In this document: one piece after another, positions 1 through 64,000 of the stretch | Numbering within the stretch: the first letter of the stretch is position 1 | Layout of the letters: each line of letters opens with the position of its first letter | Source: Elusimicrobiales bacterium | GTDB lineage: Bacteria; Elusimicrobiota; Elusimicrobia; Elusimicrobiales; UBA9959 | Length of the DNA stretch: 64,000 nucleotides | NCBI GenBank assembly: GCA_028713125.1 | Contig: JAQTOU010000002.1 | Span: forward strand, 1 to 64,000 | Direction of reading: 5' to 3' | The notes under the pieces: generated by a model | The model's database searches: none | Seen by the model: only the letters and a program-made list of their open reading frames with translations | What the model was told of the DNA's origin: nothing | Translations under genes and position numbers: made by a program

Positions 1-152
1 AGCCCGGCGTTGAAATGATCATGCCCGGCGACCACGCCGAAATGACCGTTGAGCTGATCTCCGCTATCGCCATGGAAAAGGGCCTCCGCTTCGCTATCCG
101 CGAAGGCGGCCACACCGTGGGATCCGGAGTCGTCTCGGAGATAATAGAATAA
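1..152 (+). CDS. tuf: Elongation factor Tu, C-terminal end (5' truncated by window)
   Basis: Only the last 49 codons are inside the window, read from base 3 to the TAA at 150-152. They match EF-Tu beta-barrel domain III: MIMPGD, a stretch ending [13 protein letters not shown], and HTVGSGVV, which is close to invariant in bacterial EF-Tu. EF-Tu is the GTPase that delivers aminoacyl-tRNA to the ribosome. The stop codon is one base from the rpsJ start, as expected for the end of a str operon (rpsL-rpsG-fusA-tuf-rpsJ). The upstream members are outside the window. Confidence 0.97.
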
Positions 153-153
153 T

Positions 154-498
154 ATGGCCGAATCCAAAAAAACCGAAGAGAACAAGCCGGCGGCGCAGCA
201 GCGCATCCGGATAAGGCTGAACTCCTACGACTACAGGCTGATCGACCAGTCGACCGTGAAGATCATCGATACCGCGAAGCGCACTGGCGCTCTTATCGCG
301 GGCCCGGTGCTTCTGCCGACCCGGATCCGCAAGTACACTGTGAACCGCTCGGTTCACGTGGACAAGAAGTCGCGGGAGCAGTTCGAGATGCGCATACACA
401 AGCGCCTCATCGAGCTGATCAGCCCGACCCAGAAAACGGTGGACGAGCTTATGAAGCTCGATCTCCCCAGCGGCGTGGAAGTAGAGATAAAACTCTGA
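154..498 (+). CDS. rpsJ: 30S ribosomal protein S10 (NusE)
   Basis: The 114-aa product carries the S10 core from about residue 17 ([14 protein letters not shown]) through [16 protein letters not shown] to the C-terminus VEVEIKL. S10 is part of the 30S head and, as NusE, of transcription antitermination complexes. It has about 15 extra polar N-terminal residues rich in Lys, Glu and Ala compared with the usual ~100-105 aa. It starts one base after tuf, so the two are almost certainly coupled. It is followed by a strong terminator rather than by rplC, so the S10 ribosomal operon must lie elsewhere. Confidence 0.98.
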
Positions 499-530
499 TC
501 CACGGCTAGCCCAAAGCTTGCTTTTGCCAA

Positions 531-568
531 CCCTGGCTGGTTCGTAAGGACCAGCCAGGGTTTTATTT
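531..568 (+). terminator. Rho-independent terminator of the tuf-rpsJ operon
   Basis: A perfect 10-bp stem (CCCTGGCTGG at 531-540, CCAGCCAGGG at 551-560) with a 10-base loop is followed by TTTTATTT. It ends the str operon directly after rpsJ. Its stem sequence is unrelated to the CCGCCGGG stem of the dispersed intergenic module. Confidence 0.93.
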
Positions 569-591
569 GGCCCTCTCATTTGAAGGAGGGC

Positions 592-675
592 ATAGGGGAC
601 GCTGATGACTAAATGACTATTTATTTGCAAGTCATTTAATACCGGAGGGGCAGTCCGGCGGTTTTGTTTTGTTAG
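592..675 (+). repeat. Dispersed intergenic module, copy 1
   Basis: It begins with the 19-base head ATAGGGGACGCTGATGACT and has the small inverted repeat AAATGACT / AGTCATTT. A variant terminator hairpin (CCGGA...TCCGG) and GGTTTTGTTTT tail follow. The usual TAGAAT is not fused here; a TAGAAT occurs 56 bases further on at 731-736, again behind a T-rich stretch. Confidence 0.85.
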
Positions 676-755
676 GTTTACAGACAGGCGCCAGGAGTCT
701 TTTACGCTATGACGGCGCGTTTCGTTTTAGTAGAATGGGGGCTGGGGGGGACAAT

Positions 756-1109
756 ATGGAAAAGATCAGGGAGATGCGCGTCTTTATCGAATCTGAAGAA
801 ATATCCGACCGGGTCTGGAAGCACATGGCCGCCTGGGAGGAATTTGCCAGGAATACACTGGGGATGGAGCTGGTGAACAGCATGGATTCCATCAACACCT
901 GCATAGCGGAGAGCTACAGCCACAAGAGCCATCATGGCCGGCTGCATTATTTATACATGGCCCGCGGGGCGCTGTTCAAGTCTTTCATCCTGCTTGAAAA
1001 GGCTGGACGGAGGGAACTCGGAGAGGTAGCGGACTTCAAAGAAAGCCTGGAAAAACTTATGCCCCAGATAAACGAGTACATCCAGTCCACAGAGCACTCC
1101 ACAGAATAG
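756..1109 (+). CDS. Four-helix bundle protein (S23 / rRNA intervening-sequence protein family)
   Basis: The 117-aa helical protein fits the family first found in 23S rRNA intervening sequences and now seen as stand-alone genes: RVWKHMAAWEEFARNTLGMEL, then a central SMDSINTCIAESY and a YLYMARGALFKSF helix. The biochemical role of the family is not established; members form helical oligomers with a basic groove. I chose the ATG at 756, behind a G-rich stretch. An in-frame ATG at 735 overlaps the TAGAAT hexamer (731-736) and is less likely. The gene lies between two full copies of the dispersed module and forms its own transcription unit. No rRNA gene is near, so this is not an rRNA insertion. 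Confidence 0.82.
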   Translation: MEKIREMRVFIESEEISDRVWKHMAAWEEFARNTLGMELVNSMDSINTCIAESYSHKSHHGRLHYLYMARGALFKSFILLEKAGRRELGEVADFKESLEKLMPQINEYIQSTEHSTE

Positions 1110-1130
1110 CCGGCGCTTGTATTCTATGGG

Positions 1131-1218
1131 ATAGGGGACTCTGATGACTAAATGACTATTTATTAACAAGTCATTTAAAACCGCTGGAGAAGGCCCGGCG
1201 GTTTTGTTTTGGTAGAAT
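1131..1218 (+). repeat. Dispersed terminator-promoter module, copy 2 (full length)
   Basis: This is the most complete copy. It contains the ATAGGGGAC head, the AAATGACT/AGTCATTT inverted repeat (around 1150-1178), a degenerate terminator stem, the GGTTTTGTTTT tail and TAGAAT at 1213-1218. The hexamer ends 6 bases before the ATG at 1225, so it could both end the four-helix gene and start a leaderless mRNA for the next gene. Confidence 0.88.
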
Positions 1219-1224
1219 TGGGGG

Positions 1225-1740
1225 ATGGGCGAACTGGAATACAGTAATAGGGCGGTAATGATCGGCGGGAGGAGCAAGGCGGAGCTGCGGGAGCAGCTTG
1301 GACGGGCTTCTGTCGCGCTGAACAAGTATGCCGAGGAACTTTTTGCCAGCGAGTTGTTCTTTGTTTCGGAGGCGCGCTATTCTCTTGATATTGTGGAGAC
1401 TTCCGTAGAGAGGCTAGGGTTTCCCCGGGGGGCTACCATGGGCGAGCTGTTGGCCAGGGCCGGGAGCCTGAGCCTTGGCGTCTGCCCGCTTGAGCTTGGA
1501 CCCTGCCTGCGGCTGGAGTACCTTGACCAGCCGGAGGTGGATCCGGGGCAGACGGCCCGGTCCGCCCGGGCGCCCGCGGGGGCTATTACTGTTGTGTCCG
1601 CGCCGCTTTCAGCGGACGACGAGTTCCCTAAAGGCTTCTATTTGCGGCGTGCGGATGGCGTGCTGTGGCTGCGCGGCTACCGCTCTCCCCAGAACCACGT
1701 CTGGTCTCCGGACGACCGCCTTGTCTTTGCGCGGATCTGA
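1225..1740 (+). CDS. Conserved hypothetical protein, leaderless
   Basis: The 171-aa soluble protein has no signal peptide. I cannot assign a function. The middle and C-terminus (MGELLARAGSLSLGVCPLEL, GPCLRLEYLDQP, then a Trp-rich end with LWLRGY and HVWSPDDRLVFAR) resemble a small unnamed family I recall from uncultured candidate-phylum bacteria with the pattern LG..LCP.E.GP.LRL.Y.DQP; this is recollection, not a search. The N-terminus holds YSLDIVETSVERLGF. There is no Shine-Dalgarno: TAGAAT at 1213-1218 lies 6 bases before the ATG, which points to a leaderless transcript. It is transcribed alone, with a partial module head downstream at about 1748. Confidence 0.7.
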   Translation: MGELEYSNRAVMIGGRSKAELREQLGRASVALNKYAEELFASELFFVSEARYSLDIVETSVERLGFPRGATMGELLARAGSLSLGVCPLELGPCLRLEYLDQPEVDPGQTARSARAPAGAITVVSAPLSADDEFPKGFYLRRADGVLWLRGYRSPQNHVWSPDDRLVFARI

Positions 1741-1764
1741 CGAGGGATATAGGGGACGCCGCGT

Positions 1765-1793
1765 TTTACATTAAATCCGGAGTTAGATAAAAT
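1765..1793 (+). promoter_or_regulatory. Sigma-70-type promoter of the TetR gene, leaderless architecture
   Basis: TTTACA (1765-1770), a 17-base spacer and TAAAAT (1788-1793) are followed after only 6 bases by the ATG at 1800. The predicted transcription start falls on or next to the start codon. The promoter begins a few bases after a truncated module head (ATAGGGGACGC near 1748-1758). Confidence 0.75.
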
Positions 1794-1799
1794 TTGAAT

Positions 1800-2441
1800 A
1801 TGGCTAAAAAACACGGAACCGACAAGAACTGCTGCACCAGTGAAAAAGCCGCCGAAACCGCCATTAAATTAGTGGCCAAGCACGGCTTTGTCGAAACCAC
1901 TTTCAAGATGCTGGCCGGTGAACTTGGAATAAGCGAAGCGGAAGTCCTCCGCCTCTTTCCCAACAAGAACGCCTTGATGCAGGCGATGGTGCAGATCATC
2001 ATCCGGCACAACCACGCCGTAGTGGACGGGCTTGTCCGCAGCGGCGACGACGCCGGCTACCGCCTGCTTAGACACTGCGTGGGGAACGTCGCCTGGGCGG
2101 TGCGCAACCGGGGCGCTGAAACCCAGATACTGACGCTCCTCTATTACCTGGCCGGCCGCAGGAAGGAATTCGCCGACACTTTCGACCGGATGACGGCGGG
2201 CGGGCGGCAAAGGATCCTGAAGCACCTGCTGGCCGGCAAACGCGAGGGGATGTTCCATTTCACCAGCGATCCCGCGACCATCGCGGAACTCCTGCATCAC
2301 AGCCTGTTCGGCGCAATGCTTTACTCGGCTGCCGCCCCGAAAGGCAGCGTGAAGGAATCCGAGCTGGAAGCGTCGTGGATGAAGGTGATCATCGCGCTGA
2401 CGAATTACGACGGTCAGCCGACCCAGAACTTCGGGAGGTAA
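1800..2441 (+). CDS. TetR/AcrR-family transcriptional regulator
   Basis: The 213-aa protein has a TetR-type N-terminal helix-turn-helix at about residues 33-57 (TFKMLAGELGISEAEVLRLFPNK). It is preceded by the usual helix AAETAIKLVAKHGF, and the C-terminal part is all-helical and ligand-binding in this family. Such proteins are dimeric repressors that release DNA when they bind a small molecule. I chose the ATG at 1800 because the upstream in-frame TTG lies within the promoter-ATG gap. The N-terminal Cys-Cys pair (11-12) is unusual but not diagnostic. No transporter or enzyme gene is adjacent, so its target cannot be guessed beyond possible self-regulation. Confidence 0.88.
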   Translation: MAKKHGTDKNCCTSEKAAETAIKLVAKHGFVETTFKMLAGELGISEAEVLRLFPNKNALMQAMVQIIIRHNHAVVDGLVRSGDDAGYRLLRHCVGNVAWAVRNRGAETQILTLLYYLAGRRKEFADTFDRMTAGGRQRILKHLLAGKREGMFHFTSDPATIAELLHHSLFGAMLYSAAAPKGSVKESELEASWMKVIIALTNYDGQPTQNFGR

Positions 2442-2503
2442 AAGGGGGATAGGGGACGCTGCTTGAACCGATGGGGTGAGCGCCACCGGATAAGCCAGGT
2501 TAA

Positions 2504-3175
2504 ATGAAAATACTTATCTTGTTATCGCTGTGTTTGTCGCCGCTTTTCTGCCTTGGCGGGGACGTTGGTCTGCCGGCAGGGAGGGAGAGGATTAGGGTAA
2601 CCGCCCGTCAAATGTACCGGAGGGGGAAGGCCGATCTTGAAGCAAAGAGATATCCGGAAGCGATAAGTTCTTTTAAGGGATTGATAGACGGATTTCCCTC
2701 CGATCCCCTGGTTCCATCGGCCAGAAAATACCTGGCGATAGCCAAGGCGCGAAAAAAAGCGGCGGAGGCTGCCTCCGCCCGAGAGACTGCGCAGGGCGCC
2801 GAACAGCCGAAATTGATGCTGAAGCCTGTTTATCCGGAGCGAAAACCGGAGGAGGAGGAGGCCGTCCCTGTAAAAGGGAATCCGGCCAACTGCAAGCCCC
2901 ATCGCGCTAGCGACAGGCTTCGCGTCTGCAATTGGTATGACGCAATGGCATACTGCGAAGGGAGGCTCCCCACCGTGATCCAGCTGCAGGAACTGGACTT
3001 GGCCGAATGCTCGGGCGGGAATCAGCACGGCATATGCGGATGCAGGATCTGGTCCTCCCAAGGGGACGGCGCCAACGCCAAGACAGTTATCACCCACCTC
3101 GGCGGCGAAATTCAGACCGATAGGAAATCGCAATCTAATATATTCGTCCTGTGCGATAAACCAGCCGGCAACTGA
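2504..3175 (+). CDS. Secreted protein with TPR-like repeat and Cys-rich Lcl/DUF1566-like domain
   Basis: The 223-aa product has an N-terminal signal peptide (about residues 1-18). A TPR-like helical pair follows (MYRRGKADLEAKRYPEAISSF, VPSARKYLAIAKARKKAAE), then a Pro/Glu-rich linker. The C-terminal ~85-residue domain has six or more Cys and the pattern CNWYDAMAYCEG-RLPT, like the Lcl/DUF1566 or formylglycine-enzyme-like fold in which a protein is built around an AxxYC..RLPT motif. The same domain occurs twice in the gene at 39954, so the two are paralogues. The function is unknown; a cell-surface role is inferred. A partial module head (2449-2460) precedes it. Confidence 0.7.
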   Translation: MKILILLSLCLSPLFCLGGDVGLPAGRERIRVTARQMYRRGKADLEAKRYPEAISSFKGLIDGFPSDPLVPSARKYLAIAKARKKAAEAASARETAQGAEQPKLMLKPVYPERKPEEEEAVPVKGNPANCKPHRASDRLRVCNWYDAMAYCEGRLPTVIQLQELDLAECSGGNQHGICGCRIWSSQGDGANAKTVITHLGGEIQTDRKSQSNIFVLCDKPAGN

Positions 3176-3197
3176 CCGATCCCGGTATTAACGCGGG

Positions 3198-3280
3198 ATA
3201 GGGGACGTTAATGACTAAACGACTAATTGTCAGCGGCTTATTTAAAACCGCCGGGGAAATTTCCGGCGGTTTTCTTTTAG
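3198..3280 (+). repeat. Dispersed module, copy between convergent genes (no promoter hexamer)
   Basis: The head ATAGGGGACGTTAATGACT and a terminator stem CCGCCGGGGAAATTTCCGGCGG with TTTTCTTTTAG are present. It lies between a + gene and a - gene. The tail ends TTAGGGG, so the TAGAAT seen in codirectional copies is missing. Confidence 0.85.
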
Positions 3281-3297
3281 GGGAAGGCGGGGGAAGT

Positions 3298-3843
3298 TTA
3301 CTTCGGAAGCATGGCGGCCATGACGCGCTCGTATTCCGCCCGGGGGATCTCTTTTAATTCGTCGGTTATCAGCACGGTTTTGGTCCCGGCGAATACTTTT
3401 TTCGTGATCAGGGCCCCCTGGTTTATCGCGCCGGTTCCGGTAATAGCGCCCCCGGCCGCCAGTTTTATGTCGTAGGTCCAGGAGCTCAGGCCGGCGTCGG
3501 AATACGTAAGCGTCCCGGTGAAGGTCTTTTCGGCGTCCTGGGTGTCGTATACGAGCGAGGCGCCGCGCCTTTTCATGGTGGTTAGATAAGTGGTCGGCGG
3601 CACGGCAGGGCTTCCGCCGGGCTGGGTAAGGGTTTCGGTAATAAGCGAGCCGTCGGCGGAAACCTCCCTCTTCGCGGCCGAGGTCGTTCCGCCGTACGGG
3701 ACTTTCCCGTCCGCCGAGGAAAAGCGCGAGGGGCCGAAATAGAAGGCTGTCTTTGCCGGGCCTTCCGCGGCCGGGCCTTTTGAGCAGGCCAGGAAAAGAA
3801 AAGGGATAAGCATTGCCGCGTTCTTCAATGTGTTTGTTTTCAT
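3298..3843 (-). CDS. Predicted lipoprotein of unknown function
   Basis: The 181-aa product starts with a lipoprotein signal: positive N-terminus, hydrophobic core and lipobox LFLAC with Cys at residue 20. It is expected to be lipid-anchored. The mature part is Gly/Thr-rich and probably beta-structured (FTGTLTYSDAGLSSWTYDIKLAAGG). It ends with a short helical tail ERVMAAMLPK. No known domain is recognised. The gene is convergent with the gene before it, the intergenic module serving as terminator. There is no clear Shine-Dalgarno before the ATG at 3843. Confidence 0.75.
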   Translation of the reverse strand: MKTNTLKNAAMLIPFLFLACSKGPAAEGPAKTAFYFGPSRFSSADGKVPYGGTTSAAKREVSADGSLITETLTQPGGSPAVPPTTYLTTMKRRGASLVYDTQDAEKTFTGTLTYSDAGLSSWTYDIKLAAGGAITGTGAINQGALITKKVFAGTKTVLITDELKEIPRAEYERVMAAMLPK

Positions 3844-3886
3844 ATGTTTTAGAGGGTCTCTTCAGGGATATGTTACAACATCCTCC

Positions 3887-3924
3887 GACCGCCGGGGAAG
3901 CCGGCGGTTTTGTTTTTGTAGAAT
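3887..3924 (+). repeat. Dispersed terminator-promoter module, short copy
   Basis: The short form has a terminator stem CCGCCGGGG/CCGGCGG, a TTTTGTTTTTG tail and TAGAAT at 3919-3924. It lies between divergent genes, so termination is not needed here, yet the hexamer is retained 37 bases before the ATG at 3962. Confidence 0.8.
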
Positions 3925-3961
3925 ATTAGCTGAAGTCTTTTATAGCGGAGCGAGAGGGGAT

Positions 3962-4438
3962 ATGAAGGAATTGAAGGCCGAAGACCTTATTCGGATATAT
4001 TCGCTGAAGCCGCATCCTGAGGGCGGGTTTTACCGCGAGACTTACAAGTCCGCGGCGAGGGACAAGAGCGGCAGGCATTTTTGCACCGGGATCTATTTCC
4101 TGCTGCCGAGAAAGGCCACGTCCAGGATGCACCGCCTGAAGTCGGACGAGATGTGGCATCACTACGGCGGCGGCGCTCTGACCGTGGGGATGATCTTTCC
4201 CGACGGCAGGGAGGAGCGGGTGGCGGTCGGGCCCGACGCCGGGGCGGGGGAGGTGCAGCAGTTCGTGGTCCCCGCCGGAACTTGGTTCGGGGCCTGGCCG
4301 AAGCCGGGCGCCGCTTTCGCTTTCGTCGGCTGCACGGTGTCGCCCGGGTTCGAGTTCTCCGATTTTGAGTTCGGGGAGCGGGCTTTCCTGCTGAAAGAAT
4401 TCCCTTCTTCCGGGAAACTGATCAGGCTCCTGACCTGA
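3962..4438 (+). CDS. Cupin-fold protein, DUF985 (cupin_5) family
   Basis: The 158-aa cytosolic protein carries the DUF985 hallmarks: HPEGGFYRETY near residue 18, SRMHRLKSDEMWHHYGGGAL in the middle and the later VPAGTWFGAWP. The conserved His and Glu residues line a cupin pocket that may bind metal. DUF985 proteins are small single-domain cupins without a settled reaction, possibly sugar-related. The ATG at 3962 is chosen because the family begins with the helix LIRIYSLKPHPEGG just after it; the frame remains open for 44 further codons upstream through the intergenic module. Confidence 0.88.
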   Translation: MKELKAEDLIRIYSLKPHPEGGFYRETYKSAARDKSGRHFCTGIYFLLPRKATSRMHRLKSDEMWHHYGGGALTVGMIFPDGREERVAVGPDAGAGEVQQFVVPAGTWFGAWPKPGAAFAFVGCTVSPGFEFSDFEFGERAFLLKEFPSSGKLIRLLT

Positions 4439-4523
4439 ACGAGGGAAAAAGGCTTGCCGTAGGGGTTAAAACTTTAAATAATGGTATATAGCGCCCCGGA
4501 AGGGGCTTTGGACCAGGAGAGAA

Positions 4524-5021
4524 ATGACGACTAAAATTAATCTTGGACTTTCACTTACGCTGAACGTGATGCTTGGCTTTGTGATATTGCAAAACAACAA
4601 AAAGCCGGTGGCCCTTTCTGATTTCAGGGACGCCGTAGCGGATATCCGCGTTCCCGCCGAGGTTCTGCCTACTCCCGCGCCCGAGACCGTTTTTGTGGAG
4701 GCCGCCCCGGCTGCGGCTGCCGTTGCAGAGCAGGCCCCGGCTCCTGCCCCCGCCCGGGCCCAGGCGATCATAGTCGCGAATGACCTGGCCGCTTATAAGC
4801 AGGAGATGGCTGAAGACAGGGATGTGGTGGTAAGCAATCTCTTCCGCTCGGAAAAGAACTGCGACAGGGCCATGCACGCCGCTGTGCGCAGGCTGCAGGT
4901 CGCAGGGAAAGAAGTTCTCTTCTCCTGCCTTATGCCGGCCACCGGCGGCGGAACTTTCTACCTGATCCGCCTGGTCTCGGTCGCCCCGGAGATACCGATG
5001 ATGGTGTCCAGTGGCAGGTAG
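4524..5021 (+). CDS. Membrane-anchored protein with Ala/Pro-rich linker, unknown
   Basis: The 165-aa protein has one N-terminal membrane segment (INLGLSLTLNVMLGFVIL, residues 5-22), an Ala/Pro-rich linker (about 45-85) and a helical C-terminal domain with two Cys (CDRAMHAAVRRL and FSCLMPATGG). It is probably tethered to the inner membrane with the domain outside the cytoplasm. I recognise no family. A compact hairpin GCCCC-GGAA-GGGGC lies at about 4493-4506 between a TATATA box and the Shine-Dalgarno (GGAGAG), so it would be near the 5' end of the mRNA. A full dispersed module follows. Confidence 0.65.
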   Translation: MTTKINLGLSLTLNVMLGFVILQNNKKPVALSDFRDAVADIRVPAEVLPTPAPETVFVEAAPAAAAVAEQAPAPAPARAQAIIVANDLAAYKQEMAEDRDVVVSNLFRSEKNCDRAMHAAVRRLQVAGKEVLFSCLMPATGGGTFYLIRLVSVAPEIPMMVSSGR

Positions 5022-5102
5022 GGACGCACATGACTTTATGACTTTTTATTAACAAGTTATTCGAGACCGCCGGGGAAGCCCGGCGGTTTTGTTTTGTAGA
5101 AT
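5019..5102 (+). repeat. Dispersed terminator-promoter module, full-length copy
   Basis: The copy runs from TAGGGACGC, where TAG is also the stop codon of the upstream gene, through a degenerate AT-rich inverted repeat. It continues into the perfect terminator stem CCGCCGGG-GAAG-CCCGGCGG, TTTTGTTTTG and TAGAAT at 5097-5102. The hexamer ends 6 bases before the ATG at 5109. Confidence 0.9.
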
Positions 5103-5108
5103 CTTGGT

Positions 5109-5414
5109 ATGCAGCCTGATTATCCGCTTTATGAGGAGTTGGTGCGCCGGGGATCGCGCGGGCGCTGGTTCTGGCTCGCCGGCGTCTGGCTTTATTCGGC
5201 CGGGGTGATCGGGCTCAGCCTTGTCCTTGTCGTGCTGCCGGTGGCGATCTTCTTCAAGTTCGGGAAGATGAGCATATACTACGCGGCGGCTGCCCTGGCT
5301 ATGGCCGGGCTGGCGATGGCAGGCAGCCTGCTGAAAAGGGCCTCCTACAAGATAGCCCTGGGCGAGGGGATAGATATCACCAAATATTTCGAGAAGCCAG
5401 CGGGGCGGGTGTGA
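5109..5414 (+). CDS. Small membrane protein with two TM segments, leaderless
   Basis: The 101-aa product has two strong membrane helices (about residues 22-45 and 57-75) linked by a short basic loop with KFGKMS. A soluble C-terminal tail ends TKYFEKPAGRV. No domain is recognised. No Shine-Dalgarno is present; TAGAAT lies 6 bases before the ATG. It is followed after 40 bases by a CvpA-like gene on the same strand, and the two may form a unit. Confidence 0.65.
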   Translation: MQPDYPLYEELVRRGSRGRWFWLAGVWLYSAGVIGLSLVLVVLPVAIFFKFGKMSIYYAAAALAMAGLAMAGSLLKRASYKIALGEGIDITKYFEKPAGRV

Positions 5415-5454
5415 AGATCATGAAAATAATAAGATGGGGGACGCACAGAGCAAT

Positions 5455-6159
5455 ATGAACCTGGACCTCTGGATCCTTGCGGCGCTTGGCTTATTCGCTT
5501 TGATCGGTTTCTATACTGGCGCTATCCAGCAAGTTTCCCACTGGATAGGGATCATCGCCGCTTATTTCTTCGCCAAGCCCCTCGCCGCGCTGCTCGCTCC
5601 GGCTATTTCCGGGCGCATGGGCTGGCCGCCGGCGCTGGTAACCGTCGGTTTAAGCGCGCTTTCCATGCCCGTTATCCTGATCGTAGTGACTCTGATCGCG
5701 CGCGGGATAATCAACGCTATCATCCCGGGCAAGCAGCGCAATCTGCCCGACCGGGTCGCCGGGATCTTCCTGGGCGCGGGCAAGATCGGAGTGATCGCCT
5801 GGCTCGCGCTTGCCGCCGTCCTCGCTTTCGAGGGGCCGCTGGCCAAGCATCTTCCCCGCGCCGAAGCCGCCCTGAACGCTTCCTCGGCCGCGGCCTTCAC
5901 GCGCAAGCACAGCCCTTTTGATACGGCTTCGCTAGCGGCGCTGGATAAGTTCCGCGCTGTGGCCGCGATGCGCGACGACCCAAAAATATCGAAGGCCCTG
6001 CTCAACGATCCGGCCCTGAAAGCCCTCCTCAACGATCCCGCTTTGAAGCGGGCCCTGGAAAAAGGCGACGCCTCGGCCCTGCTCGAGAACCCGCAGGTAA
6101 AGAAGCTGCTCGCGGACCCGGAGCTGGTTAAAAAAATGGATTCGCTGGCGGACCATTGA
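5455..6159 (+). CDS. CvpA-family-like membrane protein
   Basis: The protein has four hydrophobic helices in the first ~135 residues (NLDLWILAALGLFALIGFYTGAIQQVSHWIGIIAAYFFAKPLA and following), in the arrangement of the CvpA/colicin V production family. A soluble tail then carries a short repeat (NDPALKALLNDPALKRALEKGD..LLENPQVKKLLADPEL). That tail is a ~9-residue repeat around DP or NP, reminiscent of the heptad-like tails of some CvpA-like and STI1-type proteins. CvpA proteins are inner-membrane proteins of unsettled function. The start at 5455 gives the usual CvpA N-terminus; an in-frame ATG at 5434 adds seven residues. Confidence 0.7.
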   Translation: MNLDLWILAALGLFALIGFYTGAIQQVSHWIGIIAAYFFAKPLAALLAPAISGRMGWPPALVTVGLSALSMPVILIVVTLIARGIINAIIPGKQRNLPDRVAGIFLGAGKIGVIAWLALAAVLAFEGPLAKHLPRAEAALNASSAAAFTRKHSPFDTASLAALDKFRAVAAMRDDPKISKALLNDPALKALLNDPALKRALEKGDASALLENPQVKKLLADPELVKKMDSLADH

Positions 6160-6246
6160 GGCAACTTCAAGATGCGACAGTGAACGCTGGTTATTAAAAG
6201 CTATTCGAGACGTCTGGAAGTATTGTGTTTTTTGTTTTAGCGGGTT

Positions 6247-6289
6247 AAAAAAGGAAGGGGACGCTGAATATGTCAGCGTCCCCTTCCTT
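6247..6289 (-). terminator. REP-like perfect palindrome acting as terminator of the minus-strand gene
   Basis: A 17-bp perfect stem (6251-6267 with 6273-6289) encloses a 5-base loop. Its arms contain GGGGACGCTGA and the complement TCAGCGTCCCC, the same core as the module head. Read on the minus strand it is followed by TTTTTTAA, so it can terminate the gene ending at 6303. A degraded module copy lies just upstream (6181-6240). Confidence 0.85.
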
Positions 6290-6302
6290 ATATGTGCGGC
6301 GG

Positions 6303-6677
6303 TTACTTCTTTGCGGCGGCGGGGGCGGCCTTAACTTCCGCGAAGGAGGCGACCTTCAGCGCGGCCAGCGGGTATTTGGGCGGGTTCGGGGGAAGGTACT
6401 CGCCCTTCACGGTGACGGTCTTGCCGGCCAGTTTTTCGAGGGGCTTGAAAACCTTCTTGTCGGCGCCGGGGAGCAGTTTTATGCTTTCCTCGCCGGCCTT
6501 GAGAAGGATAGTGTCGTACTTCTCGTTCTTCTTCGGGTCGGCCTTCTGGACTGAGATGACGCCGGTCTTCTCCGTCAGCTCGGTCTTCTTCTCCTGCTTC
6601 TGGGCCTGGGCCCAGGCGCCGGCAGTGCCGGCAAGCAGGGTGAGAGCGATAAAACCGCCAAGTATCCTGTTCTTCAT
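6303..6677 (-). CDS. Small secreted protein, unknown
   Basis: The 124-aa product has an N-terminal signal peptide ending near AWAQA (about residue 25). The mature domain of ~85 residues is Lys-rich and probably a beta-barrel (TGVISVQK, ILLKAGEESIKLLPG, KLAGKTVTVKGEYL). This pattern, KLAGKxVxVxGxx, recalls small OB-like bacterial domains. The start at 6677 is supported by AGGAGA seven bases upstream on the minus strand; a longer upstream extension has no signal. The REP-like palindrome is its terminator. Confidence 0.75.
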   Translation of the reverse strand: MKNRILGGFIALTLLAGTAGAWAQAQKQEKKTELTEKTGVISVQKADPKKNEKYDTILLKAGEESIKLLPGADKKVFKPLEKLAGKTVTVKGEYLPPNPPKYPLAALKVASFAEVKAAPAAAKK

Positions 6678-6780
6678 ATTTAAATCTCCTTTAATACGCG
6701 CTGGACTATATTCGAATGGTACATTTTTCAAGAAGCCTGGAAAAGGGGGGATTTTTTCACCTTGGAAAAGGGGCGGGGTT

Positions 6781-6810
6781 TTGCATTTGACGCTGGAAAA
6801 CATCTATTCT
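6781..6810 (+). promoter_or_regulatory. Probable leaderless promoter of the DUF2007 gene
   Basis: TTGCAT (6781-6786), an 18-base spacer and TATTCT (6805-6810) are followed after 7 bases by ATG at 6818. TATTCT also precedes the gene at 12942 at the same distance. Confidence 0.55.
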
Positions 6811-6817
6811 TATGGGC

Positions 6818-7048
6818 ATGGAAGACAAACCTTTAGAGACAATTTATGAGGCGCAGAATTCGGCGGAGGCGGAGATGCTCTGCGGGGTTCTTAAGTCCAA
6901 TGGGATCAAATGCGTTCTGCTGGACAGGAACGCGAGCGCTATGGTGGCCGGTTTCGGCCCGGCTATTCCAGTGAGACTGGCGGTCATAGCCGAAGACCGG
7001 GAAAAAGCTATAGAGCTGTTAAGATCATTCAAGTATAACGAAGAGTAG
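6818..7048 (+). CDS. DUF2007-family putative signal-transducing protein
   Basis: The 76-aa protein matches the small DUF2007 fold (ferredoxin-like beta-alpha-beta): ETIYEAQNSAEAEMLCGVLKSNGI near the N-terminus, a variable loop, and VRLAVIAEDREKAIELLRSF at the end. These proteins are proposed to be small regulatory or adaptor domains, with no proven ligand. I chose the ATG at 6818 since it lies 7 bases after TATTCT; an in-frame ATG at 6812 adds two residues. It precedes the Sel1 gene by 29 bases in the same direction. Confidence 0.8.
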   Translation: MEDKPLETIYEAQNSAEAEMLCGVLKSNGIKCVLLDRNASAMVAGFGPAIPVRLAVIAEDREKAIELLRSFKYNEE

Positions 7049-7077
7049 CGGAAAAGGCCCGGGGAAACTTTTTATAT

Positions 7078-8217
7078 ATGATGTCCGGTAAATTATTTTT
7101 CGCTTACTTTCTCTTTCTTTCAGCCGTTTGCCCGGCGGGCTTATACGCCGGGGACGGGTACGGTCCGGCACAGTATAAAGCCCAGAAAAAGGAGCTTCTC
7201 AAGGCGGTCGCCCTCTGGAGAACTTCCCAATATCCGGCCGCTTGCGCCAGGTTCAAGAAATTGGGAGAAAAAGATAATCCTGTCGCCTACTATTTTTATT
7301 CCGGCTGTATTTCCCGCAATTCGCTGTCGGTTAAACAAAAGAAACTTGCGCTGAACCTGGCGAAGGCCGCTTTCCCGGGCGTAAAGAAAATAGCGGAGGC
7401 CGGCGACGACCTGGCGCAGTATATCCTGGGCAAGATGTACTCCAGGGGGGAAGGCGTGGATAAGAATATCCAAGAAGGCGTTAAGTGGTACAGGAAGTCG
7501 GCCGAGAAAGGGAATCCTGAGGCGGAATGCAATATCGGCTACGCCTACGCGCGCGGTCTCGGGCTGGAGGCCGACGAAAAAAAAGCTACGGAGTGGTTCA
7601 TGAGATCCGCGAAAAGCGGCAGCCCCGTCTGCCAATATAACCTCGGCGTCCGCTATGAGGACGGGCTTGGGATCCAGGCGGATATGCGGGAGGCGTTCAG
7701 GTTCTATAGAATGGCGGCCGCGCAGGGAGAGTACGCGGCGCAATACCGCCTCGCCCAGGAGTATGAAAGCGGGGCAAGCGCCGAAGACAAGGCGGAGGCT
7801 TTCAGATTATACAGCGCGTCGGCTGAGACAGGCTATACCCTGGCGCAGTATAAAGCGGGCCTGATCTGGGACGCCGGAGAGGTCGTCGCCAGGGATCCCG
7901 CGAAGGCTTTAAGGTGGTGGTGCCTGGCGGCGGACCATGAGCGCAGCGACGAGCCGGCCGTAGCGCAGGCGGCCCGTTCGGCCAGGGAGAAGATAATCGG
8001 TTCCGTCTGCAGAAAGCCTGAAGGCCTTGCCGCGCCCGGCAATGCGGACGGCGCGCAGAGCGATCCCGGGGCGCAGTTCAAGCTGGGCCTTTCCTATGCT
8101 TCGGGCGATGGCGTCGGCAAGGACCTGAAAGAGGCCCTGCGCTTGTGGTGCCTGGCCGCCCTGGCCGGCCACGAGCCGGCGAAAACGCAGGTGGTCAGCT
8201 ATACCTGCGCCGAATAG
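7078..8217 (+). CDS. Secreted Sel1-like repeat (SLR) protein
   Basis: The 379-aa product has a signal peptide (about residues 1-24) and a run of Sel1-type alpha/alpha repeats of ~36 residues: DLAQYILGKMYSRGEGVDKN, PEAECNIGYAYARGLGLEAD, PVCQYNLGVRYEDGLGIQAD, YAAQYRLAQEYESG, and a last unit GAQFKLGLSYASGDGVGKD near the C-terminus. SLR proteins are solenoid scaffolds for protein-protein contacts, often in envelope or host-interaction settings. The last repeat is separated from the others by a less regular ~50-residue insert with Cys. The start is ATG 7078 or 7081; neither has a clear Shine-Dalgarno. Confidence 0.88.
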   Translation: MMSGKLFFAYFLFLSAVCPAGLYAGDGYGPAQYKAQKKELLKAVALWRTSQYPAACARFKKLGEKDNPVAYYFYSGCISRNSLSVKQKKLALNLAKAAFPGVKKIAEAGDDLAQYILGKMYSRGEGVDKNIQEGVKWYRKSAEKGNPEAECNIGYAYARGLGLEADEKKATEWFMRSAKSGSPVCQYNLGVRYEDGLGIQADMREAFRFYRMAAAQGEYAAQYRLAQEYESGASAEDKAEAFRLYSASAETGYTLAQYKAGLIWDAGEVVARDPAKALRWWCLAADHERSDEPAVAQAARSAREKIIGSVCRKPEGLAAPGNADGAQSDPGAQFKLGLSYASGDGVGKDLKEALRLWCLAALAGHEPAKTQVVSYTCAE

Positions 8218-8238
8218 CAACTGCTTTACCGCGGGGCC

Positions 8239-8322
8239 AGGGGACGCTGAGCACTAATGACCATTCATTAACAAGCCATTCGAGACCGCCGGGGGAACCC
8301 GGCGGTTTGGTTTTGGTAGAAT
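8239..8322 (+). repeat. Dispersed terminator-promoter module feeding a short upstream ORF
   Basis: The copy has the AGGGGACGCTGA head, an AT-rich inverted-repeat zone, CCGCCGGGGGAACCCGGCGG as terminator, GGTTTTGG and TAGAAT at 8317-8322. Seven bases later an ATG opens a 24-codon ORF (8330-8404), not the main gene. Confidence 0.87.
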
Positions 8323-8329
8323 AGAAAAC

Positions 8330-8404
8330 ATGAGCGTGAAGAACTTTTTATATTCTGGGGAAAAAGCGGCTGCTTCTTTTTTGGAGTTATTTTATGCGAA
8401 ATAA
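8330..8404 (+). CDS. Short leaderless upstream ORF (24 aa) overlapping the next gene
   Basis: This ORF starts at an ATG 7 bases after TAGAAT (8317-8322) and encodes a 24-residue peptide (MSVKNFLYSGEKAAASFLEL then FYAK). Its TAA stop lies 11 bases inside the next gene, whose ATG is at 8394. The overlap and the GGAG inside its 3' end are what one expects for translational coupling or a leader-peptide control. No known peptide is recognised. The reading could be accidental; the start position relative to the promoter is the main support. Confidence 0.45.
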   Translation: MSVKNFLYSGEKAAASFLELFYAK

Positions 8405-9347
8405 AATACTTGAGCCGGCAATGCTTGCGGGTTTATTCGTGGCGGCATTTTTATGCTGGCTTTTCCTTTACCGCGCCGTTACGGTCCCCAACTCAAGCGT
8501 CTGGGGCGCGCCGATAACCGTCTTCTTTGTTTTGCTGGTGGTTTTCTACCTGTGCACGGTCCTCGTCAAAAGAACCGCTTACCTTGTAGCGGTCCTGGCC
8601 GCTTCGCTTCTTCAGAGCATTTTTTTCGCGGCGACGCCGCTCCATTTCGCTTTTCTCGCGCTTTCTGCCGGCATAGCCTATTATGCGGCGCGTAATATAA
8701 GGGAGAGCCTGGGGCTTTCGATAAAGCTCAGTTTCTTCAACTCGTTCATGAACGGCCGGAGTTATATAGTATTGGCGCTGATCATAGCTATTACCAGCCA
8801 GTATTACGCCCTGGTGAGCAGGGGCGGGAAAGATATAAACCTTCCGACCTTCGAAGTCAGCAAGGATATAGCTTTTTTCCTCGGCAAACTATACGGCCGC
8901 GTAAACCCGAAATATTCTTTTTTCTCGTCCTCGCGGGAAATGACCGTGGATAAATTTATCCTGCAGAATCAGACCGCGGTCCTTCCCGGGCAGGATCCGG
9001 GAAAGCCTGACGCGGCGGTAAACCTGGTCCTGGAGCAGGGAAGAAAACAGCTCTCCGGGCTGGCGGGAAAGCAATTGGGCGGCAGCGAGCCAGTGGCCGA
9101 CGTCTTCGTCGATTTCGCCACCAGGAAGATCAACGACTATTTCGCCGTCGGGATAGCGCAGTCGAGCAAATCCAGCCCCATCCCGTTTTTCCTGACCTGC
9201 GTCCTCTTCCTGACCCTGCTGCCGGTCGCTACTATCGTCGGTTATGCCGGGACCCTTTTCTCCGTTCTTTTATGCGGCTTCATGCTTAAGAAAGGCTTTA
9301 TCGTAAAGAAGACCAAACAGGTCCAGGCCGAATCATTGCTCCATTAA
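8394..9347 (+). CDS. Multi-spanning membrane protein, unknown
   Basis: The 317-aa protein has about four to five membrane segments in the first 145 residues (LAGLFVAAFLCWLFLYRAV; ITVFFVLLVVFYLCTVLV; YLVAVLAASLLQSIFFAATPLHFAFLALSAGIAYYAA; YIVLALIIAITSQYYALV). A ~125-residue extracytoplasmic or cytoplasmic domain follows, then two more membrane helices near the end. The soluble part has a helical, Gln/Lys-rich sequence with no known motif. The start at 8394 has GGAG 10 bases upstream and overlaps a short ORF. No homologous family comes to mind. Confidence 0.68.
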   Translation: MRNKILEPAMLAGLFVAAFLCWLFLYRAVTVPNSSVWGAPITVFFVLLVVFYLCTVLVKRTAYLVAVLAASLLQSIFFAATPLHFAFLALSAGIAYYAARNIRESLGLSIKLSFFNSFMNGRSYIVLALIIAITSQYYALVSRGGKDINLPTFEVSKDIAFFLGKLYGRVNPKYSFFSSSREMTVDKFILQNQTAVLPGQDPGKPDAAVNLVLEQGRKQLSGLAGKQLGGSEPVADVFVDFATRKINDYFAVGIAQSSKSSPIPFFLTCVLFLTLLPVATIVGYAGTLFSVLLCGFMLKKGFIVKKTKQVQAESLLH

Positions 9348-9379
9348 GGAAAGGGCGGGGGCCCTTAGGGGTTTCCGGA

Positions 9380-9408
9380 TTGACATCGGAGTTTCCTGTT
9401 TGTACACT
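9380..9408 (+). promoter_or_regulatory. Sigma-70-type promoter
   Basis: TTGACA (9380-9385), a 17-base spacer and TACACT (9403-9408), preceded by TG, make a consensus-like promoter about 55 bases before the ATG at 9464. Confidence 0.8.
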
Positions 9409-9463
9409 AACTTGAACACATAGCTAGGGGGCACTTCTCAGGGGGGCCCAAGGGAGATATCGC

Positions 9464-9940
9464 ATGAAAAAGTATGGAATACTAACATTGGTCATCGGAT
9501 TGCTGGCTCTCGCCGCATCCTTTGGCAGAGCGGCATTGAGCGAGACGGCGCAGAATAAAGTGGCGGCCATCGCCCAGCAGAGCGGCTTTGCGGACACAAA
9601 AGATCTGAATTCGGCGGTCCCCGCGACCGCGCCCGGGGCCGTAGCGGCTGCCGGTGAGCCCGTCGTGGCTATCACCTCTTTCGTCATGACCGGGCAGAAC
9701 ACCCGCGTGGCGGAGATCTGCGGCAAGGTGACGGGCACCGACGCCGAAGTCACGGTGGTGCGGATAGTGGTGGACCCCAAAACCAATAACCCGGGGACCT
9801 ACAACACTCTCGCTGGCAAGGATGGGGCTTTTTGCTCGGTAGTCGTCACCTATACCGGGACCGCCAGCGCTTCGGTCAAGGCTCTTGGAAAAGAGTCCGC
9901 GTCCGCAGTCGTTACCGCCTCGAAAGGGTATATGCGGTAG
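9464..9940 (+). CDS. Secreted small beta-domain protein, unknown
   Basis: The 158-aa product has a signal peptide or N-terminal anchor (residues 5-23). An Ala-rich stretch follows, then a ~90-residue domain of alternating hydrophobic strands (VVAITSFVMTG, VAEICGKVTGTDAEVTVVRIVVD, FCSVVVTYTGTASASVKALG). It looks like an immunoglobulin-like beta-sandwich with two Cys that could form a disulfide. No family is recognised. A consensus promoter and Shine-Dalgarno (GGGAGA) precede the start, giving a normal 5' leader of about 50 bases. Confidence 0.7.
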   Translation: MKKYGILTLVIGLLALAASFGRAALSETAQNKVAAIAQQSGFADTKDLNSAVPATAPGAVAAAGEPVVAITSFVMTGQNTRVAEICGKVTGTDAEVTVVRIVVDPKTNNPGTYNTLAGKDGAFCSVVVTYTGTASASVKALGKESASAVVTASKGYMR

Positions 9941-10001
9941 GGATCGGGGACGCTGAAGAGCGAGACCGCCGGGGAAGCCCGGCGGTTTTGTTTTGTAGAA
10001 T
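9941..10001 (+). repeat. Dispersed terminator-promoter module, internally deleted copy
   Basis: The head (GGATCGGGGACGCTGA) is joined directly to the terminator stem CCGCCGGG-GAAG-CCCGGCGG, TTTTGTTTTG and TAGAAT (9996-10001); the AT-rich hairpin is missing. The hexamer ends 10 bases before ATG 10012. Confidence 0.87.
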
Positions 10002-10011
10002 AGTTGTAAAT

Positions 10012-10638
10012 ATGAAGACATGTCCTGAATGCAAACGCGGCATCGACGACGACTCCATCTATTGCGGCTACTGTTCCGCCAAGCAGCCCTATGTCCCCGA
10101 AGAGGAAAAGAGCGAAGAGGAGACCGGCGGGGACGCGGCGGCGGAAGCGGTTCCCGCCGGCAGGAGCTGCGAAAATTGCGGGGAACAGCTGGAGCCGAAC
10201 TTCGATACCTGCTGGAAATGCGGAACCGTAATGGCAAGTGAAGGCGAAAGCCCGGCCGCCGGCAAGGATGGGGACGCCGGCGAGCCCCTGATCGCGGTTT
10301 GCGGCCTGGAGAAGATGCTGGAGGTCTATCGGGACAAGCTGCTTATAGCCCCCCAGGGGGTTCCGGGCGCGTCCGGAGAGGCGGCCTATGTGTCGCCCTG
10401 CGAGATCCTCATAAAGAATATAGTTTCCATAGAACTCACCGGCGCGGAGGAATTCGTTCCAGGCTGCATGACGGTGAATTTTACAACGGCGCCGGCTGAC
10501 GACACGGCGAATGTAGTGAACATGAGCGAATATGTGTCCTTTAACTTGGGGGCCGACCAGGAAATGGCGAAGGCGCTCGCTTTGGTCAAGCAGTGCAGGA
10601 AGGACCTGGACGCGCAGGACGGGAGCGGTGACCGCTGA
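10012..10638 (+). CDS. Double zinc-ribbon protein
   Basis: The 208-aa cytosolic protein has two zinc-ribbon knuckle pairs: CPECKRGIDDDSIYCGYC at residues 4-21 and CENCGEQLEPNFDTCWKCG at about 53-71. An acidic linker of mainly Glu separates them, and the CxxC pairs are expected to bind structural zinc. The C-terminal half (about 90-208) is an alpha/beta domain ending QCRKDLDAQDG, without a known match. Zinc-ribbon adaptors like this act in protein or nucleic-acid contacts, but no role can be named. The ATG at 10012 begins right before the first CxxC and sits 10 bases after TAGAAT. Confidence 0.82.
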   Translation: MKTCPECKRGIDDDSIYCGYCSAKQPYVPEEEKSEEETGGDAAAEAVPAGRSCENCGEQLEPNFDTCWKCGTVMASEGESPAAGKDGDAGEPLIAVCGLEKMLEVYRDKLLIAPQGVPGASGEAAYVSPCEILIKNIVSIELTGAEEFVPGCMTVNFTTAPADDTANVVNMSEYVSFNLGADQEMAKALALVKQCRKDLDAQDGSGDR

Positions 10639-10712
10639 TAGGGGAGAGGCGGCACGAAGAGCGTCTAAAGTCATTTAAAACCGCCGGGGAAGCCCGGCGG
10701 TTTCTTTTTATC
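10638..10712 (+). repeat. Dispersed module without promoter hexamer
   Basis: The head is ATAGGGGAGAGGC, then AGTCATTTAAAA and the terminator stem CCGCCGGG-GAAG-CCCGGCGG with TTTCTTTTTA. No TAGAAT follows, and the next gene starts 167 bases later from its own region. Confidence 0.84.
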
Positions 10713-10878
10713 CCTGGGCTAGGTGGATCCTGAAGCGCAGGGGGCCAAAGGGCCCAGGTCCGGGGCGCCATTTTTCCCTGTACCACTGGGCCTTTCTGCT
10801 CTATATGTCTGTGGAGAGTTCGGATACAATATCTTATAGATTCGATTCTCCGGGAAGCCGGAAACTAGGGGTGCATTA

Positions 10879-12861
10879 ATGAAAAAAATATTCTGCGCGG
10901 CGTCGGTGTTTCCCTCTCTTTTGATAGCCTCGGGCGTGATCTTCGCCTCAAGCGACGGGGTTATGCAGCTGTCGGATGTTAACGACAGTCTTAAACAAAT
11001 CCTCCAGGAACAGAAAGATTCTCAAGGTAAGCCGCTGCCCAATGGTTGGCAGCCCGGTCAGCCCGGGCAGCAGCCTCATCCCGGTTGGCAGCCTGGCCAG
11101 CCCGGCGGTAACCACGGCGGTCAGCCCGGCGGCGACAATAACGGCCCTGGCAATCACGGCGGCAACAATGGCGGCCAGCCCGGTCACCCCGGCCAGCCCG
11201 GCCACCCCGGTCAGCCTGGGCAGCCCGGTCAGCCTGGCCAACCCGGCCAGCCGCCCCAGCCTCCCCAACCTCCCCAACCCCCTCAGCCGCCCGCGCCGGT
11301 AGATACCACCCAGGCGCGGAACGCCGGTATACGGGACGGTTCCGAAGTAGGCGGCAGGGAAGGCCGGCAGAGAGGCTATGCTGACGGCGTCGATTCCGGT
11401 GAAAGGGAAGGGCGCAGAAAAGGCACCGATGAAGGCGATTATGCGGGCCGTCAATCCGGCTACAGGGACGGCTATAATGTCGACCAGTCCATGGGGACGC
11501 AGAGAGGGAACGCGGACGGCCAGAACGTCGGGACCAATAATGGTACCGAGGCCGGCAAGAAGCGCTGCTATGACGAGGGCTATACCGGCGGCTACAATAC
11601 CGCCTATGCCGCCGCGAACCAGGCAGGGCTGCAGGATGCGGCTTCCTACAGCACAGGCTTCGCTAAGGGGCAGGCCGACGCGGCTGTTATAGAGGCCGCG
11701 AACGGCCAGAAAGCCGGCTACCAGGCCGGATTCAGCCAGCGTGAAGCCGAGCTCCAGAGCTCTTCCCTCGACACTAAATCAATGAGGGGCGCCTTCGCGA
11801 AGGGCGCGACCACCGGCCTTCCTATAGCGCTGGCCCGCAACGGTTATAACACCCCTGAAGAGCAGCGCGCCTATAAAGAAGGTTACCAGGAAGGCTACCG
11901 CAACAGCTACAACCGGGCTTATGAGTTCGCCAAGCGCGAAGGCTATAATGAAAGATACAGCATGGCGTACAGGCGCGCCTACGACGCCCAGTTCTCGGTC
12001 AGCTACAGGACCGGCTTCGCCCAGGGAAAAGAGAAGGGCTACCAGGACGCTTATAATGCGGCGTATAACTCCGCTTATTCCAGTTATTACAATGAATACA
12101 GCAGGAGGGAATACTCAGAGCAGCGCGCCCAGGGCCTGACCAATGGCCAGACCGTCGGCCAGAAGGAAGGCTTCGCCGCCGGCTCCGCCGAGCAGACGAA
12201 GGTCGGCTACAAGGCCGGCTATGAGAAGACTGCGGCCGAGGTGTACCCCGGCGCCTTCGAAGCCGGCAAACAGTCCGGCATCGCGGCTGCCGACAAGTAT
12301 TACAGCGAGAATGCTGTCCTCAAGGTCGTCGGCGTCACGTTCTACGACGAGAACGGCAATGGCCAGTTCGAAGCTAACGAGAATATCATGATGAAGGCCG
12401 AAGTCAGGAACTTCGGTTTCCAGAAGTCGGATACCGTAGCCATAGTGGTCAAGAGCGAGCGCGGGGAGATAACCCTGACGGCCGACCTGAAGGCCGAAGG
12501 CGTGGGCGGCCGGGCGAAAACCATGGTGACACTTAATATCGGCAAGCTCTACGATGTCGTCGCGCCGGACGCGGACGCCCTTGTCGCGACGTTCTCGGAA
12601 AAGGGCGCGCTTGTCGGCGATGCCCGCCAGATGTACACGAGGACGAACCCCAACAGGGTCGGCGTCGTGTCGAAGAACGGAACCGATGTAAGGAAAGGTA
12701 CCCATGGTATCTTCTCCAGCTCTATCGCCAAGCTCGACCGCGGAGCGAAAGTCATAATAACCGGCGACAAGAACGGTTATTGGAGCGTCCGCAAGTCCGC
12801 GGTAATGGCCGGGGACTGGACCGAGGGCTATATCAATCAGGATAAGATAAACCTTCAGTAA
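10879..12861 (+). CDS. Secreted GX3-repeat protein with collagen-like/Pro-Gln linker and SH3-like end
   Basis: The 660-aa product starts with a signal peptide (about 1-24). A Gly-Gln-Pro-rich low-complexity stretch (50-147) follows, with PGQPGQPG and PPQPPQ blocks. Next is a long region (about 148-480) dominated by small residues every fourth position: GxxxGxxxG, such as GYADGVDSGEREGRRKGTDEG, and later YxxGY/YxxAY such as YKEGYQEGYRNSYNRAYEFA. This resembles the GX3 arrays of Yae1/Lto1-type proteins and predicts a helical rod or packed helices. Residues about 485-565 form a CARDB-like beta-domain with DENGNGQFEANENI, a calcium-loop-like DxNGNGxF. The last ~75 residues look SH3-like and end GYINQDKINL. 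It is probably a surface or periplasmic structural protein. Shine-Dalgarno AGGGGTG precedes the start. Confidence 0.75.
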   Translation: MKKIFCAASVFPSLLIASGVIFASSDGVMQLSDVNDSLKQILQEQKDSQGKPLPNGWQPGQPGQQPHPGWQPGQPGGNHGGQPGGDNNGPGNHGGNNGGQPGHPGQPGHPGQPGQPGQPGQPGQPPQPPQPPQPPQPPAPVDTTQARNAGIRDGSEVGGREGRQRGYADGVDSGEREGRRKGTDEGDYAGRQSGYRDGYNVDQSMGTQRGNADGQNVGTNNGTEAGKKRCYDEGYTGGYNTAYAAANQAGLQDAASYSTGFAKGQADAAVIEAANGQKAGYQAGFSQREAELQSSSLDTKSMRGAFAKGATTGLPIALARNGYNTPEEQRAYKEGYQEGYRNSYNRAYEFAKREGYNERYSMAYRRAYDAQFSVSYRTGFAQGKEKGYQDAYNAAYNSAYSSYYNEYSRREYSEQRAQGLTNGQTVGQKEGFAAGSAEQTKVGYKAGYEKTAAEVYPGAFEAGKQSGIAAADKYYSENAVLKVVGVTFYDENGNGQFEANENIMMKAEVRNFGFQKSDTVAIVVKSERGEITLTADLKAEGVGGRAKTMVTLNIGKLYDVVAPDADALVATFSEKGALVGDARQMYTRTNPNRVGVVSKNGTDVRKGTHGIFSSSIAKLDRGAKVIITGDKNGYWSVRKSAVMAGDWTEGYINQDKINLQ

Positions 12862-12867
12862 AGCAGC

Positions 12868-12916
12868 CTTAACAAGCAAACCGAAACCGCCGGGGCAGCC
12901 CGGCGGTTTTGTTTTA
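12868..12916 (+). repeat. Dispersed module, terminator part
   Basis: TAACAAG and a terminator stem CCGCCGGG-GCAG-CCCGGCGG with TTTTGTTTTA follow the GX3-repeat gene. A different hexamer, TATTCT at 12930-12935, follows and lies 6 bases before ATG 12942. Confidence 0.85.
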
Positions 12917-12941
12917 TATGGAAATATAGTATTCTGCACTT

Positions 12942-13457
12942 ATGGGGAAAGACCAAATATTTATCTGGGTTGCCGTATGCTTTGCAGCGGCGCTTTTGCT
13001 CGTGCTGCTCAAGTTCCTGCGGGCCCGGGGCAAGGCGGCGCCCGTGGATGACGGGGAAAGCCCGCCCGCGCTGATAGAAGGCACGGCGGTTTTTACCGGC
13101 AGGCATAAGGGCGTGAAATACTGGCTGTATTACGATAATGAACGGGCGCGGCTGGAAATAGAGATGGGCGAGGGGGTGGCGTCGCCATTCATTTACGACC
13201 GCAAGGCGGATAAGCCTGAATTGCCCGGGGATGCCAGGGACCTGGAAGTCAAGGAGCTGCTTGAACTCCGGGCCGTTTACGTGGAGGCCGCGGCCACCGG
13301 CGCCCTGGTCGCGGCCCTGTTCCCGGAAAGGGTCTTGAATGGAAATGCGGGCCGCCCCGGCGGCCCCAGCCCGGAAGAGGCGGTCGCGAACAAGGTCGTG
13401 GAACTCCTCTCGGCTATCCGCGATAAAAGCCGGAAACGGCCGGATAAACCGGGATAA
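12942..13457 (+). CDS. Membrane-anchored protein, unknown, leaderless
   Basis: The 171-aa product has one N-terminal membrane helix (IFIWVAVCFAAALLLVLLKFL, residues 6-26) followed by a soluble domain with IEGTAVFTGRHKGVKYWLYYDNERARLEIEMGEG in the first half and a Pro/Lys-rich tail. The domain is expected to be cytoplasmic or periplasmic depending on topology: few positive residues precede the helix and many follow it, so the C-terminus is probably cytoplasmic. No family is recognised. TATTCT ends 6 bases before the ATG and there is no Shine-Dalgarno. Confidence 0.65.
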   Translation: MGKDQIFIWVAVCFAAALLLVLLKFLRARGKAAPVDDGESPPALIEGTAVFTGRHKGVKYWLYYDNERARLEIEMGEGVASPFIYDRKADKPELPGDARDLEVKELLELRAVYVEAAATGALVAALFPERVLNGNAGRPGGPSPEEAVANKVVELLSAIRDKSRKRPDKPG

Positions 13458-13518
13458 AGCGAAGCGCTGCTAAATTGCTTCCAGGGAATTAAGTTGCGTG
13501 CCGCCTGTTCACCGTGAC

Positions 13519-13686
13519 ATGAAAACAGATAACCCGCGTAAAAAGCTCCGGTCCGATCTATTCATGGCGCTGTTTTTGCTGGCGCTCCTGGCTTTTATGG
13601 CTTATCAGGCCAGGAACTACGCCAACTGGGCGCAAGAGAAAAAAGCTGAAAGACTAGCCTCCGAATCCCCGCCCGCCGGCAAGTAA
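13519..13686 (+). CDS. Small single-span membrane protein
   Basis: This 55-aa product consists of a basic N-terminus (MKTDNPRKKLRSDL), one membrane helix (FMALFLLALLAFMAYQA) and a short charged tail. An in-frame GTG at 13498 would add seven residues. It follows the membrane-anchored gene by 61 bases in the same direction and may share its transcript. No function can be assigned from sequence. Confidence 0.55.
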   Translation: MKTDNPRKKLRSDLFMALFLLALLAFMAYQARNYANWAQEKKAERLASESPPAGK

Positions 13687-13724
13687 TGCGCGCCTATAGC
13701 TGAAAAGGCCGCTTAAGCCTTTAG

Positions 13725-13778
13725 AACCGCCGGCTGCCGGGCGGTTTTGTTTTGCGGGAGGCGGGGGTTTGGTAGAAT
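13725..13778 (+). repeat. Terminator-promoter module, divergent short copy
   Basis: A terminator stem AACCGCC-GGCTGCC-GGGCGGTT (13725-13746) with TTTGTTTTG is followed by a G-rich 20-base insert and then TAGAAT at 13773-13778. The hexamer ends 7 bases before ATG 13786. Confidence 0.8.
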
Positions 13779-13785
13779 ATCGATT

Positions 13786-14550
13786 ATGAAAAATATAAAG
13801 GCAGCCGGCGGGCTGGGGGTGGACAGGCTGGTATACGACGCGGATATTTATGACGCGATGAACACTTTCACGCACGATATCCCGTTCTACCTGGAAGAAT
13901 GCCGCCGCGCCAAAGGGGCGGTGCTCGAGCTCTGCTGCGGAAGCGGCCGGCTTACGCTGCCGCTTCTAAGGGCGGGGATAGATATCACGGGGGTGGACTT
14001 TACCCCGCCGATGCTCGCCGCGGCCAGGAAGAAAGCGTCAGCGCAGGGCCTGCCGGACGTTTTCCTGCGGGGGGATATGCTCAAGATCCGGCTCAAGAAA
14101 AAATTCAAGCTTGTCTTCATCCCTTTCAACTCCATCCAGAACACCTATACGCTGGAGGACGTGGAAAAAGTATTCAGAACGGCGCGCGCGCATATGGCGC
14201 CGGGCGCGCGTTTCGTGTTCGACATTTTCAACCCGAGCATAGAATACATGGTCAAGCTGGTGAATCTGCATAAGGGGATAGCCAAATTCCGTACGGCCCT
14301 GGGGCGCAGGGTGGTGGTGGACGAGATCTGCCGTTACGACTCCGCCGCGCAGGTCAACCGGACGACCTGGATCCACCGTATAGACGGCGGCCGGCCGCTG
14401 CCGCAAAAGCTGGATATGCGCTGCTTCTACCCGCTGGAAATGGACGCGCTGCTTAAATACAACGGGTTCAAGGTCCTGGCTAAATTCGGGACCTATGACA
14501 GGAAGCCGTTCACTTCGGCGTCGATGAAGCAGATCTACGTGTGTAAATAA
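13786..14550 (+). CDS. Class I SAM-dependent methyltransferase
   Basis: The 254-aa protein has the Rossmann-fold SAM-binding motif I VLELCCGSGRLTLPLL (around residues 44-59), motif II GVDFTPPMLAAAR and the later FIPFNSIQNTYTLEDV and GARFVFDIFNPS. This order places it among class I methyltransferases near the Methyltransf_25/UbiE-like group. The N-terminal segment with YDADIYDAMNTFTHDIPFYLEE is typical of the small-molecule methylating branch. The substrate cannot be told. The start at ATG 13786 lies 7 bases from TAGAAT without a Shine-Dalgarno, so it is probably leaderless. Confidence 0.88.
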   Translation: MKNIKAAGGLGVDRLVYDADIYDAMNTFTHDIPFYLEECRRAKGAVLELCCGSGRLTLPLLRAGIDITGVDFTPPMLAAARKKASAQGLPDVFLRGDMLKIRLKKKFKLVFIPFNSIQNTYTLEDVEKVFRTARAHMAPGARFVFDIFNPSIEYMVKLVNLHKGIAKFRTALGRRVVVDEICRYDSAAQVNRTTWIHRIDGGRPLPQKLDMRCFYPLEMDALLKYNGFKVLAKFGTYDRKPFTSASMKQIYVCK

Positions 14551-14608
14551 AAAGACCGGATCAGCGCGGCAGGATATGGGTTTAAAAGGCGCGGCTACGG
14601 AGGTTTAA

Positions 14609-15082
14609 ATGAAATTTGCCCTGGGGTTCTTTTTTCTGGCTTTCCAGTTCCTTGACCAAACGGCTTTCTGCGCCGGGCACGCCTTTGTGAAACAAAGCGA
14701 ACCTTCCAAAAAACCGGAAGCGGCGGGCAGGCTTCCCCGCCCGGGTTATAGAAGCATGGGCCTTGAATTCGATAATGACCGGATATCATATATCTCGCCT
14801 GAAGACAGGGTCGACGTGATAGCGGTCATAAAGGAGCTCCAGTTCGCGGAAAAAGCGGGAGCGTCCGCGGCGACTTTGCTTAAGATGGTGCGCGTTCTCG
14901 CCGTGGAGGCTTCAGCCTTATATCCGTGGCAAAGCGTCTTGCTTCTCGAGATGAATTTCAACGAAGCCCAGTTCGCCGCGCTGGCCTGGGAGAGCGCGGA
15001 CGTCCAGGTCCTGCTGCGCGATCCGAAGGATGAGGAAGTGCATCCCATGGAACAGGCTTCTTTAAACTTTTTGTCCCGCTAG
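14609..15082 (+). CDS. Secreted RcpC/CpaB C-terminal-like domain protein
   Basis: The 157-aa product has a signal peptide (about 1-22). Its mature part resembles the RcpC half of CpaB, the Flp pilus assembly protein: ISYISPEDRVDVIAV, LLKMVRVLAVEA and VLLLEMNFNEAQFAALAWES followed by VQVLLRDPKDEE. These match the family's GxIxPGDRVDVL, the LLQNVxVLAV strand and the VTPEQAxxLALAxxxGxLxLxLRNPxD pattern. The SAF domain that normally precedes RcpC in CpaB is absent here; a SAF protein lies at 18605. A role in pilus or envelope assembly is inferred. Shine-Dalgarno GGAGG precedes the ATG. Its 3' end overlaps the convergent rhodanese gene by four bases. Confidence 0.6.
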   Translation: MKFALGFFFLAFQFLDQTAFCAGHAFVKQSEPSKKPEAAGRLPRPGYRSMGLEFDNDRISYISPEDRVDVIAVIKELQFAEKAGASAATLLKMVRVLAVEASALYPWQSVLLLEMNFNEAQFAALAWESADVQVLLRDPKDEEVHPMEQASLNFLSR

Positions 15083-15429
15083 AGGGTATTCTGCCAGGGG
15101 CCCGCATTGGTGACGTTCCGGAAGCCGAGGCCTTTCAAGATGCCGACAGCTATGCCGCTGCGCGCCCCGGAGGCGCAGCAGAGGACCACCGGCTTGGTTT
15201 TGTCCAGTTTCGCCGCCCCTTTTGCCAGCATATCCAGCGGTATGTTGATGCTGCCCGGCCGGCTGCCGGCGGCGAACTCGGCCGGCGAGCGCACGTCCAC
15301 TATCACCGCGCCCTCCGCGGCCAGCCCGGGCAGCTTCCCCCGCACGGCCTTGAATCTGAAATAACGGAATACCAGGAAGGCGACGGCGCCCGCCGGGAGG
15401 ATATACGGCTGCATGGTTTCCAGGGTCAT
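15079..15429 (-). CDS. Membrane-anchored rhodanese-like sulfurtransferase
   Basis: The 116-aa product has an N-terminal membrane segment (residues 8-22) and a rhodanese domain. The domain shows VIVDVRSPAEFAAGSRPGSINIP and the active-site loop CCASGARS, with the catalytic Cys in the CxxGxR context, then GFRNVTNAGPWQNTL. Rhodaneses carry sulfur on a persulfide Cys. The positively charged side (RYFRFKAVRG) follows the helix, so the domain is cytoplasmic. It is convergent with the gene at 14609 and shares four bases with it. Confidence 0.88.
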   Translation of the reverse strand: MTLETMQPYILPAGAVAFLVFRYFRFKAVRGKLPGLAAEGAVIVDVRSPAEFAAGSRPGSINIPLDMLAKGAAKLDKTKPVVLCCASGARSGIAVGILKGLGFRNVTNAGPWQNTL

Positions 15430-15481
15430 GTTATGCGTCCTTGCTCCGGTCTGATTTAACTTTCATTATTTAGATGCAATA

Positions 15482-15525
15482 AGCCGCCAAAAGTTTCAGC
15501 TCCAGGCGGTTTTGTTTTGTAGAAT
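15482..15525 (+). repeat. Terminator-promoter module, short divergent copy
   Basis: The stem AGCCGCC/GGCGGTT is interrupted by a 16-base loop and followed by TTTGTTTTG and TAGAAT (15520-15525). It lies between divergent genes, with a GTG start 6 bases after the hexamer. Confidence 0.75.
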
Positions 15526-15531
15526 TTGGGG

Positions 15532-15927
15532 GTGCGGTATTGGCTGGAAGCGGGGAGAGAGCGGCTTATAAGCGTCCGGGAGATGAAAATGAAAATATCA
15601 TACGAGGAAAACTACCGGCTGCTCGAGCAAGTCGCGGACCTGGTGGCCGGGACCATGACGATAGTGAAAAAAGAATTCGAGCAGGACGACGAGATCTTCA
15701 AGAAAGAGGTCAGCGAGTATATCGACCGCCTCGGCGAAGTGGCGGCTGTGTTCGAGAACGAGCCGGCCAATTCGAACATCCTGCGGGCCCGCTTCCCCGG
15801 CGCCGCTTCCTTCTTCGTGGAGACGCAGCACCGGCCCGGCGCCCCGCGTCTCGCGCCCGGCATAATCCGCATACAGGATTTCCGGAAAAAGGGCGGGGAC
15901 CGGAAGCCGGGGCGTAATCGTCCCTAA
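15532..15927 (+). CDS. Small soluble helical protein, unknown
   Basis: The 131-aa product is mostly helical in its first 90 residues with a heptad-like distribution (YRLLEQVADLVAGTMTIVKKEFEQDDEIFKKEVSEYIDRLGEVAAVF). A basic, Pro/Gly-rich tail follows. I recognise no family. The start is uncertain: GTG at 15532 lies 6 bases after TAGAAT as in other leaderless genes, while ATG codons at 15583 and 15589 follow a GGGAG. It precedes the kinase gene by 28 bases and may share its transcript. Confidence 0.55.
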   Translation: MRYWLEAGRERLISVREMKMKISYEENYRLLEQVADLVAGTMTIVKKEFEQDDEIFKKEVSEYIDRLGEVAAVFENEPANSNILRARFPGAASFFVETQHRPGAPRLAPGIIRIQDFRKKGGDRKPGRNRP

Positions 15928-15955
15928 CTTGCCTCCTCCCGGATCTTAACCAGCT

Positions 15956-17368
15956 ATGCTGCCTAAAGAGATAGAATCCGTAGTCTATATATTGCTGATG
16001 ACGCTCATCGCTACCCTGGCGATATTCATATACTTCCTCAAGAACTCGGTAAACAATAAAAAAAGAAACCGGCCCGGCCCGCCGCCGGCCTCCGTTCCGG
16101 AACAGGCCCCCGCCGTCGAAGCCGCGCAGCCAGCCGATGTCCTTGCCCGGGCAAAGACGCTGTTCTCCGACGGCTCGTTCGGCGAAGTTCCGGAGGAGCT
16201 GAAGAAAATACCGAGGGCCCGGTGGAGCGAGGCGGAGTGTTCCCTGGCGCTAAGGGCAAGCCTGCGCCGGCGCGACTTCCCGTACGCCAGGGAGCTGTTC
16301 GAATGGGCCGAGAGCCGGGCTTGGCTTCGCGATTCGGCGCTTCTGCAGTATCTTTTCGCCATTACCTGCGAGCGGGCCGGCAATGCAAAACGCGCGGCCG
16401 CCCTGTATGACAAACTGCTCCGGATAAACGGCAGCTACCAGGATTGCGAGGCGCGCCTGCGCAGCCTGCGGCGCCTGCCCGCCGAGGACGCGCGCACCAT
16501 GTCCGCCTATTTTAAGACCACCGGCAGGGGCCGGCCGGAGGAAGGCCCGGACCGCCAGCCGCGCAAGGCCGCCCCGGTACTGAAGGAGGTGGCGGGGCGG
16601 TTCACTATCCTCGGCCTTTTGGGCGTCGGCGGCAGCGGCGTGGTTTTCCTGGCGAAGGACAAGTCGCGGGGCCGCCTGGTGGCGCTGAAACGGATGAGCC
16701 AGGAGATAGCCCGTGACCCGGAGGACAGGGCCCTCTTCCTTGCGGAGGCAAAAACTCTTTCGGAGCTCCGGCATCCGCGCATCGTGGAATTTTACGAGGC
16801 CGTAGAGTCCGGGGAGGACGTTTACCTGGTGCTCGAGTATATCGATTGGGAAACCCTCCAGACCGTATTGGCGCTCAGGGGCCGGCTTACGCCCGGAGAA
16901 GTTGTCCCCATCCTGAAGGCGGTTGCCGAGGCGCTGGCCTTCGCGCATGAAAAAAAGGTCATACACCGCGATCTCAAGCCCGGGAATATAGTTTCGGGGC
17001 CGAAGAATTTCGTCAAGGTGATGGATTTCGGTATAGCCCGCCATTTCGACCAGGACGCCGCGGCTATCCAGGAAGTGGACGTTGTCGGAACCCCCGCCTA
17101 CATGGCGCCGGAACAGCATGCCGGAGTGACCACCCCGCTTTCCGATATTTATTCCTTCGGGGTGACGGCCTATACCCTCGTTACGGGCCGGCTGCCTTTC
17201 GCCGGGCCTTCCTCGCTCTATTACAGCCAGAAAATGGAGCGCGATTACCCGAAGCTGCCGGACGAACTGCCCGCCGGCCTGCGCGAGCTCATCGACCGCT
17301 GCCTGATGTTCGATCCCGGCAAGCGTCCCGCCGGCGCCGCCGCCCTGCTGCGGATGCTGTCGCAGTAA
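15956..17368 (+). CDS. Membrane-anchored Hanks-type Ser/Thr protein kinase
   Basis: The 470-aa protein has a membrane helix at residues 9-28, a Pro-rich linker, a helical TPR-like region (about 60-175) and a C-terminal kinase domain (about 214-468). Every key residue is present: G-loop GVGGSG (223-228), Lys245 in VALKRM, Glu264, the HRD loop HRDLKPGN (337-344), DFG (357-359) and APE (384-386). It should be an active eukaryote-like kinase that phosphorylates Ser/Thr. The reversed order, with the membrane helix before the kinase, differs from PknB-type proteins whose kinase is N-terminal. Its sensor would then be the helical region. No phosphatase is adjacent. Confidence 0.92.
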   Translation: MLPKEIESVVYILLMTLIATLAIFIYFLKNSVNNKKRNRPGPPPASVPEQAPAVEAAQPADVLARAKTLFSDGSFGEVPEELKKIPRARWSEAECSLALRASLRRRDFPYARELFEWAESRAWLRDSALLQYLFAITCERAGNAKRAAALYDKLLRINGSYQDCEARLRSLRRLPAEDARTMSAYFKTTGRGRPEEGPDRQPRKAAPVLKEVAGRFTILGLLGVGGSGVVFLAKDKSRGRLVALKRMSQEIARDPEDRALFLAEAKTLSELRHPRIVEFYEAVESGEDVYLVLEYIDWETLQTVLALRGRLTPGEVVPILKAVAEALAFAHEKKVIHRDLKPGNIVSGPKNFVKVMDFGIARHFDQDAAAIQEVDVVGTPAYMAPEQHAGVTTPLSDIYSFGVTAYTLVTGRLPFAGPSSLYYSQKMERDYPKLPDELPAGLRELIDRCLMFDPGKRPAGAAALLRMLSQ

Positions 17369-17456
17369 GGGGAATAATTACGCTGAAGACGAAACAACTA
17401 TTTATTGAAGTCAAGCGGAACCTCCGGGGAAGCCCGGCGGTTTTGTTTTGTAGAAT
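17369..17456 (+). repeat. Dispersed terminator-promoter module, full-length copy
   Basis: It runs from the kinase stop codon through ACGCTGAAGACGAAACAACTATTTATT (degenerate head and AT-rich part). The terminator stem CCTCCGGG-GAAG-CCCGGCGG, TTTTGTTTTG and TAGAAT (17451-17456) follow. The next ATG is 7 bases further on. Confidence 0.88.
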
Positions 17457-17463
17457 TTGAAGC

Positions 17464-18525
17464 ATGGAAGAGCTGCGGAAATTGCGCGGGGTGGCGGCGG
17501 CGCGCTCGCTGTTCGAGGCGGGCACGCTGCAGCGGGCGGTGGACAGGCTGGGGTTCGTGCAGGCTGACCCCATCCGCTCGCCGGCGCGCGCGCAGGACCT
17601 GATCTTGCGCCACCGGGTGGCCGGCTACCGGGCCGGGGACCTGGAGCGCCTCTACCCGCGGCTCGACGCGGAAGAGGATTATCTTTACGCCTACGGTTTC
17701 GTGTCGCGCGGGGTGTGGCGGCTGCTGCACCCGCGCGGCGGCGGCAAGCCGGGAGCTTTTGAGGGGAAGGTGCTGGCGGCGGTGACCGGTTTGGGCGAGG
17801 CGCACCCGGGCGAGCTGGAGAAGCATTTAGGTGCCCGGCGCGTGACCAATGCCTGGGGCGGCCTGTCGAAGGCCACTACGCAGGCGCTGGACTGGCTTCA
17901 CTACCGCGGCCTCCTTCGGGTGGCCCGGCGCGAGGGCGGCGTGCGCGTGTTCGCCCCGGCGCGGCAGGCGCCCGACCCGCTGCCCGCGCGGCAGCGGATG
18001 CGCGAGCGAGTCCTGGCGCTGGTGAATATTTTGGCCCCGGTGCCGCTGCGGCAGCTGCGGGCTATGGCCGCGCGGCCGCTGAGCAGGTATTTCCCTGGCC
18101 TGGGGACGGCGCCCGCTTTCCTGGCTTCTATGATAAAGGAAGGGGAGCTCGCGGTAGTGAAAGCCGGCGGCGCGGACTATGTGCTGCCGCCCGGGTGCGA
18201 TCTTTCCGCGGAGGCTCCGCGCAAGGTCAGGTTCCTGGCCCCGTTCGACCCGCTGGTCTGGGACAGGGCCCGCTTCGAGCATTTCTGGGGCTGGGCTTAC
18301 CGTTTCGAGGCCTACACCCCGGCGGCAAAGCGCTTGCGCGGTTATTACGCCATGCCTTTATTGTGGGGCGACGAGGTAATAGGCTGGGCTAATGCCGCGG
18401 TGACCGAGGGGTCGCTGCGCGTGGAAACCGGTTTCGCACGCCCGCGCCCGGCCGGCGCCGCTTTCCGGCGCGAGCTGGACGCCGAGCAGGCCCGCCTGGC
18501 CGCTTTCCTGGGCGCCAGGCTTTAA
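17464..18525 (+). CDS. YcaQ/AlkZ-family winged-helix DNA glycosylase
   Basis: The 353-aa protein matches the HTH_42/YcaQ family of DNA glycosylases that remove bulky or crosslinked bases: an N-terminal GFVQADPIRSPARAQDLIL. The QAD triad corresponds to the catalytic QxQ/QxD motif. The C-terminal signature is PFDPLVWDRARFEHFWGWAYRFEAY followed by TPAAKRLRGYYAMPLLW. YcaQ proteins are ~400 aa, so this one is slightly short. It is cytosolic and probably active in repair of interstrand crosslinks or alkyl adducts. It is transcribed alone, leaderless, with TAGAAT ending 7 bases before the ATG. The codon use here is especially GC-rich. Confidence 0.9.
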   Translation: MEELRKLRGVAAARSLFEAGTLQRAVDRLGFVQADPIRSPARAQDLILRHRVAGYRAGDLERLYPRLDAEEDYLYAYGFVSRGVWRLLHPRGGGKPGAFEGKVLAAVTGLGEAHPGELEKHLGARRVTNAWGGLSKATTQALDWLHYRGLLRVARREGGVRVFAPARQAPDPLPARQRMRERVLALVNILAPVPLRQLRAMAARPLSRYFPGLGTAPAFLASMIKEGELAVVKAGGADYVLPPGCDLSAEAPRKVRFLAPFDPLVWDRARFEHFWGWAYRFEAYTPAAKRLRGYYAMPLLWGDEVIGWANAAVTEGSLRVETGFARPRPAGAAFRRELDAEQARLAAFLGARL

Positions 18526-18604
18526 AAATAAAAAGGCCGGCGGTTTTTTTGCGGCGGGGAACGTGGAGATTATTTTAGTATGAAAAGTTAAGGAGAAAGT
18601 GTTT

Positions 18605-19117
18605 ATGTCTAAAAAAAGCGTGGTTATCACCGTGGTCCTGCTCCTGCTCGCCGCGGCTTTCCGGGCGGGAATGTTCTACCGGGAGCGCTCTCCCTCGCAG
18701 GCTTACGAGCTGACGGACGTGCTGGTAGCCAGGGTGGACCTGCCGGCGAGGACCGTCCTGAAAGAGGAACTGGTAGAGACGATGCGGCTGCCGAGGCATT
18801 ATATGCAGCAGGACGCCTATGAGATGCGCAGCATGTCAGATATCAGGCTTATCAATAATTTGGTGACGCTGGTGAGGATCCCCAAGGGCAACCAGATCAC
18901 GCAGTCCTCCCTTGACGCAGGCGGCCCGAAGGCGGCCGCGGACTCCGGGGTCCCTCCCTCGCAGCGGCATTACCTGGAAGGCGTAAAATATTTCCAGAAC
19001 GCCAACTATGAACAGGCGCGCAAAGAATGGAAGACAGCCATGAAGATGGATCCGTCCAATACCGAGGCCGCCGCCGGCCTTAAACGGATAGAACAGATAC
19101 TCGCAGGAAGCAAGTAA
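18605..19117 (+). CDS. Membrane-anchored SAF-domain (CpaB N-terminal-like) and TPR protein
   Basis: The 170-aa protein has a membrane helix (residues 5-22) and a SAF domain of the CpaB type (DVLVARVDLPARTVLKEELVETMRLP, then NNLVTLVRIPKGNQITQSSLDAGG). A C-terminal TPR-like pair contains YLEGVKYFQNANYEQARKEWKTAMKMDPSN. In CpaB the SAF part is followed by the RcpC domain; here a TPR replaces it and a lone RcpC-like domain is found at 14609. This suggests a split CpaB-like system in pilus or envelope assembly. Start ATG 18605 has AGGAGA with an 8-base spacer; a GTG at 18599 is less suitable. Confidence 0.72.
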   Translation: MSKKSVVITVVLLLLAAAFRAGMFYRERSPSQAYELTDVLVARVDLPARTVLKEELVETMRLPRHYMQQDAYEMRSMSDIRLINNLVTLVRIPKGNQITQSSLDAGGPKAAADSGVPPSQRHYLEGVKYFQNANYEQARKEWKTAMKMDPSNTEAAAGLKRIEQILAGSK

Positions 19118-19215
19118 AGCGCAGGCGGGGGAAGCTTAGGCGGCGCGCCATGAGCGGTAACAAGGGCGGGCGGGCAAAATGATAATATAGGCTGGCGGAT
19201 AAAAAGGAGAACCTT

Positions 19216-19890
19216 ATGAAGAAATATTTTATTTTAGCGGCTGCGGTCGCGGTCCTGGCGGGAGGCGTTTTCGCCCAGGAGGAAAAAGCGGCGGGACCCC
19301 GGCCTTTCAAGGGGCAGGGCGTGGCGATGGGCCCCATTTCGGCGATCGACCGGGCCAAAAACGAAATAACCATCGGCAATGACATTATAAAAGTCAAACC
19401 TGCGGACATCGCCAGGCTGAAAGTGGGGGATGACGTAACGGTGAACGTTATTAAGGGGAAGGCCACGGTGAGAAAGGCCGGCGAAAAAAAAGGCCCTCAG
19501 CCTTTCGGCGGCTACGGCGTGGCGATGGGGCCCATTTCGGCTATAGACGCGGCCAGGAACGAGATCGTGCTGGGCGATAATATTATAAAGCTCTCGCCAA
19601 AGGACATCGCCGCCCTGAAAGTGGGGGACGACGTAACGGTGAACGTGAAGAAAGGTAAGACCACCGTGAGAAAGGCCGGCGAGCCGGCGCCCCTGGAGCG
19701 GTTCGAAGGTTCGAGCGGCGTGGCGATGGGGCCGGTCTCGGCTATAGACGCGGCCAAGAACGAGATCGTCCTGGGCAATAATATTATAAAGCTCTCGCCA
19801 AAGGACATAGCCGCGCTTAAGGTAGGGGACGACGTTACTATCTCCCTCAAGAACAATAAATGCACGGTGGTGAAAGGCGCGGCAAAATAG
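19216..19890 (+). CDS. Secreted protein of three tandem ~60-aa repeats
   Basis: The 224-aa product has a signal peptide (ending VFAQ, residue ~21) and then three nearly identical units. Each has the order G-VAMGP-SAID--KNEI--G-(D/N)IIK--P-DIA-LKVGDDVTV-----K--V-KAG. The last two units match at almost every position of their core. The pattern of alternating strands suggests an OB-like small barrel in each unit. The DNA of units two and three is also closely similar, so the duplication is recent or maintained by recombination. No known family is recognised. Shine-Dalgarno AAGGAGA precedes the start. Confidence 0.75.
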   Translation: MKKYFILAAAVAVLAGGVFAQEEKAAGPRPFKGQGVAMGPISAIDRAKNEITIGNDIIKVKPADIARLKVGDDVTVNVIKGKATVRKAGEKKGPQPFGGYGVAMGPISAIDAARNEIVLGDNIIKLSPKDIAALKVGDDVTVNVKKGKTTVRKAGEPAPLERFEGSSGVAMGPVSAIDAAKNEIVLGNNIIKLSPKDIAALKVGDDVTISLKNNKCTVVKGAAK

Positions 19891-19977
19891 CGCGCCAGGA
19901 CGCCGGGAAGCGTTCAAGCCGCCATTAAAAAGGTGAAAGGCTCCTGGAGCCTTTTTCTAGAGCCTTTTTCTATTTGG

Positions 19978-20655
19978 ATGCTTAAAAAAACCGATCTTTC
20001 AAAAGAGGCACAAAGCGCCAACCGCGAGGAGTGCTATGCCTGCTACCGGGCGAAGAAGAACTGCTTGTGCGGCAGCATAAAACCTTTCTCCACCAGGATG
20101 CGCTTCGTGATCCTCATGCATACCAAGGAAGCCCGGAGACAAAAAACCGGGACGGCCCGGCTCGCGAAATTATGTTTGAATAACTCCGAGCTTTTAATCG
20201 GGACCGATTTTACGCTGGATGAGCGGGTTAATTCCCTGCTCCGGGACCCCTCCTACAGCCCTTTCGTCCTGTACCCGGGGCCAAAAGCCGTGAATTTTAA
20301 AACTTTAGGGAAGGAGCTCCTCCCGGAAGGAAAAACCCTCCTGGTCTTCGTTATAGACGGGACCTGGCTCTGCGCAAAGAGACTTTTGAACAGAAGCCGG
20401 AACATCAGCGCCCTGCCCCGCATCTCTTTTTCCCGCGGTTATACCTCCCAGTTCGCGATCAAGAAACAGCCCATGGAGCACTGCGTTTCTACCATCGAGG
20501 CCCTTTATTATTTATGCGGAGAGGCCGAAGAAGCCGGCTATGAAAAGCTGGGCGGGCGAAGCGGGAACCTGATGGACGTTTTTAAAAAGCTGGTCGAGAG
20601 CCAGCTGGGTTATTCAAGGGGGAAAGGCAAAAGGGGGAGCGGGCTGAGGTCCTGA
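19978..20655 (+). CDS. DTW-domain protein (tRNA-uridine aminocarboxypropyltransferase family)
   Basis: The 225-aa protein shows the DTW-family layout: four Cys in CYACYRAKKNCLCG at about residue 21-34 for a structural zinc, the strand MRFVILMHTKEARRQKTGTARL, and the DGTW motif within VIDGTWLCAKRLL. It ends FAIKKQPMEHCVSTIEALYYL. Members TapT/DTWD add an aminocarboxypropyl group from SAM to U20 or U47 of tRNA. The start at 19978 is chosen because a GTG-initiated extension at 19933 would be read through an mRNA hairpin-plus-T-run region. It is therefore the last unit of the region before the convergent rlmN gene. Confidence 0.88.
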   Translation: MLKKTDLSKEAQSANREECYACYRAKKNCLCGSIKPFSTRMRFVILMHTKEARRQKTGTARLAKLCLNNSELLIGTDFTLDERVNSLLRDPSYSPFVLYPGPKAVNFKTLGKELLPEGKTLLVFVIDGTWLCAKRLLNRSRNISALPRISFSRGYTSQFAIKKQPMEHCVSTIEALYYLCGEAEEAGYEKLGGRSGNLMDVFKKLVESQLGYSRGKGKRGSGLRS

Positions 20656-20673
20656 GATCCGATATCCATGCGC

Positions 20674-20704
20674 GGAACCGCCGGGAAAGCCCGGCGGTTT
20701 TATT
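20674..20704. terminator. Bidirectional terminator (module hairpin) between convergent genes
   Basis: The stem AACCGCCGGG...CCCGGCGGTT has TTTTATTT on the plus side and a weaker T-run on the minus side. It lies between the DTW gene and rlmN. This module copy has no TAGAAT hexamer. Confidence 0.82.
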
Positions 20705-21719
20705 TCAGGCCGGTTCCCGCGGCAAGCTGGCCGCAGGCGGCGGCTATGTCCGCGCCTTTTTCCTGCCGCAGGTAGACGAGCACTCCGGCGTCCAGGAGTT
20801 CCCGCTGGAACTCTTTTATGCGCGGCGAGGCGGCGCCGGGGCCGCCCGGCGGGTTGTAGGGGATCAAATTGAGGCGGCAGGGTATGCCTTCTATCAGTTT
20901 GGCGAGCAGCGCGGAATCGGACGGGCGGTCGTTCACGCCGGGCAGCAGGATGTATTCAAGCATGACGAGGGCCTTCCGCGCCCGGCAGTATTCCCTTACG
21001 GCGGCGAGCACGCGCTTCAGCGGGTAAGCTTTCTCCATGGGCGCGAGGCGCGCGCGCAGTTCCGGGTCCGCCGCCACCAGCGAGACGGCCAGCCTTATCC
21101 GGAGGTCGGATCCTGTCAGCTCCTCTATCACCGGGATGACGCCCACCGTGGAGACCGTCATCTTGGCCTGCGGGAAATGCCGGCCGCGGCTGTCGGAAAG
21201 TATCAGGATGGCTCTCTTGACGTTCTCCCAGTTCAGGAAAGGCTCGCCCATGCCCATGAAAACCAGGCTCTTCAGGTCCGCGGCCTCGCTCCGGCAGGCC
21301 TCGAACTGGGCTACTATTTCGGCCGGGTCAAGCGAGCGCTTGAGCCCCAAAGTCCCGGTGGCGCAGAAGGTGCAGCCGCAGGAGCAGCCGGACTGGGAGG
21401 AGAGGCAGGCGGTATCGCGGCCTTTGGCAGGCAGAACCACGCATTCTGCGGGCGCGTCCCCGGAGAACCGGAAGAGCAGCTTCTTAGTCCCGTCCCCCGC
21501 GACCAGCTTGCGCTCCGGGAGCTGTAGCGGCCGCAGCGAGAAAGCGCGGCCCAGCGCCCGACAGACGCGCTCCGGCACGTTCGGCAGGAGCGCCAGGTCC
21601 GTAGCGCCGCGGCGGTGCACGGCCATAAAGACCGCGCCCGCGTTCCCGGGTTTCTCTCCCAGGCTCACAAGCGCCGCCGCTATCTCCGCGCGGGTCAAAC
21701 CCCGCAGGTCGGTTTCCAT
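20700..21719 (-). CDS. rlmN: Dual-specificity 23S rRNA/tRNA adenine-C2 methyltransferase RlmN
   Basis: The 339-aa protein is a radical-SAM methyltransferase. The cluster motif CSCGCTFC contains C112, C116 and C119 (CX3CX2C). MGMGEPFLNWENV follows, and the C-terminal ADIAAACGQLA holds the second catalytic Cys. RlmN methylates A2503 of 23S rRNA and A37 of some tRNAs. Its length is slightly below the usual 350-400 aa. Its ATG shares a base with the stop codon of the histidine kinase gene (TGATG), so the two are translationally coupled, an unusual pairing. Confidence 0.95.
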   Translation of the reverse strand: METDLRGLTRAEIAAALVSLGEKPGNAGAVFMAVHRRGATDLALLPNVPERVCRALGRAFSLRPLQLPERKLVAGDGTKKLLFRFSGDAPAECVVLPAKGRDTACLSSQSGCSCGCTFCATGTLGLKRSLDPAEIVAQFEACRSEAADLKSLVFMGMGEPFLNWENVKRAILILSDSRGRHFPQAKMTVSTVGVIPVIEELTGSDLRIRLAVSLVAADPELRARLAPMEKAYPLKRVLAAVREYCRARKALVMLEYILLPGVNDRPSDSALLAKLIEGIPCRLNLIPYNPPGGPGAASPRIKEFQRELLDAGVLVYLRQEKGADIAAACGQLAAGTGLK

Positions 21720-22411
21720 CAGGATGTTTTATTCGGGAGCAAAGGCAGGGACAAAGTGACTTTGGCGCCGCTCGGGGCGGCGTTCTGCGCGCTGGCGGCG
21801 CCGCCCTGCTGCTCCAGGAGCTTGCGCGCGATGGTAAGGCCGAGCCCGACGCCGCGCGGCTTGGTGGTGAAGAAGGGCTCGAAGACTTTCTCTCCGTCGC
21901 CGCCCGGAAACCCGGGGCCGGTGTCGGTGACGGTCAGGAGAGCGCTGGCGGCGTCGTGAGAAGCCTCTATGGTCACGGTTCCGCCTTCCGGCATGGCCTG
22001 CACCGAATTGTCGAGCACGCAGCGGAGCGCGCGGGAAACGGCTTCCATGTCCGCGTTAACACAGGGGTCAGAGGGGTCGGGGACGGCTTTTACCGTGATG
22101 GAAGACGGGAACGGGTAAGCTCCGGTCAGGTCCTTGATGGCGGAGTTCACCGAGGAGGGCGCGCAGTGCAGTTCCTTCGTATGGGTGAAAGCGAGGATCT
22201 GGTCTATAACTTCGTTGCTGTGCTTCACCTCTCCCTCGATTATCCCTAAATGTTTCGCTACCTTCGGGTCGACGGGCGCGCCGCCGGCGTTCAGTTTGGT
22301 CTTGATGAAATAAATCGAATTGGAGATGATAGCCAGGGGATTGCGTATTTCGTGGCTGGTCACGCTGGACATCCGCTTCAGAAGATCAGGTTTTTGTTCA
22401 TTATTGTTCAT
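21719..22411 (-). CDS. Soluble orphan histidine kinase
   Basis: The 230-aa protein lacks any sensor or membrane segment. It begins directly with the dimerisation helix containing the phospho-acceptor His20 in VTSHEIRNPLAII. The ATPase domain follows: N-box LRCVLDNSVQAM, G1 DTGPGFPGG and G2 GVGLGLTIARKLLEQQ. These mark a normal HATPase. The start at 22411 is supported by the usual N-terminal order; upstream codons have no conserved features. No response regulator is beside it. It ends on the start codon of rlmN and the two appear to form one transcription unit. Confidence 0.88.
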   Translation of the reverse strand: MNNNEQKPDLLKRMSSVTSHEIRNPLAIISNSIYFIKTKLNAGGAPVDPKVAKHLGIIEGEVKHSNEVIDQILAFTHTKELHCAPSSVNSAIKDLTGAYPFPSSITVKAVPDPSDPCVNADMEAVSRALRCVLDNSVQAMPEGGTVTIEASHDAASALLTVTDTGPGFPGGDGEKVFEPFFTTKPRGVGLGLTIARKLLEQQGGAASAQNAAPSGAKVTLSLPLLPNKTS

Positions 22412-22485
22412 AAACGCCTTATGCTGCCCGCCTTGATAAAAGTTTAGCAAAAACCGGGCCGGGCGGTTTAGTTCCCCGGCTTCCG

Positions 22486-22515
22486 TTGACAAACGGCTTT
22501 TATATAGCCTAAACT
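22486..22515 (+). promoter_or_regulatory. Sigma-70-type promoter, leaderless
   Basis: TTGACA (22486-22491), an 18-base spacer and TAAACT (22510-22515) lie 7 bases before the ATG at 22523. This has one of the best -35 matches among the leaderless promoters, and TAAACT recurs at 47134 and on the minus strand at 32514. Confidence 0.78.
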
Positions 22516-22522
22516 AAAAATC

Positions 22523-23050
22523 ATGCGCCTTTATATCCTGTCCTTCGCGCTTCTTTCCGGCCTGCTGTTCTCCCTGACGCCCCCGGCCCGGGCCGCCGGA
22601 AAATCCAGGGCCGCGGCCAAAGAGTCCGACTCCGACTATAAGAAAATACCGGCGCAGAACTGGAGCCTGACTTCGAAAGGGTTCGGCATGGTGTTCAAGA
22701 ACCGCAACGTAGAGCTGGAATCGACCGAGCCCAACCGTTTCTTTCCGGCCTCCGTGGCTTTCGCGCTGGGCAAGATGGACCAGGACGGTCATTTCCTGAT
22801 GCTCAAGTGCTCCTCCTCGTCGAACGACTGCATCTCTCAAAGGGACATTCTGGAAGAGCGTATCGTGTATGTCACTCTCCTGGATGTCGTGCCCACCCCG
22901 AAGGTCACGAAGGACCTGCTCTACGACGCGCGCACCTGGGAACTGACCCCCTTGGGATATAAGTACATGGAAATACTGCGCAAGCGCTACCCGGACCTTC
23001 TTACCCGCCTGGGCAAGCTGGTGGGGGCCGCCTTTGCCGGCAGGTCCTGA
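22523..23050 (+). CDS. Secreted protein, unknown
   Basis: The 175-aa product has a signal peptide cut near ARA-AG (about residue 24). A Lys/Asp-rich stretch and a domain with two Cys in CSSSSNDCIS near the middle follow. The core sequence (QNWSLTSKGFGMVFKNRN, IVYVTLLDVVPTPKVTKDLL, YKYMEILRKRYPDLLTRLGKL) ends in a helix. No family is recognised. The promoter is a clear TTGACA/TAAACT pair, with the transcript starting on or near the ATG. Confidence 0.7.
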   Translation: MRLYILSFALLSGLLFSLTPPARAAGKSRAAAKESDSDYKKIPAQNWSLTSKGFGMVFKNRNVELESTEPNRFFPASVAFALGKMDQDGHFLMLKCSSSSNDCISQRDILEERIVYVTLLDVVPTPKVTKDLLYDARTWELTPLGYKYMEILRKRYPDLLTRLGKLVGAAFAGRS

Positions 23051-23120
23051 GGCCGGCGCACCGGAATAGCGGGAGAGGCGGCGGGATTTTTTTGAAGTAT
23101 AAATACTTAAAGGAGAAAAT

Positions 23121-23549
23121 ATGAAATATCTCATCGGAATAGTCGCTTTGTTCTTTATCGCCGGGACCGGCTGCAAGCCCAAAGAGCAGCCCGCCGACGC
23201 CCAGTCGGAACAGTCCGCCTCTCCCCTTAAATTCGAATTCAAGGTCAAGAGAGCTGGCGGCTCCCTGGTCTTTAAATCCGTTAAAGGAAATGAATGGACC
23301 GACCTGTCTTATGCCTGCAAAGAACTTCCCTGCGAATTCTCTTTGAATAATTTCGGGGTAAATTCGAATATTCCCGCTACCGTATACAGCATCAGGTTCA
23401 GGCTTTCGGCGAAAGAAGTCGAGCTGGCTTCGGCCAGCATGGCCCCGCTCAAGGGCTCCACCTGGGAAACTTTGAAATACGCCTGCGAGGCTAAAGACTG
23501 CGAGTTCGCGGTTACCGAAACAGGCGTTGCGGGGATAGCGAAAAAGTAA
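23121..23549 (+). CDS. Predicted lipoprotein with a tandem repeat
   Basis: The 142-aa product has a lipoprotein-like signal (FIAGTGC with the Cys near residue 18; the -3 residue is atypical). A mature part of two ~45-residue units follows: WTDLSYACKELPCEFSLNNFGV and WETLKYACEAKDCEFAVTETGV. Each contains a pair of Cys spaced CxxxxC. The preceding strand FEFKVKRAGGSLVFKSV and FRLSAKEVELASASM also align. It is therefore a duplicated small beta-domain with one disulfide per unit. The function is unknown. Shine-Dalgarno AGGAGA precedes the start. Confidence 0.72.
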   Translation: MKYLIGIVALFFIAGTGCKPKEQPADAQSEQSASPLKFEFKVKRAGGSLVFKSVKGNEWTDLSYACKELPCEFSLNNFGVNSNIPATVYSIRFRLSAKEVELASASMAPLKGSTWETLKYACEAKDCEFAVTETGVAGIAKK

Positions 23550-23590
23550 GAAGCGGTCAGGCGCTGGCGGCTATTTGCCGCGGTACAGCG

Positions 23591-23628
23591 GAACCGCCGG
23601 GGAAGCCCGGCGGTTTTGTCTGGTAGGA
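23591..23628 (+). repeat. Terminator-promoter module, short copy with TAGGAT
   Basis: The terminator stem CCGCCGGG-GAAG-CCCGGCGG and TTTTGTCTGG tail are followed by TAGGAT (23623-23628), a variant of the usual hexamer. A short ORF begins 14 bases downstream. Confidence 0.8.
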
Positions 23629-23642
23629 TTGACGGAGGCGCT

Positions 23643-23714
23643 GTGAAAAAGACAGCGCGCGTTTACGCCTCCATAGCGGCGGTGGCGCGGTCCGGGAGCG
23701 TGGCTCATGAATAA
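23643..23714 (+). CDS. Short upstream ORF (23 aa) overlapping the next gene
   Basis: A GTG at 23643 preceded by GGAGG opens a 23-codon ORF whose TAA stop lies 8 bases inside the next gene (ATG 23707, CATGAATAA). It encodes a basic, Ala-rich peptide (VKKTARVYASIAAVARSGSV then AHE). It parallels the ORF at 8330-8404: a module promoter, a short ORF, then an overlapping start of an exported or membrane protein. The peptide itself may be irrelevant. Confidence 0.4.
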   Translation: MKKTARVYASIAAVARSGSVAHE

Positions 23715-24393
23715 ATATCTTATATTGATAGCGGCGGTCTTCTGCTCCGGTATCGCGGGCGCCGGGGAGGGCGGGGCGGACCCGTTCGCGCCGGGCGCGG
23801 GCAGGGAGCATGCCAAGACCCTTAGGAATTTCGATATCGACGCCGTGGTGGAGGCCGTAAGTTCCGCGATGGCGGCGGCGGCGCGGAATTACTACCTGCC
23901 GGACAAGCCGGAAAATGCCAAGGCGATAGCCCGCTACAAGAAGGACGCCAGGACCATACTGGCCTATGACAGCACTTTCAGGCGGTCTCTGGGCGAGGTC
24001 TGCCTGGGCCTGGCGAACACCGCGGTGAAAGCCGTGAACCAGGAAGACGAAAGGCTGCCGGGCAAGCCGCTGACGCTGCAAGTGAAGCAGGCCTATGAAC
24101 CCTACGACGAGGGCCTCTCTTCCATTACGGTCACGGGACCCGAGCCGCTGATGATCTTTACCAATACCATGCCGTGCATCAACGCCGCCGGCAGGGCGCT
24201 TAACGGCGGCGTGCGCGAGCAGTATCTGCCGGGGGCGAAGGAAGGTTCGCCCGAGAGGGAATACTATGGCAGCGGGGCCGCCTCTATCATGAGCAGCGAC
24301 AGGCTCTTCAATCACTCTCTGGCCGAGGTCTGCGCCAAACTGGTGAGGGTCGCCAAGAGGGAAGCCGAGGCCAAAACCGGCGGAAAGCGCTGA
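23707..24393 (+). CDS. Secreted protein, unknown
   Basis: The 228-aa product has a signal peptide (about 1-19, cut after IAGA). The mature part is largely helical, with a repeated motif: AYDSTFRRSLGEVCLGLANTAVKAVNQE and later SSDRLFNHSLAEVCAKLVRVAKREAE. The two segments (S-xxF-xxSL-xEVC-xxL) suggest an internal duplication of about 110 residues. Two or three Cys are present. No family is recognised. The start overlaps the 3' end of a short upstream ORF and may be coupled to it. Confidence 0.68.
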   Translation: MNKYLILIAAVFCSGIAGAGEGGADPFAPGAGREHAKTLRNFDIDAVVEAVSSAMAAAARNYYLPDKPENAKAIARYKKDARTILAYDSTFRRSLGEVCLGLANTAVKAVNQEDERLPGKPLTLQVKQAYEPYDEGLSSITVTGPEPLMIFTNTMPCINAAGRALNGGVREQYLPGAKEGSPEREYYGSGAASIMSSDRLFNHSLAEVCAKLVRVAKREAEAKTGGKR

Positions 24394-24433
24394 GGGCGGG
24401 GCGTATAGTTCCATTAGATGGAATACCCGCAAT

Positions 24434-24455
24434 AGACAGGGGGCTGTCCCGGAAC
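24434..24455. repeat. Small inverted repeat, REP-like (weak)
   Basis: GACAG-GGGG-CTGTC lies in the 288-base gap between 24393 and 24682, near the small inverted repeat TTCCAT/ATGGAA (24409-24423). They resemble ends of REP-associated elements, but only one copy is seen here. Confidence 0.35.
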
Positions 24456-24469
24456 AATGGAATGCCTAA

Positions 24470-24589
24470 CTGACCTTTAAGAAAGTCCTGCTCCAGGCCG
24501 TCGTCGTTCTTTTCGCGCTTTGCCGGGCGGCCCCGGCCGCAAAAAAACCGGCTTTGAGCGGAACGGCGACTCTTTTGTATCATAAGTAA
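24470..24589 (+). pseudogene. Possible remnant of an exported-protein gene
   Basis: A 39-codon frame ending at TAA 24587-24589 reads LTFKKVLLQAVVVLFALCRA and then APAAKKPALSGTATLLYHK, which looks like a signal peptide cut after APA. It has no ATG, GTG or TTG start: a TAA precedes it directly and only a CTG begins it. It may be a decayed gene or a chance resemblance. It lies 92 bases before the OPT transporter. Confidence 0.3.
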
Positions 24590-24681
24590 TGAGAACGGCG
24601 GAAAAGCTTTTTTTAAGAACGCGGCGCCGCTCCATATTGCCGATAGCTGAATAACGCTGGTAAAGACCAGGAGGAGACATC

Positions 24682-26559
24682 ATGAAGGAACTGAACTGGC
24701 GGTTGCTGCTTCTTGGCGGCCTGCTGTGCGCCGTGGCCGCGGCCGCGACCCCGTACGTGACGCTGAAGCTCGGGCAGAGCGTGGACCTCACCATAGGAGG
24801 CATGTTCCTGGCCGCCTTCGTGCTGGGCAAGCGGATGCAGGGCCAGGAGCTCGCCGTCGAGCTGAACATCATCCAGACCATGATCGGCCTCGTGTCCAGC
24901 ATCGCCTTCATGGTCGTGATCCTCTCGGCTTTCTTCTACATCCAGAACGTCTTCGGCCGCAATATCGGCTTCGACCTTTCGACCTGGCAGATGTTCCTCT
25001 GGCTGCTCGTCTCCGCCAACCTCGGCGTGTTCATGGGCATATTGCCGAGGAGCTCCATCCTGAAGGACCACTCCCTCCCCTGGCCGGCCAGCAAGGCCAC
25101 CCTGAGCGTGGCGCAGACTCTGACCGACCCGAAGGCGACGGCCTCCACCAAGACCAAGCGCGACGTGCTGATGATCAGCACCGGCGTGGCGGGCTTCCTC
25201 ACTTTCCTGCGCGACGGGCTCGGCGTCATCCCCGCTATCGTCGGCAACGCCGTGCTGAACATCTCGATCGGGGCCGAGTTCGCGGCATTCGGCATCGGCA
25301 TGCTGGTCCCGCTCTCCGTCGGGCTCTCCGGCCTGCTCGGAACCTGGCTGGTCAGCGCCTTCGGCGAGACGGTGGCGAAATACTCCGCCCTCTCCGGCGT
25401 GGCCCAGGAAAACTTCGGCAACTGCCTGAACACTCTCAACTCCGTGGGCGGCCTGGACGGCGCGCCGAAAGCGCAGGCGATGGACTTCCTTAACGCCACC
25501 TGCGGCAAGGCCGCGGAGTTCGCGGGCGCCTCCTCCCACTTCAAGTACGTGGTGCAGTGGATGATGTGGCCGGCCACGGCGATGATGATCGCCGCGGCGC
25601 TGACCAGCGTGATCATCCCGATAGTCCTACATTTCCTGCACAAGGACAAGGTCAAGTTCGAGAAGCACGAGTTCAAGTCCCTGGCCGACGAGGAGATCCC
25701 GCTCTGGTGGACCGTTACGGGCATCGCCGTCACCGTGACGCTGCTGGTCTGGATGACCAGCACCTGGTTCGACATGCCCTGGAAGCAGGTGCTGCTGGCC
25801 GTGGCCATACAGCCCCTCCTGATCGTGGCCGGCCTGCGCGTGCTGGGCATCACCGGCTCCGGGCCGGTTTCGCTGATGGCGAACGCCACGCAGTTCCTGT
25901 TCGGCCTGCTCTGGCCCGCGCATATCAGGGCCAACCTGACCGCCGCCTATATCAGCGCCAACCCGCAGGCCACGTCGGAGAACGTGGTCCCGTCGTTCTG
26001 GGTGGCCCAGCGCCTGGGCGGCAAGTTCAAGACCTTGATCCTGGCCCAGCTGTTCGTGATCCCGATAGGCGCTATCCTTACGCCGTTCATGTTCAATATG
26101 CTGGAGCGCACCTACGGCATAGGCCTGAACCCGGGCCAGCTCGCCGCCCCGACGGGCCTAAAGATCGCCACGCTCGCCATCGTGATGGAGAAAGGCCTTT
26201 CCTTCCTTCCCCACGGCGCGCTGCAGGCGTCCGTCATCGCGATCTTCATCGGCGTCTTCTTCGAGCTGCTGCTCGCTTTCAAGAAGACCAACGAGCAGGG
26301 CCACGAGGTGAGCCGCTTCTGGTTCGTCCCGATCCCGGCGGCGCTGGGCTTCGCCCTGATCCTGCCGGCCTCGCTGAATATCGGCATGGCCGTCGGCAGC
26401 GTGATCTCGGCCGTCTGGAGCCGGTTCTCGCCGGGCGAAGAAGGGTCGTACGGGCTTTACGCTACGCCCCTGGCCTCCGGCCTGGTGGCCGGCGAGGCGA
26501 TGGTAGGCTCGATCCTGATGCCCGCCCTTGCGGTAGCGCTGCAGTTCTTTAATAAATAG
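24682..26559 (+). CDS. OPT-family oligopeptide transporter
   Basis: The 625-aa inner-membrane protein has about 14-16 hydrophobic segments and matches the OPT superfamily. Typical stretches are ATPYVTLKLGQSVDLTIGGMFLAAFVLGK, NIIQTMIGLVSSIAFMVV, GILPRSSILKDHSLPWPASKA and LLWPAHIRANLTAAYISANPQAT. The family moves small peptides or metal chelates in symport with protons. A conserved ending GSYGLYATPLASGLVAGEAMVGS is also visible. Length and order are normal for bacterial OPT proteins. The start at 24682 has a strong Shine-Dalgarno, AGGAGGAGA. No binding protein or chelate enzymes are adjacent, so the substrate is not known. Confidence 0.9.
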   Translation: MKELNWRLLLLGGLLCAVAAAATPYVTLKLGQSVDLTIGGMFLAAFVLGKRMQGQELAVELNIIQTMIGLVSSIAFMVVILSAFFYIQNVFGRNIGFDLSTWQMFLWLLVSANLGVFMGILPRSSILKDHSLPWPASKATLSVAQTLTDPKATASTKTKRDVLMISTGVAGFLTFLRDGLGVIPAIVGNAVLNISIGAEFAAFGIGMLVPLSVGLSGLLGTWLVSAFGETVAKYSALSGVAQENFGNCLNTLNSVGGLDGAPKAQAMDFLNATCGKAAEFAGASSHFKYVVQWMMWPATAMMIAAALTSVIIPIVLHFLHKDKVKFEKHEFKSLADEEIPLWWTVTGIAVTVTLLVWMTSTWFDMPWKQVLLAVAIQPLLIVAGLRVLGITGSGPVSLMANATQFLFGLLWPAHIRANLTAAYISANPQATSENVVPSFWVAQRLGGKFKTLILAQLFVIPIGAILTPFMFNMLERTYGIGLNPGQLAAPTGLKIATLAIVMEKGLSFLPHGALQASVIAIFIGVFFELLLAFKKTNEQGHEVSRFWFVPIPAALGFALILPASLNIGMAVGSVISAVWSRFSPGEEGSYGLYATPLASGLVAGEAMVGSILMPALAVALQFFNK

Positions 26560-26576
26560 ACGCGGGGCAGGCAGCT

Positions 26577-26613
26577 GAAACCGCCGGGGAAGCCCGGCGG
26601 TTTTGCTTTGACA
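26577..26613 (+). repeat. Terminator hairpin of the module, ending TTGACA
   Basis: The stem CCGCCGGG-GAAG-CCCGGCGG with TTTTGCTTTGACA terminates the OPT gene. The hexamer after the T-tail is not TAGAAT but TTGACA (26608-26613), with no -10 at the right distance. Confidence 0.82.
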
Positions 26614-26663
26614 GAGCCGGTAAAAGGACGCGGCGGGCCTTATATTTACGGGGCGGGTTTTCT

Positions 26664-26691
26664 TTGACCTGGCGGGCCGATGTTATATATG
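26664..26691 (+). promoter_or_regulatory. Sigma-70-type promoter of the DUF3592 gene
   Basis: TTGACC (26664-26669), a 16-base spacer and TATATG (26686-26691) lie 8 bases before ATG 26700. The leader would be at most one or two bases. Confidence 0.6.
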
Positions 26692-26699
26692 GTGTTCTA

Positions 26700-27203
26700 A
26701 TGAGCGCAGGGACCGGAGGCGGAATTCAGTCGCCGCGCAAGGCGGACGAGCCGGGCGGGAGCGCCTGGGGCTATTACCTGGTCGCCGCTTTCGCGGCGGC
26801 GATGGGCCTGATCTTCCTTAACGATTTCCGCAATGCACTTACGGCCCAGAGGACCTGGACCCCTGCGGTCGGCAGGGTGACGGGAAATAAAGTGGTGCGC
26901 TATCACAGCCGCCGCAGCACTTCTTACTCCACCTATATAAATTATTCCTACGCCGCCGACGGCGTCATCTATGGGGCCGGGCCGCTGGAGATAAATAAAG
27001 CAAAGCTCTATTTCAGCGAAGGCTCGGCAGAAAAGGACCTGCAGGAGAACTTCCCGCCCGGTAAAAGCCTGGACGTCTACTGCAACCCCGCTAATCCTTC
27101 CCAATCCAGCCTGGGTCTGCCGGGCGCAAGCGGCCTGGCCGCCCCCATAGTCTTCTTAATGCTTGCGGCCGGCCTTGTCTCACTTGCTTTTCACACGCGC
27201 TAA
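26700..27203 (+). CDS. DUF3592-like membrane protein
   Basis: The 167-aa protein has one membrane helix near the N-terminus (YYLVAAFAAAMGLIFL) and one at the C-terminus (APIVFLMLAAGLVSLAF). A ~85-residue beta-domain lies between them: WTPAVGRVTGNKVVRYHSRRST, INYSYAADGVIYGA and a Cys-containing PGKSLDVYCNPANPSQSSL. This two-TM frame around a VxxxG...Y.Y....G..Y......G..V.VyYnP..P..s pattern is the DUF3592 family, of unknown function. The start is taken at ATG 26700, near a promoter; an in-frame TTG at 26664 falls inside the promoter. Confidence 0.78.
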   Translation: MSAGTGGGIQSPRKADEPGGSAWGYYLVAAFAAAMGLIFLNDFRNALTAQRTWTPAVGRVTGNKVVRYHSRRSTSYSTYINYSYAADGVIYGAGPLEINKAKLYFSEGSAEKDLQENFPPGKSLDVYCNPANPSQSSLGLPGASGLAAPIVFLMLAAGLVSLAFHTR

Positions 27204-27235
27204 AGGAAAAGAGGCGGAAGCCTTTCGATAAAAAA

Positions 27236-28522
27236 ATGAATATTAAAGCTTTGCGGAACGGAGCATTCTTCTCGCTGGCCTGCGGCGCGGTAATCGCCCT
27301 GGCCGCCGTCTCCGGGAGGGAGCTGGGCGGCCTGGTCTTGCTTCCCGTCGCTGTTTTTCTCCCCGGCCTGGTTTTCCTGGGCTGGCGGCATAGCGTGGTT
27401 TCCGGAGATTTCGGCTGGGGTAAAGCTTTCTGGACCGGCCTTATCCCGGCAATTTCGGCGGCGCTGACCGGCTTGGTTCTGGTTTTCCTCGGCTTTATAG
27501 CCGCGATGGCTCAAACCCGGAATCGGGACGGAATACTTGCATACGGCATCCTGGCGACATTGCTCGCCTTTTCGCCGCTGGCCGGCGGGATCGGCGGTCT
27601 TTTGCGCAATTTGCTTCTGGTCCTGCAGGGAGGAGGTGACGAACTTATAGATAAAGAGCCGGCGCCCGCCGTTCCTCAAAGCGGGGAAGCCGCGGCCGGG
27701 CCGCTGCCGGCACAGAAAAGGTCTTCGGCTGTGGAGGATGGCCGGCATGAACAGCCGTACCGGCTGCTGCTTTCCCTGCCTTTTTTCGCCGCGCTAGGCG
27801 CCGCGTCGGCAATAAACTCCATAATGTTCCACCGGGTCCTGCTTGGAGATTATGACGGCTCTTTTCTTTTCTGGCTCGCTCTATTTCTACTCTCTTTAGG
27901 GGGCTGCCTGCTTGCCTTGTACGCTTTGCAGTCGCTGCGCGAGCGCCGCGGCGGCCGCTATCTTTTAGGGATGAACACGCTGTCGATGGCGCTTTGTTCC
28001 GTTCTCTCCGGGATGCTTGGAGCGTATTACCTTTGGACGCCGCCGCCGCTGAATGGCTTGGCGGAGCGGATGGACAGGGAGATCGCCGCCAAGCGCGCCG
28101 CGGCGCAGTCCCTCGTTTCAGTGTCGGGGATCAGCGAGAGCCACGTCCCGGGCTCAGGTGAAATAGTGTTGAAGATACTGGTTAGCGCGGCCAGGCCTAT
28201 AAAGATCTCGGGCGGAGGCTGGGTGTCCAACTGGGCAAAATACGAAGGCCCCAGGTTCTCCTGCGAGGGGGAAGAGCAGCGGGTCCTGCCGGGCCCGGCG
28301 CAGGCAGTGACCCTGCGCATTGTTTACCCGGACCGGGATTTTATCCCGCCCCTTACCAGCGACGGCCCATATATGATCCCGGAAATTACCGCTTATGTCA
28401 GTGACCTCGCGGCGGAGGGGCGGCATTCCGAAAAAGTCATCCTGTGGCGGCATTACCGCACCGGGGCTTATAAAGCCGCGACTTTTGGCCGCGGTAAAAT
28501 ACGCCTGGCCGGAGATAAATGA
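27236..28522 (+). CDS. Polytopic membrane protein, unknown
   Basis: The 428-aa protein has three or four membrane segments in the first ~130 residues, a Pro/Glu-rich loop (about 140-175) and three more segments (about 180-290). A soluble C-terminal domain (about 300-420) has a beta-rich sequence (IVLKILVSAARPIKISGGGWVSN, AQAVTLRIVYPDRDF) and a Cys. No family is recognised. The gene follows the DUF3592 gene by 32 bases and is probably cotranscribed with it. Both have membrane parts with an extracytoplasmic beta-domain. The 3' end precedes a convergent zf-TFIIB gene. Confidence 0.7.
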   Translation: MNIKALRNGAFFSLACGAVIALAAVSGRELGGLVLLPVAVFLPGLVFLGWRHSVVSGDFGWGKAFWTGLIPAISAALTGLVLVFLGFIAAMAQTRNRDGILAYGILATLLAFSPLAGGIGGLLRNLLLVLQGGGDELIDKEPAPAVPQSGEAAAGPLPAQKRSSAVEDGRHEQPYRLLLSLPFFAALGAASAINSIMFHRVLLGDYDGSFLFWLALFLLSLGGCLLALYALQSLRERRGGRYLLGMNTLSMALCSVLSGMLGAYYLWTPPPLNGLAERMDREIAAKRAAAQSLVSVSGISESHVPGSGEIVLKILVSAARPIKISGGGWVSNWAKYEGPRFSCEGEEQRVLPGPAQAVTLRIVYPDRDFIPPLTSDGPYMIPEITAYVSDLAAEGRHSEKVILWRHYRTGAYKAATFGRGKIRLAGDK

Positions 28523-28580
28523 CCCGGGAAAAGCGGCGGTCGATTTTTTGGAGCTTTTAAAAACCCGCGGCGGCGGGCGG

Positions 28581-29267
28581 CTATTTATCGCCGGAGATAT
28601 TCGAGACGTCGCGCAGCAGCATGTAGAGCCCGAACAGGAAAAGCGCTATGCAGCCGACTGTGACGGCGAAGAACCAGCCCAGCGACTGCGCCAGGCCCGC
28701 CAATCCCGGCGCCGTCTGGAACGGGACCTTCTCCACCGAGTCAATATACTTGAAGACCTGGTAAATGCAGCCGCCGAAGCCGAAGAGGGCGGCGGCGAAC
28801 GGGAAGACCTTGCCCTGCAGGAGCGAAGTGAATTCGTCTTCCGGCATGGCGGAGCGGGTGAACCCGGCCTGCAGGCCCTGGGCTCCCATGCCGGAGCCGG
28901 GGGGCATCGCCCGGCGGCGGCCGGGCGCGGCCGGCGCCGCGGTATCCGTCAATTCTTTCAGGCGGGGGAGCTCGCCGCCGTCAAGCCAGAAACCGCCGCA
29001 GGCGGAGCATTTGTCCGCCAGGAGCAGCGGGTTTACGAGGCCGCCGCGGCGCATCTTGTCCCCGCAGCGCGGGCACTTAAGGTCGGAAAGCCCGGGCGCT
29101 ATCAGGGCAAGGTCCGTCGCCGCGCCGCCGCCGGCGCCCAGCACGGCCTCCAATTCCCCGGCGTCCAGCCAGACGCCGCGGCACCCGGGGCATTGATCGA
29201 CGGCGACGCCGCCAGGCCCTTCCGCGCCGGCCAGCGCCGTCTCCCCGCATTTAGGACAATTGTTCAT
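28581..29267 (-). CDS. zf-TFIIB-type zinc-finger membrane protein (paralogue 1)
   Basis: The 228-aa product has two zf-TFIIB ribbons. The first is CPKCGETALAGAEGPGGVAVDQCPGCRGVWLDAGELE (residues 4-40) and the second CPRCGDKMRRGGLVNPLLLADKCSACGGFWLDGGELPRL (64-102). Each has four Cys in CPxCG...CxxCxGxWLDxGEL, the family hallmark. Two membrane helices follow (around 160-180 and 195-220). A related gene with the same two-ribbon order lies at 31221 in the opposite orientation. Its role is unknown; the ribbons are probably cytoplasmic adaptors. The start at 29267 has GGAGAG upstream. A longer frame upstream is not supported. Confidence 0.87.
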   Translation of the reverse strand: MNNCPKCGETALAGAEGPGGVAVDQCPGCRGVWLDAGELEAVLGAGGGAATDLALIAPGLSDLKCPRCGDKMRRGGLVNPLLLADKCSACGGFWLDGGELPRLKELTDTAAPAAPGRRRAMPPGSGMGAQGLQAGFTRSAMPEDEFTSLLQGKVFPFAAALFGFGGCIYQVFKYIDSVEKVPFQTAPGLAGLAQSLGWFFAVTVGCIALFLFGLYMLLRDVSNISGDK

Positions 29268-29454
29268 AGCTCTCCGACTCAATAATAACATTTCGCGGCC
29301 GCGGCGCGCAGCGCGAGGGCTTCTTCGACCAAGGCGGAAAAAAAACTCCTCCCTGAACCGGGCCCGCCGCGGACCGGATAGCGGGGGCGGCCGGATAAAG
29401 GGCCTTGAAGATTTGACCGGGATTTGATGTTTTGCGGGGGAATATTTAACAGGG

Positions 29455-29482
29455 TTGTAATAAACTATTAAAGAAGTATAAA
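29455..29482 (+). promoter_or_regulatory. Promoter of the FecR-domain gene
   Basis: TTGTAA (29455-29460), a 16-base spacer and TATAAA (29477-29482), 22 bases before the GTG at 29505. Shine-Dalgarno AAGAGG is present, so this is a normal leader. Confidence 0.7.
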
Positions 29483-29504
29483 TCTGCCTGGAGCAAGAGG
29501 CTAT

Positions 29505-30368
29505 GTGAGGATATTCCTGTCGAGTATTATTATCTATCTCTCGCTGGGCTCCGCCCTGGCCGCCGACGAGCTGCAGGCGGCCAAGCTGGTCCGCTTCACT
29601 AACGACGTTCTTTTTCGCCGCACGGGCGCGACGGACTGGGGGAAAGCGCGTCCGCTGATGGACCTGTTCGAGAGGGACACCGTGTACACCATGGCCTCTT
29701 CGCGCGCGGAGGTGCGCTTCCACACGGGCGAAACGCTCGTGCTGGCCCCCAACACTCTGGTCGTGCTCCGCCCTCCAGGCAAAAAGGGCGCGGACGCGGA
29801 AATGGTGGCCGGCGAGCTGCGCAGCAGGCGTTCGCGCATCGTAACCCGCAACGCCACTATCCTGCCCAAGACTGCGGATGCCGAGTTCACGGCCAGGATG
29901 AAGGCGGACTTTACGACCATAGTCAGCGTTACGCGGGGCGTGGCGGAAGTGGAGGCGCAGGGCAGGAAGGTGGAGGTCCGAAAGGGCTATTTTACCGAGG
30001 TAAGACCTGATATGCCGCCTTCTTTGCCAGCGGTACTGTCAGCGGCGCTGAAGGAAGGGAGTTCTGCGGCGGTTCTTCTGCCTGAGAAAGTTCCTCCTCT
30101 AAGGGATTCGGACCCTCCGGCTTTTGCTGAATTCGATTTTCTGCCGGTCAATGCTCTGGACTCTGTGGACGCAAATTCCGGCTACCAGCTGCAGGTTGCA
30201 AAAGACCGGGACTTCGCCGCCATCCTCCTTGATCGTACCTACAAGACTTCGGAGAAGCCTGACCTTAAAAAACTGCTTCCTCCGGGGGATTACTTCATGC
30301 GCGCGGCAAAGATCGACCTGCTTGGCTACAAAGGAAAATTCAGCGCCCCGCGGCTGATCAAGATTTGA
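29505..30368 (+). CDS. Secreted FecR-domain protein
   Basis: The 287-aa product has a signal peptide (about 1-19). A FecR-like domain (about 25-165) follows with RFTNDVLFRRTGATDWGKARPLMDLFERDTVYTMASSRAEVRFHTGETLVLAPNTLVVLRPP in order. The strand pattern is VSVTRGVAEVEAQGRKVEVRKGYFTEVRPD, as in FecR/PrgI-like ligand sensors. The C-terminal ~90 residues (LQVAKDRDFAAILLDRTYKTSEKPD and PGDYFMRAAKID) look like a fibronectin-type fold. In bacteria the domain is used in envelope sensing and in surface polymers, and no sigma factor is nearby. The GTG start at 29505 has AAGAGG upstream. Confidence 0.8.
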   Translation: MRIFLSSIIIYLSLGSALAADELQAAKLVRFTNDVLFRRTGATDWGKARPLMDLFERDTVYTMASSRAEVRFHTGETLVLAPNTLVVLRPPGKKGADAEMVAGELRSRRSRIVTRNATILPKTADAEFTARMKADFTTIVSVTRGVAEVEAQGRKVEVRKGYFTEVRPDMPPSLPAVLSAALKEGSSAAVLLPEKVPPLRDSDPPAFAEFDFLPVNALDSVDANSGYQLQVAKDRDFAAILLDRTYKTSEKPDLKKLLPPGDYFMRAAKIDLLGYKGKFSAPRLIKI

Positions 30369-30413
30369 TACGGGAGGCCGGGGCTTAAATGCCCGGCCGT
30401 TTAGAAGCTGCTT

Positions 30414-30452
30414 AAAACCGCCGGTGAAGCCGGGGGGGTTGTTTTGTAAAAT
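30414..30452 (+). repeat. Terminator-promoter module, short copy with TAAAAT
   Basis: The stem CCGCCGG-TGAAG-CCGGGGGGG is imperfect, and the tail TTGTTTTG is followed by TAAAAT (30447-30452). The next gene starts 47 bases later with a normal Shine-Dalgarno. Confidence 0.7.
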
Positions 30453-30499
30453 TGGACTGATATTAAGTCAGAAGGGCGCATCGTACGACAGGAGACGGC

Positions 30500-30925
30500 A
30501 TGTCCAAATTTAAAAAAGAAGTCAGCAAGCTCATCTTTGTCATAGTGCTGATGTTCGTGATGTTTATTCTATTCGGAAGCCTGAGCCTGCTGGTCGTTAA
30601 TAAAGAGCTGGATTATGTGAAGATCATTTCCGGCACAGTAATGGCCTGCGGGCTTTATGGCCTGGCAATAAGCATAAAATTTGTTCCCGAGCCTCAAGGC
30701 AGGCGGTTTTATTATAATTTACCGGGTATTTTTTTCGGAATGGCCCTGATTTCAGGAGCGGCTTTATATTACGTGTTTGAGACCGCTTTCTGGTTCTTTT
30801 TCAGCTTCGGTCTTCCCTTGCTGATCGGGGGCATATACAACGGCCTTAAGGCGGAAAAAGCTGCCGCTGCCCGTAAGCGCCAGGATACGCGCGCGGAGTG
30901 GGACCCGCGAGACCGGGAAGAATAG
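30500..30925 (+). CDS. Small membrane protein, four TM segments
   Basis: The 141-aa product has hydrophobic helices at about residues 10-32, 40-59, 75-90 and 95-115 (FVIVLMFVMFILFGSLSLLV, IISGTVMACGLYGLAIS, PGIFFGMALISGAALYYV, FWFFFSFGLPLLIGGIYNGL). A basic tail and an acidic end follow. No family is recognised. The AT content is higher than in neighbouring genes. The start has GGAGACGGC upstream. Confidence 0.68.
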   Translation: MSKFKKEVSKLIFVIVLMFVMFILFGSLSLLVVNKELDYVKIISGTVMACGLYGLAISIKFVPEPQGRRFYYNLPGIFFGMALISGAALYYVFETAFWFFFSFGLPLLIGGIYNGLKAEKAAAARKRQDTRAEWDPRDREE

Positions 30926-30974
30926 CCGGAGATGAAAAAGCGGAGGGTCTTTCCACGTTGAATTGCGTAAGATA

Positions 30975-31109
30975 CTAACAGGTGTTACCGCGCTGCTGTC
31001 TGGCCACTATCAGGGCCCAGTGCGGGACGCCGCTGTCTCCGGGCTGGCTGGCTAGTATGGGGTAGTAATTGGATTTTACGGCTAGCGGCGGCTGAATCCG
31101 GTCCGGCTT
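30975..31109 (-). other. Open frame of 44 codons with protein-like sequence, unknown
   Basis: Within the 295-base space between 30925 and 31221 the minus strand has a 44-codon open frame. It reads KPDRIQPPLAVKSNYYPILA then SQPGDSGVPHWALIVARQQR and GNTC before TAG. The sequence looks like coding protein, with a terminal motif HWALIVARQQ, but no ATG, GTG or TTG start is found and a stop precedes it directly. It may be a remnant of a former gene, a piece of an exported peptide, or an antisense accident. The opposite strand in the same stretch has no good frame. Nothing else is seen in this gap. Confidence 0.35.
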
Positions 31110-31220
31110 TTATCAGAGGGACAGAATGCGATCCGGGCTTATTAAAAGTTAAAATATAATGCGGCCCGGTTTTGGCTGGTAATCGGGCCTGGAAATTTAT
31201 GAGGAGACCGGTGTGAATTT

Positions 31221-31823
31221 ATGATCAATTGTCCAAAATGTTCTTCTGAGGCGCTGGTTGAGACCCCTTCCCTGGGAAATATCCCGCTCGACGTCTGCCC
31301 GGGCTGTTCCGGGATCTGGTTCGACAAGGGCGAGCTCGAAGCCCTGCTCAAGCAGTCGCTGGGCGGCACCCCGGCTGATCTTGAACTTCTTAACTCCAGG
31401 GCCGGGAGCCTCGCCTGCCCCCGCTGCAAAAACAAGATGTCGCGCGGGGGCCTGGTGAATCCGCTCCTGCTTGTGGATAAGTGCGAAGCCTGCGGCGGCG
31501 TCTGGCTCGACGCTAACGAGCTTGCGCTGGCGAAAAAACTGCTTGGAGTTTCCGGAGGTTCCTCCGAAGTCAAGGTGGAGAGGCCGGCCGCCGCGCCTGT
31601 CGAGCCGCCGGCGCGGGACGTTAAAATTCTCCTTATAAAGATCGCCGCCGGGATCGGTGCCCTGCTCGGCCTGGTCGGCGTAAGTCTTGAAATGTACCTT
31701 TATTTCAGCCCGGCGGCTTCGGTGTCGCATGCGCCGTCCGCGGGCATGGCCATTGCGAGCGTCCTGCTTTTTGCGGGCGGGATACTGGTACTGAACTGGG
31801 GAAAAGAGGACCGCTGGAGCTAA
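31221..31823 (+). CDS. zf-TFIIB-type zinc-finger membrane protein (paralogue 2)
   Basis: The 200-aa product has two zf-TFIIB ribbons in the same order as its paralogue at 28581: CPKCSSEALVETPSLGNIPLDVCPGCSGIWFDKGELE (residues 4-40) and CPRCKNKMSRGGLVNPLLLVDKCEACGGVWLDANEL (about 64-100). The second ribbons agree at most positions in both proteins (MxRGGLVNPLLLxDKC), so the two genes arose by duplication. Two C-terminal membrane helices follow (about 130-155 and 170-190). No function is known. The paralogues are about 2 kb apart and in opposite orientation. Confidence 0.87.
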   Translation: MINCPKCSSEALVETPSLGNIPLDVCPGCSGIWFDKGELEALLKQSLGGTPADLELLNSRAGSLACPRCKNKMSRGGLVNPLLLVDKCEACGGVWLDANELALAKKLLGVSGGSSEVKVERPAAAPVEPPARDVKILLIKIAAGIGALLGLVGVSLEMYLYFSPAASVSHAPSAGMAIASVLLFAGGILVLNWGKEDRWS

Positions 31824-31848
31824 AGGATAGATTGCCGACAAGCCGCTT

Positions 31849-31878
31849 GAGCCGCCGGGGAAACCCGGCGGTTCTGTA
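31849..31878. terminator. Terminator (module hairpin) between convergent genes
   Basis: The stem CCGCCGGG-GAAA-CCCGGCGG lies after the zf-TFIIB gene and before the convergent gene ending at 31936. No TAGAAT follows; the T-rich tail is short (TTCTGTATT). Confidence 0.75.
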
Positions 31879-31935
31879 TTGTCCGGATAACTGGAAAAGC
31901 GGGAGCCTTTTCTGCCTTTACGCCGGCAAGTCCGG

Positions 31936-32502
31936 CTAGCTCAGGGAGAGCTCTTCGCTGAAGCGGAAGTCGAGCTTCAGCTCGGCGAAGTCCGGCATCT
32001 TCAGCTGGGAAAAAAGGTTGAAGGAAACCGCCTGTGTCGCGTAAACTTTCCTGGCGCGGTCCGTCCAGACGAGCCTGGCTGTGTAGAAACCGCTCGGGAA
32101 CGGCGATCCGCTACCGGACAGCCCGGACCAGGAAAGCACGGGCGGCGGGGGCTGCCGCCGCCCCTGGATAAAATCCACTTTTTTCCCGCTGCTGTCGAGT
32201 ATCTGGACCTGCCAGGCCGCCACGTCTTTCAGGCCGGAGAAGTCCGCCGGCGACAGCTCTGCTCCAGTTTGATCGGGGTTTCTGAGCGCGAAGGTTATGC
32301 GGGGCGCCATAGGGTCCGCGCCGGGAGTCAATTTTTCTATGGTTTCCAGGACCAGCAGCCCGGGATCCACGGTTTCAATAACGGCTTGCTCCGACCGGGC
32401 ATTCCTGTCCGAGGCGCCGGCCGGACCGGGAGCGTATTCCCTGGCGGATACGGCCGCGGAGAAGCCCGCCGCCGCCAGTACCGTTAAGATGAGTCTTTTC
32501 AT
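31936..32502 (-). CDS. Secreted protein, unknown, leaderless
   Basis: The 188-aa product has a signal peptide (about 1-20, cut after VSA). The mature part resembles flagellar-hook or FlgD-type Ig-like folds: WQVQILDSSGKKVDFIQG, VLSWSGLSGSGSPFPSGFYTARLVWTDRARKVYA. The pattern WxG....G..xpxGxYxxxL.xxD..G follows the FlgD/FlgD_ig family, and the C-terminus ends FSEELSLS. A role in an extracellular structure is inferred only. On the minus strand TAAACT (32514-32509) lies 6 bases before the ATG, with TTACGG (32537-32532) 17 bases further up. The transcript is probably leaderless. Confidence 0.68.
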   Translation of the reverse strand: MKRLILTVLAAAGFSAAVSAREYAPGPAGASDRNARSEQAVIETVDPGLLVLETIEKLTPGADPMAPRITFALRNPDQTGAELSPADFSGLKDVAAWQVQILDSSGKKVDFIQGRRQPPPPVLSWSGLSGSGSPFPSGFYTARLVWTDRARKVYATQAVSFNLFSQLKMPDFAELKLDFRFSEELSLS

Positions 32503-32508
32503 ATATAT

Positions 32509-32537
32509 AGTTTAACAACTCCGCTGCCGGGCCGTAA
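32509..32537 (-). promoter_or_regulatory. Minus-strand promoter, leaderless
   Basis: Read on the minus strand: TTACGG, a 17-base spacer and TAAACT, then 6 bases to the ATG at 32502. TAAACT is the same -10 as for the genes at 22523 and 47147. Confidence 0.6.
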
Positions 32538-32638
32538 GGGTCCCATGGTTAGGTTCACCGTGGGTACAAAGGCCTATTTGCCCAAATAAGTGAAAAAGAG
32601 GCCGGTTTTTGTTATCATACGGTAGGAGGGCTAATTCT

Positions 32639-33034
32639 ATGAGCGGAGCCGGAGCTTCGGCCGTTCTTGTCGTGGACGACGATAAGAAGGTCTGCGAAAT
32701 AATCAGCGCGGTCCTGTCCAGCCAGGGCTATGAGACCGCCGTTGCCGGCAACGGCAAGGAAGCGCTGGACTACCTCAGAACCTCCTCCCGCCAGCCAGGG
32801 CTGATCCTGCTGGACCTGATGATGCCTGAAATGACGGGCTGGGAATTCCGGAGGATACAGCAGCAGGATCCGGCGCTTGCCGCTATCCCCGTCGCCATCA
32901 TCACGGGCCTGACCGATGTGGAAGGAAAAGTTTCTACTATCGGGGCGGTGGACGTGCTTTACAAGCCTTCGCGCGTCGAAACGCTCACAGCGCTGGCTTC
33001 GCGCTTCTGTAAAAAGGGACAGGATAAAATTTAG
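32639..33034 (+). CDS. Stand-alone response-regulator receiver (CheY-like) protein
   Basis: The 131-aa protein is a single REC domain: the acidic pair DDD near residue 14-16 (VLVVDDDKKV), the phospho-acceptor Asp in LILLDLMMPEM, Thr in AIITG and Lys in LYKPSR. All are at the usual spacing, so it should be phosphorylatable. There is no output domain and no kinase next to it. The short orphan kinase at 21719 is a possible but unproven partner. The start at 32639 has AGGAGGG upstream; a longer in-frame extension upstream includes a probable -10 (TATCAT). Confidence 0.9.
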   Translation: MSGAGASAVLVVDDDKKVCEIISAVLSSQGYETAVAGNGKEALDYLRTSSRQPGLILLDLMMPEMTGWEFRRIQQQDPALAAIPVAIITGLTDVEGKVSTIGAVDVLYKPSRVETLTALASRFCKKGQDKI

Positions 33035-33062
33035 CCTCCATCTTTTTACTTATGCTCGAGCC

Positions 33063-33100
33063 AAAAGAAAAACCGCCGGGGAAGCCGGCGGTTTTCTTTT
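33063..33100. terminator. Bidirectional terminator (module hairpin)
   Basis: AAAAGAAAAACCGCC and GGCGGTTTTCTTTT mirror each other around CGGGGAAGCC, giving poly-U ends on both strands. It lies between the receiver gene and the convergent M48 peptidase gene. No TAGAAT hexamer is present. Confidence 0.9.
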
Positions 33101-33117
33101 GAGGCGGTTCGCTTGTC

Positions 33118-34110
33118 TTACCTGGCTATCGGGGCGCGGAGGCTGTCCCAGGGGTAGACGGTGTTGAGCATATTGAAGGCCGGGCCGGGGATGGTCAGGT
33201 CTTCGCCGGGGCCGAAGGCTTTGCCTGCGGGCGGCAGAAGCTCCGAGGGCTTGGCCGGCTTGTACCAGCAGAGCGGCCGGAAGCCGGCCTGGAAACCGGC
33301 CGAGCGGGTGCAGGTCCCTACGGTGGGGTCGGTGCCGCTGAGCGGGGCCGAGACGGGCTGGGTGCAGAGCGAGCCGGCGAGGTAGGTGTCCATCCGGCAC
33401 TGGGTCGGGGGATGGGTGGTCATCATCGAGGTCACCACTATGGCGGAAGGGGTGTCGAAGCGGGGGGTAACGGTCTCGTTCCTCAGCATCTGGAACAGGT
33501 AGGCAACCGATTTGCCGGCCATGGCCGCCCGGTAGCAGACGGCGCGGTCCTGCGGGTCGGAGTACATAGTCTCGCAGCCTTTCTGGGCTACTTCATCGCC
33601 GGCCGACAGGCGGGTGAAAGAGCCGGAGGAGGAGTCCGCGAAGACCTGCTTCAGGCATTTCATATTGGCGTAATAGTCGGACTGGCCCTCGTTGGAAGCC
33701 CAGCTGGAGACTTTGGGCGCGCCGCCGAGGTGGTGGCCCAGCTCATGGCAGGCTACCAGCGCCATGCCGTCCATGGTGATGGTCTCGTGGCGGGCCAGGC
33801 CGCCGTACATATTGAGGATATATTTGTTTCCGCTCTGCATCGCGGAGGCGTTGACGGTGGCGTCGGTCCAGAGCCGGCGGATCTCCAGCACTTTCCCGAG
33901 CGCGGCGACCTGGGGCTTGTAGATCTTCTCCACGGTATTCATGACCTGGTTGAACTGTTCCTCCAGGATGCCTTTGTCGGCGGCGGAGCCCACCGGGATC
34001 TTGAGGTCGTTGGGGGGCAGGAAGCCGGCGCAGTCGGAGGCCGAGGCGGGCATTAAGGCCGCGCCAAGGAGGAGGGCGGAGACAACTGAGAGCAGTGCGG
34101 TTCTTTTCAT
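33118..34110 (-). CDS. Secreted M48-family metallopeptidase
   Basis: The 330-aa product has a signal peptide (cut near ASA-SD, residue 25) and the zinc motif HELGHH (residues 122-127). The third ligand is probably Glu141 in NEGQSDYYA, as in M48 peptidases with HExxH...ExxxD. A later STHPPTQCRMDTYLAG-type segment (TTHPPTQCRMDTYLAG) also fits this family. Several Cys in the mature protein fit export. It would hydrolyse peptide bonds in the periplasm or outside. The start at 34110 has GGAAAGAACA on the minus strand. It is divergent from the M28 gene. Confidence 0.87.
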   Translation of the reverse strand: MKRTALLSVVSALLLGAALMPASASDCAGFLPPNDLKIPVGSAADKGILEEQFNQVMNTVEKIYKPQVAALGKVLEIRRLWTDATVNASAMQSGNKYILNMYGGLARHETITMDGMALVACHELGHHLGGAPKVSSWASNEGQSDYYANMKCLKQVFADSSSGSFTRLSAGDEVAQKGCETMYSDPQDRAVCYRAAMAGKSVAYLFQMLRNETVTPRFDTPSAIVVTSMMTTHPPTQCRMDTYLAGSLCTQPVSAPLSGTDPTVGTCTRSAGFQAGFRPLCWYKPAKPSELLPPAGKAFGPGEDLTIPGPAFNMLNTVYPWDSLRAPIAR

Positions 34111-34139
34111 TGTTCTTTCCTTAGGTCTTCTTTTGGGAT

Positions 34140-34168
34140 ATGACAAATGTCAATATTTAAGGTATTAT
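34140..34168 (+). promoter_or_regulatory. Promoter of the M28 gene with an overlapping inverted repeat
   Basis: ATGACA (34140-34145), a 17-base spacer and TATTAT (34163-34168) form the + promoter. The inverted repeat TGACA-AA-TGTCA (34141-34152) covers its -35 and could bind a regulator shared with the divergent M48 gene. Confidence 0.55.
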
Positions 34169-34233
34169 AGCCTTAGACAGGCCGCTTTGCAACAAAAAAA
34201 AGACAGGGGGCGGCGGCGATCCAGGGAGAATTT

Positions 34234-35511
34234 ATGCGTAATTTGAACTTGTTCCTTGTTCCCGCGGTTTTAGCCTGCTGCGCCGGGTTGGCGAGCGCCG
34301 GCTATACGCCCGATTTCGACAGGGGCGTGGATGTGAGCCTGGCCATACAGGCGGCCATAGAGTCGGCGGCTTCCGCCGGCGGGCTGGTTCCGGAAGTTCC
34401 CGGGCCCGCGCCGGAGCGCCCGGTCTGGGTAAGCATGGAGAAAAGCGACGTGGGCGCCCTGGACGGGGCCCTTTTCAAGAGCGCCCCTATAGCCCAGAAT
34501 AAAAGGCTGGCGATCTACGAATTCAAACCTGCAGAACTTGGCCGGCTGGCGGACGGGATGTTCGGAGCTTTCCGCAGGGCGCCGGGCTACTTCGCCCATG
34601 ATACCCTGGAAGCCGCGCTGCAGGACCTGGAGGCGGCGCCCGCCGTTCCCGCCCGCGCCTATGTCATAGACCAGGGGCCCCGGCTTAAGGGAATGCTCGA
34701 GCTGGTTAAAGAGCAACCCATCGTTTCCGCCATCACTTCGCTTTCCTCCTATAAGAACAGGTATTACCGCAGCGCCACCGGGGTGGATTCCTCCAAGTGG
34801 CTGCAGCAGGCCTGGGGCAAATTCGCCGAGGGCCGGCCGGACATCTCGGTGGCCGCTTTCAAGCACGCGGCCTTCCCGCAGGAATCGGTGATCCTGACCA
34901 TGCGCGGAACCGCCGAGCCGGAGAAAGTGATAGTGATCGGCGGCCACCTTGATTCTATTTCCGGAGGCGGCGATAACCCGGCCCCCGGCGCCGACGATAA
35001 TGCCTCGGGCGTGGCCGTCACCAATGAGGTAATAAGGACTTTGGTGGAGTCCGGCTACAGGCCCTCTAAAACCATAAAATTCATCGCTTTCGCGGCGGAA
35101 GAGGTCGGCCTGCGCGGCTCCGGCGAAGTTGCCGCGGCCTTCAAGAAAGACGGCGTGGCCGTGCAGGGGATGCTCAATCTTGATATGGTCAATTACAAGG
35201 GCTCTGCGCTCGATATTTATTTCGTCTCCGACAATACCAGCGCCGACCAGAACGCCTTTTTGGGCAAGCTGGTGGACACCTATACGGATTACAAGTGGGC
35301 GACCTTCAAGTGCGGCTACGGCTGCTCCGACCACGCTTCCTGGACAAAGAACGGCTACCCTGCCTCGCTGCCTTTCGAGTCCACTTTCGAACAGTACAAC
35401 CCGAACATCCACAAGCCCGTAGACACGCTCGCGCAGACCGGCGGCGGGGCCGCCCACGCGCTTAAGTTCGCCCGGCTGGCCGTGGCCTACGCCGTGGAGC
35501 TGGCCAAGTAA
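34234..35511 (+). CDS. Secreted M28-family aminopeptidase
   Basis: The 425-aa product has a signal peptide (about 1-22), a ~130-residue N-terminal propeptide and an M28 catalytic domain. The zinc-binding residues of the leucyl aminopeptidase group are visible: GGHLDS, APGADDNASG, AFAAEEVGLRGS, MLNLDMVNYKG and CGYGCSDHASW, the last with a disulfide pair. It matches the Vibrio aminopeptidase subfamily (M28E), which removes N-terminal hydrophobic residues. Together with the divergent M48 gene it suggests extracellular peptide use. Shine-Dalgarno is GGGAGA. Confidence 0.92.
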   Translation: MRNLNLFLVPAVLACCAGLASAGYTPDFDRGVDVSLAIQAAIESAASAGGLVPEVPGPAPERPVWVSMEKSDVGALDGALFKSAPIAQNKRLAIYEFKPAELGRLADGMFGAFRRAPGYFAHDTLEAALQDLEAAPAVPARAYVIDQGPRLKGMLELVKEQPIVSAITSLSSYKNRYYRSATGVDSSKWLQQAWGKFAEGRPDISVAAFKHAAFPQESVILTMRGTAEPEKVIVIGGHLDSISGGGDNPAPGADDNASGVAVTNEVIRTLVESGYRPSKTIKFIAFAAEEVGLRGSGEVAAAFKKDGVAVQGMLNLDMVNYKGSALDIYFVSDNTSADQNAFLGKLVDTYTDYKWATFKCGYGCSDHASWTKNGYPASLPFESTFEQYNPNIHKPVDTLAQTGGGAAHALKFARLAVAYAVELAK

Positions 35512-35535
35512 GCCGCCTGGATAGTTTTCAGGACG

Positions 35536-35570
35536 AAGCCGCCGGGGAAACCCGGCGGTTTTCTTTTATT
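35536..35570 (+). terminator. Terminator (module hairpin) after M28 gene
   Basis: The stem GCCGCCGGG-GAAA-CCCGGCGG with TTTTCTTTTATT ends the M28 gene. No TAGAAT is present, though the next gene is codirectional. Confidence 0.85.
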
Positions 35571-35653
35571 AGGGAAGGCTTTTATGCCTGGAGCGAAACT
35601 TTTCGCCCTTCCGCGCATCTAATTTATGAAGGCGAAAGCCCGGGAGGTTCTGA

Positions 35654-35821
35654 ATGTATGTTCTAAAAGTAATTTCAGGCGCGGCCGCGGGCGGGATGCT
35701 TGGGTATCTCTGGCACAGGCTGGTCGGCTGCTCCTCCGGGGCTTGCCCTATAGTTAAAAGTCCTTATATGAGCGCCATCTGGGGCGCCCTGATGGGTTTT
35801 TTATTTACGATCAACAGGTAA
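35654..35821 (+). CDS. DUF6132-family small protein (55 aa)
   Basis: The 55-aa product has a Gly-rich N-terminal helix (VISGAAAGGMLGYLWHRLVG), the Cys motif CSSGACPI at residues 26-33 and a second hydrophobic segment (YMSAIWGALMGFLFTI). The arrangement GYxxxxxVGCSSGxCPIxxxPY matches the DUF6132 family. It lies 11 bases before the thioredoxin gene, and its stop runs into a shared Shine-Dalgarno AAAGGAG. The Cys pair suggests a redox or sulfur role, but this is inference. The family is small and often overlooked. Confidence 0.85.
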   Translation: MYVLKVISGAAAGGMLGYLWHRLVGCSSGACPIVKSPYMSAIWGALMGFLFTINR

Positions 35822-35832
35822 AAGGAGAAAAT

Positions 35833-36186
35833 ATGCAGAATCTTACGACCGAGGCTTTTAAAACTAAGGTTTTCGACTATGAACAGAACAGCGAATGGAA
35901 ATTCGCGGGGGACAAGCCGTGCATAGTGGACTTTTACGCGGATTGGTGCGGACCCTGCAAAATGCTCGCGCCTGTGCTGGCCGAACTGTCGGAGAAATAC
36001 GCCGGTAAGCTGGATATCTACAAGATCAATACCGAAGAGGAGCAGGGGCTTTCCGCCGCTTTCGGCATACAGAGCATCCCTACCATGCTTTTGATCCCGG
36101 TGTCGGGCAAACCGCAGGTGGTGAAAGGCGCCCTGCCAAGGGAGCTGCTTGAAAAAGCTATCGCGGAAGTCCTGGACGTAAAATAG
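35833..36186 (+). CDS. trxA: Thioredoxin
   Basis: The 117-aa protein has the thioredoxin active site ADWCGPCKM (Cys39 and Cys42), preceded by IVDFYA and followed by the cis-Pro segment IQSIPTMLLIPV. It is a soluble disulfide reductase. The N-terminus is extended by about 10 residues relative to classical TrxA. Shine-Dalgarno AAAGGAG lies 7-10 bases before the ATG. It is the second gene of a small operon with the DUF6132 gene. Confidence 0.93.
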   Translation: MQNLTTEAFKTKVFDYEQNSEWKFAGDKPCIVDFYADWCGPCKMLAPVLAELSEKYAGKLDIYKINTEEEQGLSAAFGIQSIPTMLLIPVSGKPQVVKGALPRELLEKAIAEVLDVK

Positions 36187-36248
36187 CCGGGAATAAATAA
36201 GCCGCCCCTTTTTGGAGTATAATCCTAGAGAAGAACTCAGGGGGGCTT

Positions 36249-36635
36249 ATGATAAATTACGGATTCACTAAAGAACTGGGGCTGCCTTTCGCGGCGGCCG
36301 TGGAGGCGGTGACCGCCGCCTTGAAAGCGGAGGGGTTCGGCATCCTGTCGACTATAGACGTGAAAGAGAAGTTCAGGGAGAAGCTTGGGATAGAGTTCCC
36401 TGACTACGTCATCCTGGGCGCCTGCAATCCTCCGAACGCGCATAAAGCCATCCTCGCCGAAGAGAATATCGGCCTCCTGCTGCCGTGCAATGTGATCGTA
36501 TATAAAAAGGGCGGAAAGACGGCGGTCGGTATAATCAAACCTACCGTGGCCATGGGGATGGTCGATAACACGGCTCTCAGGCCGCTCGCGCTCGAGGTGG
36601 AGGCCCGCCTTAAAAGAGTTTTCGATTCTCTGTAA
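36249..36635 (+). CDS. DUF302-domain protein
   Basis: The 128-aa protein matches DUF302: YGFTKELGLPFAAAVEAVTAALKAEGFGILSTIDVKE at the N-terminus, then YVILGACNPPNAHKAILAEENIGLLLPCNVIVY and VGIIKPTVAMGMV. The family folds as a small alpha/beta domain and often dimerises. It is found near thioredoxin or metal-related genes, but its activity is not established. The two Cys in the conserved ACNPP and LPCN motifs are typical. It follows thioredoxin by 62 bases. Confidence 0.9.
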   Translation: MINYGFTKELGLPFAAAVEAVTAALKAEGFGILSTIDVKEKFREKLGIEFPDYVILGACNPPNAHKAILAEENIGLLLPCNVIVYKKGGKTAVGIIKPTVAMGMVDNTALRPLALEVEARLKRVFDSL

Positions 36636-36772
36636 TAAGCGGAAAATCGCGCCGCCGCCTTTTGCCGCTAAAATAGGGTAGAATAGCCGTAACTGCTCCG
36701 GGGGGAACAGAATATAAAAATAAAACAGCTGCCCGGCCTTTAAAGGGCCGCGGGCCAGCGAGCGCATCTATA

Positions 36773-37597
36773 ATGGAAAAATATAGCGCCGGCTCATCTT
36801 TGCTCGCTTACGCACGCTTCGGCCCGGAAGACGGGTTTCCGCTCGTTTTCCTCCACGGGGCGACGGTAGACCATGTTTCGATGAAGAACAGTTTCGAGCA
36901 GTATTTCCGCAGGGCGGGCCGCGGATACGCGAGGTACTACATAGACCTGCCGGGCCACGGCGAATCGGATTGCCCGCTGTTCCGGGCCGGCATAACGGAG
37001 GTCCTGAACGACCTGGGGTCTTTTCTGCGGTACAAGTTCGCGCGGCCGCCCTGCCTGGTCGGCTATTCTATGGGCGGTTTTTTGGCCCTCAAACTGGCGG
37101 AGGCCACTCCTTTCCCCGCCCTGTTCCTGATAGCGCCGCCCGTATACACCGATAAAAGCAGAATAAAGAAACCGCTGAAAATAGAAGGGGCGGTCGACGA
37201 ACTGAGCAGGGACGAAAGGAAGAGCGCCGACTCAAGGTACCTGCTCCTGGCCGCTAAAAAAAGCCCCGAGACGCTGAGGCGGTACAAGGCAAACCTTACG
37301 CCCGGATTCTTTCCGGCCAGATGGATCTACCAGGCCCGGCTTATCAGGAACGCGATCGCCGCGGACCTTACCATTAATCCGCGCAAGATAGCTTCCGCCA
37401 CGGCCTTCCTCGTGGGCCAGCAGGACCTGCTGGTCGGGTACCGCGACCAGTTCGAGCTTTCTTCAAAGCTGAAGTTCTCCGAATACCATTCTTTCTACGA
37501 CTGCGGCCATTTCCTCCCGGTGGAGTGTTCGCAGTTCGGCAGCCTCTTCCTGAACTGGCTGGAGACCGCGGCCGCGAAATGCGGGGCGCGGGGCTGA
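36773..37597 (+). CDS. Alpha/beta hydrolase
   Basis: The 274-aa protein is an alpha/beta hydrolase: HGATVDH near residue 28 for the oxyanion hole, the nucleophile elbow GYSMGG and the Asp in AFLVGQQDLLVG. The catalytic His lies in YDCGHFLPVE. These are in the right order. It has no signal peptide, so it is cytosolic. The substrate (ester, lactone or similar) cannot be told. The TAGAAT at 36679 is 94 bases upstream, with a GC-rich hairpin between (about 36729-36756). Confidence 0.88.
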   Translation: MEKYSAGSSLLAYARFGPEDGFPLVFLHGATVDHVSMKNSFEQYFRRAGRGYARYYIDLPGHGESDCPLFRAGITEVLNDLGSFLRYKFARPPCLVGYSMGGFLALKLAEATPFPALFLIAPPVYTDKSRIKKPLKIEGAVDELSRDERKSADSRYLLLAAKKSPETLRRYKANLTPGFFPARWIYQARLIRNAIAADLTINPRKIASATAFLVGQQDLLVGYRDQFELSSKLKFSEYHSFYDCGHFLPVECSQFGSLFLNWLETAAAKCGARG

Positions 37598-37669
37598 AAG
37601 CTGAAAAGCGGCGGAAGCCTTCGTTCCGGTCCCGCGAACCACATAATTAAAAGACGGAGGAAGACCCGG

Positions 37670-37699
37670 TTGGCGGCCGCCGGCGGCGTCTGCTATACT
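37670..37699 (+). promoter_or_regulatory. Promoter with conserved TCTGCTATACTTAAAAG
   Basis: TTGGCG (37670-37675), an 18-base spacer and TATACT (37694-37699) with an upstream TG. The same 17-base string TCTGCTATACTTAAAAG occurs at 50493-50509, so this is a shared promoter element. Confidence 0.7.
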
Positions 37700-37733
37700 T
37701 AAAAGAAGTTCCGCTTCAAGCCCGGAGAAATAA

Positions 37734-38165
37734 ATGCGCTACTATTACGCGGATTCGAATAACCAGCCCACGGGGCCATGCAGCCTGGAGGAGCTCCGGC
37801 AGCTCCACATCGGGGGGACCCTTAAGGCGAACACGTGGGTAGTGGAAGAAGGCGGGTCGCATTGGCGGCCATATTCGGACCTTGCCGCCGGCGGCGCGGA
37901 GGCCGGGCCGGCCGTTCTGCCGGCCGCGGGCGTTCCGGCGAACGATAAAGCCGCGGGTCCCGGCGCCGCTATACTTTGGTTCCTTTGCTGCCTGCCTATC
38001 GGCTTTATGCAGTGGGGGCAGACCGTGAAGGGCTGGGTGTGGGCTATAGCCGCGCTCGTCACCGGCGGGCTGGCGGGGATCCCGGCGATCGTGGATTACT
38101 GGATGAATTACTCCGTCCAGAAAAAACGGAAGGTGGGCGAATGGGAATTTTTCCCGACCAAATAG
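37734..38165 (+). CDS. GYF_2 (DUF4339)-domain membrane protein
   Basis: The 143-aa protein starts with a GYF_2 domain: RYYYADSNNQPTGPCSLEELRQLHIGGTLKANTWVVEEGGSHWRPYSDL, where YYY...PxGPxxxxxLxxL and WxxxxxSDL are hallmarks. An Ala/Pro linker and one or two membrane helices follow (ILWFLCCLPIGFMQW and VWAIAALVTGGLAGIPAI). GYF_2 is a small adaptor domain found near bacterial membrane or secretion proteins. Its last 25 bases overlap the DUF2752 gene. The start at 37734 has GGAGAAATAA upstream. Confidence 0.82.
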   Translation: MRYYYADSNNQPTGPCSLEELRQLHIGGTLKANTWVVEEGGSHWRPYSDLAAGGAEAGPAVLPAAGVPANDKAAGPGAAILWFLCCLPIGFMQWGQTVKGWVWAIAALVTGGLAGIPAIVDYWMNYSVQKKRKVGEWEFFPTK

Positions 38166-38551
38166 GCCGGCCGCCGGTCCGGGCGGCCGCCCTGGCCGCC
38201 GCGTCCGCGGTCACGGTTATCCTGGGGCTATGCGCGCTGCGTGTCCTGCCCTGGCCGGGCTGCCCTTTCTTCAAATATCTGCATCTGGCCTGCCCGATGT
38301 GCGGCACGACCCGCGCGGTTATTTTTTTCCTGCGCGGGGATCCCGGGGCGGCCTTCGCCGCGAACCCGCTTTGGTGGCTCTGGCTGTTCTGGAGCGCCGT
38401 TTCATTCGCGGACCTCTGGCACAGGGTGGTCCGCTCCGGAGATACTTTTGGGCAAAACCTGCTTGCCCGGGCGATGCGGAACCGCTGGATAAAAGGCGGG
38501 CACCTGGCCGCGTCCCTGCTCGCTCTCCTGTACGGGAACCTGGCTAAATAA
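38141..38551 (+). CDS. DUF2752-family membrane protein
   Basis: The 136-aa protein has three hydrophobic helices and the DUF2752 motif CPFFKYLHLACPMCGTTRA. The CPxCGxTR Cys pair next to a positively charged residue is the family hallmark. PGAAFAANPLWWLWLF follows, as expected. The function is unknown. It starts at ATG 38141, inside the 3' end of the GYF gene (overlap 25 bases), so translation of the two is coupled. The frame before this ATG is open but has no supporting features. Confidence 0.85.
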   Translation: MGIFPDQIGRPPVRAAALAAASAVTVILGLCALRVLPWPGCPFFKYLHLACPMCGTTRAVIFFLRGDPGAAFAANPLWWLWLFWSAVSFADLWHRVVRSGDTFGQNLLARAMRNRWIKGGHLAASLLALLYGNLAK

Positions 38552-38616
38552 GCGCCGCGCTGAGGCCTCCCCGCGCGCTTTCGCGGCAGGGAGGCTCCGG
38601 ACGGGCGGCGCGGGCG

Positions 38617-39153
38617 CTATTCCATCATGATCGAAACACGGCAGTTCTCTTCCGAGGCCGGGTCCTTGCCCGAAAGCGGCCGGGAGGAACCGGCGGCTTC
38701 CACTTTGAAGCGGCCGGCTGGCAGGCTGGAGTTGGCCGTAAGGTAAGCGACCACCGCCTCCGCGCGGGCCTTGGACAGGGCTATGTTCCCCTGAAAGCTA
38801 CCCGCGGCTTCTTCCGGACCCCTCCGGGAGGCATGGCCGGTTATAGTCACCTGTTTGTCCGCAGGCGCAAGTTCCACGACTTTTACCAGGGCGGGGATCA
38901 TGGTTTTTTTCATGAACTCCTCCACATTGACGCCGGCCACTTTGTACTTGGGATCGCCAAGGCTCAGCTCGGAAGAATTATACCGGAAAGGTATATCTTT
39001 AACCGCTTTGTTGAAAGCCGCTTTCGCGGCGGTATAGGCTACGTTGCCTTTTGCGGCGGCCTTCTCTTTCAGCGAGTCCGCCCCGGGCAGAGTCTGCGCG
39101 CCCGCCGAAGCCGCAAGGAACAATACGGCGGCAGATATGTTCATTATTTTCAT
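38617..39153 (-). CDS. Secreted OmpA-like peptidoglycan-binding-domain protein
   Basis: The 178-aa product has a signal peptide (about 1-19) and a single OmpA-like domain. The motifs are DIPFRYNSSEL, VTITGHASRRGPEEAAGSFQGNIALSKARAEAVVAYLTANS and FKVEAAGSSRP. The typical terminal NRRVEI is here ENCRVSIM, so one Arg is replaced by Cys. Such domains bind the diaminopimelate of peptidoglycan. No beta-barrel is attached, so it would be a soluble periplasmic protein. Shine-Dalgarno GGGGGGAAT precedes the start. Confidence 0.82.
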   Translation of the reverse strand: MKIMNISAAVLFLAASAGAQTLPGADSLKEKAAAKGNVAYTAAKAAFNKAVKDIPFRYNSSELSLGDPKYKVAGVNVEEFMKKTMIPALVKVVELAPADKQVTITGHASRRGPEEAAGSFQGNIALSKARAEAVVAYLTANSSLPAGRFKVEAAGSSRPLSGKDPASEENCRVSIMME

Positions 39154-39474
39154 TATTCCCCCCTTTTTAACTAACCCCGGAAATCTTAACTCTTTAAAAT
39201 AGTTTGCGCAATCCCGGGCATTTTCAGGGAGGGAAAGACGAATTGCCCCGGCCCCGGAAAGCCGTAGCCGTTCATGAAGCGGCAGGCCGCGCGAAGCGAT
39301 AGGTGGGTGGGTATCTTTTCGCTTCTTTTTGTAAAATGGAACAATATAAGGCAGGGTGGGCCGGACCGGGGAGCGAAAATACGCCTGAGCGCGCGGAAAA
39401 AAGCCGCGTCTTTTCCCGCGGCGAATAAATGATATAGTGATTGCGAAAGCGTCGGCTGACGGACCGGGAGATAT
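39154..39474. other. Gene-free stretch of 321 bases
   Basis: The two bounding genes are divergent. The stretch holds a TAAAAT (39332-39337) behind TTCTTTTTG and a TATAGT near 39433, either of which could drive the gene at 39475. It also holds a GC-rich hairpin (CGCGCGG...CCGCG, about 39391-39409) in the resulting leader. A 30-codon ORF (39336-39428, MEQYKAGWAGPG...) begins at the TAAAAT overlap, and I cannot decide whether it is real. Confidence 0.5.
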
Positions 39475-39939
39475 ATGAAAAAAATTATTATAGCTGCTGT
39501 ACTGACTTTAAGCGGGGTGTCGGCTTCTTTCGCGGCCGACACCTGGGGGAAGGTGTCCCTTTTCGACAAGGCGGCTTATCCGCAGGCCGACTCGGTCCGC
39601 GGCATAGAGCTAGGCTTGATCTATTCCAATACGCGTAACCTTACCGGGATACAGTGGACTTTCGTCTTCAGCAGGACTTCGAGCCTGGAAGGGCTTCAAA
39701 TGGGGCTCGCGACTTCGTCGGACAAAGCCTCAGGGATACAGTGGGGCGCCCTGAATATGACCAAGGACATGAAAGGCGCCCAGGTCGGCTTCGTGAATTA
39801 TGCAGAGAAATTCTCCGGCCTCCAGTTCGGCCTGGTGAATTATGCGGCCGCTATGGGCAAAGGCCTGCAGCTGGGTCTCGTGAACGTGATCAGGAATTCC
39901 ACGCTGCCGGTAATGGTAATAGCCAACGCGAGATTCTGA
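39475..39939 (+). CDS. Secreted surface-repeat protein (LA_2272-like)
   Basis: The 154-aa product has a signal peptide (about 1-19). The mature part is made of ~20-residue repeats with the pattern GxQxGxxN: GLQMGLATSSDKASGIQWGALNMTKDMKGAQVGFVNYAEKFSGLQFGLVNYAAAMGKGLQLGLVNVI. The repeats are beta-strand pairs as in the LA_2272 surface-repeat proteins of Leptospira and other diderms. A surface location is inferred. The gene is followed after 14 bases by the Lcl-repeat gene and they probably form an operon. Confidence 0.75.
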   Translation: MKKIIIAAVLTLSGVSASFAADTWGKVSLFDKAAYPQADSVRGIELGLIYSNTRNLTGIQWTFVFSRTSSLEGLQMGLATSSDKASGIQWGALNMTKDMKGAQVGFVNYAEKFSGLQFGLVNYAAAMGKGLQLGLVNVIRNSTLPVMVIANARF

Positions 39940-39953
39940 GCTTGACCGGACCT

Positions 39954-40604
39954 ATGAATAAACTTGCGGCTGCGGCGTTCACGCTCTGTTCATTAGCGGC
40001 TCTCAGCCTGCCCGCCTCCGCCGCGGACTGCGGGCGGAGCGATTGCGGCTGGGACAGCGCGAGGGCTTACTGCAGGAAAAAAGGCGAGCGGCTGCCTACC
40101 ATCGAGGAGCTCCTCCAGGCCTGGGAAGCCAAATGCACGGGCGGCAAGACTTCCGACCTGTGCTCGGGCTGGTACTGGACCTCGAAAGAGAGGGATAAAA
40201 GCCGGGCCTGGGGCGTGTCTTTTAAGGAAGGGGCGGCCGACTCCTATAAGAAAAGCGAAACGGCCGCCGTCTATTGCAAGCCGGTGAAGAAGGCCGCGGA
40301 GAAGGCGGCGCCGGCGGAAAACAAGGGAGCCCGGTGCGCCAAGGAGCCGTGCACCTGGCAAGAGGCCGCGGCCTATTGCCGCAGCTCGGGCGTCCGCCTT
40401 TACAAAGTGAAGGAATGGAACGACCTCTGCCGCGCGGAATGCAAGAACGGAGAAGTCTCTGACGGCTGCAAGCGCTGGTTCTGGCTGGGCGAGTCCGAGA
40501 ACGCGAATTACGCTTATAGCGGCACGTGCGATTCCCCGGCGGACGCTTCGGTGCACAGCGTCGAAAAGACGGATCTCACCTACGCCCGCTGCACGCTGAA
40601 GTGA
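39954..40604 (+). CDS. Secreted protein with two Cys-rich Lcl/DUF1566-like domains
   Basis: The 216-aa product has a signal peptide (about 1-23) and two copies of a ~70-residue domain. The first is CGWDSARAYCRKKGERLPTIEELLQAWEAKC...CSGWYWTSKE; the second is CTWQEAAAYCRSSGVRLYKVKEWNDLCRAEC...CKRWFWLGES. Each has about six Cys. The pattern C.W..A.AYC...G.RLP..xEL is that of Lcl/DUF1566 and formylglycine-enzyme-like domains, also found in the gene at 2504. The function is not known, and the Cys-rich build suits an exposed protein. It closely follows the surface-repeat gene. Confidence 0.75.
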   Translation: MNKLAAAAFTLCSLAALSLPASAADCGRSDCGWDSARAYCRKKGERLPTIEELLQAWEAKCTGGKTSDLCSGWYWTSKERDKSRAWGVSFKEGAADSYKKSETAAVYCKPVKKAAEKAAPAENKGARCAKEPCTWQEAAAYCRSSGVRLYKVKEWNDLCRAECKNGEVSDGCKRWFWLGESENANYAYSGTCDSPADASVHSVEKTDLTYARCTLK

Positions 40605-40631
40605 CCGCGTAAATTTCCCCAGGGGTAATTA

Positions 40632-41651
40632 ATGAAAGTACTTATAGTGGACGACAGCGCCGAAACCAGAAGCCTGATAAAGGTTATCCTGGAAAACAAA
40701 GGCCATGAGGTCGTTGGCGAGGCGGAGGACGGGGCGGCCGCTCTGAAAGCCTTCGCGGAGCTGCGGCCCGAAGTGGTGCTTCTCGACATAATAATGCCCG
40801 GCATGTCCGGGGTCGAGGCGTTGAAAGAGATACGCAAGCTCGATACCGTGGTCAAAGTGATCATGGTGACCGCGGTAGAGCAGGACACTATAAACAGGCA
40901 GCTTCATCTTATCGGCGCCGACGGAATAATCTATAAGCCCTTCAGCGCCTACGATTTTGAAAAAACCTTCCACGCCGTCCTGCGGAAACATCCGGCCGAC
41001 AGGGTAAGAAGCGAAGCTGCTTCCGCGGCTCCGGAAAACAAGCCGGCGGCCGCGGAAAAAAACGAGACTATAACGCGCCTTGCCGCGGGCGGGCTGAGCA
41101 AATGCATGCTTAAAACCAGCGACGCTTCCTCCTGGGCGTGGGAATTATGCGACCTCGAAGTTTTTTCCGGCAAGGTCCCCGACGCGGTCAGGAAGGCGGA
41201 TTTCGGAAAATCCGTAGCGGCCGTCCAGGTGAACATCCGGGGCTACTCGCCGTTCTCCGCCGCGATGCTTCTGCGCTCCGAGGATATAAGGCATATTTCC
41301 AGCTGTTTCGTGAACGGTCCGCTTTACCGGACCGGGGGCATCACGGAGCTGGAGGAGGGCCTTGTGATAGAGATAGGCAATATCATACTGAACGCGATGG
41401 TAAACCCCCTGATCAACGCTTTAAATGTAAGCGCGATCGCTTCCGTGCCTATGTTCATCAAGGGGGGGCCGGGCGCCGTCTCGGCCGGGCTGAGCGCCTG
41501 CCTGAACCCGAAGCTTGATTTCAGGATCATTTCCGCCTCGCTCGCGATGCGGCGCGACGGGCGCCTCGCCAGGGCCGGGGTGCTGGCCGTCCTCACCGAG
41601 GAGCTCGCCGCGGAGCTGGAGCGCTGGGGGGCGGGGGACGCCGCCGTTTAA
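40632..41651 (+). CDS. Response regulator fused to a CheC/CheX-like phosphatase domain
   Basis: The 339-aa protein has an N-terminal REC domain (acidic pair DD at residues 7-8, Asp in VVLLDIIMPGMSG, Thr in MVTAV, Lys in YKPFSA). An Ala/Lys/Glu linker joins it to a C-terminal domain with the CheC-like motif EGLVIEIGNIILNAMVNPLINAL. In CheC/FliY/CheX an E-xx-N motif hydrolyses CheY-phosphate; here the motif reads EIGNI. A second motif is not obvious. It may be a self-dephosphorylating receiver or act on another. No chemotaxis genes are nearby. The start has AGGGGTAATTA upstream. Confidence 0.82.
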   Translation: MKVLIVDDSAETRSLIKVILENKGHEVVGEAEDGAAALKAFAELRPEVVLLDIIMPGMSGVEALKEIRKLDTVVKVIMVTAVEQDTINRQLHLIGADGIIYKPFSAYDFEKTFHAVLRKHPADRVRSEAASAAPENKPAAAEKNETITRLAAGGLSKCMLKTSDASSWAWELCDLEVFSGKVPDAVRKADFGKSVAAVQVNIRGYSPFSAAMLLRSEDIRHISSCFVNGPLYRTGGITELEEGLVIEIGNIILNAMVNPLINALNVSAIASVPMFIKGGPGAVSAGLSACLNPKLDFRIISASLAMRRDGRLARAGVLAVLTEELAAELERWGAGDAAV

Positions 41652-41700
41652 CTTCCCGTCCGTTCGCGGCGGGAAGGGCAAGGATTTTTTAAAGGGCTGA

Positions 41701-42750
41701 TTATTTTTTTTCAAGTCCGAGGTAGGCGCCGGTATAGCCGTCCACCAGGTGCCTGGAAGAGCCGCAGTCCACGCTCCAGATCAAATTATGCCCCGCGAAC
41801 GGGGTGAACTTCGGCTTGAAATTCTTCAATTTCATCGTTAAGGTGGAGTAATTCCTGCAGGCCGGCGGCACGTGCGTGAGCGCGGCGTCGCTGTCCTTGA
41901 ACTGCTGCGGTATCATGTCCAGGGTACTGATGCCGCTGAATTTACCGCTGAAATCCACTCCTCCCAGGGCGACCTTGCCCTTGCAGGCTCCCACGGTGAC
42001 GCTGCTGGAAAGCTCGGGCGAGTAAAAAATAAAAGCCCAGCCGTCGTCGGCGATCAGGCACTTCGAGCTGCCCGTCTTATCCACCAGCGATTCCACGCCC
42101 AGGAATTGTGCCCCGGGATATTTGCGGCGCGCCGCTTCCACGGCCAACCTGGTATACCTCCCGGCGGTGTCGGCGCCTTTTATCGCGGCGCCGGCCGCGA
42201 GCTTAGGGGCGGCCGCCCCGCCAAGTTTCCAGGTCTTTTCCGCTTCGCAGTCGGCCAGCGCCTTCGCCCTGCCCTGCGAGACCGTCCAGTAACAGCCGGC
42301 CGGGCGCCCGTCCTTTGCCGGCAGGTTCCGGACCTTCATCAGGATCTCCCTGTTCCTCGCGTCCCCGGTGCCGCTGAAGACGCCGTCGGCGGCCATTTTT
42401 TTAAGCACGGTTTCAGGATCGGCGAAAGAGGGCGGCAGGCGCTTTGTCGGCTCTTCGAACGCCCTGTCCGGGATGCTCTTGGCTATGTTCATGAACCCGG
42501 GCCCGCAGGCGTTCACAAGAATCCATTCCCCCGAAGAGGGGGAGTAGAATTTGTAGTGCCAGTTGTTTGAATAGGATTTGGGCGCGCAGGGGATGTCCCC
42601 CTCCGGGCTGGTAAAGCCTTCTATCTCCACCAGTTCGGCGTCCGGGGTCCTGTATTCCGCCTCCGCTTTCGCCGTGCCTATGCCATCCCGCGGCCCCGCG
42701 GCGCCCGCGGGAAGCGCCAGCAGAAGACAGAGAATCGCGGTGTTTTTCAT
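41701..42750 (-). CDS. Secreted protein with two tandem domains, unknown
   Basis: The 349-aa product has a signal peptide (about 1-18). Two ~150-residue domains of the same order follow. The first is WHYKFYSPSSGEWILVNACGPGFMN ... GCYWTVSQGRAKALADC; the second is WAFIFYSPELSSSVTVGACKGKVAL ... NLIWSVDCGSSRHLVDG. Each has a FYSP strand, a VxACxG turn and a W-V-x-x-R pattern near the end, plus paired Cys. No known family is recognised. The upstream minus-strand -10 (TAGTAT) is 9 bases from the ATG, so the leader is at most a few bases. Confidence 0.68.
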   Translation of the reverse strand: MKNTAILCLLLALPAGAAGPRDGIGTAKAEAEYRTPDAELVEIEGFTSPEGDIPCAPKSYSNNWHYKFYSPSSGEWILVNACGPGFMNIAKSIPDRAFEEPTKRLPPSFADPETVLKKMAADGVFSGTGDARNREILMKVRNLPAKDGRPAGCYWTVSQGRAKALADCEAEKTWKLGGAAAPKLAAGAAIKGADTAGRYTRLAVEAARRKYPGAQFLGVESLVDKTGSSKCLIADDGWAFIFYSPELSSSVTVGACKGKVALGGVDFSGKFSGISTLDMIPQQFKDSDAALTHVPPACRNYSTLTMKLKNFKPKFTPFAGHNLIWSVDCGSSRHLVDGYTGAYLGLEKK

Positions 42751-42846
42751 AGCTATTCAATACTATATTTTACGCGGACTTTAATCAACCGGCGCTGCGA
42801 AAAACGGCCGGACCTTTTGCTAGAATGTTTACCGGGGGGGGAAGGC

Positions 42847-43188
42847 ATGGCGATCAAAGAGATAAAGATGAAAGAGGCGCTGGACCAGGAGCTGCGCTCC
42901 GGCGGCGATAAATTCCTGCTTTTTTACTCACCCTGGGACCCTTTCTGCGTTGAGTTCTGCCCGGCTTTCGAGAAGCTGGCGGCCTGCAGCCCCGGCTCTT
43001 TCTTCAAGCTTTCCATCGACACGGTGCCGGAGGCGGCTTGCCTTTATTCCGTGGGAGTCGTTCCCGCGGTGCTTTTCTTCCGCGGCGGGAACCCGAACAA
43101 GCGCCTGGACGCGCTCCCCGAGAAAGGCCTGTCGCCCGAAAGCCTGGCCGAGTTCGTCTGGCTTTGCCGCGGGATCGCCAATAAGTGA
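42847..43188 (+). CDS. Thioredoxin-like protein with atypical CxxxC site
   Basis: The 113-aa protein has the thioredoxin fold pattern: FLLFYSPWDPFCVEFCPAFEKLA in the active-site region, then FFKLSIDTVPEAACLYSVGVVPAVLFFRGG, where VVPAV matches the cis-Pro loop. The active-site WCGPC is replaced by FCVEFC, with three residues between the Cys. The active Cys pair is therefore unusual (CxxxC), so disulfide activity may differ or be absent. It is cytosolic. The start ATG 42847 has GGGGGGGGAAGG upstream; TAGAAT at 42821-42826 precedes it. Confidence 0.78.
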   Translation: MAIKEIKMKEALDQELRSGGDKFLLFYSPWDPFCVEFCPAFEKLAACSPGSFFKLSIDTVPEAACLYSVGVVPAVLFFRGGNPNKRLDALPEKGLSPESLAEFVWLCRGIANK

Positions 43189-43330
43189 CGGCTTTGGAAG
43201 AAGCTGCCGGATCCTGAAAAAATCACGTTTTCCTTCGTAAGGCGGGCCCGGGCTTCCGCGGCCCCGCGCTCCCGCGTCTTTCAAAAGCCGCCTTTTCCGG
43301 GGATAGCGCCTGCCGGCCGGGACGCACAAT

Positions 43331-43362
43331 AAAAAACCGCCGCCCTTTTCAGGACGGCGGTT
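43331..43362 (-). terminator. Terminator of the RRM gene
   Basis: Read on the minus strand: AACCGCCGTCC...GGGCGGCGGTTTTTT, a GC-rich stem with a run of six U. It lies 25 bases beyond the stop codon at 43387. Confidence 0.88.
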
Positions 43363-43386
43363 CTAAAACCGTTAAAGGATTTTAGA

Positions 43387-43725
43387 TTACCACTTGCCGC
43401 CGCCGTAGCCGCCGCCGCCGCCGCGTCCGCCGCGATCGCCGCCGCGTCCGCCGCGGTCACCGCCGCCGGTGCGGGCTTCCATGGGGCGAGCTTCGTTGAT
43501 GGTCAGCTTGCGGCCGCCGAAGTCGGTGCCGTTAAGCTTTTCCATGGCCGTGACAGCTTCCGCGTCATTGGCCATCTCGATGAAGCCGAAGCCGCGTGAC
43601 TGGCCGGACTCCCGGTCAGTGATCAACTTGGCGCTGGTAACCGCACCGTGGGTAGCGAACAGGGCGTTCATTTCCGCTTCGGTGGTTGAAAAGGGCAGTC
43701 CGCCCACGTATATTCTCTTGCTCAT
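43387..43725 (-). CDS. RNA-binding protein with RRM domain and Gly-rich RGG tail
   Basis: The 112-aa protein has one RRM: RNP2 IYVGGL (residues 5-10) and RNP1 RGFGFIEM (about 44-51), followed by a Gly/Arg tail (GGGDRGGRGGDRGGRGGGGGYGG). This single-RRM, glycine-rich architecture is that of bacterial Rbp/GRP-type proteins, often induced by cold, that bind RNA and may act as chaperones. A long 5' leader of about 100 or more bases, with a TACTAT or TATTCT box, suggests post-transcriptional control. Shine-Dalgarno AGGAGAATAACACA is strong. The gene is divergent from pckG. Confidence 0.92.
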   Translation of the reverse strand: MSKRIYVGGLPFSTTEAEMNALFATHGAVTSAKLITDRESGQSRGFGFIEMANDAEAVTAMEKLNGTDFGGRKLTINEARPMEARTGGGDRGGRGGDRGGRGGGGGYGGGKW

Positions 43726-44039
43726 TGTGTTATTCTCCTTGCAACTTTCATACCTGACTCAACTCTCTCTGCTCTATCTTTTCCTAAATGTTGCTCGGTA
43801 GAATAGGCTTCAAAAACTTGAGTTCTGGTTTACTACCCTTATAGTATGACATTATTCCGGACCGAAAAGGGGATTATTATTTTTTAACGGCTTTTTATCC
43901 GGAAACCCGGAAAAGGCCCCGGTTGCCTTTCAGGACGGGCTCAGGCGCCTTTCCGGGGCCCATGGAGACGCAGGGGAAACAGGGCGGTTTTGTTTGTAGA
44001 ATAAAAGGCAGGTTTTAAAAACCCGCTTCCGGAGGCATA
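43726..44039. other. Divergent intergenic region of 314 bases
   Basis: It contains the RRM gene's leader and promoter (minus) and, on the plus side, a module-like tail GGCGGTTTTGTTTG with TAGAAT at 43997-44002 and Shine-Dalgarno GGAGG for pckG. The minus leader is AT-rich and rich in CTCTCT. A GGTTTT/AAAACC-type short inverted repeat (GGTTTTAAAAACC, 44012-44024) sits in the pckG leader. No ORF is seen. Confidence 0.6.
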
Positions 44040-45887
44040 ATGAACAGCATACTTTCCAACCCGCCAGAGTATATCAAGAACCGTGAACTGCTGAGATGGG
44101 TAGCGGAGACCGCGGCGCTTTGCGCTCCGGACCGGGTGCACTGGTGCGACGGCAGCAAGGAGGAATACGACGCTCTCTGCGAAGAGATGGTGAAGGCCGG
44201 AACCTTCCGGCGCCTGAACCCGGAGAAGCGTCCCGGCTGCTTCCTGGCCCTGAGCGACCCCTCGGATGTGGCGCGGGTGGAGGACCGCACTTTTATCTGC
44301 AGCGGAAAGAGGGAGGACGCCGGCCCCAATAATAACTGGGAGGCCCCGGCCGCGATGAAGGCCAGGCTTATTAAACTTTTCCGGGGCTGTATGCGGGGGC
44401 GGACCCTCTACGTGGTTCCTTTCAGCATGGGGCCGCTAGGCTCCAAGATCGCCCAGATCGGAGTGGAGATCACCGACAGCCCCTACGTGGCCGTCAATAT
44501 GCGGATCATGACCCGCATGGGAAAAGCGGTCTACGGCGTCCTCGGGGATGGCGCTTTCGTGCCCTGCCTGCACTCGGTGGGGATGCCCCTTGAGCCCGGC
44601 CAGAAGGACGTGCCCTGGCCCTGTAATAAAGAGAATAAATATATAGTCCACTTCACCAACCGCTCGATCTGGAGCTTCGGCAGCGGCTATGGCGGGAACG
44701 CTCTGCTCGGGAAGAAATGCTTCGCGCTGCGCATCGCCAGCCTGATGGCGCGCGAGGACGGCTGGCTGGCCGAACATATGCTGATCATGGGCTTCGAAGG
44801 GCCGAACCTGCCTAAGACCTACGTGGCCGGCGCTTTCCCCAGCTCTTGCGGGAAGACGAATTTCGCCATGATGCAGGTTCCCGAAGCCTTTAAGGATTAT
44901 AAGGTTACCACGGTAGGGGACGATATAGCCTGGATCAAGCCCGGCGCGGACGGCCGCCTTTATGCTATCAATCCCGAAGCGGGCTTCTTCGGCGTTGCGC
45001 CCGGGACCAATACCAAAAGCAACCCTAATGCCATGGCCACCATCGTGAAGAATACAATCTTCACCAATGTGGCCCTTACGGCTGACGGCGATGTCTGGTG
45101 GGAGGGCATGACGGAAAAGGCTCCCGAAGGCCTCACCGACTGGCAGGGAAAGCCCTACGATCCCTCGGGCGGGAAGCCGGCCGCGCATCCCAATGCGCGC
45201 TTCACTGCCCCGGCCAGCCAATGCCCCTGCATCGATCCTGATTGGGAGAAACCGGAGGGCGTGCCCATAAGCGCCATCCTCTTCGGGGGGCGGCGGGCCG
45301 ACACGATCCCCCTGGTGATACAGGCCTTCAACTGGAACTTCGGCGTTTACATGGCCAGCACCATCGGGAGCGAAACTACCGCGGCGGCCGCCGGCGCAAC
45401 GGGGAACGTGCGCAGGGACCCCATGGCCATGCTGCCTTTCTGCGGCTACCATATGGGGGACTACTTCAACCACTGGCTGCAGATCGGCCGCGATATCACC
45501 GAGGCGCCGCGTATTTTCTGCGTCAACTGGTTCCGCAAAGGCGCGGACGGGAAGTTCCTGTGGCCGGGCTACGGCGAGAATATCCGCGTCCTCAAATGGA
45601 TAGTGGACAGGGTGAACGGGCGCGGTCACGCGGTGGAATGCCCGGCCGGCTGGGTTCCCAAAGAAGGCGATATCGATACCGCCGGGCTGCCGGGTTTCGA
45701 TTCTTCCCGCTTCAGGGAGGTAATGCGGTTCGACCATAAAGAATGGCGGAAAGAGCTCCTGCTTCACGGCGAACTTTTCGAAGGCTTGTACGACCGCCTG
45801 CCCAAAGAATACCCCTCCATGCGCGGGCTTATCCTGTCAAGCCTTTGGCGCGCCCCGACAAGGAGGGAGCTCGCCTCCGAACGCTGA
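44040..45887 (+). CDS. pckG: GTP-dependent phosphoenolpyruvate carboxykinase
   Basis: The 615-aa protein matches GTP-type PEPCK: the catalytic FPSSCGKTN (residues 266-274, with the reactive Cys270), substrate-binding [53 protein letters not shown] and [10 protein letters not shown]-type ([19 protein letters not shown]). It converts oxaloacetate and GTP to PEP and CO2, the first gluconeogenic step or, in reverse, an anaplerotic one. The length is normal (about 600-620). Shine-Dalgarno GGAGG precedes the start. A 9-bp perfect inverted repeat at 45901-45933 follows. Confidence 0.97.
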
Positions 45888-45900
45888 CCGGGCGGGGGGC

Positions 45901-45933
45901 GGGAAGCCCGGGACCGCCGCGCTTGGGCTTCCC
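45901..45933 (+). other. Perfect 9-bp inverted repeat after pckG
   Basis: GGGAAGCCC (45901-45909) and GGGCTTCCC (45925-45933) can form a hairpin with a 15-base loop. It lacks a T-run, so it is probably a processing or Rho-type signal rather than a classical terminator. Confidence 0.6.
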
Positions 45934-45992
45934 ATAAAGCAAAAGGGTATAATATAAATATCGCGGCAATCCTTCCCTTAAGGAGACTTTAA

Positions 45993-46997
45993 ATGGGCTT
46001 CAACCTCAGAAACAGGAACTTCCTCAAAGAACTCGACTTCACTAAAAAAGAACTTGGTTTTCTTCTTAAATTGTCCGGGGACCTCAAGGAAGCCAAGTAC
46101 GCCGGAACCGAGCAGCGGCGGCTTATAGGCAAGAACATCGCCCTTATATTTGAAAAATCCTCCACCCGCACCCGCTGCGCTTTCGAAGTAGCCGCGCATG
46201 ACCAGGGCGCCCATGTGACCTATCTTGAGCCGACCGGCAGCCAGATGGGCCATAAAGAAACCGTAAAAGACACCGCCCGGGTCCTGGGCAGGATGTACGA
46301 CGGCATCGAATACCGCGGCTTCGGCCAGGAGATAGTTGAAGAGCTGGCCAAGTATGCCGGCGTCCCGGTGTGGAACGGCCTTACCAACCAGTGGCATCCG
46401 ACCCAGATGCTTGCCGACGTCCTGACCATGACCGAGCACTGCTCCAAGCCCCTCGAGAAGATCTCTTACGCCTATGTCGGCGACGCCCGCTTTAACATGG
46501 GCCGCTCGCTGCTGGTAGTCGGCAGCATACTCGGCATGGACGTGCGCATCGGCGCGCCGAAAGGCCTGCAGCCGGACGCGGAACTGATAGCCCAGTGCCA
46601 GGAGATAGCGAAATCCTCCGGCGCCCGGATCACCGTCACAGCGAACGCCGCCCAGGCCGTGAAGGGTGCGGATTTCATCCACACCGACGTCTGGGTGTCG
46701 ATGGGAGAGCCGAAAGAAGTCTGGGCCGAGCGCATCAAACTGCTCAAGCCTTACCAGGTCAACTCCGCCCTGATGAAGAAGTCCGGCAATAAGAACGTGA
46801 AATTCATGCACTGCCTGCCGGCTTTCCATAACGCCGATACCAAGGTGGGCAAGCAGGTCTCGGAGCAGTTCGCCCTGCACAACGGCATAGAGGTCACCGA
46901 GGATGTGTTCGAATCGGCGGCCTGCATCGCCTTCGACCAGGCCGAGAACCGCATGCACACGATCAAGGCCGTGATGGTCGCGACCCTCGGAAGCTGA
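45993..46997 (+). CDS. argF: Ornithine carbamoyltransferase
   Basis: The 334-aa protein shows the carbamoyl-phosphate motif SSTRTR (residues 56-61), HPTQ in [11 protein letters not shown], and the ornithine-binding HCLPAFH followed by the C-terminal EVTEDVFES. It makes citrulline from ornithine and carbamoyl phosphate in arginine synthesis, or works in the reverse in arginine deiminase catabolism; arcB-type is an alternative. No other arginine gene is nearby, so I use argF with reserve. The start has AAGGAGAC upstream. A strong terminator follows at 47021. Confidence 0.92.
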
Positions 46998-47020
46998 AAA
47001 AGCCGCCAGGTCCCATCCAT

Positions 47021-47055
47021 GTCCGCCTGCCCTATAAAGGCAGGCGGACTTTTTT
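47021..47055 (+). terminator. Terminator of argF
   Basis: A perfect 11-bp stem GTCCGCCTGCC (47021-47031) with GGCAGGCGGAC (47039-47049) has a 7-base loop and a TTTTTT tail. Confidence 0.95.
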
Positions 47056-47110
47056 ATGGGCCCAGGGCGGGGTAGGTCTCTTAACTTTCAGGGGGTAGGC
47101 CTATGGGCGC

Positions 47111-47139
47111 TTGGCCTTCTCTCCCCGCGAAGGTAAACT
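47111..47139 (+). promoter_or_regulatory. Leaderless promoter of the lipase-like gene
   Basis: TTGGCC (47111-47116), a 17-base spacer and TAAACT (47134-47139) lie 7 bases before ATG 47147. Confidence 0.7.
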
Positions 47140-47146
47140 ATATTTA

Positions 47147-48157
47147 ATGTTAAAGACTATATTTATATTCCTTGTCTCTTTTTTATTCCGTGCCAATAGC
47201 TGTTTTGCCGCCCCGGAGCCGGCTCTTGAGGCCGCCGGGCAGCTTGGCTTTGTCACCGCCGATATTTCTACCGAAGCGATACCGGCGCCGGCCAGGGTGG
47301 GCTCCGACCTTACCGCCGATTATACCCGCTTGCGCAATACCCCCGGGCAGGGGCTCGGAGAAAAAGAAATAACCGAGCTCCGCAAATGCAAAGTTTTGCT
47401 CGTGCGCGGCTTCCTGACGGGCGGCTATGTCGAGCCTTTCGAGATCTTCGGCAAGAAGATCTGGATAGGCCGCTATTTCAACGACCAGATGGAAGAGCTC
47501 AAGGCCCTGGGCGTGGATTTTACCATGGCGGATATAGATTCAGTGATGCTGCCGGAGCATAACGCGGCCAAGCTCGCCAAAGAGATACGGTCCTCCGAAA
47601 AACCTGTTATATTGATCTCCCACAGCGACGGCGGGATGTACGTTTTGCAGGCCCTTATAGAGAACCCGGACCTCGCCCCCAAAGTCCGCGGCTTCATCTC
47701 GCTTCAGACCCCTTTCCGCGGCTCGCCGGTGGCGGACTATGTGAAAGGGAATAAAACATTTTCTTCGGCTATGAAGCGGCTTTTGGGCCATTTCGGCGGT
47801 ACCATAGAATCGCTTGAAAGCCTTACCCCGCTCAAACGCGAGGGCTACCAGGACTCGAACCGCGGGGCTATAGGCGGCGTGGTTTCCGGTTTGAATATGA
47901 TCTCTTTCGCCTCCTGGAAGCCGGAAAAGCATATGAAGTTCGACACCCTTCTCGAACTGCCGCGGGATTTCATGCTGAAGCGCGGGCTGGACAATGACGG
48001 GCTGGTTCCCGTGGAGAGCGCTATCCTGCCCGGCTCGGACTATATAAAGCTCGAAGGCGTGGACCATACCGTGCCGGTCATGTCGGCCGACATGATCCTT
48101 AAATTCGACAGGCGCTCTTTCACCAGGACGCTGCTCTCGATGATAATCTCCAGATAA
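47147..48157 (+). CDS. Secreted lipase-like alpha/beta hydrolase
   Basis: The 336-aa product has a signal peptide (MLKTIFIFLVSFLFRANSCFA, about 21 residues). The alpha/beta hydrolase core has VLLVRGFLTGGYVEPFE for the N-terminal strand, ILISHSDGGMYVLQAL for the nucleophile (HSDGG, a variant of GxSxG where the first Gly is His) and DNDGLVPVESA for the Asp. VDHTVPVMSAD gives the catalytic His. Substrate unknown. ATG 47147 is preferred because it begins the signal peptide and follows TAAACT by 7 bases; a TTG at 47111 is inside the promoter. Confidence 0.8.
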   Translation: MLKTIFIFLVSFLFRANSCFAAPEPALEAAGQLGFVTADISTEAIPAPARVGSDLTADYTRLRNTPGQGLGEKEITELRKCKVLLVRGFLTGGYVEPFEIFGKKIWIGRYFNDQMEELKALGVDFTMADIDSVMLPEHNAAKLAKEIRSSEKPVILISHSDGGMYVLQALIENPDLAPKVRGFISLQTPFRGSPVADYVKGNKTFSSAMKRLLGHFGGTIESLESLTPLKREGYQDSNRGAIGGVVSGLNMISFASWKPEKHMKFDTLLELPRDFMLKRGLDNDGLVPVESAILPGSDYIKLEGVDHTVPVMSADMILKFDRRSFTRTLLSMIISR

Positions 48158-48305
48158 GAAAGCGCGGGACGGCCTGCCCAGAAAGGCCTGGGCCGATTTA
48201 CGCCGTGAAAAAGGACTTTTGGCCCATGTGGGTTTTCGCCGGATTAAGGCATAATAAGAATTGAAGTTAAACGGATTTTCAGGGATCTAGGCTAATGGAG
48301 ATAAA

Positions 48306-49565
48306 ATGAAGAAGCTTCTTTCTGCGGCGATACTTGCGGGATTGGCCGGGAACGCTTTAGCCGGCGAGCAGTTCGGTTTGCCGGGCATAGGCGCCGCGGA
48401 ACTTAAGAAAGCCGCCGCCGCCGACCATGCCGTGATGATGCCGGCCAGGGTCTGGGGCGGCGAAAAGGCGAAAGGCGGTTCAGGCAAACTCGAATTCGGA
48501 TTCATCTCCGATTCCGAACGGAACGCCTATATCGCAAAGGCTTCCCTCTGGGTTCCCGAGAGCCAGCTGAACACCCAGGCGCTTGATTTTAAAATAGGCC
48601 CTTTCCCCAAAATGAAATACGGGGTGGAAGAAGTGGTGAACTGCAGCTACGTACCGAACGCGGAAGCCTACGAAGCCGGGAAGGCTAACGGGACTACTCC
48701 CAAATTCAAATGCGCCGGCGAGGACGGAAAGAAATTCAAGGTGAAATACGGGGAGAACAACCGCGAGGTCACCACCGAAGTCGCCGTTACCTGGATACTT
48801 ACGGCCATCGGGGCCTATGCCGACAGGATGTACCCCACCCGGCTTAACTGCCCGGACTGCCCGTCCGACCCTTTCAAGAACGAAGCCGATCCCGGCGCCT
48901 GGAAGAATGGCCAGCAGATAGCTATAGAGGATAAGATAGCTGAGCGGATAGAATCCAGTACCAATTCGGGGATAGGCTTCAACGAGTTTTACCTTATAGA
49001 GGACCGGGCCGGCGCCGAGGCCCTGACCGGGATAGCCCATTTCTTCGGCAATACCGACAATAAGGCCCAGAACCAGGCCCTCGGCTGCGCAAAGAAAGAC
49101 ATGGTCGCCGGCGCCGACGGCAAGGCCAAATGTCTTAAGCCCATCGCTTATATGCAGGATACGGGCGTGACTTTGGGCGGGCGCGGCCTGTTCCATAACA
49201 GCAGGATAAACTACGACGGCTGGAAAGGCGAATCCGTCTGGCTTGACCCCTCAAAGTGCATTATGCGGCTGCATACCGCCCAGACCAGCACGATCAAAGG
49301 CACGGACCCCGAGGGCCGGGACATGCACCAGATAGGCGAGCAGGCCAGGCAGATGCTGGTCCGCCGCTTCTCCCTGCTCTCCCGCGAGCAGCTCGTGGAT
49401 ATCTTCACCGCGGCCAGGGCTTCCAAGCACGCTCCCCAGCACAGCGCCGAAGACTGGGCCGACCTCTTCCTGGATAAAGTCCGGCAGCTGCGGGACCCGA
49501 TGGGCGACGGCGGAACCTTCGCCTGCCCCTTCGATATAGTCCCGGCGAATTCGGCCGGCAAATAA
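48306..49565 (+). CDS. Large secreted protein, unknown
   Basis: The 419-aa product has a signal peptide (about 1-19, cut after ALA). Residues 30-150 include VMMPARVWGGEKAKGGSGKLEFGF and a Cys pair. The middle has CPDCPSDPFKNEADPGAWKNGQQ and a helical tail of about 110 residues (DMHQIGEQARQMLVRRFSLLSREQLVDIFTAARAS). About eight Cys and long conserved-looking stretches such as RINYDGWKGESVWLDPSKC suggest an enzyme or an ordered binding protein. I recognise no family. Shine-Dalgarno GGAG lies before the start and a strong terminator follows. Confidence 0.7.
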   Translation: MKKLLSAAILAGLAGNALAGEQFGLPGIGAAELKKAAAADHAVMMPARVWGGEKAKGGSGKLEFGFISDSERNAYIAKASLWVPESQLNTQALDFKIGPFPKMKYGVEEVVNCSYVPNAEAYEAGKANGTTPKFKCAGEDGKKFKVKYGENNREVTTEVAVTWILTAIGAYADRMYPTRLNCPDCPSDPFKNEADPGAWKNGQQIAIEDKIAERIESSTNSGIGFNEFYLIEDRAGAEALTGIAHFFGNTDNKAQNQALGCAKKDMVAGADGKAKCLKPIAYMQDTGVTLGGRGLFHNSRINYDGWKGESVWLDPSKCIMRLHTAQTSTIKGTDPEGRDMHQIGEQARQMLVRRFSLLSREQLVDIFTAARASKHAPQHSAEDWADLFLDKVRQLRDPMGDGGTFACPFDIVPANSAGK

Positions 49566-49584
49566 GGTCCTGGAAAATACTGAA

Positions 49585-49615
49585 GCCGGGGAAGGAAAAC
49601 CTTCCCCGGCTTTTT
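49585..49615 (+). terminator. Terminator after 48306 gene
   Basis: A perfect 11-bp stem GCCGGGGAAGG/CCTTCCCCGGC with an AAAA loop and five T. Confidence 0.94.
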
Positions 49616-49754
49616 CGCGCCCTGAAGTTAGCGGGGGCGCGGCCCTCCGCCGAGGGGCTCGCTTCGCGCGGCTTCGGCTCTGACTCAAAGCCGTCAATTC
49701 CGCTTTGAAAGCTTATGCCGGACAGGCTGCCCGGCTCCGGGCGGGACGGCAAAG

Positions 49755-49790
49755 AACCGCCCGGCTCCTTGCTGGCGGCCGGGCGGTTTC
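49755..49790 (-). terminator. Terminator of minus gene ending at 49810
   Basis: Minus strand reads ACCGCCCGGCCGCC...GAGCCGGGCGGTTCTTT: stem GAACCGCCCGGC with GCCGGGCGGTTT. The region 49616-49754 holds no gene. Confidence 0.85.
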
Positions 49791-49809
49791 AAGAGCGGCT
49801 TCGCCGCGC

Positions 49810-50307
49810 TTACTTTGTCTTCCTGATATTGATGGGGAGTTTCGGTATGCTGTCTTCGGCCAGGACGCCGGAGCCCATAACGTTAACGCCGGCGAAAAGG
49901 GTTTCTATGGTCTGGCCCGCCAGGTCTATTTTAAGCGCGAAACTGTTTCCGCCGCAATTCTCGAAGGAAGCTGTGAGGGCCGGCGCCGCGGTGTCCAGTT
50001 TATAGACGCCTTTGCAGACCACGTCGCCGGCGGGGTCCCTGCGGATGACGGTCACGTCTTCCGCGACGAGCATCAGAAGTTCGGCGAACTTATAGGGCCT
50101 GACCGCGTACTCGCCCTTGATGGTCTCGGCGGTGATAGGAGTGGCGGCAACCTCGGCGGCCGGGGCCGGCGCGGGGGGCTGCGGGACGATGTTTTCAAGA
50201 GCGGCCTGGGGAACCGAATCGGCAAGGCGGAGAAAAGCGCTTCCGGCGGCCAATGCGGGGCCGGTCGATATAAGGGTCACTATCATGGCGTAAAATGCTC
50301 TTTTCAT
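49810..50307 (-). CDS. Secreted protein, unknown
   Basis: The 165-aa product has a signal peptide (about 1-20). A Pro/Ala-rich linker (PQPPAPAPAAEV) is followed by a ~100-residue beta-domain with two Cys (VVCKGVYKLD and SFENCGGNSFALKIDLAG) and GVNVMGSGVLAEDSIP. The strand pattern GEYAVRPYKFAELLMLVAEDVTVIRRD recalls a lipocalin-like or copper-resistance fold, but this is only a guess. The start has GAGGATATTAAGA upstream. Confidence 0.68.
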   Translation of the reverse strand: MKRAFYAMIVTLISTGPALAAGSAFLRLADSVPQAALENIVPQPPAPAPAAEVAATPITAETIKGEYAVRPYKFAELLMLVAEDVTVIRRDPAGDVVCKGVYKLDTAAPALTASFENCGGNSFALKIDLAGQTIETLFAGVNVMGSGVLAEDSIPKLPINIRKTK

Positions 50308-50473
50308 TCTTAATATCCTCTTTCGTCGGTAAATAAGCCGCCTGACGCGGTAACTTATATAAATTATAACAATGAGCGTTCATCAATACATGAGACCAAG
50401 GTCCCGGTCCGGGATAGTCATTGGACGCCCTTTATTACCCTATAGGCCTATGACCGGCCGCCTATCGTCCGGA

Positions 50474-50503
50474 CTGGCGGCGGCCGGGGTCCTCTGCTAT
50501 ACT
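50474..50503 (+). promoter_or_regulatory. Second copy of the TCTGCTATACTTAAAAG promoter
   Basis: CTGGCG (50474-50479), an 18-base spacer and TATACT (50498-50503). The 17-base string TCTGCTATACTTAAAAG is identical to that at 37689-37705. Confidence 0.7.
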
Positions 50504-50538
50504 TAAAAGGCGGCCGGGGCTTTTTGCAGTCTGTCTTT

Positions 50539-51354
50539 ATGTCCTTGAACAGATTTAAAAATATATTCGGAGAGCTTGCGGCGCCCGCGGCAGGTCTGGC
50601 TTTTTCTTCGATCCTCCTTCCTTTCGGCCTGTGGCTGCTGGTGGTCGCGGCAGGCGCTTTTCATTCGGATTCTCCGACCGAAGCCTATGACCGTCTTTTC
50701 GCTCTGAACCTGGGCATGCTTTTCAGCGGGTTCGGGATCTGGACGGCGCCGCTCGGGCTGCCGGTAGTATTCAAGCTGCTCGGCGTTCCTGAAAAAATTT
50801 CCCGGGGCATAACCCGCGTACTGACCACTCCCTGGGTTCTTTCTCCGGGGCTGCCGTGCCTGGCCTTATACGCCTGGCGAAGCCTGAGGCCCGGCCTGAC
50901 CGGACCTTATAACAGCGATAATACTTTGTTCCCGGCCGCTTTTCTTATCCTCCTCGCCTTGGGCCGCTTCGCTATAGAGATAGCTTTCACCCTGAAACGC
51001 CGCAATTTCGGCAAAATAGATTTCGCTCCCGGGGCGGATAAATGCGGGCCGGGAGAGGAGGCGTCCGGGATTTTGGCGCTGGGGAAGAAGGCCGGCTCCG
51101 TGCAGGGAGAACTTAAATTGTACAGCGACGGCGACGAGCCGCTGGCGACTATCGCGGCCAGGGTAGGTCCGGCGACGCAGACGGCGGACGGTTGGACCTA
51201 CCGCGTCGCGGCCGTGATACCGGAAAGCCCGGCGGTAGTGGGCGCCGGCGGCTGGGTGCTCTCGGTAAAGGCCAAAGGCCTGACCGGCGGAACTATAGAA
51301 GAATCTTTCGATGTAGAGCCGCGCCGGGAACCGCGGCGGGAGGATAGAACATGA
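50539..51354 (+). CDS. Membrane protein with C-terminal beta-domain, unknown
   Basis: The 271-aa protein has about four to five membrane helices in residues 10-160 (LAFSSILLPFGLWLLVVAAGAF and later GMLFSGFGIWTAPLGLPVVF). A soluble C-terminal domain of ~100 residues follows with beta-type segments (VQGELKLYSDGDEPLATIAARVG, WTYRVAAVIPESPAVVGAGGWVLSVKAKGL). No family is recognised. Its TGA overlaps the next gene's ATG (ATGA), so the two are coupled. A promoter with TATACT lies upstream. Confidence 0.7.
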   Translation: MSLNRFKNIFGELAAPAAGLAFSSILLPFGLWLLVVAAGAFHSDSPTEAYDRLFALNLGMLFSGFGIWTAPLGLPVVFKLLGVPEKISRGITRVLTTPWVLSPGLPCLALYAWRSLRPGLTGPYNSDNTLFPAAFLILLALGRFAIEIAFTLKRRNFGKIDFAPGADKCGPGEEASGILALGKKAGSVQGELKLYSDGDEPLATIAARVGPATQTADGWTYRVAAVIPESPAVVGAGGWVLSVKAKGLTGGTIEESFDVEPRREPRREDRT

Positions 51355-52175
51355 AAGTTACTCTCGACCTTGATAAGCTCCTGGCGGCCGGGAAGATCAC
51401 GAAAGAAGAATATGAACGCCTGGCCGAGATCTCCAGGCAATCGGTAAAATCCCATACTTTCAACGTGCTCATAGTTCTTGCAAGCATCGCCGTAGTCGCC
51501 GGGCTTGTCGGGATGTTCCCGGAATTTTTCGCCGAGCTGGCGAAATTCCTGGTCTCGGCTTTCAACCGCGACGGGATACATCTTGTCCTCGTCCTCGGGC
51601 TGCTTGCGTGGAGCGCGGTCACGCGGGGGGGCTTCCAGGCGGGGCTGAGCAGCCTGGTCATACTTAACTGGCTCGGGGGCAGCGCTTTTTACTCGCAAGG
51701 CGGATATTTCATCGCTATCAGGGAGCCGGCGCCGACGGTGCTGATATTCTCGGCCCTCAGCCTGGCCGGCCTGGCGGTTTCAAGGAAGCTGGCCTGGGAT
51801 TTCCAGAGGCTGGCCCTGGTCTTTTCCAGGACCTGCCTGTTCATAGTGAACATGGGTTTCTGGGTCGGCTCGATCTGGGGCAGCCCCTTCATGGGCTCCA
51901 ATGTGCCGGATTACGTTTTCGCCGTTTTCTGGGCCCTCTCGCTGCTCTCAGTCGCGCTTTGGGCGGCCCGTGAGGGAAGGCTGTTCGTAGTGAACCTAAG
52001 CGTCGTTTTTGGCTCCATCCATTTCTACACCCAATGGTTCGAAAGGCTGGGCGCCAATCCCGGTTCAATGTTGGCGGCCGGGGCTATAGCCCTGCTGATA
52101 ACCTATTATCTCCAGGATTACAACCGGAAAACAAAAAAGGCCGCGGAGCAAGCCGCGGAGGAAAAGCCGGCATAG
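51351..52175 (+). CDS. Polytopic membrane protein (DUF2157-like)
   Basis: The 274-aa protein begins with a cytoplasmic helix KITKEEYERLAEISRQS. Seven or so hydrophobic segments follow (NVLIVLASIAVVAGLVGMF, LVLVLGLLAWSAVTRG, and so on to AAGAIALLITYYL). This short N-terminal ITxxEYxxL helix and multispan layout resemble DUF2157 proteins, but I could not confirm it. The function is unknown. It is translationally coupled to the gene before it through an ATGA overlap. Confidence 0.7.
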   Translation: MKVTLDLDKLLAAGKITKEEYERLAEISRQSVKSHTFNVLIVLASIAVVAGLVGMFPEFFAELAKFLVSAFNRDGIHLVLVLGLLAWSAVTRGGFQAGLSSLVILNWLGGSAFYSQGGYFIAIREPAPTVLIFSALSLAGLAVSRKLAWDFQRLALVFSRTCLFIVNMGFWVGSIWGSPFMGSNVPDYVFAVFWALSLLSVALWAAREGRLFVVNLSVVFGSIHFYTQWFERLGANPGSMLAAGAIALLITYYLQDYNRKTKKAAEQAAEEKPA

Positions 52176-52325
52176 GTCTTTCGGGCAATCCGGACTGGAC
52201 CGATATGCCCTTACGGCGGCAAGGCCGGCGTCGTATAATATAAGCCAGGAAGAGAATATTCCGGGCGGCTGGCGCGCATGCGGAATTTCTGCTAAGTTAT
52301 ATTGCGGTATTTTCCGGAGGAACTT

Positions 52326-53351
52326 ATGAATATCAAACGTTTGGCTTTGCTGCTGGCTGCGATCATTCCGGCCTATTATGCGCTGGCGCCGAAAGCTAAG
52401 ACCGTGCCTTCCGACCTGCGCGACGCCGTTTCCGACGGCGCTTTCAATTCCCTGCCCGCCTCTGGCGGCGGGGCGGACGTACCGGCGGTTTCGGCCCCCG
52501 CGGTCCAGGAGGAGAGCTCCGAACGCAAGTCTATTTACGGAGACGACGACCGCACGGATTATTACAGCGCCGACCCGACCATGAAAGCCCTGGCGGATTC
52601 GGTGGTCTCTTTCTGGGAATCCGGCTCGGTCACGATGGCCGGCGATAAAGCCCTGCTCGGCGTAATGAATTTCGGCCGCGCCGCAAGGCTCTGTCCCGGC
52701 GAGAAGTTCGCCGAACAGCCCATAGGCGCTTTCTGCTCCGGCACCCTGGTGGGCGAGGATATAGTAATGACGGCCGGCCATTGCATAGTGGACCAGGCTA
52801 AGTGCGCCGACACCAAACTGGCCTTCGGCTATGCCCTCAAAAAAGCCGGCGATTATCCCAGCTCGGTACCGGCGGGGGATATCTACAGCTGCAAGAGCAT
52901 CATAAAGCGCGACCTTGACGTTACCCCCGGCTTCCTCGCAAGCATCTGGAACGGCGGGCCCGGCCCGGACTTCGCGCTGATAAAGCTCGACAGGAAAGTT
53001 TCCGGCCGCAAGCCGCTGGCCGTGAACAGGCGTTCCAAGCCGGCTAACGGAGACAAGCTGTTCGTGATAGGCCACCCGGTGGGCCTGCCGGTCAAGATAG
53101 CCGGCAATGCGAAAGTTCGCAAAGCCTCGCCCAAGTATTTCTTCATGACCGACCTGGACACCTTCGGCGGTAATTCCGGCAGCGCCGTGTTCAACGCGAA
53201 CACCAACCTGATCGAGGGCATTCTGGTGCGCGGCGACGTGGACTTCGTAAATTCCCCGGCCGGCTGCAAGATGGCTTCAGTGGTTCCGCAGGAAGGCGGC
53301 AGGGGCGAAGCCGTGACCAAGATCTCCGTGCTTGAGAAATTCATCCCCTGA
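52326..53351 (+). CDS. Secreted S1/V8-like serine protease
   Basis: The 341-aa product has a signal peptide (about 1-20) and a propeptide ending IYGDDDRTDYY, the typical glutamyl-endopeptidase prosegment. A chymotrypsin-fold domain follows with TAGHC (His152), DFALIKLD (Asp215) and GGNSGSAV (Ser284). Cys are paired around CSGTLVGED and GHCIVDQAKC. It is probably secreted and cleaves after Glu or similar. The start at 52326 has GGAGG. A strong GC-rich terminator follows. Confidence 0.9.
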   Translation: MNIKRLALLLAAIIPAYYALAPKAKTVPSDLRDAVSDGAFNSLPASGGGADVPAVSAPAVQEESSERKSIYGDDDRTDYYSADPTMKALADSVVSFWESGSVTMAGDKALLGVMNFGRAARLCPGEKFAEQPIGAFCSGTLVGEDIVMTAGHCIVDQAKCADTKLAFGYALKKAGDYPSSVPAGDIYSCKSIIKRDLDVTPGFLASIWNGGPGPDFALIKLDRKVSGRKPLAVNRRSKPANGDKLFVIGHPVGLPVKIAGNAKVRKASPKYFFMTDLDTFGGNSGSAVFNANTNLIEGILVRGDVDFVNSPAGCKMASVVPQEGGRGEAVTKISVLEKFIP

Positions 53352-53372
53352 AAAGCGGGACTATCGTAAAGC

Positions 53373-53408
53373 GAGGCCGCCGGGAGAGTTCCCGGCGGCC
53401 TCGTTTTG
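53373..53408 (+). terminator. Terminator of the serine protease gene
   Basis: A perfect 12-bp stem GAGGCCGCCGGG/CCCGGCGGCCTC with AGAGTT loop and GTTTTGTG. It carries the module stem core but lacks TAGAAT. Confidence 0.88.
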
Positions 53409-53517
53409 TGCAGAAAAGCGGACAGGGGCCTTATGTTAAAATATTAGGCGGAAAAGCCGCGGGGCCTCTTCATCCGGAGTTATAAGCCGCAGGGCCGGTT
53501 TCGCGGCCGGAGCATGC

Positions 53518-54048
53518 ATGGAAAATATTAAAGGCTGGGCCATAGATCTTAAAGCGGTTTATGGGCGGCTTTGGGCCGATAAAAGAAAGTTCCATTTAAG
53601 GGAAGACCTCTGGGAGTCCGCCGACGGGGATACCGCCGCCCTGCTGTACGGGATCCGCGAGATCGGCGTTTCCAAGGAGATAGGCAGGCTGGCCGTCTTC
53701 CGCGATAAAGATAAGCCGGTAATGGCCCTGGATCTCCCCCGGCTGGAATGCTGGTACCTGTACGACTCGACGGCGCAGTTCGGGGACACCGGGCTCCTTT
53801 TCGTGCACCGCTTCAGTTCCGGGAGGAAACGCCTGGGGGTGAAAGTATGCGCTCTCGACCTTGCCGCCGGCCGCTTCGCGCCGATAGACAGCCTCCCGGA
53901 AAACTTCTTCAGGGTCCGGCGCGCAGGCGGAACTGAATACGGGTTTGCGAGAACTTCGGAGGCGGGCCAGGGCGAGACCGTGATCGACCTGAAAGCTCTT
54001 TCCTGGCGCGGCCTGCCGCGGAGCTGGTGGGACCGGCTGATCTATTAG
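53518..54048 (+). CDS. Soluble protein, unknown
   Basis: The 176-aa protein has no signal or membrane segment. It is Trp/Phe-rich with IDLKAVYGRLWADKRKFHLREDLWESADGDTAALLYGIREIG at the start and beta-type segments (RLAVFRDKDKPVMALDLP, ECWYLYDSTAQFG) in the middle. It ends SWWDRLIY. I recognise no family. It is the first of two codirectional genes here; the GYF-like gene follows 77 bases later. Confidence 0.6.
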   Translation: MENIKGWAIDLKAVYGRLWADKRKFHLREDLWESADGDTAALLYGIREIGVSKEIGRLAVFRDKDKPVMALDLPRLECWYLYDSTAQFGDTGLLFVHRFSSGRKRLGVKVCALDLAAGRFAPIDSLPENFFRVRRAGGTEYGFARTSEAGQGETVIDLKALSWRGLPRSWWDRLIY

Positions 54049-54125
54049 CGCTTAGGGAAAAAAAGTCCCGGATGTTTTTAGTATCATTGATGCAGGCTTG
54101 CGGATAAAATAAGCGGGAGGGTTTT

Positions 54126-54701
54126 ATGAAATATTGGGCGTACATGAATAATAAAGTCTGCGGCCCGTTCGAAAAAGAAAAACTGGCCGAGCTTCCGAGC
54201 TTCAGCCTTTCCTCCATGCTCTGCCCCGACGCGCCGGGCGGGGCGCAGGCGAACGATTGGAAAGCGGCGTCCTCTTATCCCGAAGTCCTGGCCCTGTTCG
54301 GCGCCCCTCCCGAGCCGGAGCAGCCCAGGAACCCGGCCGTACAGTCTCCTATCATGATGACCATGAGGGGGACCTTGATAGAAGACCCGGTCGCCGAAGA
54401 GCCCCCCGCGAAGCCCCAGCCGGCCCCTTCCGCGGGCCGGGCCGAAGCGGCAGGCGCCGGTATTGCCGGGCCGCTTAAGGAGATCCCAGCGGCCGCCGGT
54501 CCCGGGAAAATCGCCGCCCTAGCCGGAAATGCCGCAAGCCCGGAACCCGCCAACCTGATGGAAAAACTGGGACAGCTGAGCGCGATGCTGGTCTCGATAG
54601 GGAACACCCAATCGCAGCTGCTCGAAAGGCTGGGCCGCGTAGAAAGCGCCGTCGGAGAGATGAAAAACCTGCTTCTGCCGCCGCCCCCGAAGAAAGATTG
54701 A
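54126..54701 (+). CDS. GYF-like domain protein with coiled tail
   Basis: The 191-aa protein starts with a GYF_2-like domain (KYWAYMNNKVCGPFEKEKLAELPSFSLSSMLCPDAPG, DWKAASSYPEVLALF). A Pro/Ala-rich linker and a C-terminal helix (LMEKLGQLSAMLVSIGNTQSQLLERLGRVESAVGEM) follow; the helix is probably a coiled coil. It resembles the GYF gene at 37734 in the first domain only. No membrane segment is present. The likely role is a scaffold. The function is unknown. Confidence 0.7.
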   Translation: MKYWAYMNNKVCGPFEKEKLAELPSFSLSSMLCPDAPGGAQANDWKAASSYPEVLALFGAPPEPEQPRNPAVQSPIMMTMRGTLIEDPVAEEPPAKPQPAPSAGRAEAAGAGIAGPLKEIPAAAGPGKIAALAGNAASPEPANLMEKLGQLSAMLVSIGNTQSQLLERLGRVESAVGEMKNLLLPPPPKKD

Positions 54702-54717
54702 GGCCGCGGCGGCCAAA

Positions 54718-54746
54718 TTGACAATAGGCGGGCAAACTGGTAAATT
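54718..54746 (+). promoter_or_regulatory. Sigma-70-type promoter
   Basis: TTGACA (54718-54723), a 17-base spacer and TAAATT (54741-54746) precede the gene at 54774, with Shine-Dalgarno GGAGAGAGG. This is a classical led promoter. Confidence 0.85.
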
Positions 54747-54773
54747 TTGTTTTAATCTGGAGAGAGGGACTAA

Positions 54774-55844
54774 ATGAAAAAAATAATATTTCTCGTCGTT
54801 TTAGCCGCGCTGCCGGGCGCGCTGGCCGCGCAGCCCGCGGCCCTGGACCAATTGGGCGGCCTGCCGTCTTTAAGGGGCGCGCCTGCCGTACCGGACGCCG
54901 CTCCCGCGGCGCCGGAGGTTTCCAAAGACCGGAACACGCTTATGCTGCTCGACCCGCGCACTGGCAAAGTGCAGGCGGTGGTTCCTGTGGGCGGCGGTTT
55001 CATCTACGCTTCCACCGGTAAATTCCAGCCCGCCGTCTATAACGGCAGCGGCTACATACTTCCCGGCGGCCAGTACCTCCCCGTAGTGGGCGGCAGCCGC
55101 AAAGCGCGGTACTCCGGTCTTTCCGGCAAATGGCTGGGCCAGGGCGAATGGACTTACCAGGGCTCCGGCGCTCACTGTTATATGGATATGGAGTTCGAGG
55201 ACGGGGCGGATTACCTTTTCCGCAAGAGCGGCTATTTCGACTGCTCCGTGGCCGGCATGAACGTAGAGCCGGCGCGTTTCGCCAAAAAAGGGACGCAGCT
55301 CCTGGACCAGGACGGGCTGGTGGCCGGTTCCTATGAGAATAACGTCATAACGCTTAACGAGGCCTATAACGAGAACGTCGCTATAAAGACCACTATCAAG
55401 GTAAGCGGGCTGCACTTCGACTATTCCGAGATCTGGACCGAGAAGAACGGCGGCGAGCTTTACAACATCCAGGGCCGCCTTTTCACCGGCGGGAAGGCGC
55501 GGGGCGTCGGGCCCGCCGCGCAGAAGATGTGGGAGGCCCTTAACCTGATGGCGAAATTCGAGGACCTGCCTCTCCACGTCATCGACGGCAACGCCGACAC
55601 TATCGCGGTCCGCAGCCTTACCTGCGCCTCCGAAATGTACGACGCCTGCTCTTTCTTCGTGAAAGTGAACGGCGCGGAGAAACTGATAGTGCATACCGAC
55701 GCCGCCGGGAAGATAATAGACGCTCTCTACGAGAACGGGATCTATCCGAGCGAGGACGATCCCAGCCTGTCCCAGTCCGCGGGCAATGTCTCCTGCACTA
55801 AAACGGACGGCAAATACGAGTGCGCGATAGGGGATAAAAAATAA
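54774..55844 (+). CDS. Secreted protein, unknown
   Basis: The 356-aa product has a signal peptide (about 1-19, cut after LAA). A Pro/Ala-rich stretch (about 35-55) follows, then a Gly/Tyr-rich beta-domain (VVPVGGGFIYASTGKFQPAVYNGSGYILPGG, YSGLSGKWLGQGEWTYQGSGAHCYMDMEFED). A C-terminal region has Cys pairs (SLTCASEMYDACSF and VSCTKTDGKYECAIG). It may be a lipocalin-like or export-linked protein. I recognise no family. The promoter before it is clear. Confidence 0.68.
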   Translation: MKKIIFLVVLAALPGALAAQPAALDQLGGLPSLRGAPAVPDAAPAAPEVSKDRNTLMLLDPRTGKVQAVVPVGGGFIYASTGKFQPAVYNGSGYILPGGQYLPVVGGSRKARYSGLSGKWLGQGEWTYQGSGAHCYMDMEFEDGADYLFRKSGYFDCSVAGMNVEPARFAKKGTQLLDQDGLVAGSYENNVITLNEAYNENVAIKTTIKVSGLHFDYSEIWTEKNGGELYNIQGRLFTGGKARGVGPAAQKMWEALNLMAKFEDLPLHVIDGNADTIAVRSLTCASEMYDACSFFVKVNGAEKLIVHTDAAGKIIDALYENGIYPSEDDPSLSQSAGNVSCTKTDGKYECAIGDKK

Positions 55845-55870
55845 CGATGCAAGCCGGCGCGCGGCCAGCT

Positions 55871-55910
55871 AAGCCGCCGGGAAAGCCCGGCGGCTTTGTT
55901 TTGCTAAAAT
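55871..55910 (+). repeat. Terminator-promoter module, short copy with TAAAAT
   Basis: The stem AGCCGCCGGG-AAAG-CCCGGCGGCT with TTGTTTTG is followed by TAAAAT (55905-55910), 28 bases before ATG 55939. A Shine-Dalgarno AGGAAAAGGG lies between. Confidence 0.82.
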
Positions 55911-55938
55911 AACATGCGGTAGGAAAAGGGAAACAGCG

Positions 55939-56373
55939 ATGAAAGAATATGCGGACCTCGGGATGCATACCGCCGAGCATATACTGAACCAGACTATGGT
56001 GCGGATGTTCGGCTGCGGGCGGTCTTTCAGCTCGCACATCGAGAAAAAGAAATCAAAATGCGATTACAAATTCGGCAGGAACCTGACGGCCGAAGAGACC
56101 GCCGAGATAGAGAAGCGGGTAAACGAGGTCATCAAGGCGGACGCCATTGTAAGCGAAGAGCTCATCTCGAAGGAAGAGGCCGCGGGCAAGCTGGACCTCG
56201 GCCGGCTGCCGGAGGGGACGGGGGATAAATTGCGCGTCATCCGGATAGGTGATTACGACGCCTGCCCGTGCATCGGGAAGCATGTGGCTTCCACCGGCGA
56301 GATAGGCGGTTTCAGGATAGTTTCCAGCAGTTTTGAGGACGGGGTCCTGAGGTTAAGATTTAAATTAACGTAG
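55939..56373 (+). CDS. AlaX-type alanyl-tRNA editing protein
   Basis: The 144-aa protein carries the second-additional-domain (tRNA_SAD) zinc motifs: HTAEHILNQTM (HxxxH) near residue 10 and CPCIGKHVAST near the end, the CxxxH. This is the short AlaX form that hydrolyses misacylated Ser- or Gly-tRNA(Ala). It lacks the N-terminal beta-barrel of the longer AlaX, so it is AlaX-S. It acts in the cytosol as a quality-control protein. The gene is convergent with the next one; 14 bases separate their stops. Confidence 0.88.
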   Translation: MKEYADLGMHTAEHILNQTMVRMFGCGRSFSSHIEKKKSKCDYKFGRNLTAEETAEIEKRVNEVIKADAIVSEELISKEEAAGKLDLGRLPEGTGDKLRVIRIGDYDACPCIGKHVASTGEIGGFRIVSSSFEDGVLRLRFKLT

Positions 56374-56387
56374 CCGTTTTTTGCCGT

Positions 56388-56987
56388 TCATTTAGCGCTG
56401 TCGCCAGGCAGCAGGCGCTGCGGAATATTCCTGAAAGAGACGACCTTGCCGCGGTAAAGGTCCAGGATCCAGACCCTGTCGAAGCTCTGGTCAGGCCAGG
56501 CCGCCGGAAGGGAAACCTGCGCGTCCGTCGCGGTCCCGTTGTATTCGGCCAGTTCGCGTACGATCTCGATAATATTCGTATGCTGCCAGCAGACGAGCAC
56601 CATCTTCCCCGTATAGTCGGGGTTTTCCATGATATCCACGGCTATTTTGTGCGTCTGCCCGCGCGTGAATTCCGTATTGATCTTCTTATTCAAAGCGTTC
56701 GCGAGCGGGGTTACCGTCTGTATGGAGCGGATAGAGCTGTCTTCGTTCTTAGGGGCCGCGGCGTAGATGGCGAACGGGGTTCCGCGCTGCGTGACGGCGG
56801 GCGAGGTCTGGAAGAACCAGACCAGCGCTTCGGCGCGCTTCCAGCCTTTCTCGCTCAGTTCGCTGCCGTTCTCCGGTTTTTCCGCGTGGCGGATGAAGAT
56901 CACCTGCGCCGGCGCCGCGAAGGCCTGCGTGGCGAGAGCGAGCGCGGCGGCCGCGCCGAAAGCAAGGGTCAATATCGTTTTTTTCAT
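56388..56987 (-). CDS. Exported histidine phosphatase-family protein
   Basis: The 199-aa product has a signal peptide (about 1-24, cut near AFA-AP) and the histidine phosphatase motif IRHAEKP (RHxEK), with His as the nucleophile. The second His is probably in CWQHTNI. The substrate is unknown; the family ranges from phytases and sugar phosphatases to signalling phosphatases. Its ATG overlaps the RluA stop by the ATGA pattern, so the two are coupled. The start at 56987 is supported by GGAAGGAC upstream. Confidence 0.86.
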   Translation of the reverse strand: MKKTILTLAFGAAAALALATQAFAAPAQVIFIRHAEKPENGSELSEKGWKRAEALVWFFQTSPAVTQRGTPFAIYAAAPKNEDSSIRSIQTVTPLANALNKKINTEFTRGQTHKIAVDIMENPDYTGKMVLVCWQHTNIIEIVRELAEYNGTATDAQVSLPAAWPDQSFDRVWILDLYRGKVVSFRNIPQRLLPGDSAK

Positions 56988-57811
56988 AGTCCTTCCGGGA
57001 TGGCGATACCGCGCGCGGCGCAAAATTCGCGCAGGTCGGCGGGCAGGGGAGCGGTGAATACGCGGTCCAGGCCAGCTTTCCGCATATCTATTTCAGAGCA
57101 ATGCAGGGCCTGCCGGGGCAGCAGCAGTTTCTCCTCCAGGGCGGGGGTCCAGCCTGTGTCGATGAAATCCAGGAACAAGCGCTCGTCCGGGCCGTAGATC
57201 TTGTCGCCGACGAGGCGGCGGCCGAGCCATTGAGCGTGGGCCCTGATCTGGTGCTTGCGGCCGGTTTCCGTGACGACGCGGGCCAGAGTGAAGCCGCCGG
57301 CGCGGGAAAGAGGAATAAAGCGCGTAACGGCTGCCTGTCCGTCGGTCCTCACGGCCGATTTAGCCAGGACCGGGCTCTTTACATCGTCGCCAAGGGGCTG
57401 GTCTACTGTCACCGGTTCCGAAAATTCTCCTGTCATGACCGCGAGGTAAACTTTGCCGGTCTGCCGGAGCCGCATAGCCTTTTGGAGCCGGTCAGCCACC
57501 ACCGGATTTTTAGCGAACACCACCACGCCGCTGGTCTCGCGGTCGAGGCGGAAGACCAGGTGCGAGGCCGCGAGGCCGGAGTATTCCCGCACCGCTCCGG
57601 CGAGGCTGGACCAGGGGCCGGCCTTGGACGGGTGGCAGACCACGTCGCCAGGCTTGTTTATGACGATCACCTGTTCGTCCTCGTGAATTATCCAGCTTTT
57701 AATTTCGCCCGGCGTAGTGATGCGGACGCGCGGCTCCTTGAGCAAGCGCGGCCAGGCGCAGGCCAGGCGGGGATCGAGGACGGCGGGGGGGGGATCCAGG
57801 GTCAATGACAT
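56984..57811 (-). CDS. RluA-family pseudouridine synthase
   Basis: The 275-aa protein matches the RluA family: VINKPGDVVCHPS for the first motif and the catalytic FRLDRETSGVVVFAKN (Asp in RLDxxTSG). ETGRKHQIRAHAQWLGRRLVGDKIYG follows, which is the KHQIR motif. It isomerises uridine in rRNA or tRNA; no S4 domain is seen. It is the second gene of an L,D-transpeptidase-RluA-phosphatase operon: five bases separate it from the transpeptidase gene and four overlap the phosphatase gene. Its last codons are therefore shared. Confidence 0.92.
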   Translation of the reverse strand: MSLTLDPPPAVLDPRLACAWPRLLKEPRVRITTPGEIKSWIIHEDEQVIVINKPGDVVCHPSKAGPWSSLAGAVREYSGLAASHLVFRLDRETSGVVVFAKNPVVADRLQKAMRLRQTGKVYLAVMTGEFSEPVTVDQPLGDDVKSPVLAKSAVRTDGQAAVTRFIPLSRAGGFTLARVVTETGRKHQIRAHAQWLGRRLVGDKIYGPDERLFLDFIDTGWTPALEEKLLLPRQALHCSEIDMRKAGLDRVFTAPLPADLREFCAARGIAIPEGL

Positions 57812-57816
57812 TAAAT

Positions 57817-58755
57817 TCAGAACTCGCTTCCGCTCAGGCCGGCGTAGATCAGGGCGCCGCCGTTAAGGGTGTTCAGCGCGGTGCGGATCTCGGTGGTGGA
57901 GACGGCCAGGCAGCCGAAGGACCGGCCCTGCGTCATGTTAGCTTCCCTGACATAGGCGGATTCGTGCAGGACCACGGCCCTTGAAAGAGCGTTCGAATTA
58001 GTGGAGGACTGGCCTAGCAGCCGCATTGACTTGCCGTGGCTCCCGGTATAGAGAGCGCCGGTCAGGTAGAAGCCCAGCGAAGAGGCTTTCGACTCGGGCA
58101 CATTGCTGAACCTGGTTGCGTAGCCGTCGCCGTCCGGGTCGGAGCCTTTGCCGTGCGCGACGCGCATCGCGTGCACCTCGCCGCTCTGCATATTGAGTAT
58201 GAAGAACCTCGCCCGGCTTGAATGCGCCGTGAAATCGACTATGCCGATATAGTTCTTGTTCTTTATTTTATCCTGGTTCGCGTTGAAATATTCCAGGGCC
58301 TTGCGCTTGAGGTCTTCGGGGATCGTGCCGGCATTGTTCGCGCCCGCGGGGGGCTGCTGGTATTGCGGAGGCTGCTGGGGCTGCCCAGGTTCCTGGGCGG
58401 CGGGGGTTTCCTGCAGCTCGGCGGGGTCTATAGGCTTATAGGTCTCGCTCTCGGTATACTGCTCTTCGGACTTGTCATCCTCCAGCGTCCCTTCTACCTG
58501 CGGAACTTCCGTTAAGGGGTTGGTTACCTCTATATCGCCGTTAGGGCTGAACAGGAGCTTGAAGAAGTTGATTATCAACTGGGCCAGGACGGGGGTGGGC
58601 TGTATCTCGTACTGGGTCGTGGATGATTTCTGCTTGAGGCTGCCGGTCTCTATCCTTATGTTCTCGGAGGATTTGCGCAGCCTCTCCAGGTTTTGCGCCA
58701 GGAGCGGGCCGGAAGAGAGGATGACCGACATAGCGACTAAAATTATTTTTTTCAT
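57817..58755 (-). CDS. Secreted murein L,D-transpeptidase-like protein (YkuD_2)
   Basis: The 312-aa product has a signal peptide (about 1-20, cut after LLA) and a Pro/Gln-rich linker (about 115-140). A C-terminal murein L,D-transpeptidase catalytic-domain-family segment follows. The key features are AHGKGSDPDGDGYATRFSN, GFYLTGALYTGSHGKSMRLLG, AVVLHESAYV and the active-site motif QGRSFGCLAVS. There Cys is the nucleophile in SFGC, and the His is in LHES or SHG. Such enzymes act on peptidoglycan crosslinks in the periplasm. Shine-Dalgarno AGGAGACATTCTT is present. It leads an operon with RluA and the phosphatase. Confidence 0.88.
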   Translation of the reverse strand: MKKIILVAMSVILSSGPLLAQNLERLRKSSENIRIETGSLKQKSSTTQYEIQPTPVLAQLIINFFKLLFSPNGDIEVTNPLTEVPQVEGTLEDDKSEEQYTESETYKPIDPAELQETPAAQEPGQPQQPPQYQQPPAGANNAGTIPEDLKRKALEYFNANQDKIKNKNYIGIVDFTAHSSRARFFILNMQSGEVHAMRVAHGKGSDPDGDGYATRFSNVPESKASSLGFYLTGALYTGSHGKSMRLLGQSSTNSNALSRAVVLHESAYVREANMTQGRSFGCLAVSTTEIRTALNTLNGGALIYAGLSGSEF

Positions 58756-58924
58756 AAGAATGTCTCCTGTGTATATCCTATACGTATTCCGCCGGCTTTC
58801 AAAGGGGAATTAGGCCCATGCGCATCTGGGCCCTAAGTCCCGGGGCCGGGATTTACCGGGCACTTATAAGTTGCTAGATTATCACGGTAGGCGAGCTGTC
58901 CGCCCGGGCTATTGAAGGATCTAA

Positions 58925-59524
58925 ATGACTAAAATTAAAGGTGTAAGTATCCTGGTACTGCTCCTCTCTGCAGGCGCGGCCGGCTTTTTATACCTTAAAA
59001 AAGGCCCGGGGCCGGGCGCCACTGCTTCGCCTTCCGGCGATTCGGGCGGCCGGGCCGCCGCAACGGGAAAGAGCGCTTTCGTGGGGGACTCCGGTTATTT
59101 AATGGAGTTCCCGTCAGGATATGAAGTATATGCGGAAATGCGGGGGAAGTCGGAAATAGTCTATTTCTTCCCTAAAGGGACCCGGCCTACTGACGACGAG
59201 AGGCAATACAAAGCTGCAGGGATAGTCCGGCTTGAAGTCAGCAGACCTCCCGAGTTTAACGGGAAGCGCGCGACCCTGGAAGATCTCAAAAAGGGGGTCC
59301 AGTACGCGCTGAGGAACAACAAAGAAACCTTTACGCTGAAAGACGTCGCAATGCGCAGGACCGCTTTTCAGGTTAACATCCTGCTGCCGGTTGAAATAAC
59401 GCAGCTTTTCGTAGACGGAACGGGTGTTTTTTATTCTTTTACCGGCGCGGATGAGGCGTTCATGTATTCACTGGCTGAAAGCATAAAGGAAACGGGGGCC
59501 GCTAGGCTGCCCGGAGCCCCTTGA
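58925..59524 (+). CDS. Membrane-anchored or secreted protein, unknown
   Basis: The 199-aa product has one N-terminal hydrophobic helix (VSILVLLLSAGAAGFLYL, residues 6-23) followed by a Gly/Ala-rich linker. A ~140-residue domain follows (YLMEFPSGYEVYAEMRGKSEIVYFFPKG, DLKKGVQYALRNNKETFTLKDVAMRRTAFQVNILLPVEITQLFV). The domain resembles small extracytoplasmic domains that begin MxFPxGW, such as those of PsbP-like lipoproteins, but this is speculative. The function is unknown. It precedes the small RNA locus. Confidence 0.65.
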   Translation: MTKIKGVSILVLLLSAGAAGFLYLKKGPGPGATASPSGDSGGRAAATGKSAFVGDSGYLMEFPSGYEVYAEMRGKSEIVYFFPKGTRPTDDERQYKAAGIVRLEVSRPPEFNGKRATLEDLKKGVQYALRNNKETFTLKDVAMRRTAFQVNILLPVEITQLFVDGTGVFYSFTGADEAFMYSLAESIKETGAARLPGAP

Positions 59525-59543
59525 GCGGCGGGACTTTTTGCCC

Positions 59544-59572
59544 TTGAAATTTCGGGTTTCGGGAGCTATACT
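59544..59572 (+). promoter_or_regulatory. Strong promoter of the small RNA
   Basis: TTGAAA (59544-59549), an exact 17-base spacer and TATACT (59567-59572). It is the best-spaced promoter in this part of the window and is not followed by any ORF. Confidence 0.82.
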
Positions 59573-59578
59573 ATATTA

Positions 59579-59694
59579 GCGGTGGTAGTGCGGTGAAATG
59601 GGGTGAGTATGGAGCCCATGTAACAGCGCAGCGGCAGCGGAAAAAAGCCGCGCAAGTGAAGGAAAGCCGGGGGAGTTTCCCCCGGCTTTCATTT
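59579..59694 (+). ncRNA. Probable structured small RNA (or pilin leader), about 115 nt
   Basis: The transcript would begin near 59579 behind a consensus promoter. It contains a hairpin ATGGG...CCCAT (about 59598-59619) flanked by GCGG and GCGC, then GCGGC-AGCGGAAAAAA-GCCGC (about 59630-59651). It ends at a 13-bp GC-rich hairpin, GAAAGCCGGGGGA/TCCCCCGGCTTTC (59662-59690), followed by ATTTAG. No ORF longer than a few codons fits inside. I compared it by memory with SRP, 6S, RNase P and common riboswitch motifs and found no match. It could be a free small RNA or an attenuator-type leader of the prepilin gene 68 bases downstream. Confidence 0.6.
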
Positions 59695-59761
59695 AGTTCC
59701 CGGGGCGGCCGCGCATTTTACGGGATTCCCGCTAATTAATATACTATTCCGAATATATCCT

Positions 59762-60265
59762 ATGAATCACGCAAGAAAAAAACTCATGTCCGGCTTCACT
59801 CTTATCGAACTGATGATAGTGGTAGCCATCATCGGCATTTTGGCTGCCGTCGCGATCCCCAAGTTCGCCGACCTGATAAATAAATCCCGGGAAGGATCGA
59901 CCAAGGCCAATCTCGCCTCCGTCCGTTCGGCTTTAAGGATATATTACGGAGATACGGAGGGGATCTACCCGGGCGACAATCTCGCCTGCCTTACCGCCAA
60001 CGCGAAGTATCTTGGCGAGATCCCCGCGGCAAGGGTGCCGTCGTACCATGCGGCCACCAGCAAAGTCTGCACCGGGATGTATGCGGCCGGGGGCTGTGTA
60101 ACCGGTTTGGGCGCGCCCTCGATGTGGGACGACCACCTTGGAGCGCTGTGGATCTACTGGGAGACGGATACCCCGCCTATGATGGGAACGCTACGCCAGA
60201 AGGGGGATTTCTGGATCGGCTGCACCCATCTGGACTCCAAGGGCGCAGGGTGGTCCACGTTCTGA
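59762..60265 (+). CDS. Type IV prepilin (major-pilin type)
   Basis: The 167-aa protein has a short basic leader and the prepilin peptidase site: Gly11-Phe12 in LMSGFTLIELMIVVAIIGILAAVAIP. Glu5 of the mature pilin is present (E16 of the precursor). The C-terminal part has a disulfide-type pair of Cys and the YPGDNLACL and GAGWSTF ends. The N-terminal sequence is like PilA and TapA. No assembly genes are next to it. The start has no good Shine-Dalgarno, and TATACT (59740-59745) is 16 bases upstream. Confidence 0.93.
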   Translation: MNHARKKLMSGFTLIELMIVVAIIGILAAVAIPKFADLINKSREGSTKANLASVRSALRIYYGDTEGIYPGDNLACLTANAKYLGEIPAARVPSYHAATSKVCTGMYAAGGCVTGLGAPSMWDDHLGALWIYWETDTPPMMGTLRQKGDFWIGCTHLDSKGAGWSTF

Positions 60266-60301
60266 TAATTTTCTTGAAAAGGGCGGGCCTACGGGAGGAA
60301 C

Positions 60302-60892
60302 ATGCTTAAAATAACTGCTTTTAACGGGAGCGCGCGGAAGGACGGGAATACCGCCATTCTGCTGAACGCGGCGCTGGCGGAACTGAAAGCCCGGGGCTTT
60401 GAAACGGAGCTGGTGCAGCTGGCCGGCAAGCCGCTGCGGGGCTGCCAGGCCTGCAATGGGTGTTTTAAGAACAGGGACAAAAAATGCGTTCAGCCGGACG
60501 ACGGGCTGAACGGCTATATCGAGAAAATGTCGGCATCGGCCGGCATACTTATAGGGTCGCCCACCTACTTCGCGGACGTCAGCAGCGAGACCAAAGCGCT
60601 GATAGACCGGGCCGGCTATGTCAGCATGGCCAATGGCGGGCTGTTCAGGCGCAAAGCGGGCGCCGCGGTGGTGGCGGTCAGGCGCGGCGGGGCCATCCAC
60701 GCTTTCGACACCATAAACCATTTCTTCACCATCAACCAGATGATAATCCCCGGCTCCAATTATTGGAACGTGGGCGTGGGCCGGGTCATAGGCGAAGTGG
60801 AGAACGACAAGGAAGGCATGGCGACCATGAAAGTCCTGGGCGAGAACATGGCCTGGCTGCTTTCAAAACTGCACGGCCTGCCGGAAAAATAA
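60302..60892 (+). CDS. NADPH-dependent FMN reductase / iron-sulfur flavoprotein family
   Basis: The 196-aa protein has the flavodoxin-like FMN fold: FNGSARKDGNTAILL near the N-terminus, then GCQACNGCFKNRDKKC. The Cys spacing CxxCxxC...C is seen in iron-sulfur flavoproteins (Isf) and some arsenic- or chromate-linked reductases. GSPTYFADVSSETKALIDR follows as expected. It may carry a [4Fe-4S] cluster in addition to FMN. It probably transfers electrons to a small acceptor in the cytosol. Shine-Dalgarno GGAGGAAC is present. Confidence 0.87.
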   Translation: MLKITAFNGSARKDGNTAILLNAALAELKARGFETELVQLAGKPLRGCQACNGCFKNRDKKCVQPDDGLNGYIEKMSASAGILIGSPTYFADVSSETKALIDRAGYVSMANGGLFRRKAGAAVVAVRRGGAIHAFDTINHFFTINQMIIPGSNYWNVGVGRVIGEVENDKEGMATMKVLGENMAWLLSKLHGLPEK

Positions 60893-60937
60893 CAAAGCGG
60901 GGCTTGCGGCCGTCCGCGCGTGAAAAGAGGACCAGCG

Positions 60938-61498
60938 ATGCCGGAGTTGACGTTTGGCGTGATATTATTCTGCTCTCTTTCCGGCCTGGCTTTTTCCGGG
61001 GCCGCGCTCTGGCTCCTTGGAAGGAAAGCGAAAGTTTCCCGCCGGAGGAAAGCGCATTTCCCGCACGCATTCTTCGCGGGGTCCGTCACTTTCACCCTGG
61101 TTTATTTTATAAACAGGATGGCTTTTCCGGCAAGGCCGAAAGCGACGGTTTTTTTAAACCTGTTACTGCTGGCCGCCGTCCTTACCGTCCCGGTATTGAT
61201 AAAAAGGCTCCGGAAGAAACTTCTGCGGCGGCGGCCGAAAGCCGCGAAAAAGCACCCGCGCTACGCCGAGGCCGCGGCTTTGGAGCGGATGTTCGGCCAG
61301 GACCCGCTTAACGCCTTCTGCCCTGAAAAACTGAGCGAGATCTACGAGGAAATGGGGGAGCATGAGAAGGCGCTCGCCGCGGCGGAACAGGCGGCCAAGC
61401 TGGACCCGTCGGTGAAAAACAAATGGCGGGCGGACGACCTGAGGAAGGAAATACACGAGAGGAAAAGTCATAAGGGCGGCTGGAAGCGGCGCGGCTGA
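60938..61498 (+). CDS. Membrane protein with TPR-like tail
   Basis: The 186-aa protein has three hydrophobic segments (LTFGVILFCSLSGLAFSGAALWLLG; FFAGSVTFTLVYFINRMAF; VFLNLLLLAAVLTVPVLI) and a basic loop. A soluble TPR-like end follows (ALERMFGQDPLNAFCPEKLSEIYEEMGEHEKALAAAEQAAKLDPS). The tail may bind other proteins. The start ATG 60938 has AGAGGACC upstream; a GTG at 60920 lies before that site. No function is assigned. Confidence 0.7.
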   Translation: MPELTFGVILFCSLSGLAFSGAALWLLGRKAKVSRRRKAHFPHAFFAGSVTFTLVYFINRMAFPARPKATVFLNLLLLAAVLTVPVLIKRLRKKLLRRRPKAAKKHPRYAEAAALERMFGQDPLNAFCPEKLSEIYEEMGEHEKALAAAEQAAKLDPSVKNKWRADDLRKEIHERKSHKGGWKRRG

Positions 61499-61516
61499 GG
61501 GCCTGGCATTAAAGCT

Positions 61517-62851
61517 ATGAAGATATTGAAATTCGGCGGAACTTCCGTCGGCTCGGCGGAAAGAATGCGCGCGCTGGCGGGCCTTATAAACGACGGCGCT
61601 CCCAAAATAGTCGTGCTCTCGGCCATGGCCGGGACCACCAACGCCCTGGTCGAGATCGCGAACGCTTTGCACGCGAAAGAAACGGGCCGGGCTAACGAAT
61701 TGATAGACGCGCTGGAAAAGAAATACCGGGGGGTCGTCGCCGAACTATACAGCGCGGAAAAAGCGCTCGCCAGGGGCGGCGAACTGGTAAGTTTTCATTT
61801 CATGGAGCTGCGTTCCTTTATCCTGGGGCCGTTCACCGGGAAGGAAGAGCGTAAAGTGCTCGCAGGGGGCGAGCTGCTCTCGACAGCCCTGTTTCATTTC
61901 TATCTTGAGGAAAAGAACATAGATTCGGTGCTACTTCCTGCCCTGGACTTCATGCGCATCGACGAGAACGAAGAGCCGGACATGGAGCGTATCGAGGCAA
62001 ATGCCGCGAAAGAACTCGCGAAATACCCGGGAAAGAAGCTGTTCATCACACAGGGGTATATCTGCCGGAACGCCTCGGGTGAGACCGACAATTTAAAGCG
62101 CGGGGGGAGCGACTACACCGCCACGATACTCGGCGCCGCTATCAGGGCGGAGGAGATCCAGATCTGGACCGATATCGACGGGATGCATAACAACGACCCC
62201 CGCCTGGTGGAGAAGACCCGGCCGATAGCCGAGCTCTCTTTCGACGAGGCCGCCGAGCTGGCCTATTTCGGGGCCAAGATACTGCACCCGACCTGCATCC
62301 TCCCGGCCCAGCTGAGGAACATCCCGGTCCGGCTGCTGAACACGATGCAGCCCGAGGCCAGGGGCACCCTTATCACCGAAAGGTCCTCCGGCGACGATAT
62401 AAAGGCCGTCGCGGCGAAGGACGGGATCACCGCGATCAAGATAAAATCCGGGCGCATGCTGCTCGCCTACGGCTTCCTGCGGGCGGTCTTCGAGATCTTC
62501 GAGCGCTATAAAACCCCGATCGACATGATCACCACTTCGGAGGTCGCGGTCTCCCTGACCATAGACAGCAGGACGAACCTGGACGCTATCGTCGCGGAGC
62601 TGAAAAGCTTCTGCCGGGTGGAGGTCGACGGCGGCCTCAGCATAATCTGCGTGGTGGGAAGCTTTACCGCGGAGAAAGAGGGTTACGCGATGAAGATCTT
62701 CGAAGCCCTGAAGAATATCCCGATCCGGATGATCTCCTACGGCGGCAGCGAGAACAACGTGTCCGTGCTGGTGGACACCGGACTGAAGCAGAAGGCCCTC
62801 CTCGCCCTCCATAAGGGCTTGTTCCAGGAAAGGGACCGGGCCGCTCTTTAA
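61517..62851 (+). CDS. lysC: Aspartate kinase (monofunctional)
   Basis: The 444-aa protein starts KFGGTSVGSAER (KFGGTS, residues 5-10) and has ALLPALDF, GGSDYTATILGAA (the GGSD motif) and IWTDIDGMHNNDPR. Two ACT-type domains follow in the C-terminal ~150 residues. It phosphorylates aspartate to start the lysine, threonine and methionine pathways. The ACT domains suggest feedback control. It lies 18 bases after the TPR membrane gene and 7 bases before a membrane protein gene. No other lysine or threonine genes are present. The symbol is by homology; thrA-type is excluded by length. Confidence 0.93.
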   Translation: MKILKFGGTSVGSAERMRALAGLINDGAPKIVVLSAMAGTTNALVEIANALHAKETGRANELIDALEKKYRGVVAELYSAEKALARGGELVSFHFMELRSFILGPFTGKEERKVLAGGELLSTALFHFYLEEKNIDSVLLPALDFMRIDENEEPDMERIEANAAKELAKYPGKKLFITQGYICRNASGETDNLKRGGSDYTATILGAAIRAEEIQIWTDIDGMHNNDPRLVEKTRPIAELSFDEAAELAYFGAKILHPTCILPAQLRNIPVRLLNTMQPEARGTLITERSSGDDIKAVAAKDGITAIKIKSGRMLLAYGFLRAVFEIFERYKTPIDMITTSEVAVSLTIDSRTNLDAIVAELKSFCRVEVDGGLSIICVVGSFTAEKEGYAMKIFEALKNIPIRMISYGGSENNVSVLVDTGLKQKALLALHKGLFQERDRAAL

Positions 62852-62858
62852 GCCGCTT

Positions 62859-63404
62859 ATGATCTCAGTCCTGACGCTTTTCCTTATTCCCGTAGGCGGC
62901 GGCATCCCGGCGGGGGTGCTGCTGGCCCGCAGCCAGCACCTGGCCTGGCCCGTTACGGCCGGCCTTTACCTGGTCTCCGACGTGATCCTGGCTTTCCTGT
63001 TCGAGCCGGTCCTCGGCCTGCTCAGGCTGGCGGGCCGGAAGATCAAATTCATCGGGCTTATGGGCGCGGCGATGAAGCTCGCGATGAGCCGGACCACGGC
63101 GCACTACGGCGGGGCGGGGCCGTTCGCGCTTATCATGATAGCGTTCGGCGTCGATCCCATGACGGGCCGCGCCGCGGCGGCCGCCGCCGGGCACGGCTTT
63201 ATCGCGGGGTGGGCGATCGCGATCGCCGGCGACATGCTCTATTTCGGCGTCGTGATGGCCGCCACGCTGAAGCTGAGCTCAGCCCTGGGCGATCCCGACC
63301 GCGCAATGTGGATCATCCTGGCGGCGATGCTCCTCCTCCCCGTAATAGTGCGCCGCCTGAAAACGGCCTATGTCCGGCTCAGGGTCTCCCGCGGGCCTGC
63401 CTGA
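62859..63404 (+). CDS. Membrane protein, unknown
   Basis: The 181-aa protein has about five hydrophobic segments: VLTLFLIPVGGGIPAGVLLARS, WPVTAGLYLVSDVILAFLFEPVL, PFALIMIAFGVDP, AGHGFIAGWAIAIAGDMLYFGVVMAATLKL and MWIILAAMLLLPVIV. The Gly-rich IPVGGGIPAG start and GHGFIAGWAIA motif suggest a transporter-like fold. No family is recognised with certainty; small multidrug-export-like proteins are a weak alternative. It starts 7 bases after lysC and is probably cotranscribed. Confidence 0.68.
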   Translation: MISVLTLFLIPVGGGIPAGVLLARSQHLAWPVTAGLYLVSDVILAFLFEPVLGLLRLAGRKIKFIGLMGAAMKLAMSRTTAHYGGAGPFALIMIAFGVDPMTGRAAAAAAGHGFIAGWAIAIAGDMLYFGVVMAATLKLSSALGDPDRAMWIILAAMLLLPVIVRRLKTAYVRLRVSRGPA

Positions 63405-63414
63405 GGACCCGGCT

Positions 63415-64000
63415 ATGGCTGAAAAAATAAAATTGATCAAGGTTTTGAAGAACCAGGTGCTTTATTCCCTGCCTTCCGCGGCGCTGCTCGGCGACGGGTT
63501 CATCGACGGTGTCGGGTGGCCCGCCGATAAAGCCTCCCTCGTCTTCGTCTTCCCCGCTAAAGAAGCAGGAAGCGGCGAACCGGTCAGGGATATGGTCTCG
63601 GGCAGGAAATACGTCTGCCGCCTGACCTATATGGCTGACAAGAAGATGCTCCCCGCCGGCGGGACGCCGGGACTTTCCTGCGGCCTCACCCTGGAGCCTT
63701 TTAAGAATACCGCGGAGCATAAAAAGTGGGCGAGGGCTACCGACCTGAAATATTTTTCCGGGCCCTTCAAAAAATATCTTACCCCGAGCTTCGAGGCCGA
63801 GGCGAAGGAATATTACAAGAACGAGCTGCCGAAGGCTGAAGGCGTCAGCGTGCGCAAAAAAGGCAGGGTGGTTTCCATGCTTACGCTGCTGAAGATAGCC
63901 GGGAAGCCCGGCTCCAGGCCTTTGGACTGGATCTCCTGGGTCTGGGTGGATCCCGGCCTGGCCAAAGCCGAACGGCTGGCCGCCCACGCGCTCCTGCGGG
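63415..64000 (+). CDS. Hypothetical protein, 3' truncated by window end
   Basis: An ATG at 63415 opens a frame that runs to the window end without a stop (195 codons visible). The visible part reads MAEKIKLIKVLKNQVLYSLP and later WVWVDPGLAKAERLAAHALL. It has no signal peptide and includes KYFSGPFKKYLTPSFEAEAKEYYKNEL. I recognise no family. It begins 10 bases after the previous gene's stop and is on the same strand, so it is likely in the same unit. Codon use matches its neighbours. Confidence 0.75.
   Translation, partial: MAEKIKLIKVLKNQVLYSLPSAALLGDGFIDGVGWPADKASLVFVFPAKEAGSGEPVRDMVSGRKYVCRLTYMADKKMLPAGGTPGLSCGLTLEPFKNTAEHKKWARATDLKYFSGPFKKYLTPSFEAEAKEYYKNELPKAEGVSVRKKGRVVSMLTLLKIAGKPGSRPLDWISWVWVDPGLAKAERLAAHALLR

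Follow-up and report, generated by a model that had tools for sequence, protein, structure and literature searches.

Two described systems close to the locus presented here are Rho-independent terminators, in which a T-run follows a GC-rich hairpin soon after the stop codon, and sedentary chromosomal integrons, i.e. long accessory arrays mostly in one orientation with a palindromic repeat between the genes and the newest genes at one end. The third are TA-led leaderless genes, which carry a TANNNT −10 box about 12 bp ahead of the start codon (Zheng 2011, PMC3160421; for Deinococcus-Thermus, PMC12340547). Term searches of these two articles returned no mention of Elusimicrobiota or of terminators, and among the titles and passages searched on Elusimicrobia in connection with leaderless genes, integrons or ribosomal operons, the locus was not found reported. 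Here, we describe a sequence element of an Elusimicrobiales bacterium that is probably a terminator fused to a promoter lacking a −35 box, marking the gene boundaries of an accessory array inside the S10 operon.

The window, i.e. the whole stretch of 64,000 nucleotides that was analyzed, opens contig C15, which comprises 729,573 bases and belongs to the 3.48-Mb genome of an Elusimicrobiota member of a groundwater lineage. The last part of tuf can be read in bases 1-152 of the window, rpsJ then follows, and the next ribosomal gene, read from its sequence as rplC (L3), lies at 66,335 on C15. An accessory-gene array is inserted in the S10 operon here, separating rpsJ from rplC. In 10 species the two genes lie 16-93 kb apart, counting only genomes with both genes on one contig: 15.9 kb in G023, 18.2 kb in G003, 30.4 kb in G010, 46.3 kb in G009, 47 kb in G012, 49.9 kb in G007, 60.1 kb in G014, 65.8 kb in G000 (the genome of the window), 79.2 kb in G044, and about 93 kb in G024. 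The sister family has an intact operon start, with about 0.03-0.3 kb between the two genes, and in other genera of the same family rpsJ and rplC are found on separate contigs. All genomes are metagenome assemblies, and several arrays stop at contig breaks near tuf.

Pfam matches of the window comprise TetR, cupin, CvpA, Sel1, methyltransferase, rhodanese, protein kinase, AlkZ-like, DTW, radical SAM, and OPT transporter; no transposase or integrase was found among the window proteins scanned. In relatives, genes proximal to rpsJ encode a RelA/SpoT-domain protein matching the defense candidate PDC-S33, a caspase-domain protein, a TPR-GreAB-PIN protein, and many proteins without Pfam match. At the gathering threshold, neither the window nor three loci of relatives matched an Rfam family.

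Reading of the window from its letters had led an earlier note to propose a dispersed cassette of a GC-rich stem and a tail, ending with TAGAAT where a promoter is useful. The stem CCGCCGGG-N4-CCCGGCGG indeed recurs, with 22 window matches at no more than 3 mismatches, while shuffled sequences gave a mean of 3.6 and a maximum of 9 (Table 1). Many intergenic copies exist as proposed, but the cassette is not dispersed genome-wide, since nearly all copies lie in one stretch of ~56 kb. Genome-wide counts were obtained by pattern searches and from 400 kb of sampled control sequence. Of the 8 exact matches to GGCGGTTTTGTTTTG in the 3.48-Mb genome, 7 fall within the initial 17.5 kb of C15, and the stem with T-tail is nearly limited to C15:5-56 kb. 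All 24 same-genus genomes searched contain the stem and none of the 16 sister-family genomes searched does; the stem array was also not seen in the stretches examined of G050 and G052, which belong to other genera of the family. Among the places listed for G013, G014, and G015, most stem copies are on one contig and mainly on one strand, and records with exact CCCGGCGGTTTTGTTTTGTAGAAT are nearly all Elusimicrobiota MAGs.

Table 1. Borders of the array and copies of the element in the window (positions counted from the first base of the window)
Position	Strand	Feature	Remark
154..498	+	rpsJ (ribosomal protein S10), left array border	94% protein identity to G014 rpsJ; match across the genus
529..562	+	rpsJ terminator AACCCTGGCTGG...CCAGCCAGGGTT	genus-conserved
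585..64000	.	accessory-gene array, part in window, between rpsJ and rplC	array runs on to 66,335 of C15
592..671	+	REP-like head, stem, tail	TAGGTT in place of TAGAAT
1131..1218	+	REP-like head, stem, tail, TAGAAT, N6, ATG 1225	predicted leaderless gene; fold z −3.4
3198..3280	+	REP-like head, stem	convergent genes, no hexamer
3889..3924	+	stem, tail, TAGAAT	divergent genes; SD-like leader ahead of ATG 3962
5019..5102	+	REP-like head, stem, tail, TAGAAT, N6, ATG 5109	predicted leaderless gene; fold z −5.9
8239..8322	+	REP-like head, stem, tail, TAGAAT	short ORF from first ATG (8330)
9946..10001	+	short head, stem, tail, TAGAAT, ATG 10012	fold z −7.0
10681..10707	+	stem, tail	codirectional, no hexamer
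12887..12914	+	stem, tail	codirectional, no hexamer
13727..13778	+	stem, tail, TAGAAT, ATG 13786	TAGAAT about 18 nt past tail
15490..15525	+	degenerate stem, tail, TAGAAT	divergent genes
17421..17456	+	stem, tail, TAGAAT, ATG 17464	predicted leaderless gene; fold z −4.1
20678..20704	+	copy without hexamer	convergent
23594..23629	+	stem, tail, TAGGAT	
26581..26608	+	copy without hexamer	codirectional
30418..30452	+	degenerate stem, tail, TAAAAT	
31852..31878	+	copy without hexamer	convergent
33073..33100	+	copy without hexamer	convergent; in G014 counterpart, two extra genes between two copies
35539..35568	+	copy without hexamer	codirectional
53377..53406	+	diverged copy, no hexamer adjoining tail	codirectional
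55874..55910	+	stem, tail, TAAAAT	last hexamer-bearing copy seen in window

For orientation counts, 25 array segments from same-genus genomes were used, in which 265 stem copies read in the direction from rpsJ to rplC and 9 in the opposite direction. The RNA of four representative copies forms a strong hairpin (fold z −3.4 to −7.0) with a T-run behind it. This stable GC-rich hairpin is located just 3′ of a stop codon on the same strand, with a median of 28 nt between the stop codon and the stem. Forward copies with both neighbors within 300 nt (n = 220) comprise 151 codirectional, 54 convergent, 14 divergent, and 1 reverse copy, and 205 of the 220 come after a forward gene. Among intergenic gaps of 40 bp or more, 425 are codirectional, 106 convergent, 130 divergent, and 30 reverse; copies are thus found at 14/130 divergent vs 151/425 codirectional gaps (p = 1.3e-8). 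Therefore, the element follows forward genes, as a terminator should. The stem sequence is more conserved than termination alone needs. Compensatory stem changes were weak as a possible cause of this conservation, with 10 observed vs 4.9 expected and a shuffle maximum of 12.

The hexamer follows the tail in 85/151 codirectional, 7/14 divergent, 2/54 convergent, and 0/1 reverse copies. It is present in 92 of 165 copies with a gene start downstream vs 2 of 55 that face a gene end (Fisher p = 2.3e-13); the hexamer variants were picked after the window had been viewed, and the identical set was used for every orientation. The split between orientations that the earlier note derived from a fused terminator and promoter is thus also seen across the genus, and the hexamer is not equally frequent at convergent copies. 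The rule is not absolute, as 56% of the codirectional copies carry the hexamer and 44% do not.

In the window itself, where every intergenic region was read, most of the positions listed before were recovered, namely TAGAAT at 1213, 5097, 8317, 9996, 17451, 3919, and 15520, TAGGAT at 23624, and TAAAAT at 30447 and 55905. TAGAAT is likewise present at 13773, but it does not follow the tail at once, since the tail ends at 13754. The hexamer is lacking, as claimed, at the four convergent copies (3198-3280, 20678, 31852, 33073) and at the codirectional copies at 10681, 35539, and 53377; those at 12887 and 26581 had not been listed. One of the two hexamer-bearing convergent copies in the genus (G044 19,337) has a second element 86 nt further on, an arrangement that would fit the loss of a gene.

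The distances on both sides of the hexamer are far above chance and argue for its reading as a promoter. It starts 10-11 nt past the stem in 89 of 95 cases, and the first ATG follows after exactly 6 nt in 43/95 and after 6-8 nt in 54/95 (shuffled: 5.8), so that a TANNNT-type hexamer is found about 12 bp ahead of the start codon. Sigma-70 promoters start transcripts about 7 nt past the −10 box. With the ATG 6-8 nt past the hexamer, leaderless mRNAs are therefore predicted. Among the units whose called start lies farther off, 25 of 43 have an SD-like motif in the leader. Gene-start coordinates depend on a home-made gene caller which rewards TAGAAT/TAAAAT/TATAAT near the start; the ATG-offset statistic and the whole-genome pattern counts are independent of this bonus. 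A −35 box above the level of shuffled sequence was detected neither in array nor in non-array promoters, and in array promoters the terminator stem occupies the −35 position. We infer a unit of about 45 nt that runs from the terminator stem through the T-tail and −10 box to the start codon and has no recognizable −35.

The promoter type also occurs outside the array. TTTGNTAGAATN6ATG was found 24 times genome-wide at no more than one mismatch and 0 times in the reversed control, and in the 400 kb control sequence TA-type hexamers peak 6-7 nt ahead of called start codons, a peak partly aided by the start bonus of the gene caller. A T-run is not a general part of leaderless promoters here, since TTG(N) is found upstream in 7/33. 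Since both signals thus occur separately in the genome, ordinary terminators and ordinary leaderless promoters might adjoin only through short gaps, with no coupling and no special array. The 44% of codirectional copies without hexamer agree with this explanation, which we regard as rather unlikely, and so do two non-array promoters (L134, L147) that by eye are clearly fused to terminators with unrelated stems. These two support a T-run followed by a −10 box as a workable design in this genome, a design that is thus not unique to the array. Short gaps alone are at odds with the nearly fixed spacing of 10 or 11 nt and with one stem sequence in nearly all copies, almost confined to one locus. 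Also, a systematic scan found 20 of 44 codirectional terminators fused in three arrays vs 0 of 14 in 400 kb outside.

The head GGGGACGCTG, which had been described as shared by many copies, is present in part of them, but it is a separate REP/REPIN-like repeat outside the terminator-promoter. The likeness of this head, GGGGACG(C/T)T, to REPs and the full palindromic REPIN-like copies in arrays could indicate that the cassettes were spread as REP/REPIN elements by RAYT transposases, all the more as Y1-transposase-like (RAYT-like) genes are present in 27/32 genomes and 4 of the 6 RAYT-like loci fetched are flanked by GGGGACAGG or GGGGACAGA repeats. These repeats are related to the head repeat but different, and paired inverted REPs together with a Y1 transposase are true of the head repeat family in some arrays, not of stem, tail, and hexamer. 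The latter have no counterpart in REPINs, the head accompanies only 43 intergenic stem copies, and, unlike scattered REPs, the copies keep strictly to one strand and are confined to one locus. An origin of the whole cassette from REP elements is accordingly very improbable, and it was rejected as source of the stem-tail-hexamer part; only the head is REP-like.

In ten complete arrays, the fraction of genes that have an orthologue in another array is 0.18 in the first 3 kb after rpsJ and climbs to 0.74 more than 45 kb away, and the GC of the genes increases from 0.52 to 0.64 (within-genome permutation p <= 0.001 for both). Both gradients come mainly from G009, G044, G007, and G024, that of GC also from G014 and G012; neither is significant in G000, G003, G010, and G023. 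The GAAG loop and the full tail are found in about half of the copies near rpsJ (GAAG 0.50) and in 11% far from it, with the stem staying conserved. Shared array genes keep their order in many genome pairs and their strand in nearly all. G010 and G007 have 30 genes in perfect order, G007 has 13 more at the rpsJ end, and their homology stops at the T-run of the rpsJ terminator. Two genes lie between two elements in G009 (34,454-35,594) and in G014 (36,470-38,424); the corresponding places of the relatives G044 and G000 carry a single element. With genes of low GC and seldom shared near rpsJ and shared genes distal to it in several species, growth appears to proceed from the rpsJ end; the array appears to gain genes mostly there and to exchange units between repeats; genes may also have been lost in the other species.

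A 140-nt palindrome near rpsJ in several species was dismissed as a special site, since it is also scattered in the 400 kb control. General recent transfer of array genes between species was likewise not supported: the similarity of shared genes out of order does not exceed that of syntenic ones. For one gene (G009_005/G024_020/G044_007), identity reaches 96%, against 89-90% for rplC.

Apparent polar growth of an array with 265 forward and 9 reverse copies, the single orientation of integron arrays, raises the question of an integron-like recombination site, of which one copy per gene would enter next to rpsJ, with terminator and promoter activity being secondary. The 13 additional genes that G007 has next to rpsJ, beside 30 genes colinear with G010, and the extra genes between two copies where a relative has one would fit such a site, and the gradient fits in several species, though not significantly in the genome of the window. 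Yet the integrase model TIGR02249 exceeded its cut-off in 0 of 32 genomes, with matches below the cut-off mostly in frames of XerC/XerD size. The attC core GTTRRRY was depleted (3/302 vs 25.6 in shuffled sequence), and the core RYYYAAC occurred 15 times around the elements vs 15.3 in shuffled sequence. With neither integrase nor attC cores, membership in the integrons was rejected. Since the copies moreover track forward 3′ ends and the cassettes carry their own promoters, we consider even an integron-like site improbable.

Homologous recombination, with tuf-rpsJ as long anchor and the array repeat as second crossover, could produce polar gain and turnover with no dedicated enzyme. It is consistent with the strong conservation of tuf-rpsJ beside a variable end, with the position of the G007/G010 break, with units gained or lost between direct repeats, and with shared array genes of different species being overall no more alike than rplC predicts. 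The repeats are short (20-45 bp) for efficient recombination, however, and the low-GC genes proximal to rpsJ suggest donors outside the genus; we hold this explanation to be conceivable, if somewhat doubtful. More speculatively, the locus might be a new, ordered gene-capture locus at which foreign genes enter next to rpsJ without an integron integrase and the fused terminator-promoter bounding each of them also serves as exchange site. If so, a newcomer gene would be insulated and at once expressed as a leaderless mRNA. The elements seem young near rpsJ and old near rplC, which offers a useful series for testing how a gene-capture locus grows.

The reading we prefer, a fused terminator and promoter at the gene boundaries, predicts the following course of events from the sequences compared. 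The element would act as an intrinsic terminator for the upstream forward gene, and directly behind this terminator, overlapping it in the T-run, would stand a −35-less promoter (TTTTGTTTTG[N]-TAGAAT) from which the next gene is transcribed. The downstream gene would often start 6-8 nt past the −10 box and be translated from a leaderless mRNA. Many array genes would be short transcription units with a stop and a restart at each boundary, so that adding or losing one gene would hardly affect its neighbors; the gain, presumably by recombination at or near the repeats, would occur mainly next to rpsJ. The element suggests a route from terminator to promoter by few changes, i.e. a T-run plus six bases, and would extend −10-only leaderless expression to Elusimicrobiota. 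Furthermore, a large, ordered, and variable accessory array is located inside one of the most conserved bacterial operons, and no known recombination system explains it.

Compared with known systems, the element resembles TA-led genes in the −10 box directly before the start codon, the dispensable −35 and the predicted leaderless mRNA, and differs in that an intrinsic terminator is fused, by its T-run, to the box. With REP/REPIN elements it shares the head and the full palindromes in arrays, whereas the stem-tail-hexamer part is not a REP. The array is like sedentary chromosomal integrons in its length, its predominant orientation, the palindromic repeat between genes, and, apparently, the newest genes at one end. 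It is unlike them in having no integrase over the cut-off and no attC core motifs, in genes with their own promoters, in an element that behaves as terminator plus promoter, and in a ribosomal protein gene as border. With Rho-independent terminators the element has in common the GC-rich hairpin and the T-run soon after the stop codon; in contrast to them, it reuses one stem sequence hundreds of times at one locus of one genus and has a −10 box at a fixed distance.

The accessory-gene array that splits the S10 operon between rpsJ and rplC holds a conserved resident small gene, whose between-species identity lies above that of the distal border gene rplC in many pairs (e.g. 92% vs 81%). Defence genes may be gathered in the rpsJ-proximal zone of the array, where the RelA/SpoT-domain gene of the relative G007 hits PDC-S33, a defence candidate in PADLOC, with an E value of 1.9e-76. 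A GC-rich palindrome occurs in multiple copies in the genome under study and is often found immediately 3′ of the rpsJ terminator in relatives (genomes G003, G014, G009, G046, and G043).

Coordinates and context of the features
Feature	Location	Strand	Context
Small gene	window 43387-43725	minus	array of most species examined
RelA/SpoT-domain gene	L043:9658-10308 (G007 locus)	minus	first called gene after rpsJ
GC-rich palindromic element, ~140 nt	contig C15, about 249-367 kb (loci L112-L118)		parts GTGTGGGCCCG...GGCCACACCGTGGCC...GCTTACGCAAGC...CGAACCCACACCCC
Perfect inverted repeat AAGGAAGGGGACGCTGA...TCAGCGTCCCCTTCCTT	window 6245-6290		between convergent genes
24-codon ORF	window 8330-8404		overlaps, in a different frame, start of gene at 8394

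The putative terminator stem repeated at array gene boundaries was also matched 11 times, mostly on one strand, in PHEU01000043.1 (L099), a 14-kb contig binned as HGW-Actinobacteria-6, and stem matches were absent from the other contigs of that genome. This contig is probably a misbinned fragment of an rpsJ-rplC-type stem array.

Beyond the −10-like hexamer TAGAAT at 8317, an ATG follows after 7 nt and opens the short ORF, possibly a leaderless upstream ORF. The inverted repeat is a short, REPIN-like hairpin.

Follow-up and report, generated by a model that had tools for sequence, protein, structure and literature searches.

Does the promoter-terminator unit that lies directly before a pilin-type gene in the window (the whole 64,000-nucleotide stretch of DNA analyzed here) encode a free regulatory RNA, or does it serve as a riboswitch-like leader of that gene? 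The initial annotation offered both readings. On the plus strand, a sigma-70-type promoter, TTGAAA-17-TATACT (59544-59572), scores 10 out of 12 and is the top of six promoter-like sites in 7 kb, compared with 2.3 such sites in shuffles. The predicted small RNA extends from 59579 to 59694 on the same strand, with its 5' end placed from the -10 box and its 3' end from an intrinsic terminator hairpin (59662-59690, plus strand) of 13 pairs, nine of them GC. The promoter, the transcript of about 115 nt and the 13-bp terminator hairpin were all found as initially described, and the unit has the own promoter and intrinsic terminator of a stand-alone small RNA gene. For the 118-nt predicted transcript, the computed folding energy is -53.6 kcal/mol (z = -4.49), a value that none of 200 shuffles reached. 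Some read-through past the terminator is possible because the T-tract that forms its tail in the window genome, ATTTAGTT, is poor.

The view that the RNA belongs to no known class was borne out by a covariance-model scan against Rfam 15, which gave no match at the gathering threshold in the window, nor in 12 loci comprising seven family members and five loci from a promoter search. Two matches below threshold, both resting largely on the terminator hairpin, were rejected: sraA (RF02029), with 26.4 bits on the opposite strand against a gathering score of 56, and ar35 (RF02346), with 21.3 bits against 45.

In a DNA search of 61 genomes (the source genome and 60 relatives), homologues formed a clear series within the same genus. 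The small RNA is present in 10 of 32 genomes of this genus, all Elusimicrobia MAGs, with one copy per genome; nine carriers were obtained by a pattern search and the tenth, G017, by the DNA search. R1, a covariance model of the small RNA core, scores 57-77 bits in exactly these ten carriers among the 32 genomes, all other matches being at most 24 bits, and the weaker matches that were read (L060-L079) resemble chance matches. A longer model, R3, gives 87-108 bits for the same ten carriers and matches the window at 59579-59696 with 106 bits. Its matches elsewhere in the genus, at most 36 bits, were considered as divergent members and rejected, since all nine that were viewed look like gene-end terminators. 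Some of the 22 genus genomes without the small RNA are incomplete MAGs. Recovery of rpoB from 14 of the 32 genomes and of aspartokinase from six yielded too few sequences for a genus tree.

A search of 340 genomes of the phylum confirmed no member beyond the ten carriers. Eighteen other genomes of this set have weak matches, none above 28 bits, which were not taken as members; the weak matches viewed, eight from the phylum together with the weak ones from the genus, lie in or beside apparent coding sequence and are devoid of the promoter and core. A search of the source genome for further copies returned only the self match and the opposite strand of the small RNA's own terminator, and no copy was found in viral contigs. 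An exact 22-mer had no match in the genome contig collection. A gapped pattern matched eight named records, these being MAGs whose titles read Elusimicrobia or only bacterium; GWC2_64_44, GWA2_61_42 and NC_groundwater_1302 are among them.

The family RNAs are about 110-135 nt long. Four elements recur in all ten members: the terminator, a GCGGC/GCCGC hairpin, AUGGAGCCCAUG without any variation, and the promoter, whose spacer always measures 17 nt. Across the family, GGGAGC at the end of this spacer and TATACTATA following the -10 box are also kept. Mean pairwise identity is 0.78 for the promoter and 0.77 for the core, versus 0.58 and 0.64 for shuffled sequences, and it is 0.60 for both the upstream and the downstream flanks, versus 0.61 and 0.60 for shuffled ones. 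Between the window genome (G000) and its sister G026, the core is 0.94 identical and the flanks are 0.66-0.67 identical. As judged by sequence comparison, conservation across the genus is stronger evidence for the small RNA than either the promoter score or the fold energy.

Two internal hairpins had been proposed initially, and they fared differently. The 3' one (59631-59651, plus strand), which is the GCGGC/GCCGC hairpin with an A-rich loop, is supported in all ten members, being 100% paired in the ten sequences with one two-sided compensatory change; the terminator has two-sided changes in 3 of 11 pairs across the family. One shuffle in 500 attained the covariation score over these two helices, which was computed on an alignment fitted to the tested structure, a fit that favors that structure. 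The 5' hairpin AUGGG/CCCAU (59598-59619, plus strand) is a prediction with no covariation, and the invariance of its 3' side leaves no room for any.

This invariant side belongs to the segment ATGGAGCCCATG (59609-59620, plus strand), which is identical in all ten members. In the predicted 5' hairpin, the Gs of a Shine-Dalgarno-like run pair with CCC, and AUGGAG lies in the loop. In the predicted ensembles, the mean unpaired fraction of AUGGAG exceeds 80% in five of the ten members (G000, G026, G014, G024 and G001), in which CCCAUG is less exposed and predicted to be paired, in several with the G-run. Exposure of AUGGAG is intermediate in G003, and it is not mostly exposed in G006, G017, G012 and G023.

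The Shine-Dalgarno-like run itself, GGGGTGA (59600-59606, plus strand), precedes an invariant AUG and is present in all ten members. Averaged over the ten, pairing with the 3' end of 16S rRNA is strongest at -13 to -9, where a Shine-Dalgarno sequence usually lies, with a mean of -9.5 kcal/mol at -13 versus about -3.6 at -20 and -3.7 at -6. Compared with shuffled leaders, and with related sequences counted as independent, the run gave p = 0.06 in a first test with a shorter anti-Shine-Dalgarno sequence and a combined p of 0.002 with a longer one. The initial statement that the transcript holds no ORF is correct for long ORFs, but a 4-codon ORF, MEPM*, lies behind GGGGTGA (59609-59623, plus strand) and is presumably translated; on this sequence evidence, ribosome binding at the mini-ORF is likely. 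An ORF opens at the invariant AUG in every member, reading MEPM* in G000, G026 and G014 and MEPMQ... of 10-16 codons in the other seven (lengths of 4, 4, 4, 16, 14, 10, 10, 10, 10 and 11 codons).

One explanation of these data is that the RNA serves as the message for a genuine micropeptide (MEPM or MEPMQ...) and that its structure only terminates transcription. The presence of the run and the AUG in all ten members and the identity of the first four codons agree with this, but the peptide varies from 4 to 16 codons, three members stop directly after MEPM, two have a spacer that is 1 nt shorter and a frame shifted relative to the others, and the tail is not conserved. Moreover, the synonymous sites of Glu (GAG) and Pro (CCC) never vary among the ten members. 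As these sites are invariant despite the mixed codon usage of the window genes, in which CCC makes up 37% of Pro and GAG 58% of Glu codons, and as the tail is variable, we think that the constraint acts at least partly on the RNA letters of the segment and is unlikely to come from the protein alone. We consider the micropeptide explanation unlikely.

We instead propose, with moderate confidence, that the locus is a free-standing gene for a trans-acting small RNA of one Elusimicrobiota genus, in which AUGGAGCCCAUG is the contact site, perhaps gated by ribosomes. The small RNA would be transcribed from its own strong promoter, ended by the intrinsic terminator, and would act in trans via AUGGAGCCCAUG. 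This element sits at the start-codon position behind the Shine-Dalgarno-like run, and in the predicted fold its CCCAUG half is paired with the Gs of that run and AUGGAG is left in the loop; ribosome loading on the ORF of 4-16 codons would therefore open or cover the contact site, as in a ribosome-gated or dual-function small RNA. Bacterial intergenic trans-acting small RNAs have their own promoter, a length of 50-200 nt, an intrinsic terminator, a conserved segment and no long ORF. The present RNA shares all of these features; it differs in its detection in a single Elusimicrobiota genus and in that its conserved segment falls on a start codon behind a Shine-Dalgarno-like run. Dual-function small RNAs, such as SgrS and RNAIII, are regulatory RNAs with a Shine-Dalgarno sequence and a short ORF. 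The present RNA resembles them in its Shine-Dalgarno-like run and candidate short ORF, but this ORF has 4-16 codons and an unconserved tail.

If the contact site paired with one conserved mRNA start site, the RNA would be an antisense RNA in the narrower sense. The invariant 12-mer has the length of a seed, but the 17 non-self perfect 11-mer complements of ATGGAGCCCAT in the ten genomes all lie in apparent long open frames and none lies at a start; these complements include no target start site common to the ten genomes. Several of them fall in transketolase-like proteins and in proteins with MISMGSIMKEG, where the match is explained by protein conservation. We consider pairing with a single conserved start site unlikely.

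Turning to the neighboring genes, the pilin-type gene, which has an N_methyl domain (59762-60265, plus strand), lies outside the small RNA unit and has its own promoter-like site at 59717-59745, past the small RNA terminator. In the closest relative, G026, the small RNA is followed directly by an FMN-reductase gene with no pilin between; the pilin-type gene separates the two in the window genome, but not in this sister. According to gene predictions made from ORF length and GC3 without annotation, four of the ten members (G024, G017, G023 and G001) have a convergent next gene; in the other six this gene is on the same strand, but it differs among genomes. A comparison of homologues for a position upstream of pilin genes, as had been suggested, hence revealed no constant downstream gene in the ten members. 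The pilin leader or riboswitch reading is rejected on these grounds, whereas the other part of the initial interpretation, a free regulatory RNA of no known class, is upheld by the conservation of a unit that has a promoter and a terminator of its own and lies between diverged flanks. At the level of sequence, comparison demonstrates the conservation and anatomy of this unit and its independence from the flanking genes.

In its broader form, the leader reading has the unit act in cis on whichever gene lies downstream (here the pilin gene), as an attenuator or riboswitch-like leader that combines a leader peptide with a conditional terminator. Amino-acid attenuators have the order promoter, Shine-Dalgarno sequence, short ORF, hairpin and terminator, which the present unit resembles, and the weak T-tract in the window genome as well as the six same-strand neighbors would suit such a role. 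However, the RNA differs from amino-acid attenuators in that no downstream gene or operon is conserved, the neighbor being convergent in several members, and we found no competing antiterminator pairing with covariation that would make the terminator one of two exclusive structures. Together with the absence of the pilin gene from G026 and the promoter-like site of that gene, this makes attenuation a quite doubtful explanation. Titration of a CsrA/RsmA-type protein via the (A)UGGA loop motif is highly improbable: AUGGA is loop-exposed in several members and some carry two or three GGA, but just one GGA is conserved, and a search of 37 genomes found CsrA in none, its control detecting the protein in 3 of 14 known genomes.

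The free-standing small RNA favored here has company in the genus. A genus-wide promoter search revealed a second family of free-standing RNAs, about 90-125 nt long, that have a similar promoter; as the search pattern had TT one base off, first-family members counted as two to three mismatches and some were missed. R2, a covariance model built from four copies of the second family, has matches at E <= 0.001 in 27 of the 32 genus genomes; a match scores 49 bits or more in 26 of these, and G002 reaches 28.7 bits. An R2 match in the window genome (L111, G000:C24:87592-87680, minus strand) adjoins a gene that we take, from its sequence, to be pyruvate-kinase-like. The second family, sometimes present in several copies or tandem pairs, occurs in each of the ten genomes that have the first; one tandem pair in G017 (L130, C15:56143-56233 and 56294-56382) lies within 250 bases. 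The same type of promoter also precedes a short terminator-ended RNA-like stretch in G010 (L085, C22:23189-23219) that fits neither family well.

The second-family alignment comprises 30 matches from 29 of 30 loci (L109-L138; L135 gave none). In these RNAs, a GAGACCC lies downstream of a 5' hairpin and pairs with its loop, with 98.5% of cells paired and two-sided changes in five pairs, and the 5' hairpin itself, which lies outside the model, is 79% paired with two-sided changes in four pairs. The covarying loop-GAGACCC pairing and 5' hairpin support an H-type pseudoknot. Second-family RNAs end in a GGGCGGGCC terminator.

The motif G[CT][AG]GT[AG] (e.g., GCGGTG and GCAGTA) is enriched in the single-stranded linkers of both families, with 13 occurrences versus 1.7 expected in the first and 24 versus 2.8 in the second, as measured against mononucleotide shuffles among related sequences; in the window, the stretch concerned is 59579-59608. 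It is possibly a site for an RNA-binding protein. Additionally, an element GAGxCCCAUGCA is related between the two families. A promoter of this kind also seems to precede some protein-coding genes of the genus, so that a link between the two RNA families cannot rest on the promoter alone. With the promoter, the linker motif and the shared element combined, we raise as a speculative and rather unlikely idea that both families form a lineage-specific small RNA system, in which the window RNA would be a ribosome-gated member and translation of its 4-codon ORF would expose or hide the contact site. A duplex between first- and second-family RNAs was set aside, the computed pairing being long and of low specificity.

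Taken together, the comparison of sequences identifies a new, conserved small RNA gene in little-studied environmental bacteria, independent of the adjoining pilin gene, and removes the pilin-riboswitch reading as a wrong lead. We infer that this RNA is transcribed, translated and active in trans. Searches of the open PMC library brought up no paper on small RNAs of Elusimicrobiota, and a delimited, conserved small RNA with an invariant 12-nt element is a concrete entry point to them. Should the element formed by the Shine-Dalgarno-like run and the AUG prove functional, the small RNA would contain a translated element of unusually short length.
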